A DNA stretch of 64,000 nucleotides. Origin: Amaurobius ferox. Lineage: Eukaryota; Arthropoda; Arachnida; Araneae; Amaurobiidae. The position numbers were made by a program, and so were the translations under genes. The stretch covers positions 138,097,793 to 138,161,792 of the forward strand of contig OX578134.1 of NCBI GenBank assembly GCA_951213105.1. The letters run 5' to 3'. The notes below the pieces were generated by a model, which saw only the letters and a list, made by a program, of their open reading frames with translations, did not search any database and had not been told where the DNA came from. Below, piece after piece: positions 1 through 64,000 of the stretch (position 1 is the first letter of the stretch; each line of letters starts with the position of its first letter).

Positions 1-615
1 AATAGGCCAAGTAAAGAACATTGGACCGGTGTCAAGCATATATTACGATATGTAAAGCAGACAAAAGACTACAGCCTAATATTCAGAAAAACAGGAAGAA
101 GTGTGACCGTGTATTGTGATGCTGACTGGGACACAGACAAAAGTGATAGACGATCCTTCAGTGGTTATGCGATTCAGTTAGCGGGTACAACAATCTCTTG
201 GTGCAGTAAGAAGCAACGGTCAACTGCGCTCTCAACAGTGGAAGCAGAATACATAGCGATGTGTCATACTGCGAAGGAAATTCTTTGGTTGCGAAATTTC
301 CTGTATGAAATCGGAGCTGGTGAGTTCATGCCATTACCACAAATTATACACGTGGACAATCAGGGTGCTATCTCCTTAGCGAAAAATCAGGTGACATCGG
401 AGAGAAACAAGCACATAGATCTTCGACATTTCTTTCTTCGAGAGAAAGTTGAAGCAAATGAGCTGATTTTTGAGTACATCCCTACAGGAAACAATCTTGC
501 AGATATGTTGACGAAGACACTAGGAAGTAAAAAGATGAACACTCACCTAAATGAAATGGGACTTTTCAGATTAAACGGAACTGTACAAAATGGGCTTATT
601 CAAGGGGGAGTGTAA
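1..615 (+). CDS. Ty1/copia polyprotein, C-terminal RNase H part (partial)
   Basis: The frame is open from the first base of the window and ends at the TAA at 613-615, so only the last ~204 residues of a copia-type Pol are present. RNase H degrades the RNA strand of the RNA/DNA hybrid during reverse transcription. The acidic active-site residues are visible in the order YCDADW, TVEAEY and VDNQGA, as in copia RNase H. A short tail follows (HIDLRHFFLRE, then NNLADMLTK), also typical of copia elements. The stop codon overlaps the start of the 3' LTR, which is usual for this group. The frame is intact over its whole visible length, so this copy may be young. The rest of the element (gag, protease, integrase, reverse transcriptase) lies left of the window. 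Confidence 0.93.
   Translation, partial: NRPSKEHWTGVKHILRYVKQTKDYSLIFRKTGRSVTVYCDADWDTDKSDRRSFSGYAIQLAGTTISWCSKKQRSTALSTVEAEYIAMCHTAKEILWLRNFLYEIGAGEFMPLPQIIHVDNQGAISLAKNQVTSERNKHIDLRHFFLREKVEANELIFEYIPTGNNLADMLTKTLGSKKMNTHLNEMGLFRLNGTVQNGLIQGGV
602..610 (+). other. Polypurine tract of the copia element
   Basis: AAGGGGGAG lies immediately 5' of the TG that starts the LTR. This is the expected plus-strand primer for LTR-retrotransposon replication. Confidence 0.75.
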
Positions 616-853
616 GAAATATGCTATTAGTTGTGCCTAAGCCCATATTGCAACATTACTTATGTTTGTAATGGCAACACCTTTTTCTTGTGTTGTCAGA
701 ATGGCAACGGCCGTGTGTTGTTTATGTTCGATGTTTTATGTAGCCGCGCGTTTGTTTATTGTATGTTTGTGTGAGATGTTACGTGATGTATTTCTTTTCG
801 TTTAAATATAGTTCTGTCTAATATAATCGTAATGTTTATCATTTACCATAACA
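611..853 (+). repeat. 3' LTR of the copia element
   Basis: The LTR starts TGTAAGAAAT directly after the polypurine tract. The end is placed at ACCATAACA because of the CA terminus and a length (~243 bp) within the usual copia range. The 3' boundary is an inference, since the 5' LTR needed to confirm it is outside the window. Confidence 0.6.
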
Positions 854-1620
854 CCCACTATTTCTGCTAAAACTAACAATTATATCATATTTTTATTCAT
901 TATCTGTGTAGAATCAGCTACAAAAAGCTATTGTCCAATTCAACATTGTGGGTTAATTTGTAAAGTAAATTATTGATCTTCTAAATGGATTTAAAATTAA
1001 AATTTAACCTTCACATGTAGAAATATCTTATGCTTTGGAGACAATCAAAATAGCATGTTTTTATTTTTTTTAAATGCAGCATTCACATATTTCTACAAAC
1101 AATTGTTAAAATTTTATATCAATGCACATATTTTATAAGTGAAATACAAAACAGTCTTTAAAGTACAATAATATATTAAAACACAAATTTCAAAGTCAAA
1201 TCTTGCTATCTTGGCGTTAAGTCATCGATAAACCCACGCCAAAATGCGATAGCAACCCTACAATTGCATTGCAAGAAAAAATCCTATTTAACTATTATAA
1301 AAAATTAATTTATTGAAAGTTCAGCTTTAAGAAACCAATTTTCAAACCTTCTTTTCAAGATCTTAACATACATTTACTTTTAAAAAGACAAAAAGAAGCA
1401 TAAAATATGAAACTACTTACACTGCGCAATTCAGATGAATGTCCAGGAATCTATCCATTTCTTCGGCAGTTTATAAAGCCATATTTTCCTTTTTTCGGGA
1501 TCTTGAGGAAATTTAAACATTTCCTACGTCTTCCTCCAATGATTAGTGCCATTTATTATACCACAATCACCCATTTTACAGATAAAATACATATCAAACA
1601 TCAGACAAGTAACGTGCGCT

Positions 1621-1680
1621 CGCCATTGAAATAGCATAGGCAGACGGTAACAGACAGTTACGGCAGGAGCTTCAATGGCG
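1621..1680. repeat. Short inverted repeat in a GC-richer patch
   Basis: CGCCATTGAA (1621-1630) and TTCAATGGCG (1671-1680) are exact inverted copies 40 bases apart. A CTATATAG box follows about 13 bases downstream. It could be part of a promoter or a transposon end; nothing further can be shown. Confidence 0.4.
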
Positions 1681-4048
1681 GTTGCGCCAGCCTGTCTATA
1701 TAGGAGCCTTACAGCAGGGGGTATAGCGGGTACGTTTTCAGAACATGCGTGCCTAACAAAAAGTTACCTTTTTTCGACAGATGGTTCTGAATATCGCAGG
1801 TTTGGTGAGATCTGACTTTGTGCCAAGAAGCGAATATATTCAATTTGCGGCAACGCTTTTTCACTTCCGGAATCTTTGCAGCAGCATAAACAGTGTATAT
1901 GCATGTTTTATGAGATTTATAATAATGGCCAGCAAAACTTAGATACAAGATATTTTCGTCGTCTCATAAAGTAATAAATGGACTATAAGTAAAGGTATGT
2001 TTTAACTTTCTTCATAATTATAGTAATGCTTCATGTTTTCATTGTATATACGTGTTAATCAGTATATAATTTAAAACATATATATCTAATTTATAGCATA
2101 ACAGACGAGTTAACTTATTTTTAGCTGTTGAAGTGTATTTGAAATTTTAACACTTTAAATAGGTTTGCTTGTCATGCTTATGCTCTTAAACATTTGTATA
2201 TTTAAAAAATTTTATTTTTATATTTCTCTTGGGTAAGTAAATTTTAGTACCTGCTCGTTAATATTTTGTATGCCTTAATAATATGTGTTTATTGTTTCTA
2301 AACCATTTGAGAAATCAGGTTCAGGTAAAACTGACAACATTTAGTTTTAATTGTTTGAGTATATTTGAAATTTCCACATGTTAAACTAGCAAATTAAAAT
2401 CTTTAATATTTTAGTTAAAATATTTTGAATTAATTTAGCATTTTCAGATTTTCTTTAGCTTAAGTGCCAGTTTTAATTTTTTCAATAGTAGATATAAGAT
2501 ATACATCTGTAAAATTTATTACAATTACTATAATTTGCAAATTTTCTATTCTATTTAAAATGCAAATCGTACTAAATTCTCAAATATAAAGTCATACTAT
2601 AATGTGGGAATATCTTTTCAGTCATGAATAATAGGTGTTCGTTATAAAAGCATAGACTAATTTAATGTCCCAGTAAGCCAAAAGCTTTAGAAAAATGTAC
2701 AGATTCTCTTCAGAAATTACCCGATGCATGTTATCCTTAACATTAATCATAATTTGCAGTCTTCTAAGTTCGAAGTACATACATATCCTCTCTTTTTCCA
2801 TCAACCAATCTTAACTAATTATAAAATATGCAATTTTTACTTTTATGCACTATTTTAATTCTTTTTTCTCAAAATATTCATGCTACCCAGAATCCCAGGA
2901 CGTAAGTTGGGTTCATGTCATTCATAAGCTTTAGCATTATACCTACAATAGCATGTTTAGCAAAATAAATAAGATTTCTTTTAGAAAATGTTAAAAAAGA
3001 ACATTGTTTAAACTCTGTTTACATCTCAAAGTTAAAAGCAAAGCCCTGTAATTTTTCATTTTTAACAAATATGTCTAAAGCAGTTTTGCATGAATATTTT
3101 AAACATTTTTTATTTCTTCATTTGTTATTTACTTGTGTTTTGTTGTTATTTACATAGATCATGTAAATATGAATAATAAACATAATTAGCTGCTTGTTAT
3201 TTATTTTTTTTTCTATTGTTTGATATAGTTTGTCTGAATGGACCATGTGCATTAAAATAACTAACCAACCTGTTCAAATTATACCATTGTACTGTAATCT
3301 ATGTAATGATTGTTTCAAAATTTAAATATTATTTTACAATTCATTGTTGAAAAGGAGCCAATACAATCATTGACATCAAATATATAAATTCTCATGAAAT
3401 GTTCTATATCGTCAATGTAAAAATTAGTGAAATCTGCGAATATTTTGTGGTTGCGACAAAATTTTGCATTTTTGTGTTGACTTACAAAAATTTGACACAA
3501 CTGCAGAATGTTTGTTATAGTGATTATATGATCAAAGCCCCATACAGTAATTTAATTATGAATTCAGAAGTATTGATTTCTATCCTAATTTCAGACAAGC
3601 ATAACTTTTATCTCATCAAAATATGTTTATGTTAATCTATATTTTATTAAAATGACTTTTTCACATCAATAGATTTTAATTGCTAAGCATTTGATATTTT
3701 TTAATTTATAACTTAAAACCTATTTAGAAATATTAAAAAATTATTTTGAAATAATTTTATTTTGGAGAGTCATATATGGTATATTTTTTCCGACTCTAAC
3801 CTCAGAGCCCTAATTATAATCATTGGTGCAAAGTGTGAGATCAATTTTTTGGATATAAGAATTTTTTTATAAAGGGAATATCTAACTTTGTCTCAAAGTG
3901 TAGTCTGTTCAAATATTTTCCTGTCAGTTATTTTCCCATCATAAGCTAGCAAATTTTTTAACATATGAAACTGAGATGATTCTAGCTGACATTGAGGTAG
4001 CATCTACAGATTATACTTTACAGATTATCTTCCTCTCTTATAATATGA

Positions 4049-4130
4049 GCAAGCATGGAAGTGTAGAAGACCCAGACCGTCCGACTCATCCAAAGGACAC
4101 GAGCAACAATTTGGACGGCCGGAAGCATGG
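4049..4130 (+). repeat. Dispersed repeat segment, copy 1
   Basis: The segment around GACCCAGACCGTCCGACTCA, with a following GGACGGCCGG, matches the reverse complement of 11738-11812 over ~75 bases with a few differences. It is therefore a diverged member of a dispersed repeat family. An ATTGG (inverted CCAAT) and a TATAAAA follow at about 4220-4242. Confidence 0.6.
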
Positions 4131-5503
4131 AAGTGTGCATTTTTTAAAACTAAATTCATTGTTAGAGGTTATAATTAAATTGACTATATTTTGTACACAC
4201 TGGTTGATTATTGTATGCTCGCTGATTGGTTATTGTATAAAAACAGTAAAGATATATAATGGAGACGAGGCAACAAAAGTGATAAAGATAAGAAAAGGAA
4301 TAAACAATGATAGTACTTTATCCTTTGAAAACTACTTTAAGAGAAAGTCATTTTACTTTAATTTTTTCTGTGTAAGAAACTCATTTCAGTGAGGAAAATG
4401 AACTGCCAATTTTTAGCTGCTCTATGCCATTGTGTGGCTGAAATGCTATATATTGATTTTTTCATCAATATATGACATAGTCTCTAGATTCTATTCTCAT
4501 GTTTTTATAAAACGGTAGGATAGCATCCTGTTCAACAAAACTCTCTACAAATTGAACTGTTTTCAGTTATCATATTTCAAAGTGGTTTATATATATATAT
4601 TTTTCAAATTTCAGATCAAAAAACAATATCTGATCTGTGCATCCTTCTCTGCTGTTTTAAATACAGGAGAGCATTTTGTTTGATGCAATTGTCTATGAAT
4701 TGAAATGTTACCATAAATTCTAGAATGTTTGAAAAATTCAAATTTTCGTAAAGACCGAGTGTTGATCTAGCCTTATAAATTGTGGCAATCACAGGGAACT
4801 TAACTTCAAGCAACACTTCATAATACTGATCAATTGCAGTGTAAAGAGTTTCAATTTGTTGACAAACATAATATGCATTTCTCCCTTTTTTTTTTATACT
4901 GATCAGTAGAAGGTATTAAAGTGAATCTAAAGTTTTTACTCATTATCTGAATAAAATAATCCTAAAAAGCAATTTTGACAGATGGTCAGAAGAAGAGGGT
5001 TGGAAGATGGAGAGCATCAGATTCAGCAATGTACTACAAAATTGGCACCTAAAATGATCTTTAACTGAGGAAGATTTATATAATTATTATTTTATGATCT
5101 GTATACAAGAAGTAGAAAATATTATGTATTTAAAAAAAAAAAAAATTTTTGTGAATTTAATGGATATTTTTCTTTTATAGTCATAAAGCCAACTAAATAG
5201 AAGGTGAGACAGTCTAAAGTTGTATTTTAATCATATTCCCAGTGTAGTAACTAGCAACTGTGGATCATCTTTTTCTTTTATTTACCCAGATCGTCAGACT
5301 TACTTGAAGGGGTAACTGTTTGAACTGCTGGGACAATGCTAACCAATTTAGACCAGCCCTCAATGGAGGTGGCAACCACAAGGACCATACCATCCTTTCC
5401 CTAACTCATCACCTTCCAGGACTTTTGGACCTACAGACTATTTTGTTGGAACTTGTTAAGACCAAATAAAGTACTACACAGAAAATAATAAAACTTATTA
5501 TAT

Positions 5504-5511
5504 ACTGCAAT
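5504..5511. repeat. Left target-site duplication of the hAT-like element
   Basis: ACTGCAAT directly precedes the left terminal inverted repeat and is identical to 15735-15742. Eight-base duplications are the hallmark of the hAT superfamily. Confidence 0.85.
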
Positions 5512-5524
5512 CAGGGACGTAAGT
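5512..5524 (+). repeat. Left terminal inverted repeat (hAT-like)
   Basis: CAGGGACGTAAGT is the exact reverse complement of 15722-15734. A G8 run lies ~17 bases further in, mirrored by a C9 run at the right end. Confidence 0.85.
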
Positions 5525-8402
5525 GGGCAATCTTGTCTGGGGGGGGTGTGAAGGAAATTTTTCCGACTAATATTGAAAATTTCCGATTTTACAAACAAGT
5601 GAGTTAACTTTTGTTTTTGAGCGAGTGCATTGCTGTTCTAGTGACCTTTATGCATTTCAAAGTCTACACAGCAATTATTTGTTTTAATTTTCGAATGTTT
5701 AGTATATATGTCCAAATCATACCCCAATTTAAAAAAAGAAATAGTCTCAAAACCAAATTTTTAGTTTTAAGGATTTTGTTTTATAAATAATTGTACATTT
5801 GTTTAATTATCGGATGTGTTACGCAAATGCCCAGATCTTTAGCTACCAGTTGAAACAAGGCAAGTTTCTAGGGCAAAAATTAGTAGAATTTTAAATATAT
5901 TTGAAAAAGTATTTAATTTTGTACATTTTGGGATTTTTCTTCGAATGCACTTGACACATTCTTAGATGATTGTCTAGCACTTAAAAACCCGTGAGTTTCT
6001 ATACCAAGAATTGGTTGTGTAAATTTCGGAACATGCATCTTTCTTTTGGTAAAATTGGGTCTTTTGTTAGGTTTTTATAAGTTATTAAAACTTTATTACT
6101 TTTTTCTAATTTCCAAATGCACTTTGCACATTTCCAAATAATTTCCTCAAAAAAGAAGAAAAAACGCGTTTCTAGGCCAAGAATTAGCTTTGTAAAACAC
6201 GGGATGTGTATAATAGCATGCATATATACATTGTTCAAAGGAAATTAATATGACATGATTTGCAGTGCTCATAAGGGGTTGCCGTTGTTTCATTTCCTCG
6301 ATATTTGTTTTCAAAAAATTGTCCAGACACGGACGTAAAAAAAAAAAAAAATTCCAAATGGTCCATCAGAAAACTTACCTACATGTAGCTACACACATAT
6401 TCTTAAATACATTGAAATTACATTTTTTTAGGTTATCTGATACTTATTTCGCCGCATCTAAAACAAGAAGATTAGCTTAATTCTACAGTTTGAATTCTAC
6501 AGAAAGTTGTATTTACCTTTGCATTCTAACAATTTTTTTTTAATTACAACATTTTTTTTTTAAGAAAACGCATCAAAGCAACAAATGCATCTCCCTTAAT
6601 GAGATGCGTAGGACTGGGGTTTCTCCCCAGCACATGCCTGAACACTCTCCTAGAGATAGCCGTGCGTTATGTTACGAGTTGGTATAATATATATATTTTT
6701 ATAGAGAGATATTATCCTATAAGAGATAGTAATATTGAATAGGGAGGTGTATGACTCGTTTGTGACTGTGGATATTAGGAGCGGGTGAGAGGATCGGTGA
6801 CAGTTAATGTCTGCCGGTTCCTGTTTCTCATGTATGGCCGTGGTGTACTTAGCCGAGCTTAGCGCCCGAAGTGCGCAAAACTTTGCTGGTTTATAAAAAA
6901 ATTTCAACTTCGATCAAAGTCTTTGAGATATAAATACTTCGAAAGAACGTAAGATTAAATAAACCAATTGCAGAGACGGGAAGTCCCCAAAATATAAAAA
7001 CATTTTCTTTTTAATTGAACACCAAAATTTTTAGTATAAGTAATTTACTTTAAACGAGTCCATATTAAGTGGCGCAAACAGAATCAGAAATGAATGAAGT
7101 AATATAAATCATAACATCACCATATTTTATGGACAGCTGACTTTTAAAAGCAAAAAATTATGTTATTCATTATTTTGATCTATTTTACTGATTTCTTCAT
7201 CGATATTTAATATGTAAGATCATTTTATTACTTTTTTGTTTCCTACTTATAGTGGCAGCTCTAGTAGAAAGGTTGTAACTATTAAAATACCAAATAATGA
7301 CCACAAAAATGTGAATACAATATTCCGCAACTATCAATGTTGGTATATTATTTTGAAATAACTCTTTAATTTTAAATAATATTTTAGGGGATTTTTATTT
7401 GAACAAGAAGGAAATATTTTAATTTAAAAATATAATAATAGCAATTATAAATAAATTAATGATTATTTATTAATAAAAATATAATATATAAAATGTGTCT
7501 ACAAAATGTACAGCAGTAAAATTATAACTAATGGAAATTCCTATTTATTGGACGCTCAGCTATTTAACATATTTTTTCGATTAAAAAAGGTTTATAAAAA
7601 CATTTCGACATTGCTACCATTTTAGTGTAACATTCTAATTTATACACAATTTAATATCGAACGGTCGCATTATTATTATTTAGTATTTTTCAAAAAGATG
7701 TCTGTTTCTATGTGTGTGTAACGCGTAGCAGAAAATTCAAGCTTTCAACAGTTTTGAAGATCTGTATAGATTTAGTTGGCATCTTAGCTTATGCAAATAT
7801 GCACCTCGCCGGGATTATTTTTCTTTTAAATTTCAATTAGTTTAAAGGTTATGAATATTTGAAATCGAAATTTCGTTGCTTCTAAATCCATTCCTTTAAA
7901 TATTCAGAACATAAAGTTCCCAGCAGACTATTGTTTGAAGAATAGCAGATGTTTATAGACAATTAGCGCGACACAATATGGGTGATAAAATCAAAAATTC
8001 TAAGTTCCAGAATTTTACAGATATTATTTTGATTTTTTTAAATGAGCAATTATTTTATTTTTATAAGAATTCGCTCGATAAATATCTTCTATAGCACGAA
8101 AATATTCGGAGATAATATTTAATTATCTAATTTTACTTTTCGGCATTTATTTCATGAAAGTTCAGCAGACGAAAGACATAAAGTGATTTAAATTGAGAAG
8201 TTTCCTTATTTCTTCAGTTTTAAAGATATTATTTATATTTTTCAAAATATAATTACTTTCTATTAAATGCATTGTGAAAAAATCATTTAAACGGGATAAC
8301 TACAAACATAATCCCGATTTTTACCTCCTTGCTTTTTGTTCAATACTAAAGGTGTCGCAGCGAAGCGAGAAAAAGCGTGTTTAAGCGCTTATTTAAGGCG
8401 TA

Positions 8403-8480
8403 CGGTTTGCATATGCAGATTAAATACGCGCCCACATATGCAAACCGACATCGCAATGAATCATTTAGGTGTTTATAAAG
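8403..8480 (+). promoter_or_regulatory. Candidate promoter: POU-site palindrome plus TATA box
   Basis: CGGTTTGCATATG (8403-8415) and CATATGCAAACCG (8435-8447) are perfect inverted copies. Each contains a TATGCAAA octamer-like POU site. TTTATAAAG follows at 8472-8480, and a GC-rich stretch (8488-8516) lies where a transcript would start. No reading frame follows, so if real it would drive a non-coding or unrecognised transcript. This is inference from motif arrangement only. Confidence 0.25.
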
Positions 8481-11188
8481 AGCAGATTACGCCCGTGTAG
8501 CATCTGCGGCCGCACAGTAGACTATCACTGTTATTTGCAATAGAAGCTAAATTCTATTTTCGTCTATATTAGTCTTACTATAATGGAATTATCAAGCAAT
8601 AGTCTCGGCTACCAACAGGAAAACCAATGAATTGGTTGCCTTTACAGTATAGAAAATGCATTTTAAAGAAAAACTTGCATGACTTAATGCTCCATATCAC
8701 TAAAACCGTTTATTTTTGCTAATTCAATTTTGCTACAATATATTTTGGTGCTAGTCATTATAGTATTATAAGACAAGCATGTAACCTAAAATGTTATCTA
8801 CTTTCTTTTAGAAATTTCTCTGGAAAGGCATATTTCCTGAGAGCTTATCTGCCATAATTCTGCTTTTTTTCTTTTACTTATTGTATTTGAAAACTCTTGA
8901 AATTAACTTTATATAAATTTCTTAACTTTCTAGTAAAAATTTGTAGAATGTAATAGATTTTAAATCGAATATTCAATAAAAGAAACTTTTAAAAAAATGC
9001 AAAGCACAAGTGCTCTTTCTGTGGTGATATTGACGGGAGAAAATTTTCTAATAAGATATTTATTGTACTAAAAAGGTTTAATTACAATAATTTAAGAAAA
9101 GGAAACACCTTAACTTTAAAAATTAAGGAAATTTATTAATTTTGAAAAAATACATTGAAATTTAAATACGGTACAAATAAAACCTGTAAAATAATACTTT
9201 CTTTCGGAATTAAACATTATAAATAAATTAATTTCATCGCAATTTGTACTACAATAGATTCCTTAAAAAGATTATAAAGAACATTTGGGGGGGGGGGGGG
9301 GAAGGAGATGAAAAAGATTTTATAAGGCAAAGATAGCATAACAGAGTCCTGCTGCTAAGAAAAGGTTATCTTTCGTGAAGGATTTTATAATGGAAATTGT
9401 GCTTTATTTGTTTTACTGATCAGATAGTCAAAAAAGAACCTAATACTAGGCAACATGTCAAGACTATCCGAGCTGGGATAAAACTGAATTTTGATTTTCG
9501 ACACTATTCTAATATTTATTCAACTTTCTACATACATATTACCATGCATTTGATTTATACGACGGAATTAATAAAACATTTTTATTTCAAAGCAGAAGAT
9601 ATAAAATTTCATACGAATGACGACCGCATTTAAATATGTAATTGTAAATACTTGAAATTCCTTAATCACAAATAGTTTAAATACAAACATGTAAATATCG
9701 TTCATTTTTCCTGATAATATATCAACCAATTATATTCTATAAGGATTGCGTCTCCATTCAAAATCTGTAGATCGCTTTTGCACTTTTTAGTTCTCTGCAA
9801 GTAATACCTAATGCGGAATGGCAACACGAAAACTTGCTATGTTCTACAAATTTGTGAACTTTTATAGAGACAGATAAATTCAGTCTTATCACTCAGTCGG
9901 CATTAAATTTCACAAAAATGAGGCCATACTACACAATTTATCTGTGGACTATGACCAAAACCAAGCGTTAATGGTTACAGAACCCGCCTAAAGGGGACGT
10001 TCTCCAAACTAGGATAACTTTAGCATCTATGTAGGATTCTGCAATGGGACTATCCTATGTTTTGGAACGCCTCTCTTTGGTGGTTTCTGTTAGTATTTAT
10101 AACTTAAAAATTTACTGCAATTTAAGAGTAATATTATTTAAGTTATAAAATTAATAACATTTTAAATTAATTAATCAAACTTCCAATTTTTAAAATTTTT
10201 TCAATTTTTAAAATTTTTCCAATTTTAATTTTTGCCGCATATGCAGCCATAAGTCAAACACTATGTTATTCAATATTTATATTTGTAGAAATAATTTGTT
10301 GCTATCATCTCTAAAATTTTTTTCTCCCGAGTTCTGCATTTTATACATTCGTTACATCTTTCAGGGTTACGAAGCCTAACTTTTTTATTTAATAAATTGG
10401 TTTAAATAATTAGTTGCAAATATGTATTAATATATTAAACCCATTTTCACACTTACATATGTTTAGGCAAATTATTTTTCTCTCAACTTAAAAAAGGAAA
10501 TACATCATCATGAAGAAAAACAAGAAAAAATAAAAAGTATTAAGTTTTTTCGTCCTCATCAATTTGATATATAATATTCTCCCGAAAAATAATCACAGTA
10601 TGAAAGGACAAATTGCATAGATTTTATAGATTTTAATATGAATAACATGTATGGTTGGGGAGTCTCTGGCAGACATCGGGGCGTTACGAAAAATATAAAC
10701 ACTTTGGGCGCTTATATCTCCGAACCTAACAGATAAAAATATCACCAACTTTTACTTGTTTTGTTGGAAATATAGTACCTTTTATGTATATATAGAGAGA
10801 TAATTTCAATATTTTAGTATATTGGTATCTTTTTTTCGAAAAACTAAAAAGTTTTTGCCGGAGAGAATTTTAGTCTCCTTGCTTTCACTCGAACTATTTT
10901 CTAAATTATGAAAGATAAACCATAAGCGATAAGAATGTTTAGTAAGAAATCCAAGTTCTAGCTTAGTAATGGGTTTTTATAGATCTAATGCAATTTTCGA
11001 GGAATCGTCTTATCAAGTTTAAAAAGATTGAAATTTTCCTGTTTTTTAAGTTTATAAATGCTTATTTCTCGAAAACGAAAAGTGGTAGCTATGAACAATA
11101 TTAGGTAATTTGTAGTCCTTTGAAAACCATATAGGAGTGTATAATTGGAATTTGGATAGGTTCTTAGTTTTTGAAATAAAGTGGCAAC

Positions 11189-11376
11189 AATTTCGATATT
11201 TTAATATTTTGTAAATGTGGTCCTAATTTCGATATTTTAATATTTTGTAAATGTGGTCCTAATTTCGATATTTTAATATTTTGTAAATGTGGTCCTAATT
11301 TCGATATTTTAATAATTTAAATAATTTGAAAAAGTGGTTCTAATTTCGATGTCTTAATATTTTGTACCATTTTGAA
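11189..11376 (+). repeat. 36-bp tandem repeat, four clear copies plus a degenerate fifth
   Basis: Copies start at 11189, 11225, 11261 and 11297, each beginning AATTTCGATATTTTAATA and ending GTGGTCCT. A diverged unit follows near 11342. It is a minisatellite inside the hAT-like element. Confidence 0.85.
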
Positions 11377-11737
11377 AAAATGGCTCAAATTTTTCTATTT
11401 AATTATTTAAAATTATTTTAAAATTGTCAAAAAAGGCATAATATCTGCATAGAAAGATGTTATTCAGGCGAAATCATTTCGACTCGGGCCGTGCCGAAAT
11501 TTTATAATGCTGTTTCGGGCCGGGCTCAAACTTTGCTTTTAAAAAAGGCCGAACATATTTTGTAAATTTTTCAGGGGCCGAATATATTTATTTCGCCAGG
11601 TCGAACATATTTAATTTAAAAAAATTTTCAAATGAATTTTAATTGAATACCTGAAATAATTGTCTTTATTTCACCTATATATAGATAAATGTTTAAAAAA
11701 ATTATCTCAATTCTTCGTCGAAAAATTTCACTCTTTC

Positions 11738-11812
11738 CCGGCCGTTCAAATAGTTGCTCAAGTCCTCAGGATGAGTCGGACGGTCTGGGTCTTCAACACA
11801 TTCATGTTTTTA
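11738..11812 (-). repeat. Dispersed repeat segment, copy 2 (inverted)
   Basis: This is the reverse complement of the 4049-4130 segment, sharing GGACGGTCTGGGTCTTC and CGGCCG. It shows that the hAT-like element contains material also found outside it. Confidence 0.6.
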
Positions 11813-14800
11813 ACATATATGAATATAAATTATTTAGGGCCGGATCAAGTCGAGACTCAATGGTCTTTGGGCAGGGTTTAAGCACTGGTACAGTCGTGCC
11901 AGACAGGGAAAAAATCTAAATTTTCATCCCGTTCTGACCCGTATTGAAACCACTGCTGATCTTTTTGTATAGTTTAGTGTTTCATTCACAATTTGTTATT
12001 TTATTTTATCGCAGAAAATTTATTTAAATGACGTATGATTTGTTAAATGATACCTTTAAAAGCACAAACATTTTATAACAAAATTTAAAAAAGGAATAAA
12101 AAAAATAATAATCATTATGAGAAACGTATATAAACAATTCTTATGCATGCCTTTAAATAATTTAAAAATACTACCTTACTTTACGCGGTCACAACCCAGT
12201 TCTGCGAAAAATTGAAGCAATCTAGGCTGAATGAAGATTCCATGCTTTTCAGCATTCTACAGAAAATGCATTCACATTTTCTGAGGGTCATAAATTACTT
12301 GCCCAATTAAAGACACTTTTAAGGGAATACATACTGGGTTTGCTTTCCAAATCCCTGGACAATGTGTTTCAGTATTTTTCTCCTGCTGTTTTGCCGATTG
12401 CATAGCGAAGAAAATAGATTTTTTCCGAAGAACTCTTACCAAATCTAATTGCTGTTGCATGGTTTTGTCCCCACATATGGGCACTACAAATGATCTGCAC
12501 CCTCCGGGTGCAAGGTCTGCTTCTCCGAATTTCCTCAAGTAAAAGGCCGAAAAAGATTAGGGACTTCCTGGACCGACCTCGTTGTTATCCTACTTCCAGG
12601 TGGCTCAAATGTATTTAAATGAGATTTATGACACTGCAAAGAAATCATTTGCTCGACGTTCATCAGATGGCTTTACTTCAACATGGATTTCAAGGATTTT
12701 GTTTCACAAGAGAATCGGTGATTTTGTAGTGAACATTTAGAAAATTAAAGTAAAATATAAGTTTTTGAAATTTATGGTGAACAAAACTCACATTTATTCC
12801 GAATTTTTTTCCGAGTGATTGCCAAATTTTCCGACTTTTTTGAGTCAGGGTGTGTGTGACCGTCACCTCCGAAAGCAGAGGCCGGAGCACTAATTTTTGT
12901 CGTCTTGGCTTGTAGGCCCACTGCGAGTAGGTCTTCCAGATCGCGATCGAAGCTTTTGCTATTTGTTTCCCTTTTAATTCTCTGTTCGATGTAAAGGAAT
13001 CATAATTTATCAGTAAATCAAATAATATTCATGAAATTTGGAAGTATTTTCGATAATGTTCATTAAAATGGGTGATTTAAAATCTTAATATTGCTGTACA
13101 TTTCCTTAAAATAAAATATTTATAATGACTCATTCACTGTAGGAGCAAAGATGAAAGGATTCCATTCAGTTAGTGTTTTAATAAAAGTTTGAAAAAGAAC
13201 CCTGTATATTTATTACTTAATCAGGCATTTTATTTGAATAATTCTTCAGTACATTCAGCTAAAGTATGCAGAAACTAAAATGATTACTGAATACTATATC
13301 TTTAAATATCATAAGATAATCATTAAAAAGAAACTCAGAATTTAACTTTTAATATGCTTACGTGTTTATTTATTTTTATTTCATTTTATTTTATTCATTT
13401 TTTGTTGTTGTTATAAATTGTAAAATGATTTAGAATTAAGATAAAATACTAGTTGAATGTCATTCATTAACCTATGCACTATAAATTGTAGAAGTTCAGG
13501 TTTTCTAATATAGCACATCTTATATTCCCTTTTTTACTACCAGACATTAACAAATTGTAAACAATTTTGCTTAATTACAGAGTTTGAAATACCTCAGGGG
13601 CTTTGAAAATTTAATAAAGCTGTATAATAAAACTTTTTGGTATTAATATTTCATTTACAATTCCATTGAAGTGAAAATGTAAGAAAGATTAAATTAGCTT
13701 TGTATTATTAAAATAACATTAACTATAATATAATGAAATATACAATGGTAACTTGAAATTGTAAGTTAGTTACTTTGCTTTTTTCCAAGTTATTTTAACA
13801 ATTTTCAATAACATAATTAATAACTCGCTACATAAAAAATAAAATGTGCCCAACCTAAACACAAATGACTTCCTAACCTATTCTTCTAAAATTTCAGCAT
13901 GCCATAACAAATAATAAAAAATATACGTGCAATATATTAAGATACTATATCTTTTATATGCAATCACTTACTTATCAAACAGTTAAAATATGTTATTTGA
14001 TGTGTGAAATATTCCATTTTACATTATTTTACTTTCATAACTTTAGTGTAGCATTTTTATTGCTACGATTTCTTACTATTGACAATATCTTAAAAAGATA
14101 ATGACATTTTTTTATCTATATAAATAAAATTGAAAATACATGTATCTGTCTGTGTGTTTATCTATCTCATCATCACGGTAGAACTGCTGCATCGAATTTC
14201 ATGAACATTCTGTGGGTAGCTTTGAAATAGCCCTACTTAAAATTTAGTCCATGTTTCGAGTTTCTAGGACCAGGGATTGTCGAGATATGAATAAAAATCC
14301 CACAATTAAACCTTCCATAAAAATAGAATTATGCAGATGATATATTTTCCACAAATTTATTAAGAAAATTATATCATGATGCTTAGCAACGCAATTAAAT
14401 CAAATGTGTTTATTAGGCAGACGATTATTAAATTTTTTAAGATTTAAATAATAAAGAAATCAATATAAAACAAAATTTTATAACCATTTTTATACAATTT
14501 TAGCGCTTTTATTTTAGTTTATATTGATCCAATTTCATATATATTTTATAATTTGTTTTCAAACGAGGATGTTTTATTCAGATCTGCTTGAAGATAATTT
14601 TGTATAGAAAACACAGAAAGGAGAATTAAATGAAATATTTTAATAGAATGTTTTGAGTAAGAATGTCATTTAGAATACTGCAGGAATTTGCACATATATT
14701 AAATCATGGGCAATGTCGGGTATATCTGCTATTAACAGTATACATAAAATTGTATGTTGTACATCTATCTGTCTGTTTATTATCTCAGCACGGTAGAGAT

Positions 14801-15721
14801 CACCTATTTTCATTTCATTAGAATTATTATAAAATTTCAAAAATTGAGACTCTAAATATTAAAACTTCACATCAAATTCTGAATTTTAGGTTTCTTGTAT
14901 TATATGGTCAGTATGAAGAACGGACATACTGCTAGTCTATTAAAAAATATCACACAACTAACAACATTATTAAAATAATTTTAAAATATTTACAGGAAAC
15001 TGAATAATTTATGACAACATATTAAGTATACTAGATAAATGAAATGAATCACACAAGCTAAACCTAATAAAAGATACATTTTAAACATTGAATGATTTTA
15101 AATACTTCACAATTACTTAACAAAGCTTAATTTTACAAATGTCTAGGCAGTTTTCTTAATTAATGTGACAACAATAAAATTTTAAAACAAACTAAGAAAA
15201 CTCTAAAAGGTTTGTTGACGTTATAATTAGCAACAAAAAAATTTAGAATCCAGTTAGCGTTAATTGAATAGCAATAATTTGATTGCCATATATTTAAAAT
15301 TCTATGTAATTTTAAATGACATGATAATAAGCAAAAAATGGTAAGCACTTACTTCTAAATGGCATTTTCAGTTTTTCACATTACATTAATAAGGTAATTA
15401 GTAATCCAATGTTATAAGGTATGTAGTCGAAGGTATGCTGTTCAAAATGTTTATAAAATCATGAACTAACATATAAGACATTCAAAAATACGATAAAAAG
15501 ACCGTTATGCATCCACACGCGCGAGCCCACGTACTGCACTGCCCATCGATACTTCTTTGTGTGGGCTACTCTACTAGGGGAGAACTTTCCAGAAAAGTTG
15601 AGACGGAGGAATTCGGATTCGAAGGTCAGAATTGGGCCTACCCCTCATACGTCACGAGGTACAGGGGGGGAAAGCAGTTCGGCCTTTTCTACCGGGGGTG
15701 ACGGTGTGACCCCCCCCCGGT

Positions 15722-15734
15722 ACTTACGTCCCTG
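15722..15734 (-). repeat. Right terminal inverted repeat (hAT-like)
   Basis: ACTTACGTCCCTG is an exact inverted copy of 5512-5524 and is preceded by a C-run that mirrors the G-run at the left end. Confidence 0.85.
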
Positions 15735-15742
15735 ACTGCAAT
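15735..15742. repeat. Right target-site duplication of the hAT-like element
   Basis: ACTGCAAT, identical to 5504-5511, directly abuts the right terminus. Confidence 0.85.
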
Positions 15743-16307
15743 TTTACACTGCCAAGGACAGATAAAGGAAGAAATAACAGGGGAAGGGGGATTTACTTTG
15801 ATAATGTTTGTATTCATCATTTACCTAGTATACATATTAATCAATTGTTGAAACTAATCAGAAATTTGTGCTTAATCATAAAGTATAGCAAACTAACCAT
15901 ATATAAAATGCAGTTCATTTCATTCTAGATATTTTTCTTGGTGTTGCATTAAGGCAATTAAGTGATGCAATCTCCCTAATCATCCTTAACTTCTATGGTG
16001 ACCTACGAAGTGAGTTTTACCACACATCTAACATGACTTTCATAGAACATTGAGCTTGAACTGCGTAATCTAGCAATTGAGGGTTGCAGTGATTTAAATC
16101 ACATAGATTTAAGAAAAAAATAACTAATTTAAATCAATTAGATATCAAAATTTGAAATTTAATAGAAATAAAATCATTTCTTTAACTTAAACAGTATTAT
16201 AAAAATATAAAAAAAAAAATCTGTAACTGCTATCAAAAAGTATTTAAAAACGAAATATTAATTAGAACACAGTCATCTTTTGATATTGGTGCTCTGTATT
16301 ATTTATT
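15743..16307. other. Gene-poor DNA between two repeats
   Basis: AT-rich sequence with no reading frame, repeat or regulatory signal that I can support. Confidence 0.5.
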
Positions 16308-17220
16308 ACTTTCCTTATATACATAATGTATAAGGAAAGTATTGTGACGGGGTCGAAAATTCGAATTCGAGTTTTCGACGGGAGAGCACGTTTCAAGCAT
16401 CCCTGATCACGAATCAAACATTTTTGGAGTGATGTGTGTGTGTGTGGTTGAGTGAGTCTGTGGAGACGATAACTGACGAGCGAATGGACCGATTCGAACC
16501 AAATTTGGTACAAAAATCACAATTCGTAAACACTGGAAGCCTATTGCTTTTATACGCAATCGAATGTTCAGAACACCTCTAAATTTTCGAATGAAATTTT
16601 GAAAAAATTGTCAAAAAATCAAAACCGCTAATAAAGTTACGCAAATAGACATTTCTTATGTAATTTTTCATTAGAAAATGATTGGCATAAATTTTAGAAC
16701 GTTAACATGAACCGTTCTCGAGATATTGCATATTTTTCAAAAAAATTATCAAAAAGTCATATAAAATGAAAAAAAAATATTTCCTATTGAGAAACATGTT
16801 CACTTTTCATATGTAATACCATACGATAAATTTAGTGACATTATTCTCGTGGATCTAGCTCATTCCATTCATGAAAAAGCTACTTTGAGTAATACTTCTG
16901 TATTTGAACGCCAATAATCATTTTTCTGCTGTAAGAATAACATATTTCTTTGTCCATAACACTTGGCGAGATTTTGGCGACGAATTTGGCGTAATGTCGC
17001 CAACTTGGCGACTTTTTGAAATGATGCCAAATTAACGAAAATCTCGCCAAATGGATAAAAATGACGCTAAATCAATGAAAATGACGACTAATTGTCGAAA
17101 ACTCAATATCTTGGAAGGAATATTAGTATCTACTATAAGAAAAACCTATTTTTTTACAGTAAAAGTAGTAAATTCATTACATTATATAAGGAAAGTCATG
17201 TGTTGCCCACATCAGATTTT
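16308..17220 (-). repeat. Dispersed repeat family, type A copy (minus orientation)
   Basis: The left edge is an ACTTTCCTTATA...TATAAGGAAAGT hairpin (16308-16340). The right edge is GGAAAGTCATGTGTTGCCCACATCAGATTTT, here broken as GGAAAGTCATG then TTGCCCACATCAGATTTT. The copy at 24764-25490 has the same two edges in the opposite orientation. Internally it carries CTCGAGA-type and GGCGACnnTTTGGCG-type short repeats and no coding frame. Both ends carry ACTTTCCTTA-like sequence in inverted orientation, so it may be a non-autonomous DNA element; the superfamily is not assigned. Confidence 0.65.
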
Positions 17221-18178
17221 CTTTATAAAGAAGGATCTTTATTGCCTTTGATTTGAAACGGAAAGATACTTTTTATCAATCTTTATTCTTTAGTTTGTAT
17301 TCTTATAAACATTATTCCTTAAAAGTTTCTCAAATAAATGAAAAATAGCTAATTTTTTTAAGGACATTTATAGAAAATTAAAAGTATTTAAATCCATTGA
17401 TATAACTAAATATATTTTTACTTTTCTTTAATTTTTAATTCGTATGATGAGGATAAGCAAATTGGGCATTTCAGACTTCAAGTCTTTATAAACAAGATAA
17501 AAAAATGCAGATTTAGTTTTAACTTTATTTTTTTAAACTATAACTATAGTCAACTTTGATTAGCTATATTTTTTAATTTTTTTTTATTAAAAGAATAATT
17601 AAAAAATATATAGTTAAATATTTATTTTCAGAAAGAATTAACAACCATGACATTTAAATATTTTAATTTAAAGAAAACGTTTTGTGAATATATATTTTTA
17701 TTAATGTCAAATTTCAAAAATACAAACATACATTCAATGCAAATAAAATGTCACTGCCTATTCAATTTATGAACTGTCTGCATTAAGAGCATTTTTTCAA
17801 CATTTGGTGTAATTAACAGAACATTATGAAATAGATTAGGTTTGTATGGTTTATTTATATATAGCTTTCCAAAAATGTTCAAAGTGTTCAGGGGATCTTA
17901 AAACATTAATATATTTGCCAAAATTTCGAATTTTAAAAATTTTGAGAAAACAATGCTGGTATATTATATTATATATAGTTTTCCTGAAATTTTTCAGAAT
18001 TCGAAATTTTGACGGATAAGCACATTTTAAGATCTCTTGAACATATTTCAAATACTTTTTGAAAATATATTATGGCCCTCTGTATGTGTATGTATGTGAG
18101 GTGTGGACATAAGTCAAAAATGAATGTTCGTACCCCTGTTAAAATTTAAGCACTGATAAAATTGAAGCACATGTGAAA
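17221..18178. other. Gene-poor AT-rich DNA
   Basis: No supportable gene. The short frames at 17851-18051 and nearby are of random composition. Confidence 0.5.
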
Positions 18179-19880
18179 ATATGATGTGGGCGGCATATGA
18201 TTTTGACTTACCCTACCTGGTGTAATGATTTTATTTCTATTACAGCGAACTCATGGTGTACAAGATCCACAAAGATTTCAGCATTAAATTATTTTATCAC
18301 CACGTCAATTTAAATTGGGAACTTTTGGCAACTTACTAGTCCAAACGAATGATGTATGTATTCATACTTGTGCAAAATCCTCATCAAAATGAAATTGATA
18401 TTTAATTAATATCAATTGAAATAACTGACTATTGACAAATTTTTAAGCTTCTAAATACAAAACTATAACAAAAAAATATATATATATCTTCTCTCGTAAA
18501 TGAAATGATCTGACTAATGTTGCCTAATACTGCATATGGAAATTTAACTTATATAACAATATGCACTATTTTTTTAATTTTATATAATTTATTTGAAAAA
18601 TGTGCAATATCTCAAGAATAGTTCATGGTAGCATTCTAAAGTTTGAAATAATTTTTCAAAAATAAATTCGAAAATCGTGCAATATCTCATTTTAAAGTTT
18701 GAAATTATTTTATTTTAATTAACTGTATGCAAAGGTCTGATATTTTGAATGATTTTTCAAAAATTCATTTGAAAATCGTGCAATGTCTCGAGAACGGTTC
18801 ATGCTAGCATTCTGTAGGTTTAAATTATTTTTTATTAAACAATATTTATAGGTCTAATTTTTTAATGATTTTTTGATAAATCTATTCGAAAATCTTGCAA
18901 TATCTCGAGAATGGTTCATACTAGCGTTTTAATGTTTGAAATGATATTTTAATGATATTTTCAAAATTTATACGAAAATCATACAATTTCTCGTGAACGG
19001 TTCAAATGGCATTTTATTTAACACTATTCAAGCATTCTAATGATATTTTATTTAACAGTACTAAAAGTTCTGATTTTTTTAATGATTTTTTCAAAAAATT
19101 ATTCGAAAATCGTGCGATATCTCATGAACGGTTTAATAATTATTTTATTTAACAGTATTCAAAGGTCTAATTTTTTTTTAATGATGTTATCAAAAAATTA
19201 TTTGAAAATCGTGCAATATCTTGAGAATGGTTCATCCTAGCGTTCTACAGTTTGTATATTTCGTTGATTTCGTAAAAATTACGTTTTAAATGATTTTTTT
19301 TTTTTTTTATCATTATTAAAAGTGTTGATTTTGGTTTTGATTTTTTCAAATATTCAATCGAAAATAGGTGGAAGAGTGTCTTCTGCACGTTTAAAATGAA
19401 TAAAATCATCTCTAAAATAATAGTCAATAGTCATCTCAATAATAGTCATCTCTAAATAAATAGTCATTTTATGCGCAATTTTTCTTATAAAACGAATGGC
19501 ACATATTTCAGAACGCTAGTTCGAACTGTTTGTCAAGAACGTTTTTCAAATAAATTTATCTGAAAAATTGAACTATAGTAAATGTCTTCAAACATAGTAG
19601 TGAGCATCGTCAAAATAGTATCTTCACTGGCCTCATGGATAGAAAAATATCACAACCGTTTAGATGCTTGCTATAGAAAATAATTGTGTGGAAAATCGAA
19701 AATTCAAATAATTTGTGATCTAATACTGCAAATCACAAATTATTTTATTTAGTTCTGGTTTTTTTTTACGTAATATCGTGACAAAATAAGATTTCATAGC
19801 GATATAAGCATTTGTTTTAGGCTCATATCTCAGATATTTTGTTCATATCTCAGAGACACACACTCACGGATGGATGTCTT
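18179..19880 (+). repeat. Diverged, internally expanded copy of the same dispersed repeat family
   Basis: It begins with GATGTGGGCGGCATATGA, which matches the leading edge of the other copies. It contains many degenerate units built on GAAAATCGTGCAATATCTCGA followed by GAACGGTTCATGCTAGC. The right end is not clearly delimited. Confidence 0.45.
18595..19250 (+). repeat. Degenerate ~110-130-bp tandem array
   Basis: About six units share a core of CGAAAATCGTGCAATATCTC, then GAACGGTTCATnCTAGCnTTCT and a T-rich segment with AATGATTTTTTCAAAAA. The same core occurs once, inverted, at about 16710-16745 in the 16308-17220 copy, so the array arose by internal expansion of that repeat. Confidence 0.6.
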
Positions 19881-22800
19881 TCCAAAAGTGTTCAAAATAT
19901 GTTCAGGTGGTCGCTCTTCCTCAAATTATAGAATTTGATAATTTTCGTAAGCTAGAAAATTTTTAAGATTTGCACCTTATCAGTAAATGAATTAAAATTA
20001 AACTGATTGCAATACACTATTATTTTTTAAAAAGTAGATAACATTGCATGAAAACATTGGAAAGTTGTGTTTTATGTAATACCAATATTCTAAGTTATAA
20101 ATAAGTGTAAGATGATGGTGCATATTGACAATACAAAAGGGGTATTTTTAAATATATTTTATGCTATAAGCTAGAAAATTTCCCTTAAGATTTGTAAATG
20201 CATTAAAATTAAACTTATGGTGTAGACAGCTTATGCTAGATGATAACAAATACGTAAAATACATTTATTTTTTTAACATTAGGTACTATTGTATGAAAAC
20301 ATTGGAGAGTTTATAGGGTTAACGTTTCCAAAATTGTGTTTTATAAAATACCTCTATTCTAAGTTATAAATAAGCTCAAGATAGTGGTGCACTTTTTTTA
20401 GCATTTATCGTAAGATTTTGAAAATATTTATGAATGAAAAATTAATTTACAGTTAAACTACATTGGTTAAATATTTTACAGTAAAACAACTAATTAAAGA
20501 ATTCTAATTGAACAACAAGCTAACAAATTAAAAGAAAAACAAGGGCTATAATAAAAAATTGCACCTCTTTTATGTTCTGATTAATCAAGATGTGCAGGCT
20601 CCCAATACCATCTTTAAGGATTGAACCTTGTTGGTTAATATCCATAACAAACACCAATCAACAATACTTGCATCACTTTCATAAAATCTTGCTACTGCCC
20701 TTAAAAGAAATTTCAGTGCTTTGCATTTTAATGCATTTTTACATTAAGCCAAATAATGAAAAGTTTTGATGTTACATTGCCATGAGTATTTAACTTTCAG
20801 CATTAATCCTCATATCAAGTAATTATTTGACTTTATTTAAAAAATGACTATATATTCTTGAAATATAAATTAAACAAATATGGATTCCAGCAATAACAGA
20901 AGAAAAATTTGTTGAACAGAACCAGTAGGTATATTCAAAATTTTAACTAATAAAGTTAATGGTTGTATTGAGAGAACTGAATAGCTAACCTTTATGCTTA
21001 TAAAATCTTACAAAAAAAAGAAATTTTAATTGGTATCTTCATTAAATATTCTAATTTAACATGTAGTAGTGGAAGGACATTTTTTGTACATTGTATTCAG
21101 TATATGTTCCTTTTGTTGCAAATTTCGCTAAACTACATATATAAAAATTCATCAAAAAATTAATTATGTATAAAGACTTAATGTTTATTATATTTTCAAA
21201 TCAGTTTGTAAAAAATCCTAAATACAGTGGTAAAAAGTTGAAATTTATCATGGTTGTGGGAAAACAAAATTTCTAACATTCCAAACATTATTTAATCATG
21301 TGAATTGCATATAATGTTGGATTGTAAACACTAAGGCATTATACTGTAATCATCGTTAATTAATATTTATGAACCATGAGAAAATAGAGTGGTATTTGTA
21401 CAAATTTAGAATGAATTTTTTATTTCTTTTATTCTAAAAATTAGAAATTCTTCAGTGCTTTCTTTTCTTAAACACGATACCTCCACACCATCACTATCTG
21501 CATATAAACATTTGAGCATAGTCTTATAGACTCTTTTACCTCGCATTCAATTAGTAATTTGTCTTATTCAATATAATATGCCATTTGACACTGAAGACTG
21601 CTTCCTCATAAGCTATATACTGATATTTGTCTTTTTACCTCCCTTGATACTAACATTTCCACCTTTGGCACAAATAAATATATCTTATTCGATATATTTT
21701 ACAAATGATTCAAAATAATGGATATCATTTATTTTAAGATGAGACTAGACATCATGCTATCTCACAAAATTCAAAAAATGTATATTTCTTTCATATTATA
21801 TACAATTAGAAATTTTTAAGTTGCATCATATTTACATCATAATTATTCGCCAACAAAGTCAATAGTCATGTCCACTTTTTCTCAGAATTCATCTAAAATC
21901 AAATTTATTTTTAAATTTGTTTTAAAATATATATTCTTAATTCAAAAATATAATCAGTTTTTAGGCTGTTCATGTATAATTAAAATAGAATTTTTGGTAT
22001 AATTTATAGCTTTATATCCCTGGCTGCTTTTTTACCCATTGGCCAGTCTTTTCTTCAGCTTTAACATTGAAAAATAATTTCAGTTAAAGCAGCTTATTTC
22101 ACTAAACTCCTTGTTTCCTGTTTTTATGTATAAGGTAAATGGTCAAGAGAAATAATAGAGCTGTAATACATGAAACAGAAAAAGCTGTGATTGTAGTTAA
22201 GCCTGTAACAGAACCTAAATAAAATGTCTTCAAAATCGTACCAAAAAAGTCATTTATATGTAATACAGGTACTAAACCCCTTGTACCCTATATTAACATA
22301 CATGTTGAATATTCAAAATATGGTAACGAGCAGTATAACATCTAACAGAAATAGCAACGATTTGAGTTAAGACTTTATCAGTACCCAAATAAAATTGTGA
22401 CACATATATATGTTTGTACATATATCTTGTCCCAAAGCAATTCACACATCAGGGTGTCCAGTCTACTGACTCTCTTTTGCGGTTCTGGAGGACATTCTGA
22501 GTAGATGCCTGAAGGCAGAGTGTTGTATATCATCCTGAGGTCACCCTTGAAAGACCTTTTATCTAGCAGAATGTTCCTAAGCAAGACTCATGTGAATAGG
22601 TCCTATGAAAATGAAGTTGCTCCGTTTGTGTTAATGAGATTTCAGCGTAAGGAGATGAAAACTTATTTGTCGGTAATGTTTTATCACTAATATAAATGCT
22701 TAAATTAATTATTTGCAATTAAAATAGTGTTTAGCATAGGGGGTTGATATTAAAGTATGTTTAAATTAATTCTTATATTTATTCAACATTATTTTTAATT

Positions 22801-24763
22801 GCTTTAACATCTTGATCTTAGAATAAACGTTATTTATTTTATTAGAATTTTATATAGTTTTGAAAAATTATTCTTGTAAAATATTTGTGTATTTGAAATT
22901 TGTATAAAACTGTCGGATGGATTTACTCATTGAAAACATCCCAACATATTAACCAGTAATTCAATAATATCTAGGGGTATAATATCTCTCAAACAAATTG
23001 AAATAATCAAACAAAATATCGTACAATTATTTTATTGCCTAAACATAACAATCCTTTTGATTTTCACTTTTAGTGAGGTCAGACCAAGAGAAGGCTTTTT
23101 CAAATATATATTTCTAAAACTGAAAAACATAAAATAATGTTACCAATGCATTTACAGAAATGGCTATTTGATATTGAATTTTTTTTAATTTATAAAGCAA
23201 ATGACATCATTTACAGGATGTACCGTCGTCCAGATATTGAATATTTTTTATCTGTGTTAAAAATTATAAAAAGTTAAATATGATATTTATTATCAATTGG
23301 GTGGATACTTTAAGTACTTTTAACCCGAAATAAATTGAAAATGCATTTAGGATTTATCACAAACCACTTTTGAGATATTAGACATTTTACTTTCCTCCTG
23401 AGTGTAATATCTTTCAAGATCATTAAACAATTTCCACATGATTAGGTACACTTATTTTAATCTGTGCCATAGTATACTCATTTTAATCAGTGTTATGTAT
23501 ACTTATTTTAATCAGTGGCCATTTATTTTCAGTGAATTCGCATCATAAGGAAGTTCTAATTTTTTATTGTTTATGGATATCAAAATATATTCATTGGCTG
23601 GTAAAGTTTTATGTTAGATACATCAGATGTTTTAGTTATTAGATCTATGAATAATTTTATCGTTCTCCGAGAAGTAAATAAAATAATGAAAATTTACAGA
23701 AAAGTTGTAGATTCTTCCAAATTATCAAATAACTCATAATAAATATTTACAACAGATGTATTGTTGAACATACAATTAAAATAATTAAGGGAGATAGGTC
23801 TCAGATACCTGTCATACTACAAAATTAATCATATCAGAAGATCGTAGGATGCAAATAGGACATTTTCCTTTTCCGGTTGGATATTTATATACTACTAGAA
23901 TAAATTACCTGCTATTATGTTGCCCAGGTTCTAAATAAGCTTCCGATACTTAAATAATACATTTACAGATAAAATCTCTCAATTTCCATATCGCCTTCAA
24001 ACCGCCTCAATTTCCAACTCATTTCCTCCTTTCGCTTTGCAACCGTGGAAAGCAGGAAAATATAATAAATAAATAAAAGAAACAAAATGGAATCCTTTCT
24101 CTAGGAGAGAAGACGTGGCTTAAACCACACCGTGAGTTCCAAGGCTTTGACGATCATGCACTCAAACGTCTACCGGGGAGAAAAGTAGATATGCACTTCA
24201 TTAAGGATACCTACAATTTTAATTTTTATGCTTTTGTTTGAAAATTCACAAAAATTAAAATAATGTAGTCATTAAAAAAAAAATGTTTCGTTAGAATACG
24301 AAAATATACACACATAATTAAGTATCAAATAATTTAAATTTACACATTTCGATGTATTTAAAATAAATAAATAAACATAAGGAATTGTCCAACTGGTTCG
24401 ATTCGGTTCAAATATTATTGGAAAGAACGTTATTCAATCTTTCCGATGGTGTTGAAATAGAAACTCTGTGACAAAATTTTATATCGTTAAAGAACCGATT
24501 TGATATGAAATAACTAAAGTACTTAAAATGAAAACGTCAATATAAAATAACTAAAAAACTAATACGAATAAAAAAAATTCACTGAGTCATATTTGTTCGG
24601 GTCCTAAGTAGCTATCGCATTCCTTTGCTGTCCACAGGTTAAATTTTCCACTACAGAATACACACCTTTTTATATTAAGTAAAATTAACTATGTGGTATC
24701 TCTATGGTGTGCTGAAATAGAGATCAGCTGATATAGAAGATCCAAACTGCCATTGCCTATTTT
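19881..24763. other. Gene-poor AT-rich DNA
   Basis: No recognisable gene. A GC-richer island at about 22430-22680 has overlapping short frames on both strands, but none matches a family I know. It could be an exon or an old repeat. Confidence 0.45.
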
Positions 24764-25490
24764 TAAAAAATCTGATGTGGGCAGCACATGGCTTTCTTAT
24801 ATAATTCAATGAATTTACTACTTTTACTGAAAAAAAAAAATAAAATAGGTTATTCTTATAGTAGATACTTATATTTTTTCCGAGATATTGAATTTTCGTC
24901 AAGTAGTCGTTATTTCATTGATTTGGCGTCATTTTTATCCATTTGGCGAGTTTTTCATTAATTTAGCAACATTGAAGAAAATCGCCGAGTTGACGACCTC
25001 GCCAAGCATTGTGGATAGAGAAATAGGTTATTCTTATAGCAGATAAATGATTATTGGCGTTCAAATACAAAAATATTACTCAAAGTATCGATTCTCATAA
25101 ATGGAACAAGAAGTTTATGTCAATCGTTTACTAAGGAAAAATTACATAAGAAGTGTCTGCGTAACTGTATTAAATGTTTTGATTTTTTGATGACTTTTTC
25201 AAAATTTCATACAAATTTAGGGAGGTTCTGAACATTCAATTGTGTTTAAAAACAATAGATTTCCAGTATTCAAGAATTGTAGTTTTTTTGTACCAAATTT
25301 CATTTGAATTGCTTCATTTGTTCTCCACAGACTCACTGACATACACACACACATACATCAACTCAAAAATGTTCGGTTCGTGATCAGGGATGCTTGAAAT
25401 GTGCTCTCCCGTCAAAAACGCCAATTCGAATTTTAGATTCCGTCATATTACTTTCCTTATACATTATACTATGTATATAAGGAAAGTAAA
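24764..25490 (+). repeat. Dispersed repeat family, type A copy (plus orientation)
   Basis: It starts AATCTGATGTGGGCAGCACA and ends with the hairpin ACTTTCCTTATACAT...ATGTATATAAGGAAAGT at 25450-25487. It is inverted relative to 16308-17220 and shares the TTTGGCGTCATTTTTATCCA internal segment. Confidence 0.7.
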
Positions 25491-25996
25491 AATCGTTTAC
25501 CACAAAAACTAGAAACTTTGCATGAGATTTTGATACGAAAAATCGATGGATACACAAAGTCAGAATATCATATTCTGCTTTTATTAAAAGAGTGGCAATA
25601 GGAATAAAAGTTGATCAAATAATGATATTGGAAGATATTTTGGATAGATATATATTTTTTTTTACTTTTTTTTTATTGATGAATATTTTTTTTTATTGAT
25701 GAATATACATTTATTTTTTTGTTTCTTAAGTGATTGTTATTACCACTGTGTTTTACTATTTTGTAACTAGAGAATGCAATTTTAAATTATTTAGAAATAT
25801 TAAGCAAAAAGTATTTTATTACAGTTAACTTTACCGAAAATACGTTGGATACAGAGTGGGGGGGGGGGGGGGTAATCCGCCATTAATTTACATGGGGCAC
25901 ATGGCTTTACCTGGTACTCTGTCCCACAATTTGATGTGGGGGACCTGTGTCTGATCCATTGGATATATATATACATAAGATTAACAATACAATAGT

Positions 25997-26453
25997 AAAA
26001 ATCTGATGTGGGCAGCAATTGACTTTCCCTGCAGACTTATATCCACGTTCTCTTTATTTTAATTACATTTAATTCATTTTTAATTCAATTTTCGTTCTCA
26101 TTTGGTAACTTGACTTAATTTCAAAGATGACATACGGAAAATACGAAAAAACTGAAATATCTCGAGAACGGCTAGTCCTAGTGTAATGGGGTTAGTCTTA
26201 GTATTTTCTTCGTTAAAAATTACATATTAAACAAGCATTTAATGGATATATTTGAGCAAATGTAGTTTTTTATTTTAGAGTTTGGCAATTTTTGCGGGCC
26301 ATTTTGAAAAAAAAGGCAGGTTATTTTTGTTTCCGAATCGTACCAAAACTAATCAACACCAGATTCACCCACAAGTGACTTATCTACCAAATTTTATGAA
26401 ATTTGGTCCATTAGTTTTTTAGTTAGTGGATACAAAATCTGCACAGACGTCAC
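25997..26453 (+). repeat. Dispersed repeat family, type B copy, left half (split by the Polinton)
   Basis: It starts AAAATCTGATGTGGGCAGC and runs colinearly with the copies at 47799-48558 and 51313-51927 (GAGAACGG, TTTTTGCGGGCCATTT and related blocks) up to the Polinton target duplication. The right half resumes at 43815. Confidence 0.75.
26448..26453. repeat. Left target-site duplication of the Polinton
   Basis: CGTCAC, identical to 43815-43820. Six-base duplications are characteristic of Maverick/Polinton integration. Confidence 0.92.
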
Positions 26454-27025
26454 AGTAGTATCTAAACCACCTTACGAGCACACATGTACTTTATACACTA
26501 AAAACTATATTTTATAGCTTATTTTTATCTTTTTTATATAAAAAAAAAAGGTATCGATCCATATTAATATTAAAAACATGATTTTATAGCTAAATAAGGC
26601 CTTTTTTACATTTAGACCAAATTTTAACTTTTTTTTTTAGATAAATGCGTGAAAAAAAGAGATATACTATAAATTTGAATAATGAAGATATTAAAAAATA
26701 TAATGCCATTTTAAATGGTGTCAAAAAAAAAATCCTTCCCCCTTATATTTTTAATACTAAAAACTTAATTTTATCTTTTTTATATATAAAAAAAAAAGGT
26801 TCATTTTAATATTAAAAACATGATTTTATAGCAGGCCTTTTTTACATTTAGACCAAATTTTAGATAAATGATCAAAGATAGGTAGCCCCATTTTGGGGCT
26901 ACCTTATTTTGAGAGTTATGAGGGGACCGTTAGTCCCCCCATACATAGGTAAATTACGGTGAAAAAAAAAAAGGATTTATATGAAATTAAATAAATGCGT
27001 GAAAAAAGAGGACTTCTAAATGAAT
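26454..27025 (+). repeat. Left terminal inverted repeat of the Polinton
   Basis: It matches the reverse complement of 43266-43814 with small indels. It contains an internal direct duplication (the block CATGATTTTATAGC...GGCCTTTTTTACATTTAGACC occurs twice, near 26575 and 26817) and two GC hairpins. The start is set by the flanking CGTCAC duplication. Confidence 0.93.
26881..26938. repeat. Two GC hairpins in the left terminal repeat
   Basis: GGTAGCCCCA-TTT-TGGGGCTACC (26881-26903) is a perfect 10-bp stem. GGGGAC-CGTTA-GTCCCC (26922-26938) is a perfect 6-bp stem. Both recur in the right repeat, at 43369-43391 and 43334-43350. They stand out against the surrounding AT-rich DNA and may be transcription-termination or protein-binding sites. 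Confidence 0.8.
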
Positions 27026-27148
27026 AGAAGTCCTCTAAAAACCAAGAGATATTAAAAAAATATAATGAATTTGTAGACGTCATTTTAAATGGCGTCAAAA
27101 AAAAAATCTAACAAATTGTAAAAATCCTTCTGTCCGTAAATTACGGAC
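27008..27148. repeat. Two further palindromes just inside the left end
   Basis: GAGGACTTCT-AAATGAAT-AGAAGTCCTC (27008-27035) is a perfect 10-bp stem. GTCCGTAA-A-TTACGGAC (27132-27148) is a perfect odd palindrome. Between them lies a diverged second copy of a segment (ATAAATGCGTGAAAA..., CATTTTAAATGG...) also seen in the terminal repeat near 26640-26730. Confidence 0.75.
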
Positions 27149-27221
27149 GTGTTTTATAGAGTTATTTATAGATATCATAAAATCTTGATCTAAATTTATT
27201 AAATTTTCTATTCCTGAGTGA

Positions 27222-27493
27222 TTAAGCTTTCTCTAATATGTATTTATTATCACCTAAATATAAAAATATATATCTTCCTTTATTGATTTTATTTATCGAT
27301 CTATTAGAAAGTTGTCCATGTTTATTCGAAAGGTAATACTCTTTTCTTCAACTTCTACATTTAACTTTACGATTGCTGTACCTGCAATCATATTTTTAAT
27401 TTTTTTCAATGATATCAGATCATATTTTCCAGGATATAAATCATCTAATACATATGTTTGACGATAACCACTCAGACTATTGAACTCTTCCAT
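27222..27493 (-). pseudogene. Frameshifted copy of the small terminal Polinton protein
   Basis: The ATG at 27493 opens a 66-residue frame that closely matches the N-terminal half of the intact 94-residue protein at 42141-42425 (shared MEEFN, DLYPGxYDLISLKKIK). The two then fall out of register near 27330-27350. The homologous continuation (NKHGQLS, INKGRYIF, ending LEKA) is present in another frame and ends at the TAA at 27222-27224. This is therefore a 1-2 base frameshift, not a natural short protein. In this copy the start site is the conserved TTTACTAATAAATGG. The function of the family is unknown; the pattern T-K-Y-G-N-T-V-I-V-K-L in the intact copy resembles a single-strand-DNA-binding OB fold, which is only an inference. 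Confidence 0.75.
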
Positions 27494-27510
27494 TTATTAG
27501 TAAACTTTTT
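27490..27510 (-). promoter_or_regulatory. Conserved Polinton gene-start motif
   Basis: On the minus strand this reads GTTTACTAATAAATGG, with the ATG of the downstream gene inside it. It is almost identical to the plus-strand motif at 42126-42144. Confidence 0.6.
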
Positions 27511-27624
27511 TTATAAATCCATCCATTCTTCATAATCTGTAAAACCTCTTTCTTCCATCTCTTTTTTAAGTTTCTCTCTGTATTCTTCATCAGACTTTGA
27601 CTCTCTAAATATTTTTTTGTTCAT
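27511..27624 (-). CDS. Small charged Polinton protein (37 residues)
   Basis: The ATG at 27624 opens a 37-residue frame ending at TAA (27511-27513), 17 bases before the next gene. It overlaps the last codons of the LRR gene in another frame. The product is highly charged (many K, E, R, D; it contains KSDEEYREKLKKEMEERG), probably one helix. Unlike its neighbours it lacks the TAAATG start context. It may be expressed by coupling to the LRR gene, or may be a chance frame. I do not recognise the family. Confidence 0.4.
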   Translation of the reverse strand: MNKKIFRESKSDEEYREKLKKEMEERGFTDYEEWMDL

Positions 27625-29125
27625 TATCAGAAATCGTAATAGAAACATCAGGATCAAATCCACTTAGTGCATTTATTATTCTAGTTACTTTCCCAACGAA
27701 ACATGTATCATCTTTTAGTTCATCTTTTAACACTTTTATAATTTCATTTTTATTCACATTTTTTAAAATTCTATTAAACACAACAACTAATATCTCTCTA
27801 AATTTAATATTATGGAATTCCTCCTCCAATAAGTTAATTTTTATATCTAATTCTTTAAAACATTCATCATATGTAATTTCTGTATTTAATAATTTTATGA
27901 TACTCTCTCTCAAAGATTTTTGAATATATGTATTATGCACATTTTGAGAGTCATTATATACATTATTATGAAATAATTGTCTTCTTAAAATCGGGGGTAA
28001 ATTTATTATATCTGTATCATAGCATACTTCATATATTCTAGGTAAAAATATTAATTCATTTAGAGATGTAATATCATTTCCGCTACAGTTTAATGTTTCT
28101 AAATTAGTTAAATTTTCTATTCCTTCAAGTGATGTTAATTTATTTCCCTCACAATATAATTCTTTTAAATTAGTTAAATTTTTTATACCTTCAAGAGATG
28201 TAATATCATTTTCGCTACAATTTAATGTTTCTAAATTCGTTAAATTTTCTATTCCTTCAAGAGATGTTAATTTATTTTTATTACAATTTTCTATTCTATC
28301 AAAGGGTGTTAATATATTTCCTCTACAATTTTCTATTCTATCAAAGGGTGTTAATATATATCCTCTACAATTTAATTCTTTCAAATTAGTTAAATTTTCT
28401 ATTCCTTCAAGGGATGTTAATTTATTTCTCTCACAATATAATTTTTTTAAATTAGTTAAATTTTTTATACCTTCAAGAGATTTTAATTTATTTTCGCTAC
28501 AATTTAATGTTTCTAAATTAGTTAAATTTTTTATACCTTCAAGAGATTTTAATTTATTTTCGCTACAATTTAATGTTTCTAAATTAGTTAAATTTTTTAT
28601 ACCTTCAAGAGATGTTATTTTATTTCCTCCACAATTTAATGTTTCTAAATTAGTTAAATTTTTTATACCTTCAAGAGATGTTAATTTATTTCCCCTACAA
28701 TATAATACTTTTAAATTAGTTAAATTTTCTATTCCTTCAAGGGATGTTAATTTATTTCCCCTACAATTTAATGTTTCTAAATTAGTTAAATTTTCTATTC
28801 CTTCAAGGGATGTTAATATATTTGAATCACAATATAATGCTTTTAAATTCGTTAAATTTTCTATTCCTTCAAGAGATTTTAATTTATTTCCCCAACAATT
28901 TAATGTTTCTAAATTTATTAAATTTTTTATTCCATCAAAAGATGTTAATATATTTAAATCACAATATAATGCTTTTAAATTCGTTAAATTTTCTATTCCT
29001 TCAAGAGATTTTAATTTATTTCCTACAGAATCAAATATAAAAATAGATTTCACTTCAGTAGGATTCTCTATATTTAAGAAAGACATAGTTTTTTTTTCCA
29101 TACCATTATTATATGTAACATCCAT
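27605..29125 (-). CDS. Leucine-rich-repeat protein with giant-virus-type C-terminal domain
   Basis: A 506-residue protein. Residues ~25-355 are tandem 22-residue leucine-rich repeats of SDS22 type (LxSLEGIxNLTNLxxLxCxxN): 13 full units and two shortened 14-residue units (ILTPFDRIENC). Such solenoids bind protein partners. Residues ~375-506 form a separate domain with the pattern QNVHN, IQKSLRESI, FVGKVTRIINALSGFDPDVSI and ISDNEQ. I recall this tail from LRR and other repeat proteins of nucleocytoplasmic large DNA viruses; a search is needed to confirm it. The start is fixed by the 19-base gene-start motif, identical to that of the gene at 41626. The gene sits next to a second giant-virus-style repeat gene. 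LRR genes are not part of the Polinton core, so this is accessory and possibly host- or virus-interacting. Confidence 0.88.
   Translation of the reverse strand: MDVTYNNGMEKKTMSFLNIENPTEVKSIFIFDSVGNKLKSLEGIENLTNLKALYCDLNILTSFDGIKNLINLETLNCWGNKLKSLEGIENLTNLKALYCDSNILTSLEGIENLTNLETLNCRGNKLTSLEGIENLTNLKVLYCRGNKLTSLEGIKNLTNLETLNCGGNKITSLEGIKNLTNLETLNCSENKLKSLEGIKNLTNLETLNCSENKLKSLEGIKNLTNLKKLYCERNKLTSLEGIENLTNLKELNCRGYILTPFDRIENCRGNILTPFDRIENCNKNKLTSLEGIENLTNLETLNCSENDITSLEGIKNLTNLKELYCEGNKLTSLEGIENLTNLETLNCSGNDITSLNELIFLPRIYEVCYDTDIINLPPILRRQLFHNNVYNDSQNVHNTYIQKSLRESIIKLLNTEITYDECFKELDIKINLLEEEFHNIKFREILVVVFNRILKNVNKNEIIKVLKDELKDDTCFVGKVTRIINALSGFDPDVSITISDNEQKNI
28050..29030 (-). repeat. 66-bp coding tandem repeat of the LRR gene
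   Basis: The LRR units are a DNA minisatellite of 66 bp. Two neighbouring units near 28475-28600 are essentially identical, so at least one duplication is very recent. A 42-bp shortened unit is itself repeated near 28290-28375. Confidence 0.85.
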
Positions 29126-29140
29126 TTATATAGAAACATT
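29122..29140 (-). promoter_or_regulatory. Conserved Polinton gene-start motif
   Basis: Reads AATGTTTCTATATAAATGG on the minus strand and includes the ATG of the LRR gene. All 19 bases are identical to 41611-41629 on the plus strand, at the other end of the element. Confidence 0.65.
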
Positions 29141-29152
29141 TTTATTAAATAT

Positions 29153-29803
29153 TTATTTATCATCTTTGTTAGTTAATTGTCTCAAAAGATAAACACTCTC
29201 TCTCAAGACTGATTTAACTTCATATATCTCTTCAAAAATTTTCTCTTGGTAAGGTTCTATTTCGTGATGACCAAACTTTTTATTTAATTCACTCATCTGT
29301 ATTGCTTGTACTTTTTTCCAATAAACATTAAAAAAGTGATCAGGTAATAGCTCAAATTTATATTTAATCAAATAACAAATATCTAATTTATGCATAAATT
29401 CTTCTATAAAATTTTCACTAAATGTTTGATATCTAGTTATATACAACCAATTTAAATCATCTTTTAATTCTCTCATGGTATCTTCTGTAAGATTTTGAAA
29501 TATTGATACTTTATATAAATCTAAATTATCAGAAAATTTTATGATAAATTCGTTACTTAAAGTTTGATATTGAGATATGTTTACCCAATCTACTTTATCT
29601 TTACATTTTTCTATAAAATCTTCTGATAATTTTTGATATCTAGAAATTTTACACCAATCATCAGGTTGAGCAAATTCTTCAATAAAAGATTCAGACAGTG
29701 TTGAATATTGTAAAACTAAATCCCAATTTACATGATCTTTAAGATTTCTAATTACATCTTCAGATAAATTATTTCTAGAAAATTCATTCCAATCAATATC
29801 CAT
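29153..29803 (-). CDS. WxxISxYQxLSExFI-repeat protein (giant-virus style)
   Basis: A 216-residue protein. Residues ~1-150 are about six tandem units of ~24 residues with the pattern (D/N)W-x-x-(I/V)-S-x-(Y/F)-Q-x-L-S-E-x-F-I-E-(E/K)-F-x-D-x-(V/L). This repeat is one I associate with large DNA viruses (NCLDV) and some phages, where copies often occur in strings; its biochemical role is not known to me. The C-terminal ~65 residues are predicted helical and charged. It starts at a TTTCTAATAAATGG motif and lies between the fibre-like gene (3 bases away) and the LRR gene. With the LRR neighbour it forms a two-gene accessory cassette at the outer end of the capsid-gene block. Interaction with a host or competing virus is speculation. 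Confidence 0.8.
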   Translation of the reverse strand: MDIDWNEFSRNNLSEDVIRNLKDHVNWDLVLQYSTLSESFIEEFAQPDDWCKISRYQKLSEDFIEKCKDKVDWVNISQYQTLSNEFIIKFSDNLDLYKVSIFQNLTEDTMRELKDDLNWLYITRYQTFSENFIEEFMHKLDICYLIKYKFELLPDHFFNVYWKKVQAIQMSELNKKFGHHEIEPYQEKIFEEIYEVKSVLRESVYLLRQLTNKDDK

Positions 29804-29806
29804 TTA

Positions 29807-30667
29807 TTAGAAAGAAATTTTTTCAATATGCATATAAGGTTTTAAAGTGTTACCATCAGATTTTATCCATAATGTGATGATATCATCACGTTTACCGTAA
29901 GCAAAACATGTTACTGTATTTGTATTAGCATTTAAAATTTCCTTACCATTGATTTCTAGAGATATCAGTGGACTTTTATCATATATATATATATTTTCTA
30001 CATATATAGCTATATATATAGATATTTTCATATACATATCTGTAGTTAATCGCATCTCTGGATTCAGTAATTTAGAACTCATCATATTGAAATTTACTTT
30101 TGTAAATTTTTCATCTATAAAAATAAGATCATCTACGGTAATCCAGATATCTCTATTATCTAAATATATTTTACTGACAGCATCATTATCATTTTCAGGT
30201 TCAGAAACATTCGTAATTATTTCATTTTTTACATCAAATTTATCATTCTGTAATATTAACGAATTTTTTTCAAAATATCTTTTATTCACAACATTTTTTT
30301 CATCTTTAGGATCTGCAACATTTCCTATTCTTTTTCCTTTTGCATCAAAAGCTTTTCCTTCTAAAGAATGTAAAGTTGTATCATTTAATTCTTTTATTCT
30401 CTTGCCTGTTTCTACAGTAAAGGATAAAAAACTCTCATCATATTTAGTTTCTATATGATCTCTCAATTCATGATGATTATTCTCTATTTTATTCAAAACA
30501 AAACTTTTAGTGGTTAAATCTAAATCATCTATAGGATTTTGACAATTTTTTAAAATTCTGTTTTCCATATCAAAATTTCCATCATTCATTAATTTAAAAC
30601 CTATACCTGGAGGTCCAATAGGTCCTTCTTTCATTTGATCATCATAAGGTGGATAATAAGCACTCAT
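29807..30667 (-). CDS. Fibre-like structural protein with a collagen-like patch
   Basis: A 286-residue protein. A collagen-like GPIGPPG lies at residues ~15-21. Three spaced copies of a phage-tail-fibre-like unit follow: an N-x-x-(D/E)-P-x-D/N element, then x-D-x-x-T/V-x-K-x-(Y/F) (NPIDDLDLTTKSF near 45, NVADPKDEKNVVNKRYF near 115, NVSEPENDNDAVSKIYL near 155). This pattern is common in trimeric attachment fibres of viruses and phages. The C-terminal ~120 residues look like a beta-rich head domain. It lies directly downstream of the major capsid gene (10-base gap), which fits a virion surface protein. The assignment as a fibre is by motif and context; no receptor-binding activity can be read from the sequence. 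Confidence 0.65.
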   Translation of the reverse strand: MSAYYPPYDDQMKEGPIGPPGIGFKLMNDGNFDMENRILKNCQNPIDDLDLTTKSFVLNKIENNHHELRDHIETKYDESFLSFTVETGKRIKELNDTTLHSLEGKAFDAKGKRIGNVADPKDEKNVVNKRYFEKNSLILQNDKFDVKNEIITNVSEPENDNDAVSKIYLDNRDIWITVDDLIFIDEKFTKVNFNMMSSKLLNPEMRLTTDMYMKISIYIAIYVENIYIYDKSPLISLEINGKEILNANTNTVTCFAYGKRDDIITLWIKSDGNTLKPYMHIEKISF

Positions 30668-30677
30668 TTATTTAATT

Positions 30678-32009
30678 TTAAGATTTTAAACTCTTAACCA
30701 TTGTTATAGTTTTATTTTTTAAATTTATAAAACATCTCTTTCTTTCTTTAAAAATAAAATAAAACTTATATTCCTTTTGACTATTCGTTATCCAATTAAA
30801 TTCAATATCTAAATTATTTAAATCGGTATAGTTTTCATGATTTGATGAGTCAAAAGGAAAAATAGGATACAGTTTACCAAAATTCTCCTTATTTATCAAA
30901 GGTCCTGTTTCTGTATTATTATCGTAAAATCCTTCACGTAAAAGAGCTTCATACACTCTACTATAATCTTTATTGGCAAAATTTGTTTTATAACGCATAA
31001 GAGGAACTTGTTTATTATTAATCATCAACCAGCATTCTGCCATATCTATATCAAATATCATATTATTTTTTTCATAATTACTATCTCTTTCAACATATTG
31101 AGGAATAACATAGACACTTAAAACTTCATCTGACGCTGTAGTTGCTGTCACAGATCCACTGTTGCTTCTATAAGGGCCTACCATCTTAAATCTATATCGA
31201 TCCCAATTTACCTCTATATCTTTATTAGATAGATATGATTCCAGAAACAAGCTTTCTGCAGAATTTTTTAATTCTATATAAGGTAAATGTAAGGTTAAAC
31301 CTTCAACTACTACCTTATAATTTTCGTTTCTTATATTAGTATATATCATATTTTTATTTTCATTTCTTTGAATTTCTATTTTCACTTCAAAACCTGAAAT
31401 TATCTTTTCATATTCTCTAAAGAAATCGATTATATCTTTTAAAGGTGTCCATATTTTAATGACATTGCTATCTTTCGTTAGTTCCCATCTCTTTACGAAT
31501 CCTTCGTTACAATCTTTATTCATTTTCAAATTATTAAAAAATTCAGTTATTTTAGTAGTATCTTCTAAAGTACCATCATATTTAAACTCATTACGGTCAG
31601 CTGAATCAGATGTATCTAGATAAAAAAATTCATTTTGAGCTTGTGATGTTACATAATGAGGAGTATAATGAATTAATCTTAAAACGTGATTCATGATTGA
31701 AAAATTTGACTGTGTATTTGATTCAATTTCAGTATCTCCTATATGTACTTTTAAAGTTTTGATAAAACCTCCGCCATTTACCAGACTCACATTTTCGTTT
31801 CCAATGGATGATTTATCATTTTTTGTAATTTTTAATTTTAGTTCAAGATATCCTCTAGAATATAAAATTTTTGCTTTAGTATCATTAATATGAAAAACAT
31901 AGGTAGCATTCTCATCTGAACTATGTTCTTTTGGATGAATATCTCTTAATTCATAACTTTTAATGTGATCATTATAATAATAACGAGTATCACTTAAATC
32001 ATAAATCAT
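30678..32009 (-). CDS. MCP: Major capsid protein (double jelly-roll type)
   Basis: A 443-residue protein that I take to be the Polinton hexon-like major capsid protein, which forms trimers tiling an icosahedral shell. Support: the length fits Polinton MCPs; beta-strand-rich composition; a C-terminal LYPIFPFD motif followed by a polar segment, a pattern I know from Polinton/adintovirus MCPs; and position among penton, protease and fibre-like genes. An N-terminal segment (YELRDIHPKEHSS, TYVFHINDTKAK) fits the strand that docks the neighbouring subunit. Its ATG at 32009 lies in CCTAAATAAATGA and immediately follows the stop codon of the 43-residue gene. The frame is intact. Family assignment rests on pattern recognition, not an alignment. 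Confidence 0.85.
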   Translation of the reverse strand: MIYDLSDTRYYYNDHIKSYELRDIHPKEHSSDENATYVFHINDTKAKILYSRGYLELKLKITKNDKSSIGNENVSLVNGGGFIKTLKVHIGDTEIESNTQSNFSIMNHVLRLIHYTPHYVTSQAQNEFFYLDTSDSADRNEFKYDGTLEDTTKITEFFNNLKMNKDCNEGFVKRWELTKDSNVIKIWTPLKDIIDFFREYEKIISGFEVKIEIQRNENKNMIYTNIRNENYKVVVEGLTLHLPYIELKNSAESLFLESYLSNKDIEVNWDRYRFKMVGPYRSNSGSVTATTASDEVLSVYVIPQYVERDSNYEKNNMIFDIDMAECWLMINNKQVPLMRYKTNFANKDYSRVYEALLREGFYDNNTETGPLINKENFGKLYPIFPFDSSNHENYTDLNNLDIEFNWITNSQKEYKFYFIFKERKRCFINLKNKTITMVKSLKS

Positions 32010-32141
32010 TTATTTAGGAAGAATTTTTAAACCACCTCCTTTCTTTTTCATAGAAAATATTTCATTTAATATATTCTTAGGTTTCAATAAAACCTTTAAA
32101 AATCCTAGTATTTTTTTACTTTTTCTATATAATCTATTCAT
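32010..32141 (-). CDS. Small basic Polinton protein (43 residues)
   Basis: The ATG at 32141, in CTTAAATAAATGA, opens a 43-residue frame whose TAA directly abuts the ATG of the major capsid gene with no spacer. The protein is strongly basic (RLYRKSKKILGFLK at the start, KKKGGGLKILPK at the end) with a short amphipathic middle. Small basic proteins of this kind occur in the capsid-gene block of adenovirus-like elements as core or cement proteins. The precise stop/start junctions on both sides and the conserved start context make it a real gene rather than a gap. The family is not identified. Confidence 0.7.
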   Translation of the reverse strand: MNRLYRKSKKILGFLKVLLKPKNILNEIFSMKKKGGGLKILPK

Positions 32142-32145
32142 TTAT

Positions 32146-32838
32146 TTAAGAAGAAATAAAATTAAATTCTACAGCTCCTTTATTTAAATCTATTAATTCA
32201 CCTTTTTGATTAGTAATCCTCATTTTTATTCTTTCAACAGGATCCACTTTAACAGGAAAAAATATCCAATTATTAAATTCTTTTGAAATTATACTACCTG
32301 GAGGGTTTTTATTAGTGAAAGAATATATAACTTCTGAATTATATTGATTTATTAAAGATCCTTTTACAACATCACAGTGAATATAAATATTATCATTTCC
32401 ATTAGATATATCAGCAATATGTTCACCTTCAATCTCTATTTCTTCATCATAACTTCCATATGTCAGTTTTAAAAAGCCTATAATTTTATGAAAGTTACTT
32501 TTTGTAAAATCAATTACCCAATCTTTTTTCAGTTTAATAGATATTCTTTGTCTTGCTTCAATAATACCAAATTTGACAGGTGGATCTTCACCGAATATTT
32601 TCATCATATACTCATTTAATCCTCTTATAGTATAATTACCATTTGATATAGTAATTGTTATATCTGTGCCTAATGTATACAATCTAAATATGTTATTTCC
32701 ATAATTCTTACTTATATTAAACCAGGAAACTTCCATAGAGAATGAGTGTAAAGCTAATTTTTTTATTTTAAGAGGTGTAATAAAATTTACAGTAAATTCC
32801 TCTGATCTCTCATGACCTTCAGATTTTAATATTATCAT
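32146..32838 (-). CDS. Minor capsid (penton) protein, single jelly-roll type
   Basis: A 230-residue, beta-rich protein that matches the pattern of the Polinton penton/minor capsid protein, which fills the five-fold vertices. Visible signatures: SWFNISKNYGNN near residues 39-50, GNYTIRGLNEYM near 67-78, the run IADISNGNDNIYIHCDVVKGS near 141-161 (given in part), NPPGSII near 180, and a C-terminal TNQKGELIDLNKG. It overlaps the end of the pVI/protease gene by 4 bases (ATG at 32838; the upstream gene ends at 32835) and lies 4 bases from the 43-residue gene, so the block is tightly packed. The frame is intact. The assignment is by family pattern and neighbours. Confidence 0.85.
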   Translation of the reverse strand: MIILKSEGHERSEEFTVNFITPLKIKKLALHSFSMEVSWFNISKNYGNNIFRLYTLGTDITITISNGNYTIRGLNEYMMKIFGEDPPVKFGIIEARQRISIKLKKDWVIDFTKSNFHKIIGFLKLTYGSYDEEIEIEGEHIADISNGNDNIYIHCDVVKGSLINQYNSEVIYSFTNKNPPGSIISKEFNNWIFFPVKVDPVERIKMRITNQKGELIDLNKGAVEFNFISS

Positions 32839-33656
32839 TTATACATAACAAAATTTTCATTATAGTCACTAGGTTTTTGTGTAGGAAATGATTTGAGAAC
32901 ATTTTTAGGTGATATACCTTTATTCCTTTCTCTTATATATTTCATACAAAATATACCACATTTCACAGATGAAGGTTTCTGTAAAAAACTATCATTATAA
33001 CCTATTTTTTTATTGGATGTAACAAGAAATGATTTAATATTTTTAGGAATATAGTCCTTCTTCATATTGTCATATTCACCAAACGGATCAAAATATTCCA
33101 CATATTTATATTTAGGATCATTATAATAACAAACCCAATGAGTCTCGGGGCCTGTTGATACATCTAAATTAATGATTCCATTTTCAAATTTTCCTATTGT
33201 TTTAGGTAATAAATCGGAGGTAAACACACCTCTAAATCCTTTTTCATTTTTCATATTTTCTTTAATCATTTTGTCGCTAATTCCCACTGTTGATATATTC
33301 CCTTTCCAAGTTTTTTTTTTCCCAGATCCTTTCATCTTTTTTTGTATAGCTGAACTAGCTAATCCAGATAAAGTACCTGATGCTAATGCTGGAACTGCAA
33401 TTTTAGCAGCGGTTATTAAAGAGGGTATAAGTGCCGCTAGAAATGGTAAAAATCCTCCATTTTTATCTAATTGAGTTTTACTGATTGTAATTCTTTTTTT
33501 ATCATTAATATGATTAATTTGAGTTTTAGTTAAATACATCTCATGATTAGGAGTTTTAGATTTATCTATTTGTAATGTTACTTCTACATTATTTTTAAAA
33601 GCTGATTTAAGTTTATTTTTCTGACCTTCACTCAAATAAACTTTATATTTTATCAT
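32835..33656 (-). CDS. Fused pVI-like protein and adenain-like maturation protease
   Basis: One intact 273-residue frame with two parts. Residues 1-105 resemble the pVI-like minor capsid protein of Polintons: a LSEGQKNKLKSAF start, LTKTQINHI, SKTQLDKNGGFLP, then a hydrophobic amphipathic stretch (70-104). Residues ~130-273 are a C48/adenain-type cysteine protease with catalytic His173 (THWVCY), Asp190 (YFDPFG), Gln226 and Cys233 (CGIFCM). Adenain cuts capsid precursors after (M/I/L)xGx before G, and exactly such a site, M108-K-G-S-G112, lies in the basic linker between the two parts. Self-release of the two halves is therefore plausible. In most Polintons I know these are separate genes. The start lies in GTTAATAAATGA. 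Confidence 0.9.
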   Translation of the reverse strand: MIKYKVYLSEGQKNKLKSAFKNNVEVTLQIDKSKTPNHEMYLTKTQINHINDKKRITISKTQLDKNGGFLPFLAALIPSLITAAKIAVPALASGTLSGLASSAIQKKMKGSGKKKTWKGNISTVGISDKMIKENMKNEKGFRGVFTSDLLPKTIGKFENGIINLDVSTGPETHWVCYYNDPKYKYVEYFDPFGEYDNMKKDYIPKNIKSFLVTSNKKIGYNDSFLQKPSSVKCGIFCMKYIRERNKGISPKNVLKSFPTQKPSDYNENFVMYK

Positions 33657-33659
33657 TTA

Positions 33660-34418
33660 TTAACAGAGAAATTGTTTATGATATCGTTGTACATCATTAT
33701 AAGTCATTTCTTTATTTTTTAATAACATATCTAACAATAAAGTTACTTGATTATACAATTTCTTTGATTTACTTCCGTTACATATTTTTTCTGTTAAATT
33801 TGATAATACATTCAATCCTTTACCTACCTTCATTTCTTTACTACTTCGAATCATATTTAATCTATGCATATAATTTTGCAACATATTTTCTTTATTTTTA
33901 ATTTCTTTTATATCATTCTTTTTCTGGTTTAATTCCTCCTCTGAAAAATTTTTAGCCCTAGAAATTGTACTTTTTAAGTTGCCTCTTTTCTTAGATAATC
34001 CTTCTTTTAACTGTTTAGCTCTTCCATACATCTCCTCTAATTTTTCTTGATCATTTAAAAATACTGACGGTCTGTATAATTTTTCCTCTTTTAAATATTT
34101 TAAATTTAAATTTTGATCGATATCATAAGTATAAGATACTAATTCTTTCACAGCTTCAATAGGCTCTTCTATAGATGGAAATGTAATATTTTCTACAACA
34201 TTTTGAATACTTTTCACAACTTCTTTATTTGATTTTTCATATTTTTCAATTTCTTGAGTGACTGGTTTATGAAATTCCTCTAAGGTTTTTTGAATACCTA
34301 TTTTTTCTTTTAGTTGATCTTCATTATTCTTTCTTATTTCTTTTTCAATTTTTACTATTTTAATTGAATCTTTTATTTGCTTTAAAAACTTGTGTTTCCG
34401 TTCTTTTTCTAAGTTCAT
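33660..34418 (-). CDS. Coiled-coil Polinton protein of unknown function
   Basis: A 252-residue, lysine/glutamate-rich and mostly helical protein. Coiled-coil-like heptads occupy residues ~1-75 and ~130-185. The C-terminal ~60 residues are more conserved-looking, with GKGLNVLSNL, a GSKSKKL element and LLLDMLLKNKEMT followed by tyrosine/histidine positions. I recall a similar C-terminal pattern in unnamed Polinton proteins encoded next to the capsid genes. It is the first gene of the leftward block. Its ATG (34418) faces the ATPase start (34475) across a 56-base divergent intergenic region, so both blocks probably share one promoter region. No enzyme motif is visible; a scaffold or virion role is inferred from position. 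Confidence 0.7.
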   Translation of the reverse strand: MNLEKERKHKFLKQIKDSIKIVKIEKEIRKNNEDQLKEKIGIQKTLEEFHKPVTQEIEKYEKSNKEVVKSIQNVVENITFPSIEEPIEAVKELVSYTYDIDQNLNLKYLKEEKLYRPSVFLNDQEKLEEMYGRAKQLKEGLSKKRGNLKSTISRAKNFSEEELNQKKNDIKEIKNKENMLQNYMHRLNMIRSSKEMKVGKGLNVLSNLTEKICNGSKSKKLYNQVTLLLDMLLKNKEMTYNDVQRYHKQFLC

Positions 34419-34474
34419 TTATATAATATTAATTTTTTTACTGCAGCAAATATTATTTTTACTGCTAGTAAATT
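34419..34474. promoter_or_regulatory. Divergent intergenic region at the Polinton centre
   Basis: These 56 AT-rich bases separate the leftward capsid block from the rightward ATPase/replication block. They are the only place the two blocks can start from a shared region. A TATATAAATGA start context serves the left gene; the right gene has GTAAATTATGA. No longer operator-like repeat is visible. Confidence 0.5.
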
Positions 34475-35194
34475 ATGATAAAAATTAAAGATTACACGGA
34501 ACCAGAAGAATTACCTGATCCTAAACAACATCCTTTGTTACCTAAACATCCATTTAGATTACTTATAGTAGGATCTTCAGGTTCAGGTAAAACAAATTTA
34601 CTGTTAAATTTGATTTAGGATTTATTATTTTTTGATACATTATATATATGTGCAAAAGATTTATACGAACCTAAATATTCTAAATTACAAGAAATATATA
34701 CATTGTTTGAAGATATAGAAAGAGAAGATATTTTGAAATGTAAGAATATAAAGAATAAGAAAAGATTATTAAAATTTTATGATAAATTAAAAAAAAAAGT
34801 ATTATTTTCTTCAGATCATAATTTTATTACTGTAGATGATTTAAATCCTACATTAAAGAATTTAGTTATTTTTGATGATTGTGTGATTGAGAAAGATCAA
34901 AAAAACATCAAAGAATTATTTATCAGAGGTAGAAAGAAAAACGCATCCTTTATTTATTTAACTCAGTCATATTATTTAACACCTATCAATATAAGAAGGA
35001 ACTGTAATTACGATATATTTTTCACTCTACAACCAAAAGAAAATCAACAGATTATAAGAGAGATAGATGGTTTATTAAGTACTGAAGAATTCAAACAAAT
35101 GTATAATAAAAGTGTTCAAGAAAAATATGATTTTTTTATGTTAGATTTAGTGAATTCAGAAATGAGATACAGGAAAAAATTTAATCCTATATAA
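34475..35194 (+). pseudogene. Genome-packaging ATPase, broken by one nonsense codon
   Basis: A 239-codon frame starting at the ATG at 34475 encodes the FtsK/HerA-type ATPase that drives DNA into Polinton-type capsids. Walker A is GSSGSGKT at residues 33-40 and Walker B is LVIFDD near 129-134 (codons at ~34860). An arginine-containing FIRGRKKNASF, then LTQSYY, follows as in packaging ATPases. Codon 48 is TAG (34616-34618), just after Walker A, with the same frame continuing unbroken to the stop at 35194. A second in-frame ATG at 34703 cannot rescue the activity because Walker A would be lost. The downstream stop is fused to the next start (TATATAAATGG). Apart from this one base the gene looks intact, so the mutation is recent, unless it is a sequencing error or is read through. 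Confidence 0.85.
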
Positions 35195-35584
35195 ATGGAT
35201 GTATATTTAGAAAAAAGATTATATGTTTACAGAAAGAGTAGAAATTTGTATCAAAAGATAAGTATTTCATTATCAGTAAGTAAGGTTATTCTAAGTGGAA
35301 CGGGTTTATCAGCAATAGCCTTTCTACCGCTTGCATTTTTAAGTTTATCAGTTGGTATAGTAGAAGCCATAGATCTCGCATTAAAAATAGCAGAAAGGAA
35401 AGAAGAATATAGACATTGTTATAATTTTTATAAAGAACTCATTAATTCGTTTAAAGCTAAGGATATGACAGAAGAAGAAATTTATATGTGTGAAAAGGAT
35501 TTCATAAAAAGTTTAAAATTTAATCCAGTTGAAAAATACGTAAAACAAATGCAATTGAATGGATATAAATTTCTAAATAAATAA
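35195..35584 (+). CDS. Small membrane protein of the Polinton
   Basis: A 129-residue protein whose ATG directly follows the ATPase stop codon (TATATAAATGG). Residues ~28-60 are hydrophobic and glycine-broken (ILSGTGLSAIAFLPLAFLSL in part), consistent with one or two membrane segments in hairpin form. They are flanked by a basic N terminus and a charged helical C terminus (IAERKEEYRHCYNFYKELI). Proteins with this layout are frequent in Polintons between the ATPase and later genes, but I know no established function. A membrane-active virion protein would fit the phospholipase gene that follows directly. The frame is intact and the stop abuts the next ATG. Confidence 0.7.
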   Translation: MDVYLEKRLYVYRKSRNLYQKISISLSVSKVILSGTGLSAIAFLPLAFLSLSVGIVEAIDLALKIAERKEEYRHCYNFYKELINSFKAKDMTEEEIYMCEKDFIKSLKFNPVEKYVKQMQLNGYKFLNK

Positions 35585-36061
35585 ATGGTTTGTAAAAAGA
35601 AAGGTGGTGATATTGTTGGATGGATACAAGATAAAGTAAATCTTCCAGAAATGCATTTACCAGGATATCAATATTGTGGTCCAAATACAAAATTAGAAAA
35701 AAGATTAAAAAGAGGTGATCCTGGAATAAATAGAGTTGATAAGTTATGTAAAACACATGATATTGAATACAATAAAACAAAAGATACAAAACAGAGACAT
35801 GTTGCTGATCAAAAATTAATAGATGATTTAAATGCTATACAAGATCCAACATTTCAAGAAAGATTAGCTAGAGGAATTATTAAACCTATTATTAAAGTTA
35901 AAAAAACTTTTGGATTAGGTCTTTCTATATATTGTGTCAAGTGTAAAGATAAAACCCCAACTAAAAATTATCATAAAACTACTTCTAAAAATAATAAACC
36001 TGTTGGTAAAGGTATCTGTACTATTTGTGGAAGTAAAAAGAATACTTTTTTAGGAATTTAA
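35585..36061 (+). CDS. Phospholipase A2-like domain fused to a DUF5679-type zinc ribbon
   Basis: A 158-residue protein. Residues ~25-90 match the parvovirus-VP1-like phospholipase A2 fold: a calcium-loop YCGPNT, then GDPGINRVDKLC, the catalytic His-Asp pair in CKTHDIEY, and a following AD-x-x-L (ADQKLIDDL). This enzyme class hydrolyses phospholipids and in virions serves membrane passage. Residues ~115-158 carry two cysteine pairs (YCVKCKDKT and CTICGSKKNTFLG) around a basic linker, the pattern I know as DUF5679 and which adenovirus-like elements carry in small core proteins. The N-terminal KKKGGD may be basic core-like sequence. The gene abuts its upstream neighbour (AATAAATGG). The integrase reading frame begins immediately after, without its own ATG. 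All catalytic positions are present. Confidence 0.85.
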   Translation: MVCKKKGGDIVGWIQDKVNLPEMHLPGYQYCGPNTKLEKRLKRGDPGINRVDKLCKTHDIEYNKTKDTKQRHVADQKLIDDLNAIQDPTFQERLARGIIKPIIKVKKTFGLGLSIYCVKCKDKTPTKNYHKTTSKNNKPVGKGICTICGSKKNTFLGI

Positions 36062-37059
36062 AAGAGGTCTATTATAATCCAGAAACAGGTTATTGTGGAA
36101 TTAATGAATTGAAAAGAAAAACAGGGTTACCTAATGTTGAAGAATTTTTACATGAACAAGATGTATATATTAGATATAAACCTGTCATTCGTAAATTTAA
36201 AAGAAGAAGAGTTTATGTTCCAAACAGTAATAATCAATTTGACGCTGATTTGTTATTTATAAAAAATTATAGTAAATATAATGATGGAACTAATTATTTG
36301 TTAACATTTATAGATGCTTTTAATAAATATGCTTGGGCTTTTCCTATAAAAAGAAAAACATCTGAAGAAGTAGTACAAGGTTTTAAACAAGTTTTTAAAG
36401 AAAGAATACCAAAATTCATTTTGACAGATGAAGGTACTGAATTTACAGGAAAACAGACACAAAAATTATTTAAAGATAATAATATACATTGGTTTACAAC
36501 TAAAAAAAAAGAAATAAAATCTGCAATAGCTGAGAGATTTAATAGAAGTATAAGAGAAAAAATTATAAAATATATGCATGCTAACAATACTAAAAGATAT
36601 ATTGATGTATTACCTAAATTACTTAAAAATTATAACAATTCATATCATAGATCAATAAAAATGACACCTGTTGAGGCTAGAGAAAATGAATCTCAAGTTT
36701 ATAAAAATTTATATACTAAAAAGATCATGAAAAAACCTAAATTTAAGATAGGGGATAGTGTTAGAATATCTACAATTAAGAAAACATTCAGGAAAGTAGA
36801 TGATTCTACATTCACTGAAGAGATTTTTATAGTTTCTGAAGTATTGAAAACAGATCCAATTACTTATCGATTAAAAGATTTAAACAGTAAAGAAATTGAA
36901 GGAACTTTTTATGAAAATGAAATGGTAAAATATAATAAAAAAGATGATGTATATAAAATTGAAAAAATCATAAAAAAGAAAGGAAATAAGTATTTTGTTA
37001 AATGGCTAGGATATCCAGATGAATTTAATAGTTGGACATCTGAATTAGTTCATATATAA
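36062..37059 (+). pseudogene. Polinton integrase (DDE, with chromodomain); start codon not found
   Basis: A retroviral-type integrase that joins the element ends to target DNA. The catalytic triad is Asp in FDADL (~36241-36247), Asp in LTDEGTEF (36427) and Glu in AIAERFNR (36532), with 34 residues between the last two, as in Polintons. A C-terminal chromodomain (~36940-37059; YFVKWLGYPDEFNSW) may guide insertion to modified histones. The conserved N-terminal pattern (VYYNPETGYCG, then LPNVEEFL) is readable from the phospholipase stop codon onward, but no ATG occurs in this frame. The TAAATG junction used by the other genes reads TTTAAAAGAGG here. Either the start codon was lost, or a non-AUG codon such as the TTG at 36109 is used. 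TTG would omit conserved residues, so loss is more likely. The rest is intact. Confidence 0.88.
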
Positions 37060-37398
37060 ATGAATTTAGATAATAAGATGAAATTAATCTATGATTCAGA
37101 AGAAGAAGAATATTTTTATGTTATCGACTACAAAAGTTTAAAACAAAGATATAATAGTAGAGTTTGTTATTTTAATCGATTAAGAAGGAGATATAATATT
37201 TCTCAAGAAGTTGAGGATATGTTTTTAAAATTTTTAGATTTTATGTATTATGAGAAATCTATTAACTATTACTATTTTATGAAAAAGATTTGTGATATTT
37301 TTAATATTGAAAATAATATAAAGGTTCAAAGTGTTAAAAAGAAATATGAAAAAATATGGAATGATTTCTTACAAAGTATTTCAAGAAATGTTTCTTAA
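37060..37398 (+). CDS. Small tyrosine-rich Polinton protein (112 residues)
   Basis: The ATG directly follows the integrase stop codon (CATATATAAATGA). The product is acidic at the start (DSEEEEYFYV), then basic and aromatic, with many Tyr and Phe, and is predicted to be helical. It ends in SRNVS, and the neighbouring zinc-finger protein ends in TKNVS, because both coding ends lie in the repeated gene-start motif AATGTTTC. I do not recognise the family. Its place between integrase and polymerase suggests a replication or regulatory role, but nothing in the sequence proves this. Confidence 0.65.
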   Translation: MNLDNKMKLIYDSEEEEYFYVIDYKSLKQRYNSRVCYFNRLRRRYNISQEVEDMFLKFLDFMYYEKSINYYYFMKKICDIFNIENNIKVQSVKKKYEKIWNDFLQSISRNVS

Positions 37399-37405
37399 TA
37401 AATGG
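37387..37405 (+). promoter_or_regulatory. Conserved Polinton gene-start motif
   Basis: AATGTTTCTTAATAAATGG spans the end of one gene and the ATG (37402) of the next. It differs by one or two bases from the motifs at 37639 and 41611. Confidence 0.65.
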
Positions 37406-37650
37406 AGCTTACAAAAAAGTGTATACACTGTTTGACTATGAAATCGGTAAATGAGTTTTACATATATCATAGAAATGAAAAAATTTATTTCCAAAGTCAT
37501 TGCAAATGTTGTGATTCCATAATCAAATATAAAAAATTTAAATGTGAATGTGGCATGCAATATACCTATACACACAAAAAGAGACATTTAAAAAGTATTT
37601 ATCATAGTAAGCATCTTCCAGGAAAAAGTATTACAAAAAATGTTTCCTAA
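37402..37650 (+). CDS. Small zinc-finger protein (82 residues)
   Basis: Zinc-binding pairs are visible: CIHC near residues 7-10, CKCC near 34-37, CEC near 49-51, and histidines in HKKRHLKSIYH near 58-68. They fit a CxxC...CxxC ribbon followed by a C2H2-like finger (KCECGMQYTYTHKKRH). Similar fingers occur in the N-terminal part of the polymerase encoded next. It may therefore be a split-off or duplicated finger module that binds nucleic acid. The gene is flanked on both sides by the 19-base start motif and lies three bases from each neighbour. Confidence 0.65.
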   Translation: MELTKKCIHCLTMKSVNEFYIYHRNEKIYFQSHCKCCDSIIKYKKFKCECGMQYTYTHKKRHLKSIYHSKHLPGKSITKNVS

Positions 37651-37657
37651 TAAATGG
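37639..37657 (+). promoter_or_regulatory. Conserved Polinton gene-start motif
   Basis: AATGTTTCCTAATAAATGG includes the start codon of the polymerase gene at 37654. Confidence 0.65.
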
Positions 37658-40600
37658 AGCTCAACTTAAAGTCAAAGACTATTAATGAACTTAGAAAAGT
37701 AGTAAAATTATTGAATATTAAACAACCTAAAGGTTGTAAGAAGGTTGATTTAATTAAATTATTAACTAAATATATCAGAAAAACAGGTGAATATAAACCT
37801 GTTTTAGTAGATTTATTAAATTTAGATTTGTCAGCATACTTGGAAAAAAAGAAAAAAATATTTATTGATAAACCTAAAAAACGTAAAAAAATTAAAAAGA
37901 TTTTTGATTCTTTTAGTTTAAGATTTGATAAAAATGATTTTAAATCTGTCTTTCCTGAAGAAAATGTATTTACAGTAGAAGAAAATCTTGAAAAGTTATT
38001 TACAGAAGATAAAAAATGTCGTATATGTGGTAAATATTATGAAGCTGAAGAAGAACATATAAAGAAAGACTTAATGATTAAAAGATCAAAACAAAAAAGA
38101 AAATGTATTATTTGCGGCATATATTATAAACATTTAGAAAATCACATATCAAGTCGAAAACATAAAAAAGCATTAGATGAAGGTAATGTAGAAATTAAGG
38201 AATATGAAACTGCTTATAAATCTAGATTAAGATCGTACAGAATTAATAATTGTAATAATATTAAAATCCCTCTAGAATTTTTAGAAGAGAAAAGAAAGGT
38301 TGTAATAGAAAAAATAAAGCAAATTATGAAAGAATTTAATGGAATAAAGGTAAATTTTAAATTGTTTTGTTTGTATAAATTGAATGAAGAAATTCAAGAA
38401 TTTACATTCAAAACTGAGAATCAAATTATATTAAAATCTAATGATTTACATACTTTTTATGATTATGTTATTGACAACTTAATAAATGAATCTGATGATT
38501 TTATATCAAAAGGATCTGGTTGGAGTCTTGAAGAAATTAAATTTTTAGAATTGAGAATAAATAAGTATCAACCCTTGAGAGGATCAAGTTATATTGATTT
38601 ACCTGAAAATATTAAATCTAAACAAGCTATAATAAATGTAAAAAATAAAGATAATAAATGTTTTATGTGGTCTATATTATCAGCAATTCATCCTGTAAAA
38701 AAAAATCCTCAAAGAGTGTCAAAATATGAACAATATAAAGATGAATTAAATTTTAAAGGTATTGATTTTCCTGTTTCATTAGACAATATTAAGAAATTTG
38801 AAAAACTAAATAATATATCTGTAAATGTTTATAGTTATGATGGTTCAATTTATCCACTTAGAATAACTAACAATAAATTAGAAAAACATGTAAACTTGTT
38901 TTATATGAAAGATCATTATTGTTGGATTAAAAATATGAATAGTTTGATCAGATCACAAATTAATAATAATCAAATATTTTTATGTGATAGATGTTTAAAT
39001 CATTTTTATTCTGAGGAAAGGTTAAAGATACATGAGGAATACTGTAAAGATGCTGTCACAATTAATATGCTTAAAAAAGATGAAGTTATTCAATTTAAAA
39101 ATTATGAAAGAAAAATGAGAGTACCATATACTATATATGCTGATTTTGAATCTCTCTTACCTAAAATTGATACATGTGAGCAAGATCAAACTAAATCATA
39201 TACTGTGAAATATCAAAAACATGTAGCAGATGCATTTTGTTATTATATCAAATATGAAAAGGAATACTTTAAACCTCCTGTTGTTTATAGAGGACCAGAT
39301 ACAATCAAAAAGTTTGTATCTATGTTAAAAGAGGATACTCTTAAAATTGAAAAAATGATAGAAGACAAAACTAAAAAATATGAAAGTATCAAATCAATGA
39401 TAGAGTTCGATGAAAATCATTATAAAAGAACTAATATTTGTCATATATGTGAAAATCAAATCTTAAATGATGAAAAAGTAATTGATCATTGTCATATAAC
39501 TGGAAAATATAGGGGTCCTGCTCATAATATTTGTAATTTAAATTATCAAATTCCAAAATTTATTCCAGTAAAAATTCATAATTTAACAGGTTATGATTCT
39601 CATTTGTTTATAAAAGAACTTGGATTTGATCAATCAAAAATAGATGTTATACCTAATACCGAAGAAAAATATATATCTTTCAGCAAAACAATAGGAGGTA
39701 TGAAATTGAGATTTATTGATTCATTTAAATTTATGTCTTGCAGTTTAGATAATTTATCAAAAAACTTGAGACCAGAGAAAGAAATAAATAGATATCCTCC
39801 AAAAATACGAAAAATGAAATATATTAAATACTTAAAATTGAAATTTAGAGAGACATCATTACATTTTCCTGATGATAAATTAGATCTCATTACAAGAAAA
39901 GGTGTATATCCTTATGATTATATGGATTCTAGAGATAAATACAAAGAAACAGAATTACCTTCAAAAGATAAATTTTATAATAAATTGAATGAATGTAATA
40001 TAACTGATGAAGAATATAAACATGCTCAACGTGTTTGGAAAGAATTTAATATAAAAAATTTAGGTGAATATACAGATTTATATGTTAAAACAGATGTATT
40101 TGAAAATTTTAGAGATGTTTGTTTAAAAACTTATAAATTAGATCCAGATTGGTATTTTACTGCTCCTGGTTTATCTTGGGATGCTATGTTAAAAATAACA
40201 AATGTTAAATTAGATTTATTAAATGATTATGATATGATTCTCATGATAGAAAAAGGTTTAAGAGGAGGTGTTTCACAATGTTGTAATAGATATGGAAAAG
40301 CTAATAATAAATATATGAAAAATTATGATAATAGTAAAGAATCCAATTATTTAATGTATTTAGATGCTAATAATTTATATGGATGGGCTATGAGTCAATA
40401 TTTACCATATGGAGAATTTAAATGGTGTAATGAAATAAATTATGTTAAACGTGAATTATATAACAATAAAATAAAAGATGATTCAGAGATTGGATATATA
40501 TTTGAAATTAGTTTAAGATATCCAAAAGAGTTACATGATTATCATTCAGATTTACCATTGTGTCCTGAAAATAGAATTCCTGAAAATTCGAAACAAGGTA

Positions 40601-41625
40601 AGTTATTAACAACTTTATACGATAAAGAGAAATATGTAGTTCATTATAGAAGTTTAAAACAATATTTGAAAATGGGTTTAAAGGCTGTAAGAGTACATAG
40701 AGTATTACAATTTAAACAATCGAATTGGTTAAAAAAATATATAGATTTAAACACTGAAATGAGAAAGAAAGCTGCTAATGATTTTGAGAAAGATTTTTAT
40801 AAATTAATGAATAATTCTATATTTGGAAAAACTATGGAAAATATAAGAAAACGAATCGATGTAAGATTATGTTGTAATTATGATCAAGTTAAAAAATTAA
40901 TTGCTAAACCTAATTTCAAATGTAGAACTATTTTTGATGAAAATTTGGTAGCTGTTCACATGAAAAAAACAAAACTATATTTTAATAAACCGATTTATGT
41001 TGGAATGAGTATATTAGATTTATCTAAACATTTAATGTATGATTTTCATTATAATATTATGAAACCGAGATATAAAGATAATATTAAGTTATTATATATG
41101 GATACAGATAGTTTTATATATGATATTAAAACAGATGACTTTTATGAAGATATGAAGTCTATGATTGATTATTTCGATACATCTGATTATCAAGTAAATA
41201 ATCTGTATAATATGCCTAGATGTAATAAAAAAGTAATAGGTAAAATGAAAGATGAAAATAACGGTGTGATTATGGAAGAATTTGTAGGTTTAAGAAGTAA
41301 AATGTATTCAATAAGATTAGAAAAGCAGAGTGTTGAAGAATACAATAATAATAATGAAGACCATAAAAATTTTGAGATTAAGAAGTCTAAAGGTACTAAG
41401 ACTAGTACCGTTAAAAACAGAATATCATTTGAGGATTATAAAGACTGTTTATTAAATAAAAAAGATCAATATAGAACACAGAATTTAATTAGAAGTAAGA
41501 AACATGAATTGTATTCAATTCAAGTGAACAAGATAGCTTTATCAGCAAAAGATGATAAAAGATTTATATTAGAAGATGGTATGAATACTAGAGCTTTAGG
41601 ACACTATAAAAATGTTTCTATATAA
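37654..41625 (+). CDS. polB: Protein-primed family B DNA polymerase with SAP, zinc-finger, OTU-like and HNH modules
   Basis: A 1323-residue replicase. Residues ~1-45 form a SAP-like DNA-binding helix pair (TINELRKVVKLLNI). C2H2 fingers begin near Cys122 and Cys151. An OTU-like cysteine-protease module has Cys336 (NKCFMWS) and His421 (DHYCWIK). A finger starts near Cys444 (FLCDRCLNHF). The 3'-5' exonuclease has Exo I YADFES (Asp497, Glu499), Exo II TGYDS (Asp648) and Exo III YVKTD (Asp814). An endonuclease-VII-like HNH/zinc insertion lies at ~596-630 (CHIC, DHCHITG). Polymerase motifs are A LDANNLYG (Asp904), B KLMNNSIFG (Lys1050 to Gly1058) and C MDTDSF (Asp1150, Asp1152). All catalytic residues are present and the frame is intact. 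Protein priming is inferred from the family. The stop abuts the next ATG. Confidence 0.97.
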   Translation: MELNLKSKTINELRKVVKLLNIKQPKGCKKVDLIKLLTKYIRKTGEYKPVLVDLLNLDLSAYLEKKKKIFIDKPKKRKKIKKIFDSFSLRFDKNDFKSVFPEENVFTVEENLEKLFTEDKKCRICGKYYEAEEEHIKKDLMIKRSKQKRKCIICGIYYKHLENHISSRKHKKALDEGNVEIKEYETAYKSRLRSYRINNCNNIKIPLEFLEEKRKVVIEKIKQIMKEFNGIKVNFKLFCLYKLNEEIQEFTFKTENQIILKSNDLHTFYDYVIDNLINESDDFISKGSGWSLEEIKFLELRINKYQPLRGSSYIDLPENIKSKQAIINVKNKDNKCFMWSILSAIHPVKKNPQRVSKYEQYKDELNFKGIDFPVSLDNIKKFEKLNNISVNVYSYDGSIYPLRITNNKLEKHVNLFYMKDHYCWIKNMNSLIRSQINNNQIFLCDRCLNHFYSEERLKIHEEYCKDAVTINMLKKDEVIQFKNYERKMRVPYTIYADFESLLPKIDTCEQDQTKSYTVKYQKHVADAFCYYIKYEKEYFKPPVVYRGPDTIKKFVSMLKEDTLKIEKMIEDKTKKYESIKSMIEFDENHYKRTNICHICENQILNDEKVIDHCHITGKYRGPAHNICNLNYQIPKFIPVKIHNLTGYDSHLFIKELGFDQSKIDVIPNTEEKYISFSKTIGGMKLRFIDSFKFMSCSLDNLSKNLRPEKEINRYPPKIRKMKYIKYLKLKFRETSLHFPDDKLDLITRKGVYPYDYMDSRDKYKETELPSKDKFYNKLNECNITDEEYKHAQRVWKEFNIKNLGEYTDLYVKTDVFENFRDVCLKTYKLDPDWYFTAPGLSWDAMLKITNVKLDLLNDYDMILMIEKGLRGGVSQCCNRYGKANNKYMKNYDNSKESNYLMYLDANNLYGWAMSQYLPYGEFKWCNEINYVKRELYNNKIKDDSEIGYIFEISLRYPKELHDYHSDLPLCPENRIPENSKQGKLLTTLYDKEKYVVHYRSLKQYLKMGLKAVRVHRVLQFKQSNWLKKYIDLNTEMRKKAANDFEKDFYKLMNNSIFGKTMENIRKRIDVRLCCNYDQVKKLIAKPNFKCRTIFDENLVAVHMKKTKLYFNKPIYVGMSILDLSKHLMYDFHYNIMKPRYKDNIKLLYMDTDSFIYDIKTDDFYEDMKSMIDYFDTSDYQVNNLYNMPRCNKKVIGKMKDENNGVIMEEFVGLRSKMYSIRLEKQSVEEYNNNNEDHKNFEIKKSKGTKTSTVKNRISFEDYKDCLLNKKDQYRTQNLIRSKKHELYSIQVNKIALSAKDDKRFILEDGMNTRALGHYKNVSI

Positions 41626-41629
41626 ATGG
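41611..41629 (+). promoter_or_regulatory. Conserved Polinton gene-start motif
   Basis: AATGTTTCTATATAAATGG includes the polymerase stop codon and the next ATG. It is identical over all 19 bases to the motif of the LRR gene on the other strand (29122-29140). Confidence 0.65.
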
Positions 41630-41859
41630 ATGAGGGCTTAGGTGATATTCGAGCTTTAAATTTTACAAATTCTGAAGAAATTTACTATATGACTTATCTT
41701 TGTAAAGAATTGTATGATATAAAATATGATAAAAAACTATTATCAGAAAGTTTTCAAAGGTTGACTGAATTAATTGAAAAAGAAGAAAATGAAGATATTA
41801 AATTGAAGGGATTGGGAGTTTTATATGTTATTTCAAAGAATTTATTCTATTGGTCATGA
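41626..41859 (+). CDS. Small acidic Polinton protein (77 residues)
   Basis: A helical, acidic frame (e.g. ESFQRLTELIEKEENED) with an aromatic C terminus (NLFYWS). Its ATG is fused to the stop of the polymerase gene within the conserved start motif. No family is recognised. It is the first of the small genes at the right end of the element, a position that often holds fast-evolving accessory genes. Confidence 0.6.
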   Translation: MDEGLGDIRALNFTNSEEIYYMTYLCKELYDIKYDKKLLSESFQRLTELIEKEENEDIKLKGLGVLYVISKNLFYWS

Positions 41860-41882
41860 ATTTATAAAAACTAATAAATAGA

Positions 41883-41999
41883 ATGTTTGAATTAAATGAT
41901 TTATATCCTAGGATTGATATAACTAAATATTGTTGTGATACCTTAAAGTTAGTTGAATCAATAAAATATAAAGGTATATTTAAGTATGAGAAAGCTTAA
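41883..41999 (+). pseudogene. Shrunken third copy of the small terminal protein
   Basis: A 38-residue frame beginning ELNDLYP and ending FKYEKA. It matches the start (KLNDLYPG) and end (FKY...LEKA) of the intact 94-residue protein at 42141 but lacks most of the middle and the original N terminus. The upstream sequence ACTAATAAATAGAATG is a degraded version of the ACTAATAAATGGAAGAG start of the intact copy. It is most likely a deletion derivative, though a short product could still be made from the ATG at 41883. Confidence 0.6.
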
Positions 42000-42070
42000 T
42001 CAATATATGATTTTTTTTTAATATATTAGAGTGTTTATAATAACTATTTTATTAATATCTCTATAATTCA

Positions 42071-42088
42071 GGGGGATAACCATCCCCC
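42071..42088. terminator. GC hairpin downstream of the rightward gene block
   Basis: GGGGGAT-AACC-ATCCCCC is a perfect 7-bp stem in otherwise AT-rich DNA, between the small genes. It resembles the GC hairpins in the terminal repeats. A termination or processing role is conjecture. Confidence 0.35.
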
Positions 42089-42125
42089 CCTATATCATAT
42101 AATGTTTAGAAAATATTTATAAAAA

Positions 42126-42144
42126 AATGTTTACTAATAAATGG
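42126..42144 (+). promoter_or_regulatory. Conserved Polinton gene-start motif
   Basis: AATGTTTACTAATAAATGG includes the ATG at 42141. There is no coding sequence directly upstream here, so the motif is conserved independently of any overlapping gene end. Confidence 0.7.
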
Positions 42145-42425
42145 AAGAGTTCAATAGACTGAGAGGTTATCCCAAGACGTTTAAATTAAATGATTTATAT
42201 CCTGGGGAATATGATCTAATATCATTGAAAAAAATTAAAACTAAATATGGAAATACAGTAATCGTAAAATTATATGTGATAGATGAAGAAAGGGATTATT
42301 ATCTAGCAAATAAACATGGACAACTTTCTGATAAATCAATAAATGAAATCAATAAAGGTAGATATATATTTAAGTATTCAGGTATGATTAATGATAAATA
42401 CGAATATGAATTAGAGAAAGCATGA
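42141..42425 (+). CDS. Small terminal Polinton protein, intact copy (possible OB fold)
   Basis: A 94-residue protein, the intact member of a three-copy family in this element; the others are at 27222-27493 (frameshifted) and 41883-41999 (shrunken). Pattern: FKLNDLYPGEYDLISLKKIK, then TKYGNTVIVKLYV, DYYLANKHGQLSDK, and NKGRYIFKYSGM. The alternation of strands, TKYG turn and late GRY element are reminiscent of single-strand-DNA-binding OB folds encoded by other virus-like elements, which would suit replication. This is inference only. Copies lie near both ends of the element and point outward, suggesting segmental duplication across the ends. Confidence 0.7.
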   Translation: MEEFNRLRGYPKTFKLNDLYPGEYDLISLKKIKTKYGNTVIVKLYVIDEERDYYLANKHGQLSDKSINEINKGRYIFKYSGMINDKYEYELEKA

Positions 42426-42507
42426 TAATTATTAATATACTCATCATAGCTGGTTTGATAAAAGCTTCCTAGATTATGAAGAACTTTACATACCTTTTCA
42501 TATAAAA

Positions 42508-42825
42508 TTAATCCATTGTAAGATCATTCAAATCTTCCTTCATTTTGATTACATTAGCTAGATTTATAGTTTTTTCCAATTTCGATTTTCTACAGTTATA
42601 ATCATCAATAGTTTCTTCAATAGAAATTAAATCGTTACTTATTCGTTTTAATCTCTTTTTTAAATCTCTTCGTTTTTCATATGATTTACGTAATTTATCT
42701 TTTACATTTATTAAATCTCTTTCTGTTTGAGCTAATGAGCCCACAGTATTTTTTTCAATAGATTTAACAAAAGATTCGAATCGTGATTTTGCATTTATTT
42801 TTTCATCATCTGTTTCGGATTCCAT
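42508..42825 (-). CDS. Coiled-coil protein on the opposite strand, with its own TATA box
   Basis: A 105-residue protein, acidic at the N terminus (ESETDDEK), then a long, strongly charged coiled coil (ERDLINVKDKLRKSYEKRRD and onward) to the end. It is the only gene in the right half that points left. It also lacks the TAAATG start context: the ATG follows CAAACAGA, and a canonical TTTATATAAAG box lies ~36 bases upstream on its strand (42861-42871). It may thus be transcribed by the host machinery as an early or regulatory gene. I do not recognise the family. Confidence 0.6.
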   Translation of the reverse strand: MESETDDEKINAKSRFESFVKSIEKNTVGSLAQTERDLINVKDKLRKSYEKRRDLKKRLKRISNDLISIEETIDDYNCRKSKLEKTINLANVIKMKEDLNDLTMD

Positions 42826-42861
42826 TCTGTTTGAAAGGAAAGTTTATCACACAGTGAACCC

Positions 42862-42871
42862 TTTATATAAA
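42862..42871 (-). promoter_or_regulatory. TATA box of the opposite-strand gene
   Basis: TTTATATAAA (palindromic) lies ~36 bp upstream of the ATG at 42825. It is the only good TATA box outside the packed gene blocks and could serve both directions. Confidence 0.45.
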
Positions 42872-43265
42872 CTGCTCTTATCAGTCAGAAAGATGACGCA
42901 TGACGACATGTAGTGGACGACAGGAAGTGGTATTTGTTCTATGAAGCGAGGTCAATAAATATTATTTTCCAGCCGTAGTGAAAAAAATTCCCGCGAGCTG
43001 AGGATGTTTTAGATAATAATTGACCTCGTTGAGACTGATATTTTTTCAGATAGCACACAGTCGCTAATGGATGAATGATATTTAAGTATTTGAGTGAGGA
43101 AGTTTAATCACTTTTTTTTATTCTTTATCTAAGACGGATCGTCTTTTTGACATATTTTTTTTAATTTTGTTTAGCGCGAAGGAGAGATTTTCTCCTTGAT
43201 AGGACAAAGTGCGAGCACATATCTGTCAACGCGCGGCGCAAACAAATTATAAATATATTTGGGGG
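42872..43265. other. Non-coding interior of the Polinton right end
   Basis: A GC-richer stretch for this element (e.g. CGCGCGGCGC near 43233) with no open frame. Like the region 27026-27221 at the left end it lies just inside the terminal repeat, but the two are not similar, so end-specific control regions are possible. Confidence 0.45.
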
Positions 43266-43814
43266 ATTCATTTGGAAGTCCTTTCACACATTTATTTAAT
43301 TTCATCCTTTTAATTTCACCGTAATTTATCTATGGGGACTAACGGTCCCCTCATAACTCTCAAAATAAGGTAGCCCCAAAATGGGGCTACCTATCTTTGA
43401 TCATTTATCTAAAATTTGGTCTAAATGTAAAAAAGGCCTGCTGTAAAATCATGTTTTTAATATTAAAATGAACCTTTTTTTTATATATAAAAAAGATAAA
43501 ATTAAGTTTTTAGTATTAAAAATATAAGGGGGAAGGATTTTTTTTTTGACACCATTTAAAATGGCATTATATTTTTTAATATCTTCATTATTCAAATTTA
43601 TAGTATATCTCTTTTTTTCACGCATTTATCTAAAAAAAAAGTTAAAATTTGGTCTAAATGTAAAAAAGGCCTTATTTAGCTATAAAATCATGTTTTTAAT
43701 ATTAATATGGATCGATACCCTTTTTTTTATATAAAAAAGATAAAAATAAGCTATAAAATATAGTTTTTAGTGTATAAAGTACATGTGTGCTCGTAAGGTG
43801 GTTTAGATACTACT
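43266..43814 (-). repeat. Right terminal inverted repeat of the Polinton
   Basis: Inverted copy of 26454-27025, including both GC hairpins (43369-43391 and 43334-43350) and the internal direct duplication. It ends ...GGTTTAGATACTACT directly before the CGTCAC target duplication. Confidence 0.93.
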
Positions 43815-43820
43815 CGTCAC
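43815..43820. repeat. Right target-site duplication of the Polinton
   Basis: CGTCAC, identical to 26448-26453. Confidence 0.92.
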
Positions 43821-43947
43821 GCTAAAAATAGTTTTTCATATTCTAAAGGTCTCAAAACGTGTAGATCCGTCAAAAACTCGTTGTGATTTTCGGCATGATT
43901 CCAATACTTTCCCTATACATTACCATGTATTGCAGGGAAAGTAAAAA
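43815..43947 (+). repeat. Dispersed repeat family, type B copy, right half
   Basis: It resumes the repeat interrupted at 26453: CGTCACGCTAAAAATAG, GTAGATCCGTC, GATTCCAATACTTTCC and the terminal hairpin CTATACATTACCATGTAT with flanking TTTCCC/GGGAAA. Removing the Polinton restores continuity with the copies at 47799 and 51313. Confidence 0.8.
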
Positions 43948-44074
43948 ACTGTACATTAAAATTGGGTAAATGTTTTGTATACACCTCCTGAAGATTTTAC
44001 AATTTCATTACTTTCAGTCCATTGTTATTCATTCTTTTTTTTAATTAGAAAAACAATCTGTATGAATTAAAACT

Positions 44075-44400
44075 ATGTATGTGTATCTGCATTCATTCCC
44101 TTGAATTTTTATCTAGTAAGTAATCAGTGGAATTCTTTTGTTTGTTTTTGAATAGTATGCCTCTTCTAGTTCTACTTCATATCATATATGTATTTATTTG
44201 ATATTACACTATATGTACCACATTTGGAAGATGCTTCATGTATGTGTATCTGCATTCATTCCCTTGAATTTTTATCTAGTAAGTAATCAGTGGAATTCTT
44301 TTGTTTGTTTTTGAGTACTATGCCTCTTCTAGTTCTACTTCATATCATATATGTATTTATTTGATATTACACTATATGTACCACATTTGGAAGATGCTTC
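44075..44400 (+). repeat. 163-bp tandem duplication, two copies
   Basis: 44075-44237 and 44238-44400 are nearly identical (I see two differences, AATAGTATG versus AGTACTATG). The duplication is therefore recent. Confidence 0.9.
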
Positions 44401-44492
44401 AAAATAATAAAACACATATCAATCGTCCTTATCTTAGGAGCCTCTACATTCATGATAAAAATAAAAGACCAACCTTTTTGTAAGTGGAAAAT

Positions 44493-45080
44493 CTGTAAAT
44501 GAAGCTTCAAAGGCTAAATGTGTATTTGCTTAGAGTGTGGATAATATATCTCACCTTTGCAAATTCATTTTTGGCTGATTTGTTTCAACAATGAAGCAGC
44601 TGTAATCAAGAAGAGAACTGAAGTTAAGAATACCGGAAAGGGTAAGATTTTTGGCTAAAAAATGTATTAAAATTTTTATTCTTATTGTTTTAATATTTTT
44701 TTTTATCCAGAAAACCTTTAAGAGTGCATTTTGGGCTGTGTATTGGTTTATTAAAGAAGAAAATGTAAGCAGCACAAGAATATTTTTATCTGTAAATGAA
44801 GTTTTAGAGACTAAATGTGCATTTGCTTAGAGTGTGGATAATATATCTCACCTTTGGAAATGCATTTTTGGTTGATTTGTTTCAACAATGAAGCAGCTGT
44901 AATCAAGAAGAGAACTGCAGTTAAGAATACCAGAAAATGTAAGCTTTTGTGCAAAACATGTATTAAAAATATTTTATCATTCTAATAATTTTTTAATACA
45001 GAAAACCGAGTGTATTTTGGACTGCTTTGATTCAACAGAGAAGAAGAAAATATAAGCAGCACAGGAATATTTATAAACAA
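44493..45080 (+). repeat. ~297-bp tandem duplication with exon-like borders
   Basis: Copies start CTGTAAATGAAG at 44493 and 44790. Each contains a conserved block (CAACAATGAAGCAGCTGTAA, AAGAAGAGAACTG) followed by a splice-donor-like GTAAG. A T-rich stretch then ends in a splice-acceptor-like CAG before AAAACC, and a second block ends in AAAATGTAAGC or AAAATATAAGC. The blocks are better conserved than the T-rich spacer. They could be duplicated exons of a non-coding or unrecognised transcript; no long reading frame exists. Confidence 0.7.
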
Positions 45081-45489
45081 ATTTAAGGGTATAACCAGTT
45101 ATGAAATGTAACTTGAAGATATATGAAGCAGAACAATAGAATGTATATTCATATTTAATTTTAGAAAATTCTTTACAATCTTCTGCTATTCTATTCACTC
45201 TGCTTTATACCTCTTGGATTTTCTTTGTTTTATTCATTATTTATTTTTGGATTGGCACAACTATTGTCCCAGGTTACATAAATATCATTCTGTTTACAAA
45301 ACTTTCTCTACCATTGTAGTGATTGCTGTCTAATTTATCTTGATGAAGAAGGCTCTTTCTTGTCTTTGAAACCAGTTGATACATTTAATCAACTGTTGAT
45401 GCTGCTACTAACAATTTTTTTTTATGTATAAATTAATTAGTTTATGTTTATAAATGCTTGTTGTCATATTTTCTCAATGTGCAAATTTT

Positions 45490-45905
45490 AAAATAAGTAG
45501 TTTTTTTAAAAATATATCAACATTTTTATTTTCTTAAATAACAGATTTAAATTTTAATAATAAAATATATGAAATAAGTTTGCAGTAATATAATAAATAA
45601 AACAATTTGATGTATAGTTTTAATGTTGAGTTAAATGAACTATATATCATAATTTAAGATCATTTCATTTATCATTAATATTGACATAAGGAATATTTTT
45701 TATAATTTTTTTGTTTGATTTAGTAATTTTTTTAAATATATCAGCATTTTTGTTTTCTTAAATAACTAAAAACTAAAAATATAATAAATAAAACGTTTTG
45801 ATGTTGATATATAGTTAAATGAACTATATATCATAATTGAAGATCATTTTATTTATCATTAATATTGACACAAGAAATATTTTTATATATTTTTGTGTTT
45901 GATTA
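45490..45905 (+). repeat. Diverged two-copy tandem duplication
   Basis: Two copies of ~200 bp share AAATATATCA(A/G)CATTTTT, TAATAAATAAAAC, GTTAAATGAACTATATATCA and CATTAATATTGACA(T/C)AAG. It is older than the neighbouring 163- and 297-bp duplications. Confidence 0.75.
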
Positions 45906-47798
45906 AGTTCTGCCTAATAAATAAATCCTAATAAAATGGGGGGAATGTTCCTGGGCCAAATTTGACTCAAGTTCCTCCATTTCCCAATCATTAGTATATA
46001 ACAGCTGTGTTATGCATGGATGTAACATTAAGACTATATTCAGATTCACATTCTTAGAATATATTGCTTTGTATTACATTTTTAGGTATGTCATGTTTTA
46101 GCTATATCAATATTTTGTGCCTGCTATTATTTTAGTGTATATAAAAAGCGATATATTAAATTTATACTATTTACTAGCAGTATACCCGTTCTTCGCACTG
46201 AATATATAATAAAGAAATTAAAACTTCAATTTTGTGCAAATTCCTATAATATTTTAAATGGCATTGTTATTCTAAACATTTTATTAAAATATTTAACTTA
46301 ATTCTCCTAAAAATACGTATAAGAATTTTTGTTCTCGCTATACGAAATTATCTTCACAGGCAGATATGAAGAAAAATTCCCGTTTGTAAACAAATTTACA
46401 AAAATTATTATTTAATTCCCACACAATGACAAAGGAAGGCTTTAAGGGAAATTGAACTTAATTTTGCAAATTAAGTTCAATTTCATTAATTTTCATTAAT
46501 TTAGTATCATTTTATCCATTCGGCCACATTTTTAGTAATTTAACGGTATTTTAAAAAGTCGCCAAATTTTTCGGAAAGTGAGACAGTTCGACTAATAGAC
46601 AAACGCTACCGAAATATCATTACAATACTAACTTCTTTCAAAACGCAATTAATTTCGTTGATTTGGCGTCATTTTTTCAATTTGACAACAGTTTTATCGA
46701 TTTGGAGATATTTGAGCAATTTGACCACATTTTAAAAAGTCGCCAAAATGTTAAATAAATAACATAATTTAAAAGCTAATTTCAGCATGGTATTATTGTT
46801 CACATATATATAATATTTATAGATAAATAAATTGAAACATAAGAATATAAAATAAGGTTTCCTTCAAAAAGTGAAATTAAATTCCCAATTTCATGAAATA
46901 TTGGGATTAAAAAAATTTTATTCCCGAAATCCCAAGATTGTATAAACATCCGAGATTGCAATCTCTAAATGTATGAAAGCATAAATGTACGAAGTTATTG
47001 TTAGTATTATTATTATGTTACATGTTCGAAAGGGATTACAAACTATAAATTTAAGATATTTGTAATAAAAAATAATTGTTTCCTCTGTTATTTTTAAACC
47101 TTGAGCAATACTGTCTTGAGCAATAATCAAGCAAGGTTTTTATTCAATATTACCCCACTTTGCTGACTGCATTTTTCGTTTTCCTGTGAATAAATAGCCT
47201 TGGGTGTTGGTCTCATTATCGGAGGTGACGGGTGAAGAGACACACGCTCAAAGTGATATAGTACTGTACGGACACATACAATGGTAAGGGGACCATCTTC
47301 GAGGGTGGGAATTCGACCCTAACTTTCTGTTGGTCCTATTGTGCTGGAAAGGAATCTGGATATTTTCTGCATGATGAGGAGCATTAACAAAGTCAGAGGT
47401 TTATATCTAACAGAGGGATTGATTTATTTTAAAATGTAATTTTGAAAATATATTGTAGTATGTTTTTATGTCACAAGTAGATGTGTTTTTCACTACACTG
47501 AAAAGTTCAGTTAAAAACTACTAACTTACTTTAAAATTGAGCAGATATATATTTATCTTTTTCGTGATTGTTGATTTTGACGAAGAATTTTACTAAATTT
47601 TGAACTTTGGTTCTTGACGTTCCACTCAAATATTTTTACTTTATTATGTAATATAGTATAGAGAAAGTATTCACGACAATTTTCGAAATCGATATTGTGA
47701 TGCCAATATATGTTTTAGGATTTCCTGCAAACATTTTGACAATTTTTGGAATGCTATCTGTCTGAAGTCAGATCTTTTGTGTACACGATAGCTGCCAC
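45906..47798. other. Gene-poor AT-rich DNA
   Basis: No supportable gene. A GC-richer block at 47190-47350 contains a GGGAATTCGACCC segment but no complete RNA-gene signal. Sequence near 46500-46760 repeats GTCGCCAAA-type words shared with the type A dispersed repeats. Confidence 0.45.
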
Positions 47799-48558
47799 AA
47801 AAAATCTGACGTGGGCAGCGCATGAATTTCCCTACAAATTCAAATTCATTTTCTCTTTATTTCTTTAATAATTCATTAAATTGAGTTTAATTGTACAAAA
47901 TAACACCGAATTTGCACTTTTAATTCAGTTTTTGTTTTTATTTAGTAACTGGACGGCGTAACAAAAATTGAAGAATGAACGGTTAGAAGATCCTCGAGAA
48001 CGGTCAGTTCTACAGGAATGGGGTTGGTCTTATTCTTTTCTCGTCAAAAATTACGTATAAAATAAACATTTAATTGATACATTTGAGCATACGTAGTTTT
48101 TTATTCTAGATTTTGGCTATTTTTGAGGGTCATTTCGTAAAAAATAGTAAGCTTTTCCGAATCATACCAAAATCAAATCAGCAACAGGGTATCCCACAAG
48201 TAACTTATCTAACAAATTTTGTGAAATTCGGTTAATTAATGTTTTAGCTAGAATGGATACATGAGATTTTTGCGGCTCATTTCGCAAAAAGAAAAAAGAA
48301 AGGCAGGTTCTTTTATTTCGAATCGTACCAAAATCTAATCAGCACCAAGTTCATACACAAGTGACTATAAAATTTTATGAAATTTGATCCATTAATTTTT
48401 TTAGTTAAAGTGGATACATACATTACAGAAACAGACATACACAGATGTCACGCTAAAAGTTTTTTTTTTTTTCTTGTTCCCAGAGGTTCCGAAACTTGTA
48501 GATCCGTCGACTTGCGATTTTTAACATGATTCCAATACTTTCCTTATACATTATAATG
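47799..48558 (+). repeat. Dispersed repeat family, type B copy, with unoccupied Polinton target
   Basis: It begins AAAAATCTGACGTGGGCAGC and ends near TACTTTCCTTATACATTATAA, where the second hairpin arm is missing. Positions 48446-48451 (TGTCAC, followed by GCTAAAAG) correspond to the CGTCAC target of the Polinton. Internally, the block CATTTCG...GTACCAAAATC...AATGGATACAT is present twice (~48112-48253 and ~48270-48420). Confidence 0.75.
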
Positions 48559-51312
48559 AATTTTCCCGAAACTTTATCCGGCTTTGTCATCGAAAAATCT
48601 AGAACAAGATAGAAGTTTTTTAAATTGGAGCGAAAACTTCGAATTTTATTTGAAATTTTATACATTTTTTTAACATGGCAGCATATGATAAAATTTGATA
48701 TAATCATGTATAAAAGGGCTTATTCATGGTTCATTAAACAAGAGACTTAATAGTTTCAATCATTGTTGTAAAAAAAGGCGCGATACAATTTTGTGTGCGT
48801 GATGTCATTAGCCACCCTCTGGGGGAAAAGCTTCCCCCCCCCGGGGTGTACATTATCAAATGTGGTATCAATTGAAAATAAATTTCAAGCCCTTTAAAGA
48901 AGGGTAGGTAACACGGTATAATTGTAATCATTTGAACCAACAATACAGATTTTTCAAAATTTTTCTTGAAAAAAATTCGTATGCTGTTTAAAAATTGAAT
49001 TTTTGTATAAAAAAGTCGAGTGAAGCCACTCTTCAGTTAATTTAAAGTAGAAAACGATGTACAAAATGATGACTATGTTAAAATGTGGGTCAAAAATAGT
49101 CATTTTATATGTTATTTTTAATTTAGAAGCACAAGATCTAATTTACAGAACGATAACATTCTCCGTTTGAACGGTGTTTGATGTTTTTGATCTAAAATAT
49201 GACAAAAAATTAAAAAAATAAATATTCTTTTTTTACTGTTATCGAATGAGTCATTCATTCAGTTCAATCATTGTTTAGTATTTATCATATATTTATCTAG
49301 ATATTAAAAATGCTACTCGTCCAAATATAAATAAGATAACCATGGTCCATTAGAAGGAAATAAAACATAACAAAAACGTTGTGTTGATTTTTATTCAAAT
49401 TGTCATTTTTATTTTAAAAATTTTAAAATATCACCATTTTTGGCGACAATATAACATCTTCGTGTATTTCTTTTTTATTATTATTATGTTTTAAGCGCCA
49501 AATCCCACAGTCTTCTCTGCAACTTGGAAAAACTTGATTAATCTAGCACTTGAATTTGGAACTCTCTTAATACCTCATTAATCAGAGGTCATATAATTTT
49601 CCTATCGTTCCAAAATATACAGTGAGGAGAATCTACAAATCATAATCGTTTTCACGAATTGGTATACGATACCCGGCCGTTTTTATGCCAACATTATTAA
49701 CCTATTTTGGGTCACATTTTATTTTTGCATTTAACATGTCCTGTGTACATGCAATATCGCAAACAGAATTTTCGACACCCCATTCGGCAAATGCCATAGA
49801 AAAAAGTTTCAATTTTAGATAAGTTTTTAATTACTTGTGGCGCCTAAGTAGGCTGCTCCCCCTTGCTCTGGAACACAATAATATAGTCCTTTATGTTGCT
49901 TTTTCATAATAAAATTTTGTTGAGTATTCGTAATTAGTCTTATTTTTGTGTCAGATATTTTTCAATATAATCCAGCAATTTAGATTTAGGGGTAAATCCT
50001 TAACCATTTCAGAAAAATTTATTTTCCTTAGAAATTGGGGGGGGGGGGATATGTCTAATGTCAGACGAATAGTCATGTATTACTTTAACTGTATGTCAAT
50101 CTAATGAATTTCAAATATCCCCTTGTTGATAATTTGTTTTAAAGAATTTAAAAATACAAAAGTTTTAATTCAAAATTTTTGACGATATATTTTCTCTACA
50201 ATCAACTATGACAGTTGCAGTTAATTATTTACAATATTTTGATCGAACATAGTCGAGATATATTATTTACAATATTTAGATCGAAGTAAAACATAGTTTT
50301 CGAATTATGTTTTACTTAAAAGCAAATCCAGCCTTTTCCCCCTTTTAAGCAGAAAACGTTTAGGGACTTTTTTTTTTTTTTAATATTTTAAGGGTAATAT
50401 TATTATTTTTTTATTTTAAGTCATTTTCTACCATTTTTTAAAATAAATTAAATTGATCAATTCTAGTTGTTTACAGCAGTACATAGTTCTAAGACAACAT
50501 CCGAAAATTCTGAAGTTAAAAAAATAGGGTACGAGGTGTTGATAAGTTGAAGTGAGTCCATTGCAGAGTAGAAAATGCAACATGAAAATTTCATCAAAAC
50601 CAAAGCAAGAGTCGCCAAGATAGAAAAAACGATTTTAAAAAGGACCCTCCGGCCTCCTTTCACAACCTACTTTTTAAAAATATTTATAAATGTCCCCCCC
50701 CCCCTCCCCCCCCAAAGCAAGAACGTACATCAAAAAGTATTTGTTTTACGGCCAATTCACCATTCTTATTTGAGTAGAATTAAAATCTTAATTGCTAACT
50801 TTAGAAGTAATTATCATAGAAACGTGATTTTTTCAGGGAATGCTTATAATACTGTTACAATCTTATAATTCAAAATTCCCACCTTTGTCTGCAAAACTCG
50901 GGATTTTAATATTCTGAATTTTGAATCCTACTATCCAAGCTCCCAAGAGAGGGTCTCTTCCTTTATTACAAACTCCTCGTAGATATTCACACCCTCACCC
51001 CCACCATATTCACTCGCTGGCTTTTGTACATTTGTGACCTTGACAGCTCCTTTCATACATATACGAGTAGAACACTTTGTAGGAAGCGGGGCGGACAATC
51101 GTAGTTCAAAATCGCTCAGAGGCAAGAGTCCTCCCATCCAACCAGGGGCAATCGAGAAAGAAAAGACACATACCCCGTTATTATACATATTATGATAGTA
51201 ACGAACCGCCAACAAAAGTGTTTACATAAATTGCCAGATTATGCAAGGAAAAAGATTGGACAGGACATTTAATTATAAAATTGAAACAACAGAATGAAAA
51301 AAAAAAAAAAAA
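48559..51312. other. Gene-poor DNA with homopolymer tracts
   Basis: No convincing gene. Notable are long G or C runs (48834-48843, ~50038-50048, 50693-50704) and a poly-A tract at 51297-51313 at the edge of the next repeat. The short frames on the minus strand (50463-50663, 50931-51215) show no family features. Confidence 0.45.
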
Positions 51313-51927
51313 ACCTGATGCGGACAGCATATGACTTTCCTTACATATTCAAATGCATTTGCTTCTTATTTCTTTAATAATCTATTAAATTGAGTTTAAT
51401 GGTACAAAATAACACATTAATTATTTTAAATGACATTGATATTGCACTTTTAATCCAATTTTCGTTTTCATTTGGTAACTAGAGGTATTTTCAAAGGCGA
51501 AAATACTCAAATATCTCGAGAACGGCTAGTCCTAGAGTAATGTGGTTGGTCTTATTTTTTTAACGTAAAAAATTACGTATAAAATAAGCATTTAATTGAT
51601 ATATTTCAACATACTTAGTCTTTTATTATAGATTTTGGCGAATTTTTACAGGCTATTTTTGGTTTTCAAAAAAAAAAAAGGGGGTGGGGGGTGGGACAGG
51701 TTTTTTTATCCCAAATTGTGATAAATCTCATTGGCATTAGAATCATCCACAAGTGTAAAATTTGGTGAATTAGTTTTTGAGTTAGAATGATTACATACAT
51801 TGCACCAACAGACACACACGCAGACGCCATGTAGATCCCTGTAGATCGGTTGAAAAACTCGAGTTGCGATTTTCCACGATTCCAAAACATTCCCTATACA
51901 TTACCATGTATTGCAGGGAAAGTAAAA
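51313..51927 (+). repeat. Dispersed repeat family, type B copy
   Basis: It starts CCTGATGCGGACAGCATATG after a poly-A run and ends with the hairpin CCCTATACATTACCATGTAT...GGGAAAGTAAAA, identical in layout to 43815-43947. Its target-equivalent region (CAGACGCCATGTAGATCC) carries a deletion relative to the copy at 47799. Confidence 0.75.
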
Positions 51928-52586
51928 TAAAAATAACATATTTATTTGTCTAAAAATTCAGACAATGACCATGTCACGATGAATATAAATGAACAGCGAT
52001 TCAAGGAACAAAATATTACGTGGATTATTACAATTAGTTAAAAGAAAGGTTTTATCGAAAACCGGGATGAAGTTATCATTAATAACAATTTGGAATAAAG
52101 CAGTGGAAAGTTTGTTTTTATATTTTAAGTTATAGTTAGTAGGGGGGGGGGGATTTTACAGGTGACGGCAGGTTGTGAAATTCACCCACTGTCTCTGTGG
52201 GCACGATATATCGAACAAATTGAGATATTCAAACAGTGACTTCACCAGGAATCCACTGGAATTCAGAGAAATGAGAAACAAAATGCTCTGTTACCCCCCA
52301 TCCCCTTTACACACACAAAATTTCTAGCGGCGCTACTGGATTCACGTGAATTTTGATATAACTATAAACATCAATTATCAAATGTAAGAGGGTTATTGAT
52401 TGCATACTAAAGGAAGGGCATCCACAAGGATTATATTCCAGTAGGAATAACAAGAAAAGTCATTTTTATTTTAAAACATAATTAGAATTAAGCAATTTTA
52501 CAATTGTAATGTCGCATTAAGCAAGAAAGATCAATCATGCATAAAGCATTGATTATGAAACACTTTCCAACTTCAATGCAATTTTA
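51928..52586. other. Gene-poor DNA
   Basis: AT-rich, with one G11 run at 52141-52151. No gene or repeat that I can support. Confidence 0.45.
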
Positions 52587-52880
52587 TTTAAACATCTCTA
52601 AATTGCGATACATTCCTCAGTAATATTTTTTAAATTATCGCAATGCTACATTAATTTATTATATTTGGAAACTTAAAACTTCATCGAAAAAAAATGAACT
52701 TCATTCAAATGACGGCATTGAAATATAAATTGCCTGATTTAAACATCTCTAAAATGCGATACATTCCTCTGTAATATTTTTAAAATTATCATAGCACTAC
52801 AATAACTTATTATATTAAAAACTTCATCGAAAACAAATGAAATTTATTAAAATGACGTCATCGAAATATAACACACCTGG
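52587..52880 (+). repeat. ~150-bp tandem duplication upstream of a TATA box
   Basis: Copies start TTTAAACATCTCTAAA at 52587 and 52738 and share GCGATACATTCCTC, AACTTCATCGAAAA and a TGACG element. The second copy has the full palindrome TGACGTCA (a CRE/ATF site); the first has TGACGGCA. The array ends just before a TATA box, so it looks like a duplicated enhancer or upstream element. Confidence 0.7.
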
Positions 52881-52981
52881 CTCTATCTATAAAAGCAGCA
52901 TTTCATTCATAAACTTTTTCCATTCATTTCATTCATCACAATATTATAATAATTTATTTTATTTTAAAACTTAAGACCATG
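52857..52981 (+). promoter_or_regulatory. Candidate host promoter (CRE + TATA)
   Basis: TGACGTCA near 52855 is followed by TATAAAAG at 52888-52895, then ATG at 52979 in the good context GACCATGG. The reading frame from this ATG is only 21 codons. A GTAAAA right before its stop could be a splice donor of a first exon. It could be a real gene start whose further exons I cannot see, or a transposon promoter. Confidence 0.35.
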
Positions 52982-53378
52982 GAGGTACAAGTAATTAAAC
53001 TATGCTTAAAACTTATAGAAAAAATCGTCTGCTTCTCTGTGTAAAATCAATGAATTTTCATTCATTTCAGCTATATTGCAGACTCCATGAGCTAAATAAT
53101 TTTGCGTTAAAGAAATACAGCAATTCTTACGCAACTACATCTTTTGGTATTTACATTCTCCATAACTGAAAATTAGGCTTCGTTGTAGAAATAATCAAAG
53201 TTAAATGATCATTTAAACTCAAATATATTGTAATTGCGTTGTTTCAGTATGTAGATGCCCAGAATTTAAGCAAAAATAAAGCGATTTTAGGACGGATACA
53301 ACACTAAACATGAATTAAAAAAAAGAATAAAAATCACGATTTTGACATAAGATGGATGTCATATTTTATTTTGAAGTG
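52982..53378. other. Gene-poor DNA downstream of the candidate promoter
   Basis: No second exon could be recognised. Confidence 0.4.
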
Positions 53379-53450
53379 GGTCACGTGATCTCTTCATATA
53401 ATGGTCACGTGATCTCGTCATATAATGGTCGCGTGATCTCTTTATATAAA
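53379..53450 (+). repeat. Three 24-bp tandem repeats each with an E-box
   Basis: Units at 53379, 53403 and 53427: GGTCACGTGATCTC followed by TTCATATAAT or variants. The first two contain the palindrome TCACGTGA (a bHLH-zip type site); the third is mutated to TCGCGTGA. The even 24-bp spacing would place the sites on similar helix faces. Confidence 0.8.
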
Positions 53451-54652
53451 AGGTGTAATTATTATTTTAATTTTTATTTAAAATCCACTGAATATATTTT
53501 ACTGAAAATTTTTTATATATTTTTTGAGATAATTTGAATATTTCCTAAAACTTTCGAAGCAATTTGTGAATTTTAAATCTGCTTAAAAAATGTTTGAAAA
53601 ATTAGGTCTTACGCCACTTTTGTCCAGCTATCAAATGAGAACCAAATTTAGAGTCATTTAAAATACTTATAGGTGTTATTTTGCGCAGATAAACTCATTA
53701 TTATTGAAGAAATAAAGGGAACGTGAATATGAGTTTGCAGGGAAAGTTATGTGCTACCTACATAAGAATTTTTAACAATCTTACAACAATGATTCATAGA
53801 AGTGAACGGGGATTATTTGCAGGCCATTTCGAAAAAAATGTAGGATCTATATTTGAGGATTCACCAAATTTTTGTAGAATAAAATGTTCTACTAATTTAA
53901 GTTATGTACCAAATTTCAAGTCTTTAGGATGTAGGAAAGTACATTAAAAATGCCAACAAATAAGTATATCATGAAGGGTTATATAAAATTTAAAAAAATT
54001 TTAAAAATTGTTATCTACTGTCCCAAGGCAAATTTGGGACATTGAAAATTATGGAGGAGCGTAACCTACAAAGATGGTCCCTGTACTTCTCTTTTAATGC
54101 ATATACACTTCCCTAAGAAAACACCTGTAAAAGGATGAGCAAGCCATGTTTCTGGGAAATATGGACAACGACCACCCAGTTACAAAGGGGCGCAGCAGGG
54201 CGCTCTTGGGGAGAGCTGACCCTTGTCCGGTTCGGCTGCACGTACACGCAAGGTCGTGAGAACCCTCGGTCCACCTGCCAGACATTAATTCTGGGGTGAC
54301 CGCCATCCCCCTGTCAGCACAGCACCCAATAGCTGGACATTTTTTGGGAATATCCAATAAAGATACCAGGGGCTTTGATTGGGGGGACCAGTAAAAAACC
54401 TGGGGCTGAATTGTGTAGGAGGAGACATTTTTCCGATGATCGAGAGAGTGGTAGATTTTTCGAAAAGAACGGGGAATTGAGTTTAAGACTTCAGACAGAA
54501 CGGAGAATTGGTTTGTGTGCTCGAGAGAGAAGAGCCTCTCAAAAATTACGTCTGCAGCGATGTCCGGCGATTCCTCCACCGAAGTGCCCCGTATCCAGTG
54601 GCGCAGCCAACGATATTCGAAGGTATGAAATGCATGTATCACATATTTAGTC
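53451..54652. other. AT-rich DNA followed by a GC-richer unclassified segment
   Basis: 53451-54060 holds nothing that I can name. 54070-54650 is clearly GC-richer and ends in CAGTGGCGCAGCCA (54596-54609), a string typical of DNA-transposon ends, 44 bases before the gypsy LTR. It also contains CCAATAAAGATACC (poly-A-signal-like), so it may be an old LTR or transposon piece. The overlapping frames at 54094-54642 (minus) and 54375-54650 (plus) show no family features. Confidence 0.4.
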
Positions 54653-55048
54653 TGTTGACACAGTTTTAATTAATGTCGCACTCTCTCGACATCTTGTTAA
54701 ATCCACATTTGAGTAAATAGTAGGGACGAATTTAATTGCAAACAAAAATGGAGATTTTAATTACATTTAATTACATTAGTATTCTTGATTCTAGAAAATG
54801 TCAATGGAGAGTCATTGTAATTTGTTAAGAATGTTAATTGAACCAATCGAATATGTTTTTATTATTATTATTTTTTAATTTCATTTTTATCAATAAACAC
54901 ATTGTTATTGTTTTATATCATGTCCGTTGTCCTCATTTGCCACTAATTTAATTCTATGTATTTTTGTTCGACACGGCCAATGTCGGAGATGAGAAACTAT
55001 ACTAATTTATGCGTTCTAACAGGACGTGTGGTTAAAACCCACATAACA
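54653..55048 (+). repeat. 5' LTR of the gypsy element
   Basis: It starts TGTTGACACAG and ends CACATAACA, with short inverted TGTT/AACA ends, four bases before the primer binding site. AATAAA at 54892-54897 would be the poly-A signal in the LTR. The start is inferred from the TG...CA rule and length (~396 bp), as no 3' LTR is available for comparison. Confidence 0.65.
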
Positions 55049-55052
55049 AAAA

Positions 55053-55076
55053 TGGTTCCGATGACCAGGATTCGAA
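55053..55076 (+). other. Primer binding site of the gypsy element
   Basis: TGGTTCCGATGACCAGGATT followed by CGAA. Its reverse complement ends in CCA and contains a T-loop-like TTCGAATCC, as expected for the 3' end of a host tRNA. The tRNA type is not assigned. Confidence 0.75.
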
Positions 55077-55673
55077 ATAAAAATAATTGTTAAAATAACT
55101 GAAAATTTTTTTTTGTGAATAAGTTAAAATTAATGTGCGCGATAGGAAAATTTAAAATAAAATTAACTTAAAATAAAATAAAATGAACTTAAAATAAAAT
55201 AAAATTAACTTAAAATAAAACTTAAAATAAAATTAGCTTGAAATAAAATAAAATTATCTTGAAATAAATTTAAAATAAAAAACTTAAACTTTAAAAGTAA
55301 ACTTAACGTAAGGAAATGAGGACATTTAAGAAAATAGATGTTGTCACAAGTGTTATGCCATATGTATATGATGTGTGTATTTTAAGAAATATTGTGTATA
55401 TTTAAGAAAAAGAATTATAGGATTTAAATATATTGAGTTAGGGGAGAAAAATTGGAGAAAATTAATAATGGATGGTAATATTCTTTTGGGAGCTAAATTT
55501 CTGGGAGATAAGAATTGAGTAGGAGTATGATTTTATGTTTAAGATTTCTGAGTATCAATATTTGTATTTTATGTTGCATGAAAAGTGTTGTATTTATGTA
55601 AACGCGCATTGTTCGTAGGGATAGAAATTTTGGATTAGAAAATTAAGGAAAAACTTAACAATTTTTTTTAAAA
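55077..55673 (+). other. Untranslated leader of the gypsy element
   Basis: AT-rich leader with an imperfect array of AACTTAAAATAAAATAAAAT units at about 55135-55310. It resembles in composition the AT-rich array behind pol. No frame of note. Confidence 0.6.
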
Positions 55674-56906
55674 ATGACAGAAAGGGGTGATATGATGGTG
55701 ACGCCTACAAGTAGGATTCCGGGGATTATTTCCTTGTTAGGAGAACTGAGCGGAAGCGACGAAAATGAGACCTCCATATTTTTCGAACAGATGGAATCTT
55801 TAAGTGAACTAACAAATTGGAACGATTTAGAGAAGTTAGCAATTGTTAAATCCCGTCTGCGCGGAAACGCAAGAAAATTCTACATCAGCTCAAAGGATCT
55901 GCGTAGCGAAACATCTTTCGACATTTTCAAGCAAAAATTCCTAGATTTTTTCACATCCGAACCTAATGTCACTACAAATCAAATTCTTTTTTCAACTGCT
56001 AAACAAACTAAGGGAGAAAATATTAAAGAATTAGCACATAGAATTACAACATTAACTTTAAACTACGTAGGTGAAACACAACTTAATGAACACACACACG
56101 CAATTATGGACAAACTCAGCCTAAGTAAATTTTTGGAGGCAGTTGAGCCCGAATATCGAAAAGAAATTATGAAAAATGACCCAAAAAGCTTTAAGGATGC
56201 TGTAAAAATTGCCCAAAATTTAGAAGCGGCCAACCTTACAACAACAGTTGAATTAAATAACATATCTCAATACAGTGATATTCAAATGTTCAAAAAAGAA
56301 CAACAAGAGTTTAATTCTAACTTACTTGATAAAATAACACAAGAAATAAATCACCTTAAAATTAGAGAAAACAAAAATGATTATCAGATAACGAACACAT
56401 ATTCATGCGATTTTTGTGGTAAATTTGGACATTGTATGCAGGATTGCTGGCATTATATTAGAGAGAGAAATAATCAAGCGCACATATCATTACAGACCAG
56501 GCATAATTCTTCGCGCAGACCAACACAACATTATGCACGGAGAATATCCCCCAATCGTCACCAACAAGATTATGCGGAGAGGTTTCCCAATACGACATAC
56601 AATGTACCCCCAGATAGATTTTACCCCTCACGTACTCAAGACTATAGGGAGGAAAAGCGAACTTATGGAAACGAATATGTTAATGAAGGAAGAATGGGTA
56701 GCCAAAAATATACACATAGGAATGGCGAACGGAATTTTGAGGTTCCGCGTAACAAAAATGATTTTCAGAGACAAAACCAAGGTAAATTTAAATATATGGA
56801 TAGCTCGGACAGATACGCCAATGACAGGAATGATTTTAGACAGAAAACAAATTTTAACAGAACTGATTTTAGACGAAACGCAAATTTTAACAGAAATTTA
56901 AACTAG
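55674..56906 (+). CDS. gag: Gypsy Gag polyprotein
   Basis: A 410-residue structural protein forming the retrotransposon particle and binding its RNA. Residues ~20-200 form the capsid-like helical region, including FLDFFTSEP and EYRKEIMKN typical of retrotransposon gag. Cys245 starts a CCHC zinc knuckle (CDFCGKFGHCMQDC). The last ~120 residues are rich in Arg, Asn and Tyr, with a short terminal repeat (NFNRTDFRRNANFNR), suiting RNA binding. The ATG at 55674 is the first in the open frame and gives a normal gag length. It ends at TAG (56904-56906) directly after a -1 slippery sequence that leads into pol. The frame is intact. Confidence 0.93.
   Translation: MTERGDMMVTPTSRIPGIISLLGELSGSDENETSIFFEQMESLSELTNWNDLEKLAIVKSRLRGNARKFYISSKDLRSETSFDIFKQKFLDFFTSEPNVTTNQILFSTAKQTKGENIKELAHRITTLTLNYVGETQLNEHTHAIMDKLSLSKFLEAVEPEYRKEIMKNDPKSFKDAVKIAQNLEAANLTTTVELNNISQYSDIQMFKKEQQEFNSNLLDKITQEINHLKIRENKNDYQITNTYSCDFCGKFGHCMQDCWHYIRERNNQAHISLQTRHNSSRRPTQHYARRISPNRHQQDYAERFPNTTYNVPPDRFYPSRTQDYREEKRTYGNEYVNEGRMGSQKYTHRNGERNFEVPRNKNDFQRQNQGKFKYMDSSDRYANDRNDFRQKTNFNRTDFRRNANFNRNLN
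56897..56906 (+). promoter_or_regulatory. -1 ribosomal frameshift site between gag and pol
   Basis: T-TTA-AAC-TAG: the slippery heptamer TTTAAAC is in register with gag and is followed at once by the gag stop codon. Pol is open in the -1 frame from 56891, so a slip here continues at 56903. An overlapping second heptamer AAATTTA lies three bases upstream (56894-56900), also in register. Heptamers of this type are among the strongest known for -1 slippage. Whether a stimulatory RNA structure follows was not tested. Confidence 0.8.
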
Positions 56907-59900
56907 AAGGGGAGATTGAGAATGATCGTCAACAAAGGCGTAGAATTAGGGTTCAGTCTCCTTTAAATAAAAATTATAAAATCCCTGTTACAAATACAGA
57001 TTACACAGAGAATAATTCAGAAAAGGATCGATACATAGATACAAATTTCACAGGAAAAAATTTAGAAGAGGTTCAGTACATAGATAGAAAGAATTCCAGA
57101 GAAGATAAAAATTTAAGGGATGTTACACAAATAAATATTGAGAACGAGGGACAAAATGTTGGAAAATATAAAACTCAAATCGATAGAGAAAATTTTGGTA
57201 ATAACAGAACCCAAAATAATAGAGAAAGAGAGGACTTTAAGGACAGAAAGGACAAAGTTGAACTTATCGCGTCAGTTGGAGATGAATTAAATACGGAATT
57301 ACCCACGGTAGAAATTAAATTTCAAAACACTGAGACGAAAATTCTCTTAGACTCCGGCGCATCTATTTCAGTTTTGGCGAATAATATTTTCGAGAAAATT
57401 AAAGAAAATACCGCTGTAAAATATGTTTCAAGAGCGGTAACAATCACGACTCTTTCAGGACACAACATCGATTATACCAAGACTGTAGAAATTGGTTTCA
57501 AGATTAATAACCAAAAATTTAAGCATATATTTTTTATAACTAGGTCACTTTTCCCTCACACATATAAAGGAATTCTGGGATACGACTTTATTCAAAAACA
57601 TGCAGGGGTCCTAGACACACAGAGTAACGTATTAAAAATTGGTAATACAGAAATCCCCCTAAATACCCACAGTCAAAAATCACAGGAGGATCAAATTTAC
57701 AATACCGTACTAAAACCTAACGTGACTAAGACAAACAGAAAAGTTAAGTTAATGCCAAACCAGACTAAATCGATTTTTGTGGTGCCAGAAATTGAAATTC
57801 AGGAAGGCACAGAAGTATTATTTGAGCCGGCGGAGAAATCATACGTAAATATGGAATACGGGGTTTACAAAATGGCAGAAACAGGCATTTGGATCAATGT
57901 AAAAAATACCACTCAATCAGATATAACGTTAAATAAAAACATGATTTTAGGGTCGCTATCTGAACAATTTGAAATTCAACAGGAGCAAAATACAGAAAAT
58001 GACGAAAAATTACAGGACCATACAGAGATAATAAATTTAATACAAGCGACACCGGAAATTTTAGAACAGAGGAGGCGAGACATTAAACCAGACGATTTCA
58101 ATCTACAACATATGAACGAAAACATGAAACAGGACTTCCAGGAATTTTTAATACAGTACGCGGACATTTTTTCGAAGAGAAATTCAACAATAGGAGCTAC
58201 GGACATAATCCAACCTAATATCGAGTTAACACATAACCACGCGATTAAATCCAGACCATACGACATCCCATATTCTCTACAAAATACGGCAAAAGCCCAG
58301 TTAAAAGATTTAGAACAGGCAGGAATTATCGCAAAAACGCAATCCAAATACGCCTGTCCAATGTTACTCGTAAAAAAGAAAAACGGAGAGCATAGATTAT
58401 GCTTAGACCTCAGACTAATAAATAATATCTCAACTATATTCCCTTACCATATTCCAAAAATTAACGACATCATAACAAAATTATCAGGATTCAGATATTT
58501 TTCGAAATTAGATTTTAATAGTGCATTTACTCAGGTGGTACTAAATCCAAGCGCACAAGACATTTTTTCTTTCACTACACCTTGGGGAAATTTTAAATAT
58601 AATAGGATGGTATTTGGCCACATAAGTTCGGCACCTATTTTTCAAAATATAATGGATATTGTTTTGGGAGATTTATATGAAGAAAATGTTCTGGCCTATA
58701 TCGATGACATTATTATACCGGCCGATTCATACGAAGATATGAAAAGAAAATTACAAAAAGTATTTAAAAGACTCAAAGAGAACAATTTAACACTGTCACC
58801 GAATAAATGTGACTTCTTTCTACACAAAATTAATTACCTGGGATACGAAATTACAGATAAAGGGATAAGTCCAACGGACAGCAACATTACAAAAATTACA
58901 TCTTTCCCGGTCCCAAAAACCTTGAGAAAATTAAAAAGATTCCTCGGAGTATGCAACTTTTACAGAAATTCAATTAAGGATTACGCACAGATAACGGCAG
59001 TATTGTCAGATTTAACACAAAAAGACAAGAAATTTCATTGGAACCCAGAACACGAGAACGCATTCCAAAAATTGCAGGACTGTTTTTTTAAAAAACCCAT
59101 TTTAATACAGCCGAACTTTAACCATGACTTCTTCCTGAACACTGATGCAAGTTTGGTGTCTCTGAGCGCAGTTTTGCTTCAGAAAAGAGATGGCATTTTA
59201 AAACCCATAGCCTATTATAGTAGAAAATTAAATCCACAAGAGCAGAAATACCCGGCAGTGAAAACGGAACTCCTCGCCATCCATCAGGGGATTCAGTTTT
59301 TTAGAAATTTTCTTTACGGCCGAGAATTCTTCATTTTGTCCGATCACCGATCCTTAGGGGACCATTTAAAAATGCAAAATCCCCCCACAATCATGCAAAG
59401 GTGGGCTCTTGAAATCGCTGAATATAAATTTAAATTTATCCATCTCCCAGGGAAAGAGAACGTTCTGGCCGATTATTTAAGTCGGGAAGATTTTTCAAAC
59501 AACCGCGATGCGAGAAGAGATGCGGAACAAGCTCGTCACACTAGCCCGACGCAGGAGAGGGACAGCGAAGACCGGTTTTCATATGTAAACAGAAGGGAAC
59601 ACAGCGGATTTGAAAAGAGCGAAATTGTAAATAAACAAACCAGCGGACAGTGTATCAACAATGTTGAACACAGGACACAGGATGAAAATAATGGATATGT
59701 CAACGCAGAAAGTATATATATAAATAATGTAAATAAAATGATAGATGTCCCCAGTATTCGGGACATTTTGAGAGAACAAGATAGAGATACAAAAATAAAA
59801 GAACTAAGAGAAAATTTGAGGAGTTATAAAAATAAAAACAACAAGAATTATGAGGCATTTTATACCGACGAAGAAACAGGCTTACTAATGCATATAGGTA

Positions 59901-61528
59901 GATGGAAAGATCGTCCTTGGCGAGAGGATTACAAGAAGACAATTGTTATTCCGCGGGGGTTACAAAGAAATGTTTTAGCCATGGCCCACGTCACACATTC
60001 AGGGGTTGACAAAACCTTCAAACTGTTAGAAGATCGATATTTTTGGAACGGGATGTACAGTGACACCCATAATTATGTACTTTCTTGTGAGACATGCCGT
60101 GCAAGGAAGGGAAAATTACAATTAGCAGTAATGGGCAGAAATCCTACACCGGAAGGCCCTCTTCATAAAGTATCAATTGATTTATGCGGCCCTTTCAAAA
60201 CAAGTGTAAATAATAACAAATATCTGCTAACCATGATCTGTCAATTCACAAAGTACCTCACAGTATTCCCTATTCCTGACATACGGGCGGAAACTATAGC
60301 GGAGAGGCTGTTAGAATGTTTTGTAGACAAAGGTTTTCCCTGGACGATCCAAAGTGACAACGGTACCCAATTTACATCAAAAATTTTCCAAGCAATGACA
60401 AGGAGGTTACAGATAATATCAAGACTCACGTCAGTTCGGTGCCCGTTCGTGAATGGACAAGTGGAGAAATCACACCATGCCATTAAAAATACCATATACA
60501 CACTCACAGAAAACTCGTCTTATTGGGATACAGCAGTCCAAATTCACACGATGACATACAACGCAACGGTACATTCATCAACAGGGGAAACACCAAATTT
60601 TCTTTTCTACGGGCGGGACATACCAACACTATTCGAGTCACAGATTTTAAATGAACAGGACACAGCATACCCCAATTACATTTCAAATAAAATCACTACC
60701 ATGCAAAATACTTTTAGGGCAGTAACCAAAAATTTAAATCAGGCAAAAGACCGACAGGAAGAACAGCAGTTTTCCAGAGCCAACATGCAAGAGTTAAAAA
60801 TAGGGAGTCGAGTGTTTTTAGAGGGGCAAAATGCGTTTGGTACAGCAAAGTTCTCAGGTCCATACCGAATAATAAATAGAATAAACAGGTTCATATACAT
60901 TATCCAATTGTGTGAAAAACCTTTCGCTAAGACACAAAGAGTCCACATAAATCGTCTGAGAGTTATCATCGATAGGAGGGAACACTTAAAACACCCACAG
61001 GAATCAACGAAAATTATTAAGTACAAATCGCCACTATTACCCACCCCAAATATAGAACCAATTCAATCCCCTCAACCGGAAAGCAACAATTTTTTCCCGT
61101 ATTTCTTATTTGACGAGTTTGAGCCACAAGTCGTAAGTAAACAAAACGCACGCCAATCGCAGAATGTCAACAGCCAACACAATAACGATGAACGAACGCC
61201 CCCTCCTCCTCTCACAAACAACTGCGCACCCGTTCCCCTGGCAAAGAACCTAGCCGTGCCAGAGATAGAAAATGCGACTAACACTGAACATGCCATCCCT
61301 CCTCATCACATGCCAGAGAGCACCAACAACGAGAATGCCATTATTTCGGACCGTATTCTGGACCAGCGTCAAGTGCAACTTGACGATTCCCCCCCCCTCC
61401 CCAGCTTGGGCAAGAGGAAAACATCGAAAATAAAAAGGGGACTGATTCCGTACAAACGCAAACAGTACAAGCACAATCGCAAGAACTGGTTTCTGGTACA
61501 AGGGAAAAACACAGGGATTTCTCTTTAG
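56903..61528 (+). CDS. pol: Gypsy Pol polyprotein (protease, reverse transcriptase, RNase H, integrase)
   Basis: A continuous ~1541-codon frame in -1 register to gag, without its own upstream ATG, so it is made by frameshifting. Residue numbers are from 56903. The first ~140 residues are a charged linker. The aspartic protease has LLDSGASIS (Asp150). The reverse transcriptase has the YIDD box (Tyr599). RNase H has NTDAS (Asp748). The integrase zinc domain has His1029 (AHVTHSG) and Cys1062 (CETC). The catalytic triad is Asp1093 (IDLCGP), Asp1152 (QSDNGTQF) and Glu1188 (VEKSHH), with 35 residues between the last two. A GPYRI element lies near 1322. All catalytic residues are present, so apart from the probable C-terminal frameshift the protein looks functional. 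Confidence 0.95.
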   Translation, partial: LEGEIENDRQQRRRIRVQSPLNKNYKIPVTNTDYTENNSEKDRYIDTNFTGKNLEEVQYIDRKNSREDKNLRDVTQINIENEGQNVGKYKTQIDRENFGNNRTQNNREREDFKDRKDKVELIASVGDELNTELPTVEIKFQNTETKILLDSGASISVLANNIFEKIKENTAVKYVSRAVTITTLSGHNIDYTKTVEIGFKINNQKFKHIFFITRSLFPHTYKGILGYDFIQKHAGVLDTQSNVLKIGNTEIPLNTHSQKSQEDQIYNTVLKPNVTKTNRKVKLMPNQTKSIFVVPEIEIQEGTEVLFEPAEKSYVNMEYGVYKMAETGIWINVKNTTQSDITLNKNMILGSLSEQFEIQQEQNTENDEKLQDHTEIINLIQATPEILEQRRRDIKPDDFNLQHMNENMKQDFQEFLIQYADIFSKRNSTIGATDIIQPNIELTHNHAIKSRPYDIPYSLQNTAKAQLKDLEQAGIIAKTQSKYACPMLLVKKKNGEHRLCLDLRLINNISTIFPYHIPKINDIITKLSGFRYFSKLDFNSAFTQVVLNPSAQDIFSFTTPWGNFKYNRMVFGHISSAPIFQNIMDIVLGDLYEENVLAYIDDIIIPADSYEDMKRKLQKVFKRLKENNLTLSPNKCDFFLHKINYLGYEITDKGISPTDSNITKITSFPVPKTLRKLKRFLGVCNFYRNSIKDYAQITAVLSDLTQKDKKFHWNPEHENAFQKLQDCFFKKPILIQPNFNHDFFLNTDASLVSLSAVLLQKRDGILKPIAYYSRKLNPQEQKYPAVKTELLAIHQGIQFFRNFLYGREFFILSDHRSLGDHLKMQNPPTIMQRWALEIAEYKFKFIHLPGKENVLADYLSREDFSNNRDARRDAEQARHTSPTQERDSEDRFSYVNRREHSGFEKSEIVNKQTSGQCINNVEHRTQDENNGYVNAESIYINNVNKMIDVPSIRDILREQDRDTKIKELRENLRSYKNKNNKNYEAFYTDEETGLLMHIGRWKDRPWREDYKKTIVIPRGLQRNVLAMAHVTHSGVDKTFKLLEDRYFWNGMYSDTHNYVLSCETCRARKGKLQLAVMGRNPTPEGPLHKVSIDLCGPFKTSVNNNKYLLTMICQFTKYLTVFPIPDIRAETIAERLLECFVDKGFPWTIQSDNGTQFTSKIFQAMTRRLQIISRLTSVRCPFVNGQVEKSHHAIKNTIYTLTENSSYWDTAVQIHTMTYNATVHSSTGETPNFLFYGRDIPTLFESQILNEQDTAYPNYISNKITTMQNTFRAVTKNLNQAKDRQEEQQFSRANMQELKIGSRVFLEGQNAFGTAKFSGPYRIINRINRFIYIIQLCEKPFAKTQRVHINRLRVIIDRREHLKHPQESTKIIKYKSPLLPTPNIEPIQSPQPESNNFFPYFLFDEFEPQVVSKQNARQSQNVNSQHNNDERTPPPPLTNNCAPVPLAKNLAVPEIENATNTEHAIPPHHMPESTNNENAIISDRILDQRQVQLDDSPPLPSLGKRKTSKIKRGLIPYKRKQYKHNRKNWFLVQGKNTGISL

Positions 61529-61659
61529 TCAATTCTGCGCAGGAAGGTTCCAGAATCGGGGAGAGTATACAGGATGAAGAGAAACTTAACAAGACATCAG
61601 TACATAGGCCAATGCCTTCTCACACGTATGCTTTAAGAAGTAAGGTTAGAAAAGAATAA
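61389..61659 (+). pseudogene. Out-of-frame C-terminal tail of Pol behind a C-run
   Basis: From the C9 run at 61389-61397 a different frame stays open to the TAA at 61657-61659 and ends TYALRSKVRKE. The Y-x-LR-basic ending is typical of gypsy Pol C termini. The annotated frame also stays open past the run but stops at 61528. A one-base length change in the C-run would connect the long tail to Pol, so a frameshift mutation or sequencing error is likely. Confidence 0.5.
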
Positions 61660-61907
61660 AAATTTAAAATAAATGTAGGAATAGATATACAAATTTTTTA
61701 TATTTTAAACTCGGTATTGAAATTGTAAATAAAGAAAAATAAGGTTAGGTAAGAATTTGAAGAGAAATATGGGTGAATTTTGGAAACACGACTACAACAA
61801 ATTTTATATACAATATATATAAATAATAATAATAAAAAAAAAAAAAATAGGGGCGAGAGAAAATATACATCAAAAATTGCACGAAAAGCGCGTAAAACGG
61901 GGCGCAA
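61660..61907 (+). other. Start of the gypsy 3' untranslated region
   Basis: AT-rich, with an A13 run near 61834-61846. No reading frame. Confidence 0.5.
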
Positions 61908-62460
61908 ACTTTAAATAAATATTGAATTATAAATAAAATAAACTTTAAATAAATATTGAATTATAAATAAAATAAACTTTAAATAAATGTGGAATTATAA
62001 ATAAAAGAAATTTTAAATAAATATTGCATTATAAATAGAGGTAATTTTAAATAAATATTACATTAATTCGGAAATTTTAAATAAACATTGAATTAAAAAT
62101 AGAGGAAATTTTAAATAAATATTACATTAATTAAGAAATTTTAAATAAACATTGAATTATTAATTAGGGAATTTTAAATAAATATTACATTAATCAGAGG
62201 AAAGTTTAAATGAACTTAAAATTTTAAATAAATATTGAATTATAAATAAAAAAAAAAAAAAATTTTTTTTGCATAATAAATAGAATTAATTTTAAATAAA
62301 TATTACATTAATTAGGAAATTTTAAATAAACATTGAATTATTAATTAGGGAATTTTAAATAAATGTTACATTAATTAGGAAAGTTTAAATTAACATGAAA
62401 TTTTAAAATAATATTGGAGTGCTATTAAAGGGGATTTTAGTAATTTTAAATAACTAGTGC
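61908..62460 (+). repeat. Imperfect AT-rich tandem array in the gypsy 3' region
   Basis: At least ten degenerate units of ~30-65 bases are built on TTTAAATAAATATTGAATTA, AAATAAA and ACATTAATTAGGAAATTTT. Its composition is similar to the leader array at 55135-55310, so both may derive from one expandable sequence. Confidence 0.75.
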
Positions 62461-64000
62461 ATTATAAACAGATGGAATTCTAAATAATTATTGCAAAAAA
62501 TTAATTTAAGTAAGACTTTAACGGAAAACACTTTGCGATATTTTAAATATTATAAGCGAGTGATTTAGATGAAAAACGGAATAAATAAAAAAAATATATA
62601 GGAATGGATATGGCGAAAATTATTTTTATGGTAATAACAAGAATTTAAATATAAGAATAAAGGGAAATTACATTAAAATCAATAAGCGGATAGTAAGGAC
62701 ACGAAATTTGGATAAGTAAATGAATGTTTTAAAAATAAATAAATAAGTAAGGAATGAGAATAACATACAATTACTTTAACATAAGGGATAGCAATGAATA
62801 GGAATTGATGACAATGAGACATATGTAAAAATTTAAAAATACTAATACAGTAATATAATAAATTTTGTTAAAGTTAAAAATTAAAACTTTAAGGAATATC
62901 TATACATTTTTGAGTGAAACTAGGGGAATGATCTACCATCCTAAACGTACTTATATTGCACAGTAGCAAAACCGTGGTGAGGTTCCACGTTAATATTTAG
63001 CCATGCGCGATAAAGTAATTTTTCTTCTTTTTAAAATATAATGGATAAATAAAAACACTTACCCCTTTCATCGGCATACAGTACACCTTGATATATCCAA
63101 AAGGAACATCGCATATCACACTTCAAATTCCCTTTGCACATTATAAAAAGAAAATAATACACCTTCACATAAACCCAGGTAACACACATCTTTATCTTTC
63201 CCACGAGGTCGCTTTTTCTGCGGGGCCACAACTGTAAGAGCACGGAATCCTTTGAAAATCCGGAATTATCCGAATATCTAACCTTGCCAACCCTGGGAAA
63301 ACTGGTTTCATGAAAAGGGCTTGTTTACCGACGTTGACCGGAAAAGTTTATTCTGTGCATAGGTAGAAATTAAAGAAAATACTTACTGCTTTCGCAATGC
63401 TTCCTGTAAAGGAATTACGAATGTAGACCGTCAAAGAAATATAAGGGAGTTTTAAAATGTAAGATAATTACGGATTTATGGCAGATAATATTCAGAGAGA
63501 ACTACGGACACGAATTGGTTTATTAAAGGGAAAAATTTACAAGGAGTTTATAATAATAATGAAAAAAAAAAAAAAGGATAAGAGAATTATGAATTTTATT
63601 TGTAAATGGTTTATTGGAAGGAAAATTTGTAAGGAATTTATGATAAGAATGAATGTAAGAGAAGTAGGAAAAGTTTTAGGAAATGGTTTATTAGATGAAA
63701 ATTCTTAACGCTAAGGCGAGATTCGGAATACAGAATTTGGGATTATGTATATAAAAGGGATAGATAAAGGAGAGTTGATTGATAATTTGAAAAAAAAAAA
63801 AATATGTTTATTGTGTTTGTACAAATTTTGAATTTATTAGGAAATGTAATATGGCATGACAATTCGTGATAATATTGACAAAAATTTATTTGTTTGTTTT
63901 TCTTTGTATTTTCAATGAGATAGCATAATGTATTTGTAAATATTAGTAAATGGTGGGATGTTTAATCAATGAGAAAATTTCGTAGGCAACTTAAATGTTG
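62461..64000. other. Unresolved sequence to the window edge
   Basis: No LTR copy, polypurine tract or gene could be identified. A GC-richer stretch at 63060-63300 holds a 70-codon minus-strand frame (63031-63243) without family features. A 76-codon plus-strand frame (63478-63708) is lysine-rich and internally repeated (KxYKEF, RKICKEF); it may be a chance product of repeated DNA. Confidence 0.4.

Follow-up and report, generated by a model that had tools for sequence, protein, structure and literature searches.

In the portions of three reports that were available (PMC5294985, PMC3061580 and PMC11423596), the late and intermediate promoters of poxviruses (vaccinia, entomopoxvirus) carry TAAAT(G/A) on the start codon, together with a T-containing core about 5-7 bases upstream and a leader of approximately zero length. 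In PMC5294985, TAAAT(G/A) with next to no leader characterizes poxvirus late transcription, and a vaccinia late pattern, T-N9-TAAATG, appears in Table 1 of PMC11423596. According to the part seen of PMC6211774, the yeast linear cytoplasmic virus-like elements (pGKL) are, like Polintons, small selfish DNAs, with per-gene promoters and poxvirus-akin TAAAN initiators. Unlike the Polinton studied here, in which none was recognised, they carry a gene for an RNA polymerase of their own; their upstream box, ATNTGA, lies 20-40 bases before the ATG. In mavirus/EMALE virophages, which are Polinton relatives, the genes are likewise preceded by a common promoter motif (PMC8547959, consulted in part), and the late initiator of African swine fever virus, TA(+1)TA, is also A/T-rich and associated with short leaders and slippage (PMC7163114, in part). 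Within the partly accessible literature searched, promoter motifs were found described for poxviruses, for yeast elements and for protist virophages and giant viruses, and none for an animal Polinton.

We have analyzed a 64,000-nucleotide stretch of the Amaurobius ferox genome (the window), which contains a Polinton bounded by terminal inverted repeats (26454-43814). The element has the repeats, rve integrase, protein-primed DNA polymerase B (PolB), DJR capsid, protease and packaging ATPase that characterize Polintons/Mavericks. In the profile scan, rve, chromo, DJR-like and C48 were all over the cut-off and the A32-like ATPase piece scored just under it; PolB was identified via homologues. 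A motif-encoded NVS was absent as PolB C-terminus among the 120 PolB homologues listed, many of them partial. The ORFs that were scanned included no recognisable RNA polymerase, and scans of IMG/VR with the major capsid protein (MCP) and its profile found no relative. We refer to the family of the window element as family A. Its repeats and start sites are the following:

26454-26938, forward strand: left terminal inverted repeat, partly repeated internally; its arms pair with 43334-43814 at 96-100%
27491-27513, reverse: start motif of a 66-aa ORF (left MEEFN paralogue), from sequence, start counts and profile
29123-29145, reverse: start motif of the LRR protein, with 27 bases identical to 41626+
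29801-29823, reverse: start motif of a 216-aa protein, from profile and copy comparison
30665-30687, reverse: start motif of a putative fibre-like protein
32007-32029, reverse: start motif of the MCP (DJR, PF21738)
32139-32161, reverse: start motif of a small basic protein; its TAA differs from the preceding stop (gap 4)
32836-32858, reverse: start motif of a 230-aa protein in a putative minor-capsid position, overlapping the preceding gene as ATGA
33654-33676, reverse: start motif of the cysteine protease
34416-34438, reverse: start motif of a 252-aa protein; divergent start, no gene end upstream
34469-34477, forward: TAAAT two bases before the ATPase ATG (TAAATTATG), identical in 13/13 aligned copies (14 fetched)
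35175-35197, forward: start motif of a 129-aa protein
35565-35587, forward: start motif of the PLA2 + DUF5679 protein
37040-37062, forward: start motif of a 112-aa protein between integrase and PolB
37382-37404, forward: start motif of an 82-aa Cys-rich protein
37634-37656, forward: start motif of PolB
41606-41628, forward: start motif of a 77-aa protein, where copies have either TTTCTATATAAATGG or TTTACTAATAAATGG
42121-42143, forward: start motif of a 94-aa protein (right MEEFN paralogue), no gene end close upstream
42860-42869, reverse: TATATAAAGG box, 35-44 bases upstream of the 105-aa ORF 42825-, from sequence
43334-43814, reverse: right terminal inverted repeat, its arms paired with the left repeat

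The sequence TAA|ATG was present at 16 of the 18 candidate gene starts, on both strands (the integrase, having no ATG start, was excluded). This exceeded the original prediction of about 14 genes starting as TAAATG(G/A), and every place named there carries TAAATG. On the sense strands of the two gene arrays, the remaining ATGs have TAAATG at 23/392 sites (Fisher P ~2e-16), antisense ATGs at 9/184 and ATGs outside the element at 93/1746. The two exceptions are the ATPase (ATG at 34475) and 42825-, which has a TATATAAA box instead and is the sole counted start devoid of TAAA at -9..-3. Since 27493- and 42141+ are paralogues (the MEEFN pair, 82% over 170 bp), these two sites are not independent.

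All 16 starts share an A-box, a T-box and (A/T)ATAAATG(G/A). Their base profile is A-rich at -19..-15 and T-rich at -14..-7, with A at -4 and G/A at +4 in 16/16; besides TAAATG itself, column information was over the 99.9% null at -16, -13, -10, -7, -4 and +4. The predicted 19-base consensus was real as a common motif, but its typed form, AATGTTTCTAATAAATGG, has no exact occurrence. Allowing up to 3 mismatches, it matched three sites (27490-, 29800- and 38117-) vs 0.72 expected by chance, because real sites also differ by one-base insertions (GTTTACTAATAAATGG, GTTTCTATATAAATGG, GTTTCTTAATAAATGG and GTTTCCTAATAAATGG). The six or more genes to which it had been assigned do carry the motif, which is not confined to them, and the 19-base identity noticed between 29122- and 41611+ extends in fact over 27 bases (29125- vs 41626+). 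Kozak context was rejected as the cause of the motif: it favours a purine at -3, where all 16 starts have T.

We have compared the motif with the known systems. T-N9-TAAATG was found at 14/16 family A starts vs 2/23 non-start TAAATG sites of the same arrays (P ~8e-7). The full vaccinia group I consensus, WWWTWWWN5WTAAATG, occurred at 2/16 starts and 0/23 controls. The motif layout matches that of the published poxvirus late initiator. It differs in lying within a 17-kb integrated element that has no recognised RNA polymerase, and in its form, an A-box plus TGTTTC. Unlike the window Polinton, mavirus and the EMALEs use TCTA, which in the window element was near 4/16 starts vs 8.5% of random 28-base sense windows; the African swine fever virus initiator is TATA, vs TAAA here.

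The motif was conserved among family A copies, whose divergence was lowest at -15..-1 (0.018-0.047); it reached 0.14-0.23 upstream of -20 and 0.06-0.14 within the gene, starting at its ninth base. TAAATG was kept in 241/244 copy contexts (sums by hand; window included, some contexts counted twice as they come from overlapping pieces or the MEEFN pair), the misses being a penton copy and a MEEFN copy with TATATG, the latter counted twice. The same genome contains two sister families (MCPs 54% and 47% identical), named B and C below. TAAA overlaps or lies within 3 bases of the ATG at 11/11 and 11/11 of their starts (the VLTF3-like genes' own starts, described below, are outside this set, and for the family C penton, homology placed the start at L090:1985, not at the ORF's first ATG, 1919). 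TAAATG proper accounts for 6/11 and 5/11; the sisters also use TAAAGATG or TAAAATG and, as a further difference from poxviruses, place TAAAG/TAAAA a few bases before the ATG. A T ten bases before TAAA was seen at 4/11 starts in family B, where the pattern is absent, and 7/11 in family C. Family D had TAAA at -9..-3 in 2/2 starts. Sister elements lacking the motif, proposed beforehand as a refutation, were therefore not encountered within this genome. A PolB profile search yielded one distant Polinton contig, L031 (PolB 40%), used as contrast; it has TAAATG at 1/12 ORF starts, which indicates that the motif is lineage-specific.

Both sister families encode a protein over the Pfam cut-off for Pox_VLTF3 (PF04947), a poxvirus late transcription factor, with scores of 33.1 (L093) and 28.6 (L092) vs a cut-off of 25 bits. 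All 150 genome matches scored, of 599 candidates, passed this cut-off, and the profile matched 0/14 control genomes. A VLTF3 match was found at 6.1-6.65 kb on the same strand for 41/79 MCP matches, the 79 being those ranked below 47 B-type rows. Ten of 14 homologues found were scanned: three were over the cut-off (P0143, P0147 and P0149), four below it and three gave no VLTF3 match. The sister-family proteins have 163 and 180 aa, and their gene lies between integrase and PolB, on the strand opposite to that of the 112-aa gene found there in family A. The structure model of a homologue was best matched by NCLDV VLTF3 proteins and also by chains of Pol II/III initiation complexes, which we take to be TFIIB or Brf1. 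A sequence search for a solved relative found none (best E 0.087, to unrelated molecules), and an NCBIfam scan of four of the proteins gave no match. They resemble the VLTF3 of Nucleocytoviricota (NCVOG0262, PF04947) in Pfam score and model, but are shorter, match the C-terminal half of the profile only and are sited in Polintons. The consulted part of a 2024 paper states that VLTF3 homologues are undetectable outside Nucleocytoviricota (PMC11253617), and that of PMC8715426 mentions a few eukaryotic ones; the present proteins weaken VLTF3 as a diagnostic of that phylum. No recognisable VLTF3 was found in family A. Its 112-aa and 82-aa proteins were considered as a split VLTF3, a reading not supported for now: BLAST gave 24% across 80 aa (E 0.24) and hhalign P 0.086 and 0.12, the former being the same when 12 copies were used, and among the 50 BFVD matches listed (of 60) for a single-sequence model of low confidence (pLDDT 59.3), none bears a VLTF3 name.

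As the original prediction had considered, the AATAAA of the motif could serve the preceding gene as its poly(A) signal. Its nearness to the next ATG would then reflect tight packing, and family A genes do nearly abut. AATAAA or TATAAA does begin at -5..-9 of the next ATG in 31/33 starts examined (of 40 in families A, B and C; left out were 42825-, three of L092 and three of L093). The gap from the preceding stop, however, varies from -4 to 111 bases, and in the sister families from 1 to 89, yet the hexamer adjoins the following ATG. TAAA thus stays at the next ATG whatever this gap, and does not arise as a by-product of stop codons or poly(A) signals. The motif is also present at divergent starts with no upstream gene end (34418-, L090:420, L091:313 and L092:4195), and that at 42126 has no gene end close upstream, which favours start function as anticipated. 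Moreover, the A/T box keeps a constant distance to the ATG, and the 16 window sites comprise 10 AATAAA, 6 TATAAA and no ATTAAA, a common variant. The poly(A) signal fails as a general explanation and we consider it improbable. The TAA could instead be the upstream ORF's stop, kept for termination-reinitiation on a polycistronic RNA: it is the preceding stop directly before the ATG in 5/16 starts (including 32009-), and a second TAA after that stop in 4 more. In the other 7/16 it is not the preceding stop: either 4-111 bases intervene, or the start is divergent or isolated, or, as at 32838-, the genes overlap as ATGA and the TAA cannot be the stop of the preceding one. Such coupling, which does not predict the A/T box and is at odds with the sister-family start forms TAAAGATG and TAAAATG, seems very improbable. 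Even less credence is due to conventional TATA promoters read by host Pol II, or to a chance effect of AT-rich sequence. While TATATAAATG is similar to a TATA box and the sense strands are 76% A+T, Pol II TATA-to-start spacing means that a TATA box on the ATG would put the RNA start inside the gene, and non-start ATGs with TAAA at -9..-3 are far rarer (98/393, 50/316 and 33/358 in families A, C and B).

These sequence comparisons give good support to a start-site (promoter) role of the poxvirus late type: the motif is enriched at and locked to the next ATG independently of the preceding gene's end, occurs at divergent starts and is kept in diverged sisters, which encode a VLTF3-like factor. 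Nearly all gene starts lying on a poxvirus-like late signal, together with the sister VLTF3 relative, suggests a poxvirus-style expression programme in an animal Polinton. The motif is probably a poxvirus/NCLDV late-type core promoter. Its putative parts are an A/T-rich box (AAAAATGTTTC-like) at -20..-7 and, overlapping or immediately preceding the start codon, an initiator ATAAA(T). It would drive transcription with RNA starting at AAA, and polymerase slippage there may lengthen the leader, as in vaccinia. Being repeated before almost every gene, this promoter would let every gene be transcribed as a separate unit whose leader has approximately zero length. The candidate cognate factor reading the motif is the predicted zinc-ribbon and cyclin-fold protein of VLTF3/TFIIB kind encoded by sister Polintons; family A may borrow one. 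The polymerase could be host Pol II recruited by this TFIIB-like factor, or that of a helper virus.

The latter is one version of the promoter reading: the element would be transcribed by the cytoplasmic RNA polymerase of a co-infecting virus, poxvirus- or asfar-like, with whose promoters its own agree; CroV plays this part for mavirus. The lack of a recognised polymerase in the ORFs scanned and initiators in a family with no recognisable VLTF3 are consistent with it, as are the poxvirus late form of the starts (PMC5294985) and the virophage precedent of TCTA matching the CroV late promoter (PMC8547959). On the other side, the sister elements' own VLTF3 would be needless if all came from a helper, and the VLTF3/TFIIB-like factor offers a possible route to transcription independent of one. 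Neither NCLDV capsid nor Pox_TAP was matched in the host genome, in searches that had no positive control, were equally matchless in 14/14 control genomes and are thus uninformative. Pox_TAP (PF03355) is presumably VLTF2. A helper virus, as suggested in the original prediction, is a tentative proposal.

The finding connects Polintons with the way in which poxviruses and other Nucleocytoviricota express their genes. The conserved initiator and the VLTF3-like factor make the question of Polinton expression testable. More speculatively, and with considerable doubt, the Polintons of this arthropod lineage might run a complete poxvirus-style late programme, their own VLTF3/TFIIB-like factor guiding an RNA polymerase to the TAAA initiators before nearly every gene, while the recently amplified window family lost or replaced its VLTF3 and became a satellite on that of sister Polintons or a helper virus. 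If so, it would be an animal counterpart of virophages, and VLTF3 would have arisen before the Nucleocytoviricota/Preplasmiviricota divide or have crossed it. The finding also provides a sequence-based means to locate Polinton gene starts and to examine whether one Polinton family parasitises another.

The Polinton in the window lies in a 3.56 Gb eukaryotic host genome, and its genes form two divergent arrays, running leftward from 34418 and rightward from 34475. The closest named proteins come from spiders, and for PolB additionally from a scorpion and insects, which makes an arachnid host probable. The element is organized as follows:

26454-26938 and 43334-43814, terminal inverted repeats bounding the Polinton
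From 34418, leftward array: 252-aa protein, protease, 230-aa protein, small basic protein, DJR capsid protein, fibre-like, 216-aa, LRR and 66-aa proteins
From 34475, rightward array: ATPase, 129-aa protein, PLA2, integrase, 112-aa and 82-aa proteins, PolB, 77-aa and 94-aa proteins

TAA directly precedes 16 of the 18 candidate ATG starts, compared with 23/392 other sense-strand ATGs, 9/184 antisense ATGs and 93/1746 ATGs outside the element. When aligned on the ATG, these 16 starts showed a common profile, with an A-rich stretch at -19 to -15, a T-rich stretch at -14 to -7 and then (A/T)ATAAATG(G/A). The A at -4 was present in 16/16, and columns -16, -13, -10, -7, -4 and +4 exceeded the 99.9% null, besides TAAATG itself. 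The motif is thus the rule for the element's genes. This bore out the original prediction that TAAATG is near-universal at gene starts, and extended the motif sharing it had proposed for at least six genes.

We have compared fetched pieces of copies of the window's own family (family A) pairwise. Pairwise divergence was 0.018-0.047 at -15 to -1, 0.060 at -20 to -16 and 0.14-0.23 beyond -20, the alignment being ungapped from the ATG so that indels inflate the flank values; within the gene, from the ninth base onward, it was 0.059-0.141. Copies differ from one another in a diverged, modular right-end region, yet the right-hand gene of the paralogous MEEFN pair is preceded by 25 bases that the window shares exactly with all six fetched pieces in which this gene was listed (L032, L034, L035, L038, L040 and L041). 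In further copies the flanks differ and the final bases are unchanged, with one, L060, reading TATATG. Before the 77-aa gene, some copies hold TTTCTATATAAATGG and others TTTACTAATAAATGG; this exchange of several bases changes the PolB end and retains the motif. A 73-aa gene, absent from the window's ORFs of at least 50 aa, carries the motif in 10/10 listed copies. The divergent ATPase/252-aa spacer (34430-34475) contains a ~21-bp unit of TTTTTACTGCAGCAAATTTTA type, of which copy L016 has one extra.

Vaccinia-based tables list TAAATG and T-N9-TAAATG (PMC11423596), and TAAATG is present at an entomopoxvirus gene (PMC3061580). T-N9-TAAATG matched 14/16 family A starts and only 2/23 non-start TAAATG sites in the same arrays (P ~8e-7), in line with the predicted likeness to poxvirus late promoters. 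However, the stricter vaccinia group I string matched only 2/16 starts, and the poxvirus T position is not retained in sister family B (4/11). In poxviruses and yeast virus-like elements, transcription initiates at TAAAT/TAAAN, accompanied by slippage that gives a 5' poly(A) stretch (PMC6211774), and TAAAN also takes in the sister-family starts. The mavirus TCTA motif does not match and occurs near 4/16 starts.

Searching the host genome for Pfam DJR matches (126 scored of 1487 candidates) revealed sister families, and their major capsid proteins (MCP) share 54% (family C) and 47% (family B) identity with the window's. In pieces of these two families, TAAA begins at -7 to -3 of the ATG in 11/11 starts of each, whereas other ATGs have it at -9 to -3 in 50/316 (C) and 33/358 (B) cases. 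The family A values are 17/18 starts and 98/393 other sense ATGs, and a degraded family D locus has TAAA at 2/2 starts. Because TAAATG proper occurs at only 6/11 (C) and 5/11 (B) starts, the remainder being TAAAGATG, TAAAATG and similar, while an A immediately precedes TAAA in 11/11 and 10/11, respectively, the conserved part is the putative ATAAA initiator, its fusion to the start codon being the family A form. The original prediction depended on sister elements carrying the motif; this held for TAAA in families B and C, but TAAATG was found at just 1/12 starts of the distant Polinton contig L031 (PolB 40%), where several starts instead have TATATA stretches upstream.

The alternative that AATAAA is the preceding gene's poly(A) signal, or the motif a product of stop-start coupling, is argued against as a general cause. 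The distance separating a start from the previous stop on its strand ranges from -4 to 111 bases, whereas in 31 of the 33 starts analysed from families A, B and C the hexamer AATAAA/TATAAA begins at -5 to -9 relative to the following ATG. Moreover, TAAA occurs in all three families at the divergent ATPase/252-aa spacer starts, which have no gene end upstream. The two starts lacking the hexamer, both ATPase (34475+ and L093:4171-), have TAAAT or TAAATG. The motif is best interpreted as a late initiator promoter of poxvirus type, carried by nearly every gene and recognised by a VLTF3/TFIIB-like factor. We infer that this initiator would drive transcription of nearly every element gene, the putative factor being one that sister Polintons encode; family A may depend on those sister elements or on a helper virus. 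In family C, a 72-aa ORF with TAAATG (L092:715-933, +) overlaps the start of the VLTF3-like ORF.

A single counted start lacks TAAA:

42508-42825 (-), 105-aa ORF at the right end of the element
42860-42869 (-), TATATAAA box, 35-44 bases upstream of this ORF (42825-)

The box (TATATAAAGG) is like those of host Pol II promoters. It may act as an early promoter of host type, the 105-aa ORF being perhaps an early gene. This ORF was not among the listed clusters of ORFs of at least 60 aa in the family A pieces scanned.

The 95 scored family A MCP copies (of 3155 candidates) are all 98-100% identical and 92 are stop-free, reflecting a recent burst. In the window copy, an in-frame stop interrupts the ATPase frame (34475-35194) and the integrase ORF (36062-37059) has no ATG start. 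The MCP-to-PolB-end distance is ~330-350 bp longer in the two copies compared (C3 and C5), so the window copy may be missing a piece. The ORF at 35585-36061 (+) fuses a Phospholipase A2-like domain (PF08398) with DUF5679, and the 506-aa LRR protein (27605-29125, -) has strongly repeated units and differs in length among copies. The 34 bases ahead of the 216-aa gene (L090:5075-5115, L091:5239-5279) and the first residues of its product are identical between families B and C; the remainder is far less alike, which suggests recombination between the two families.
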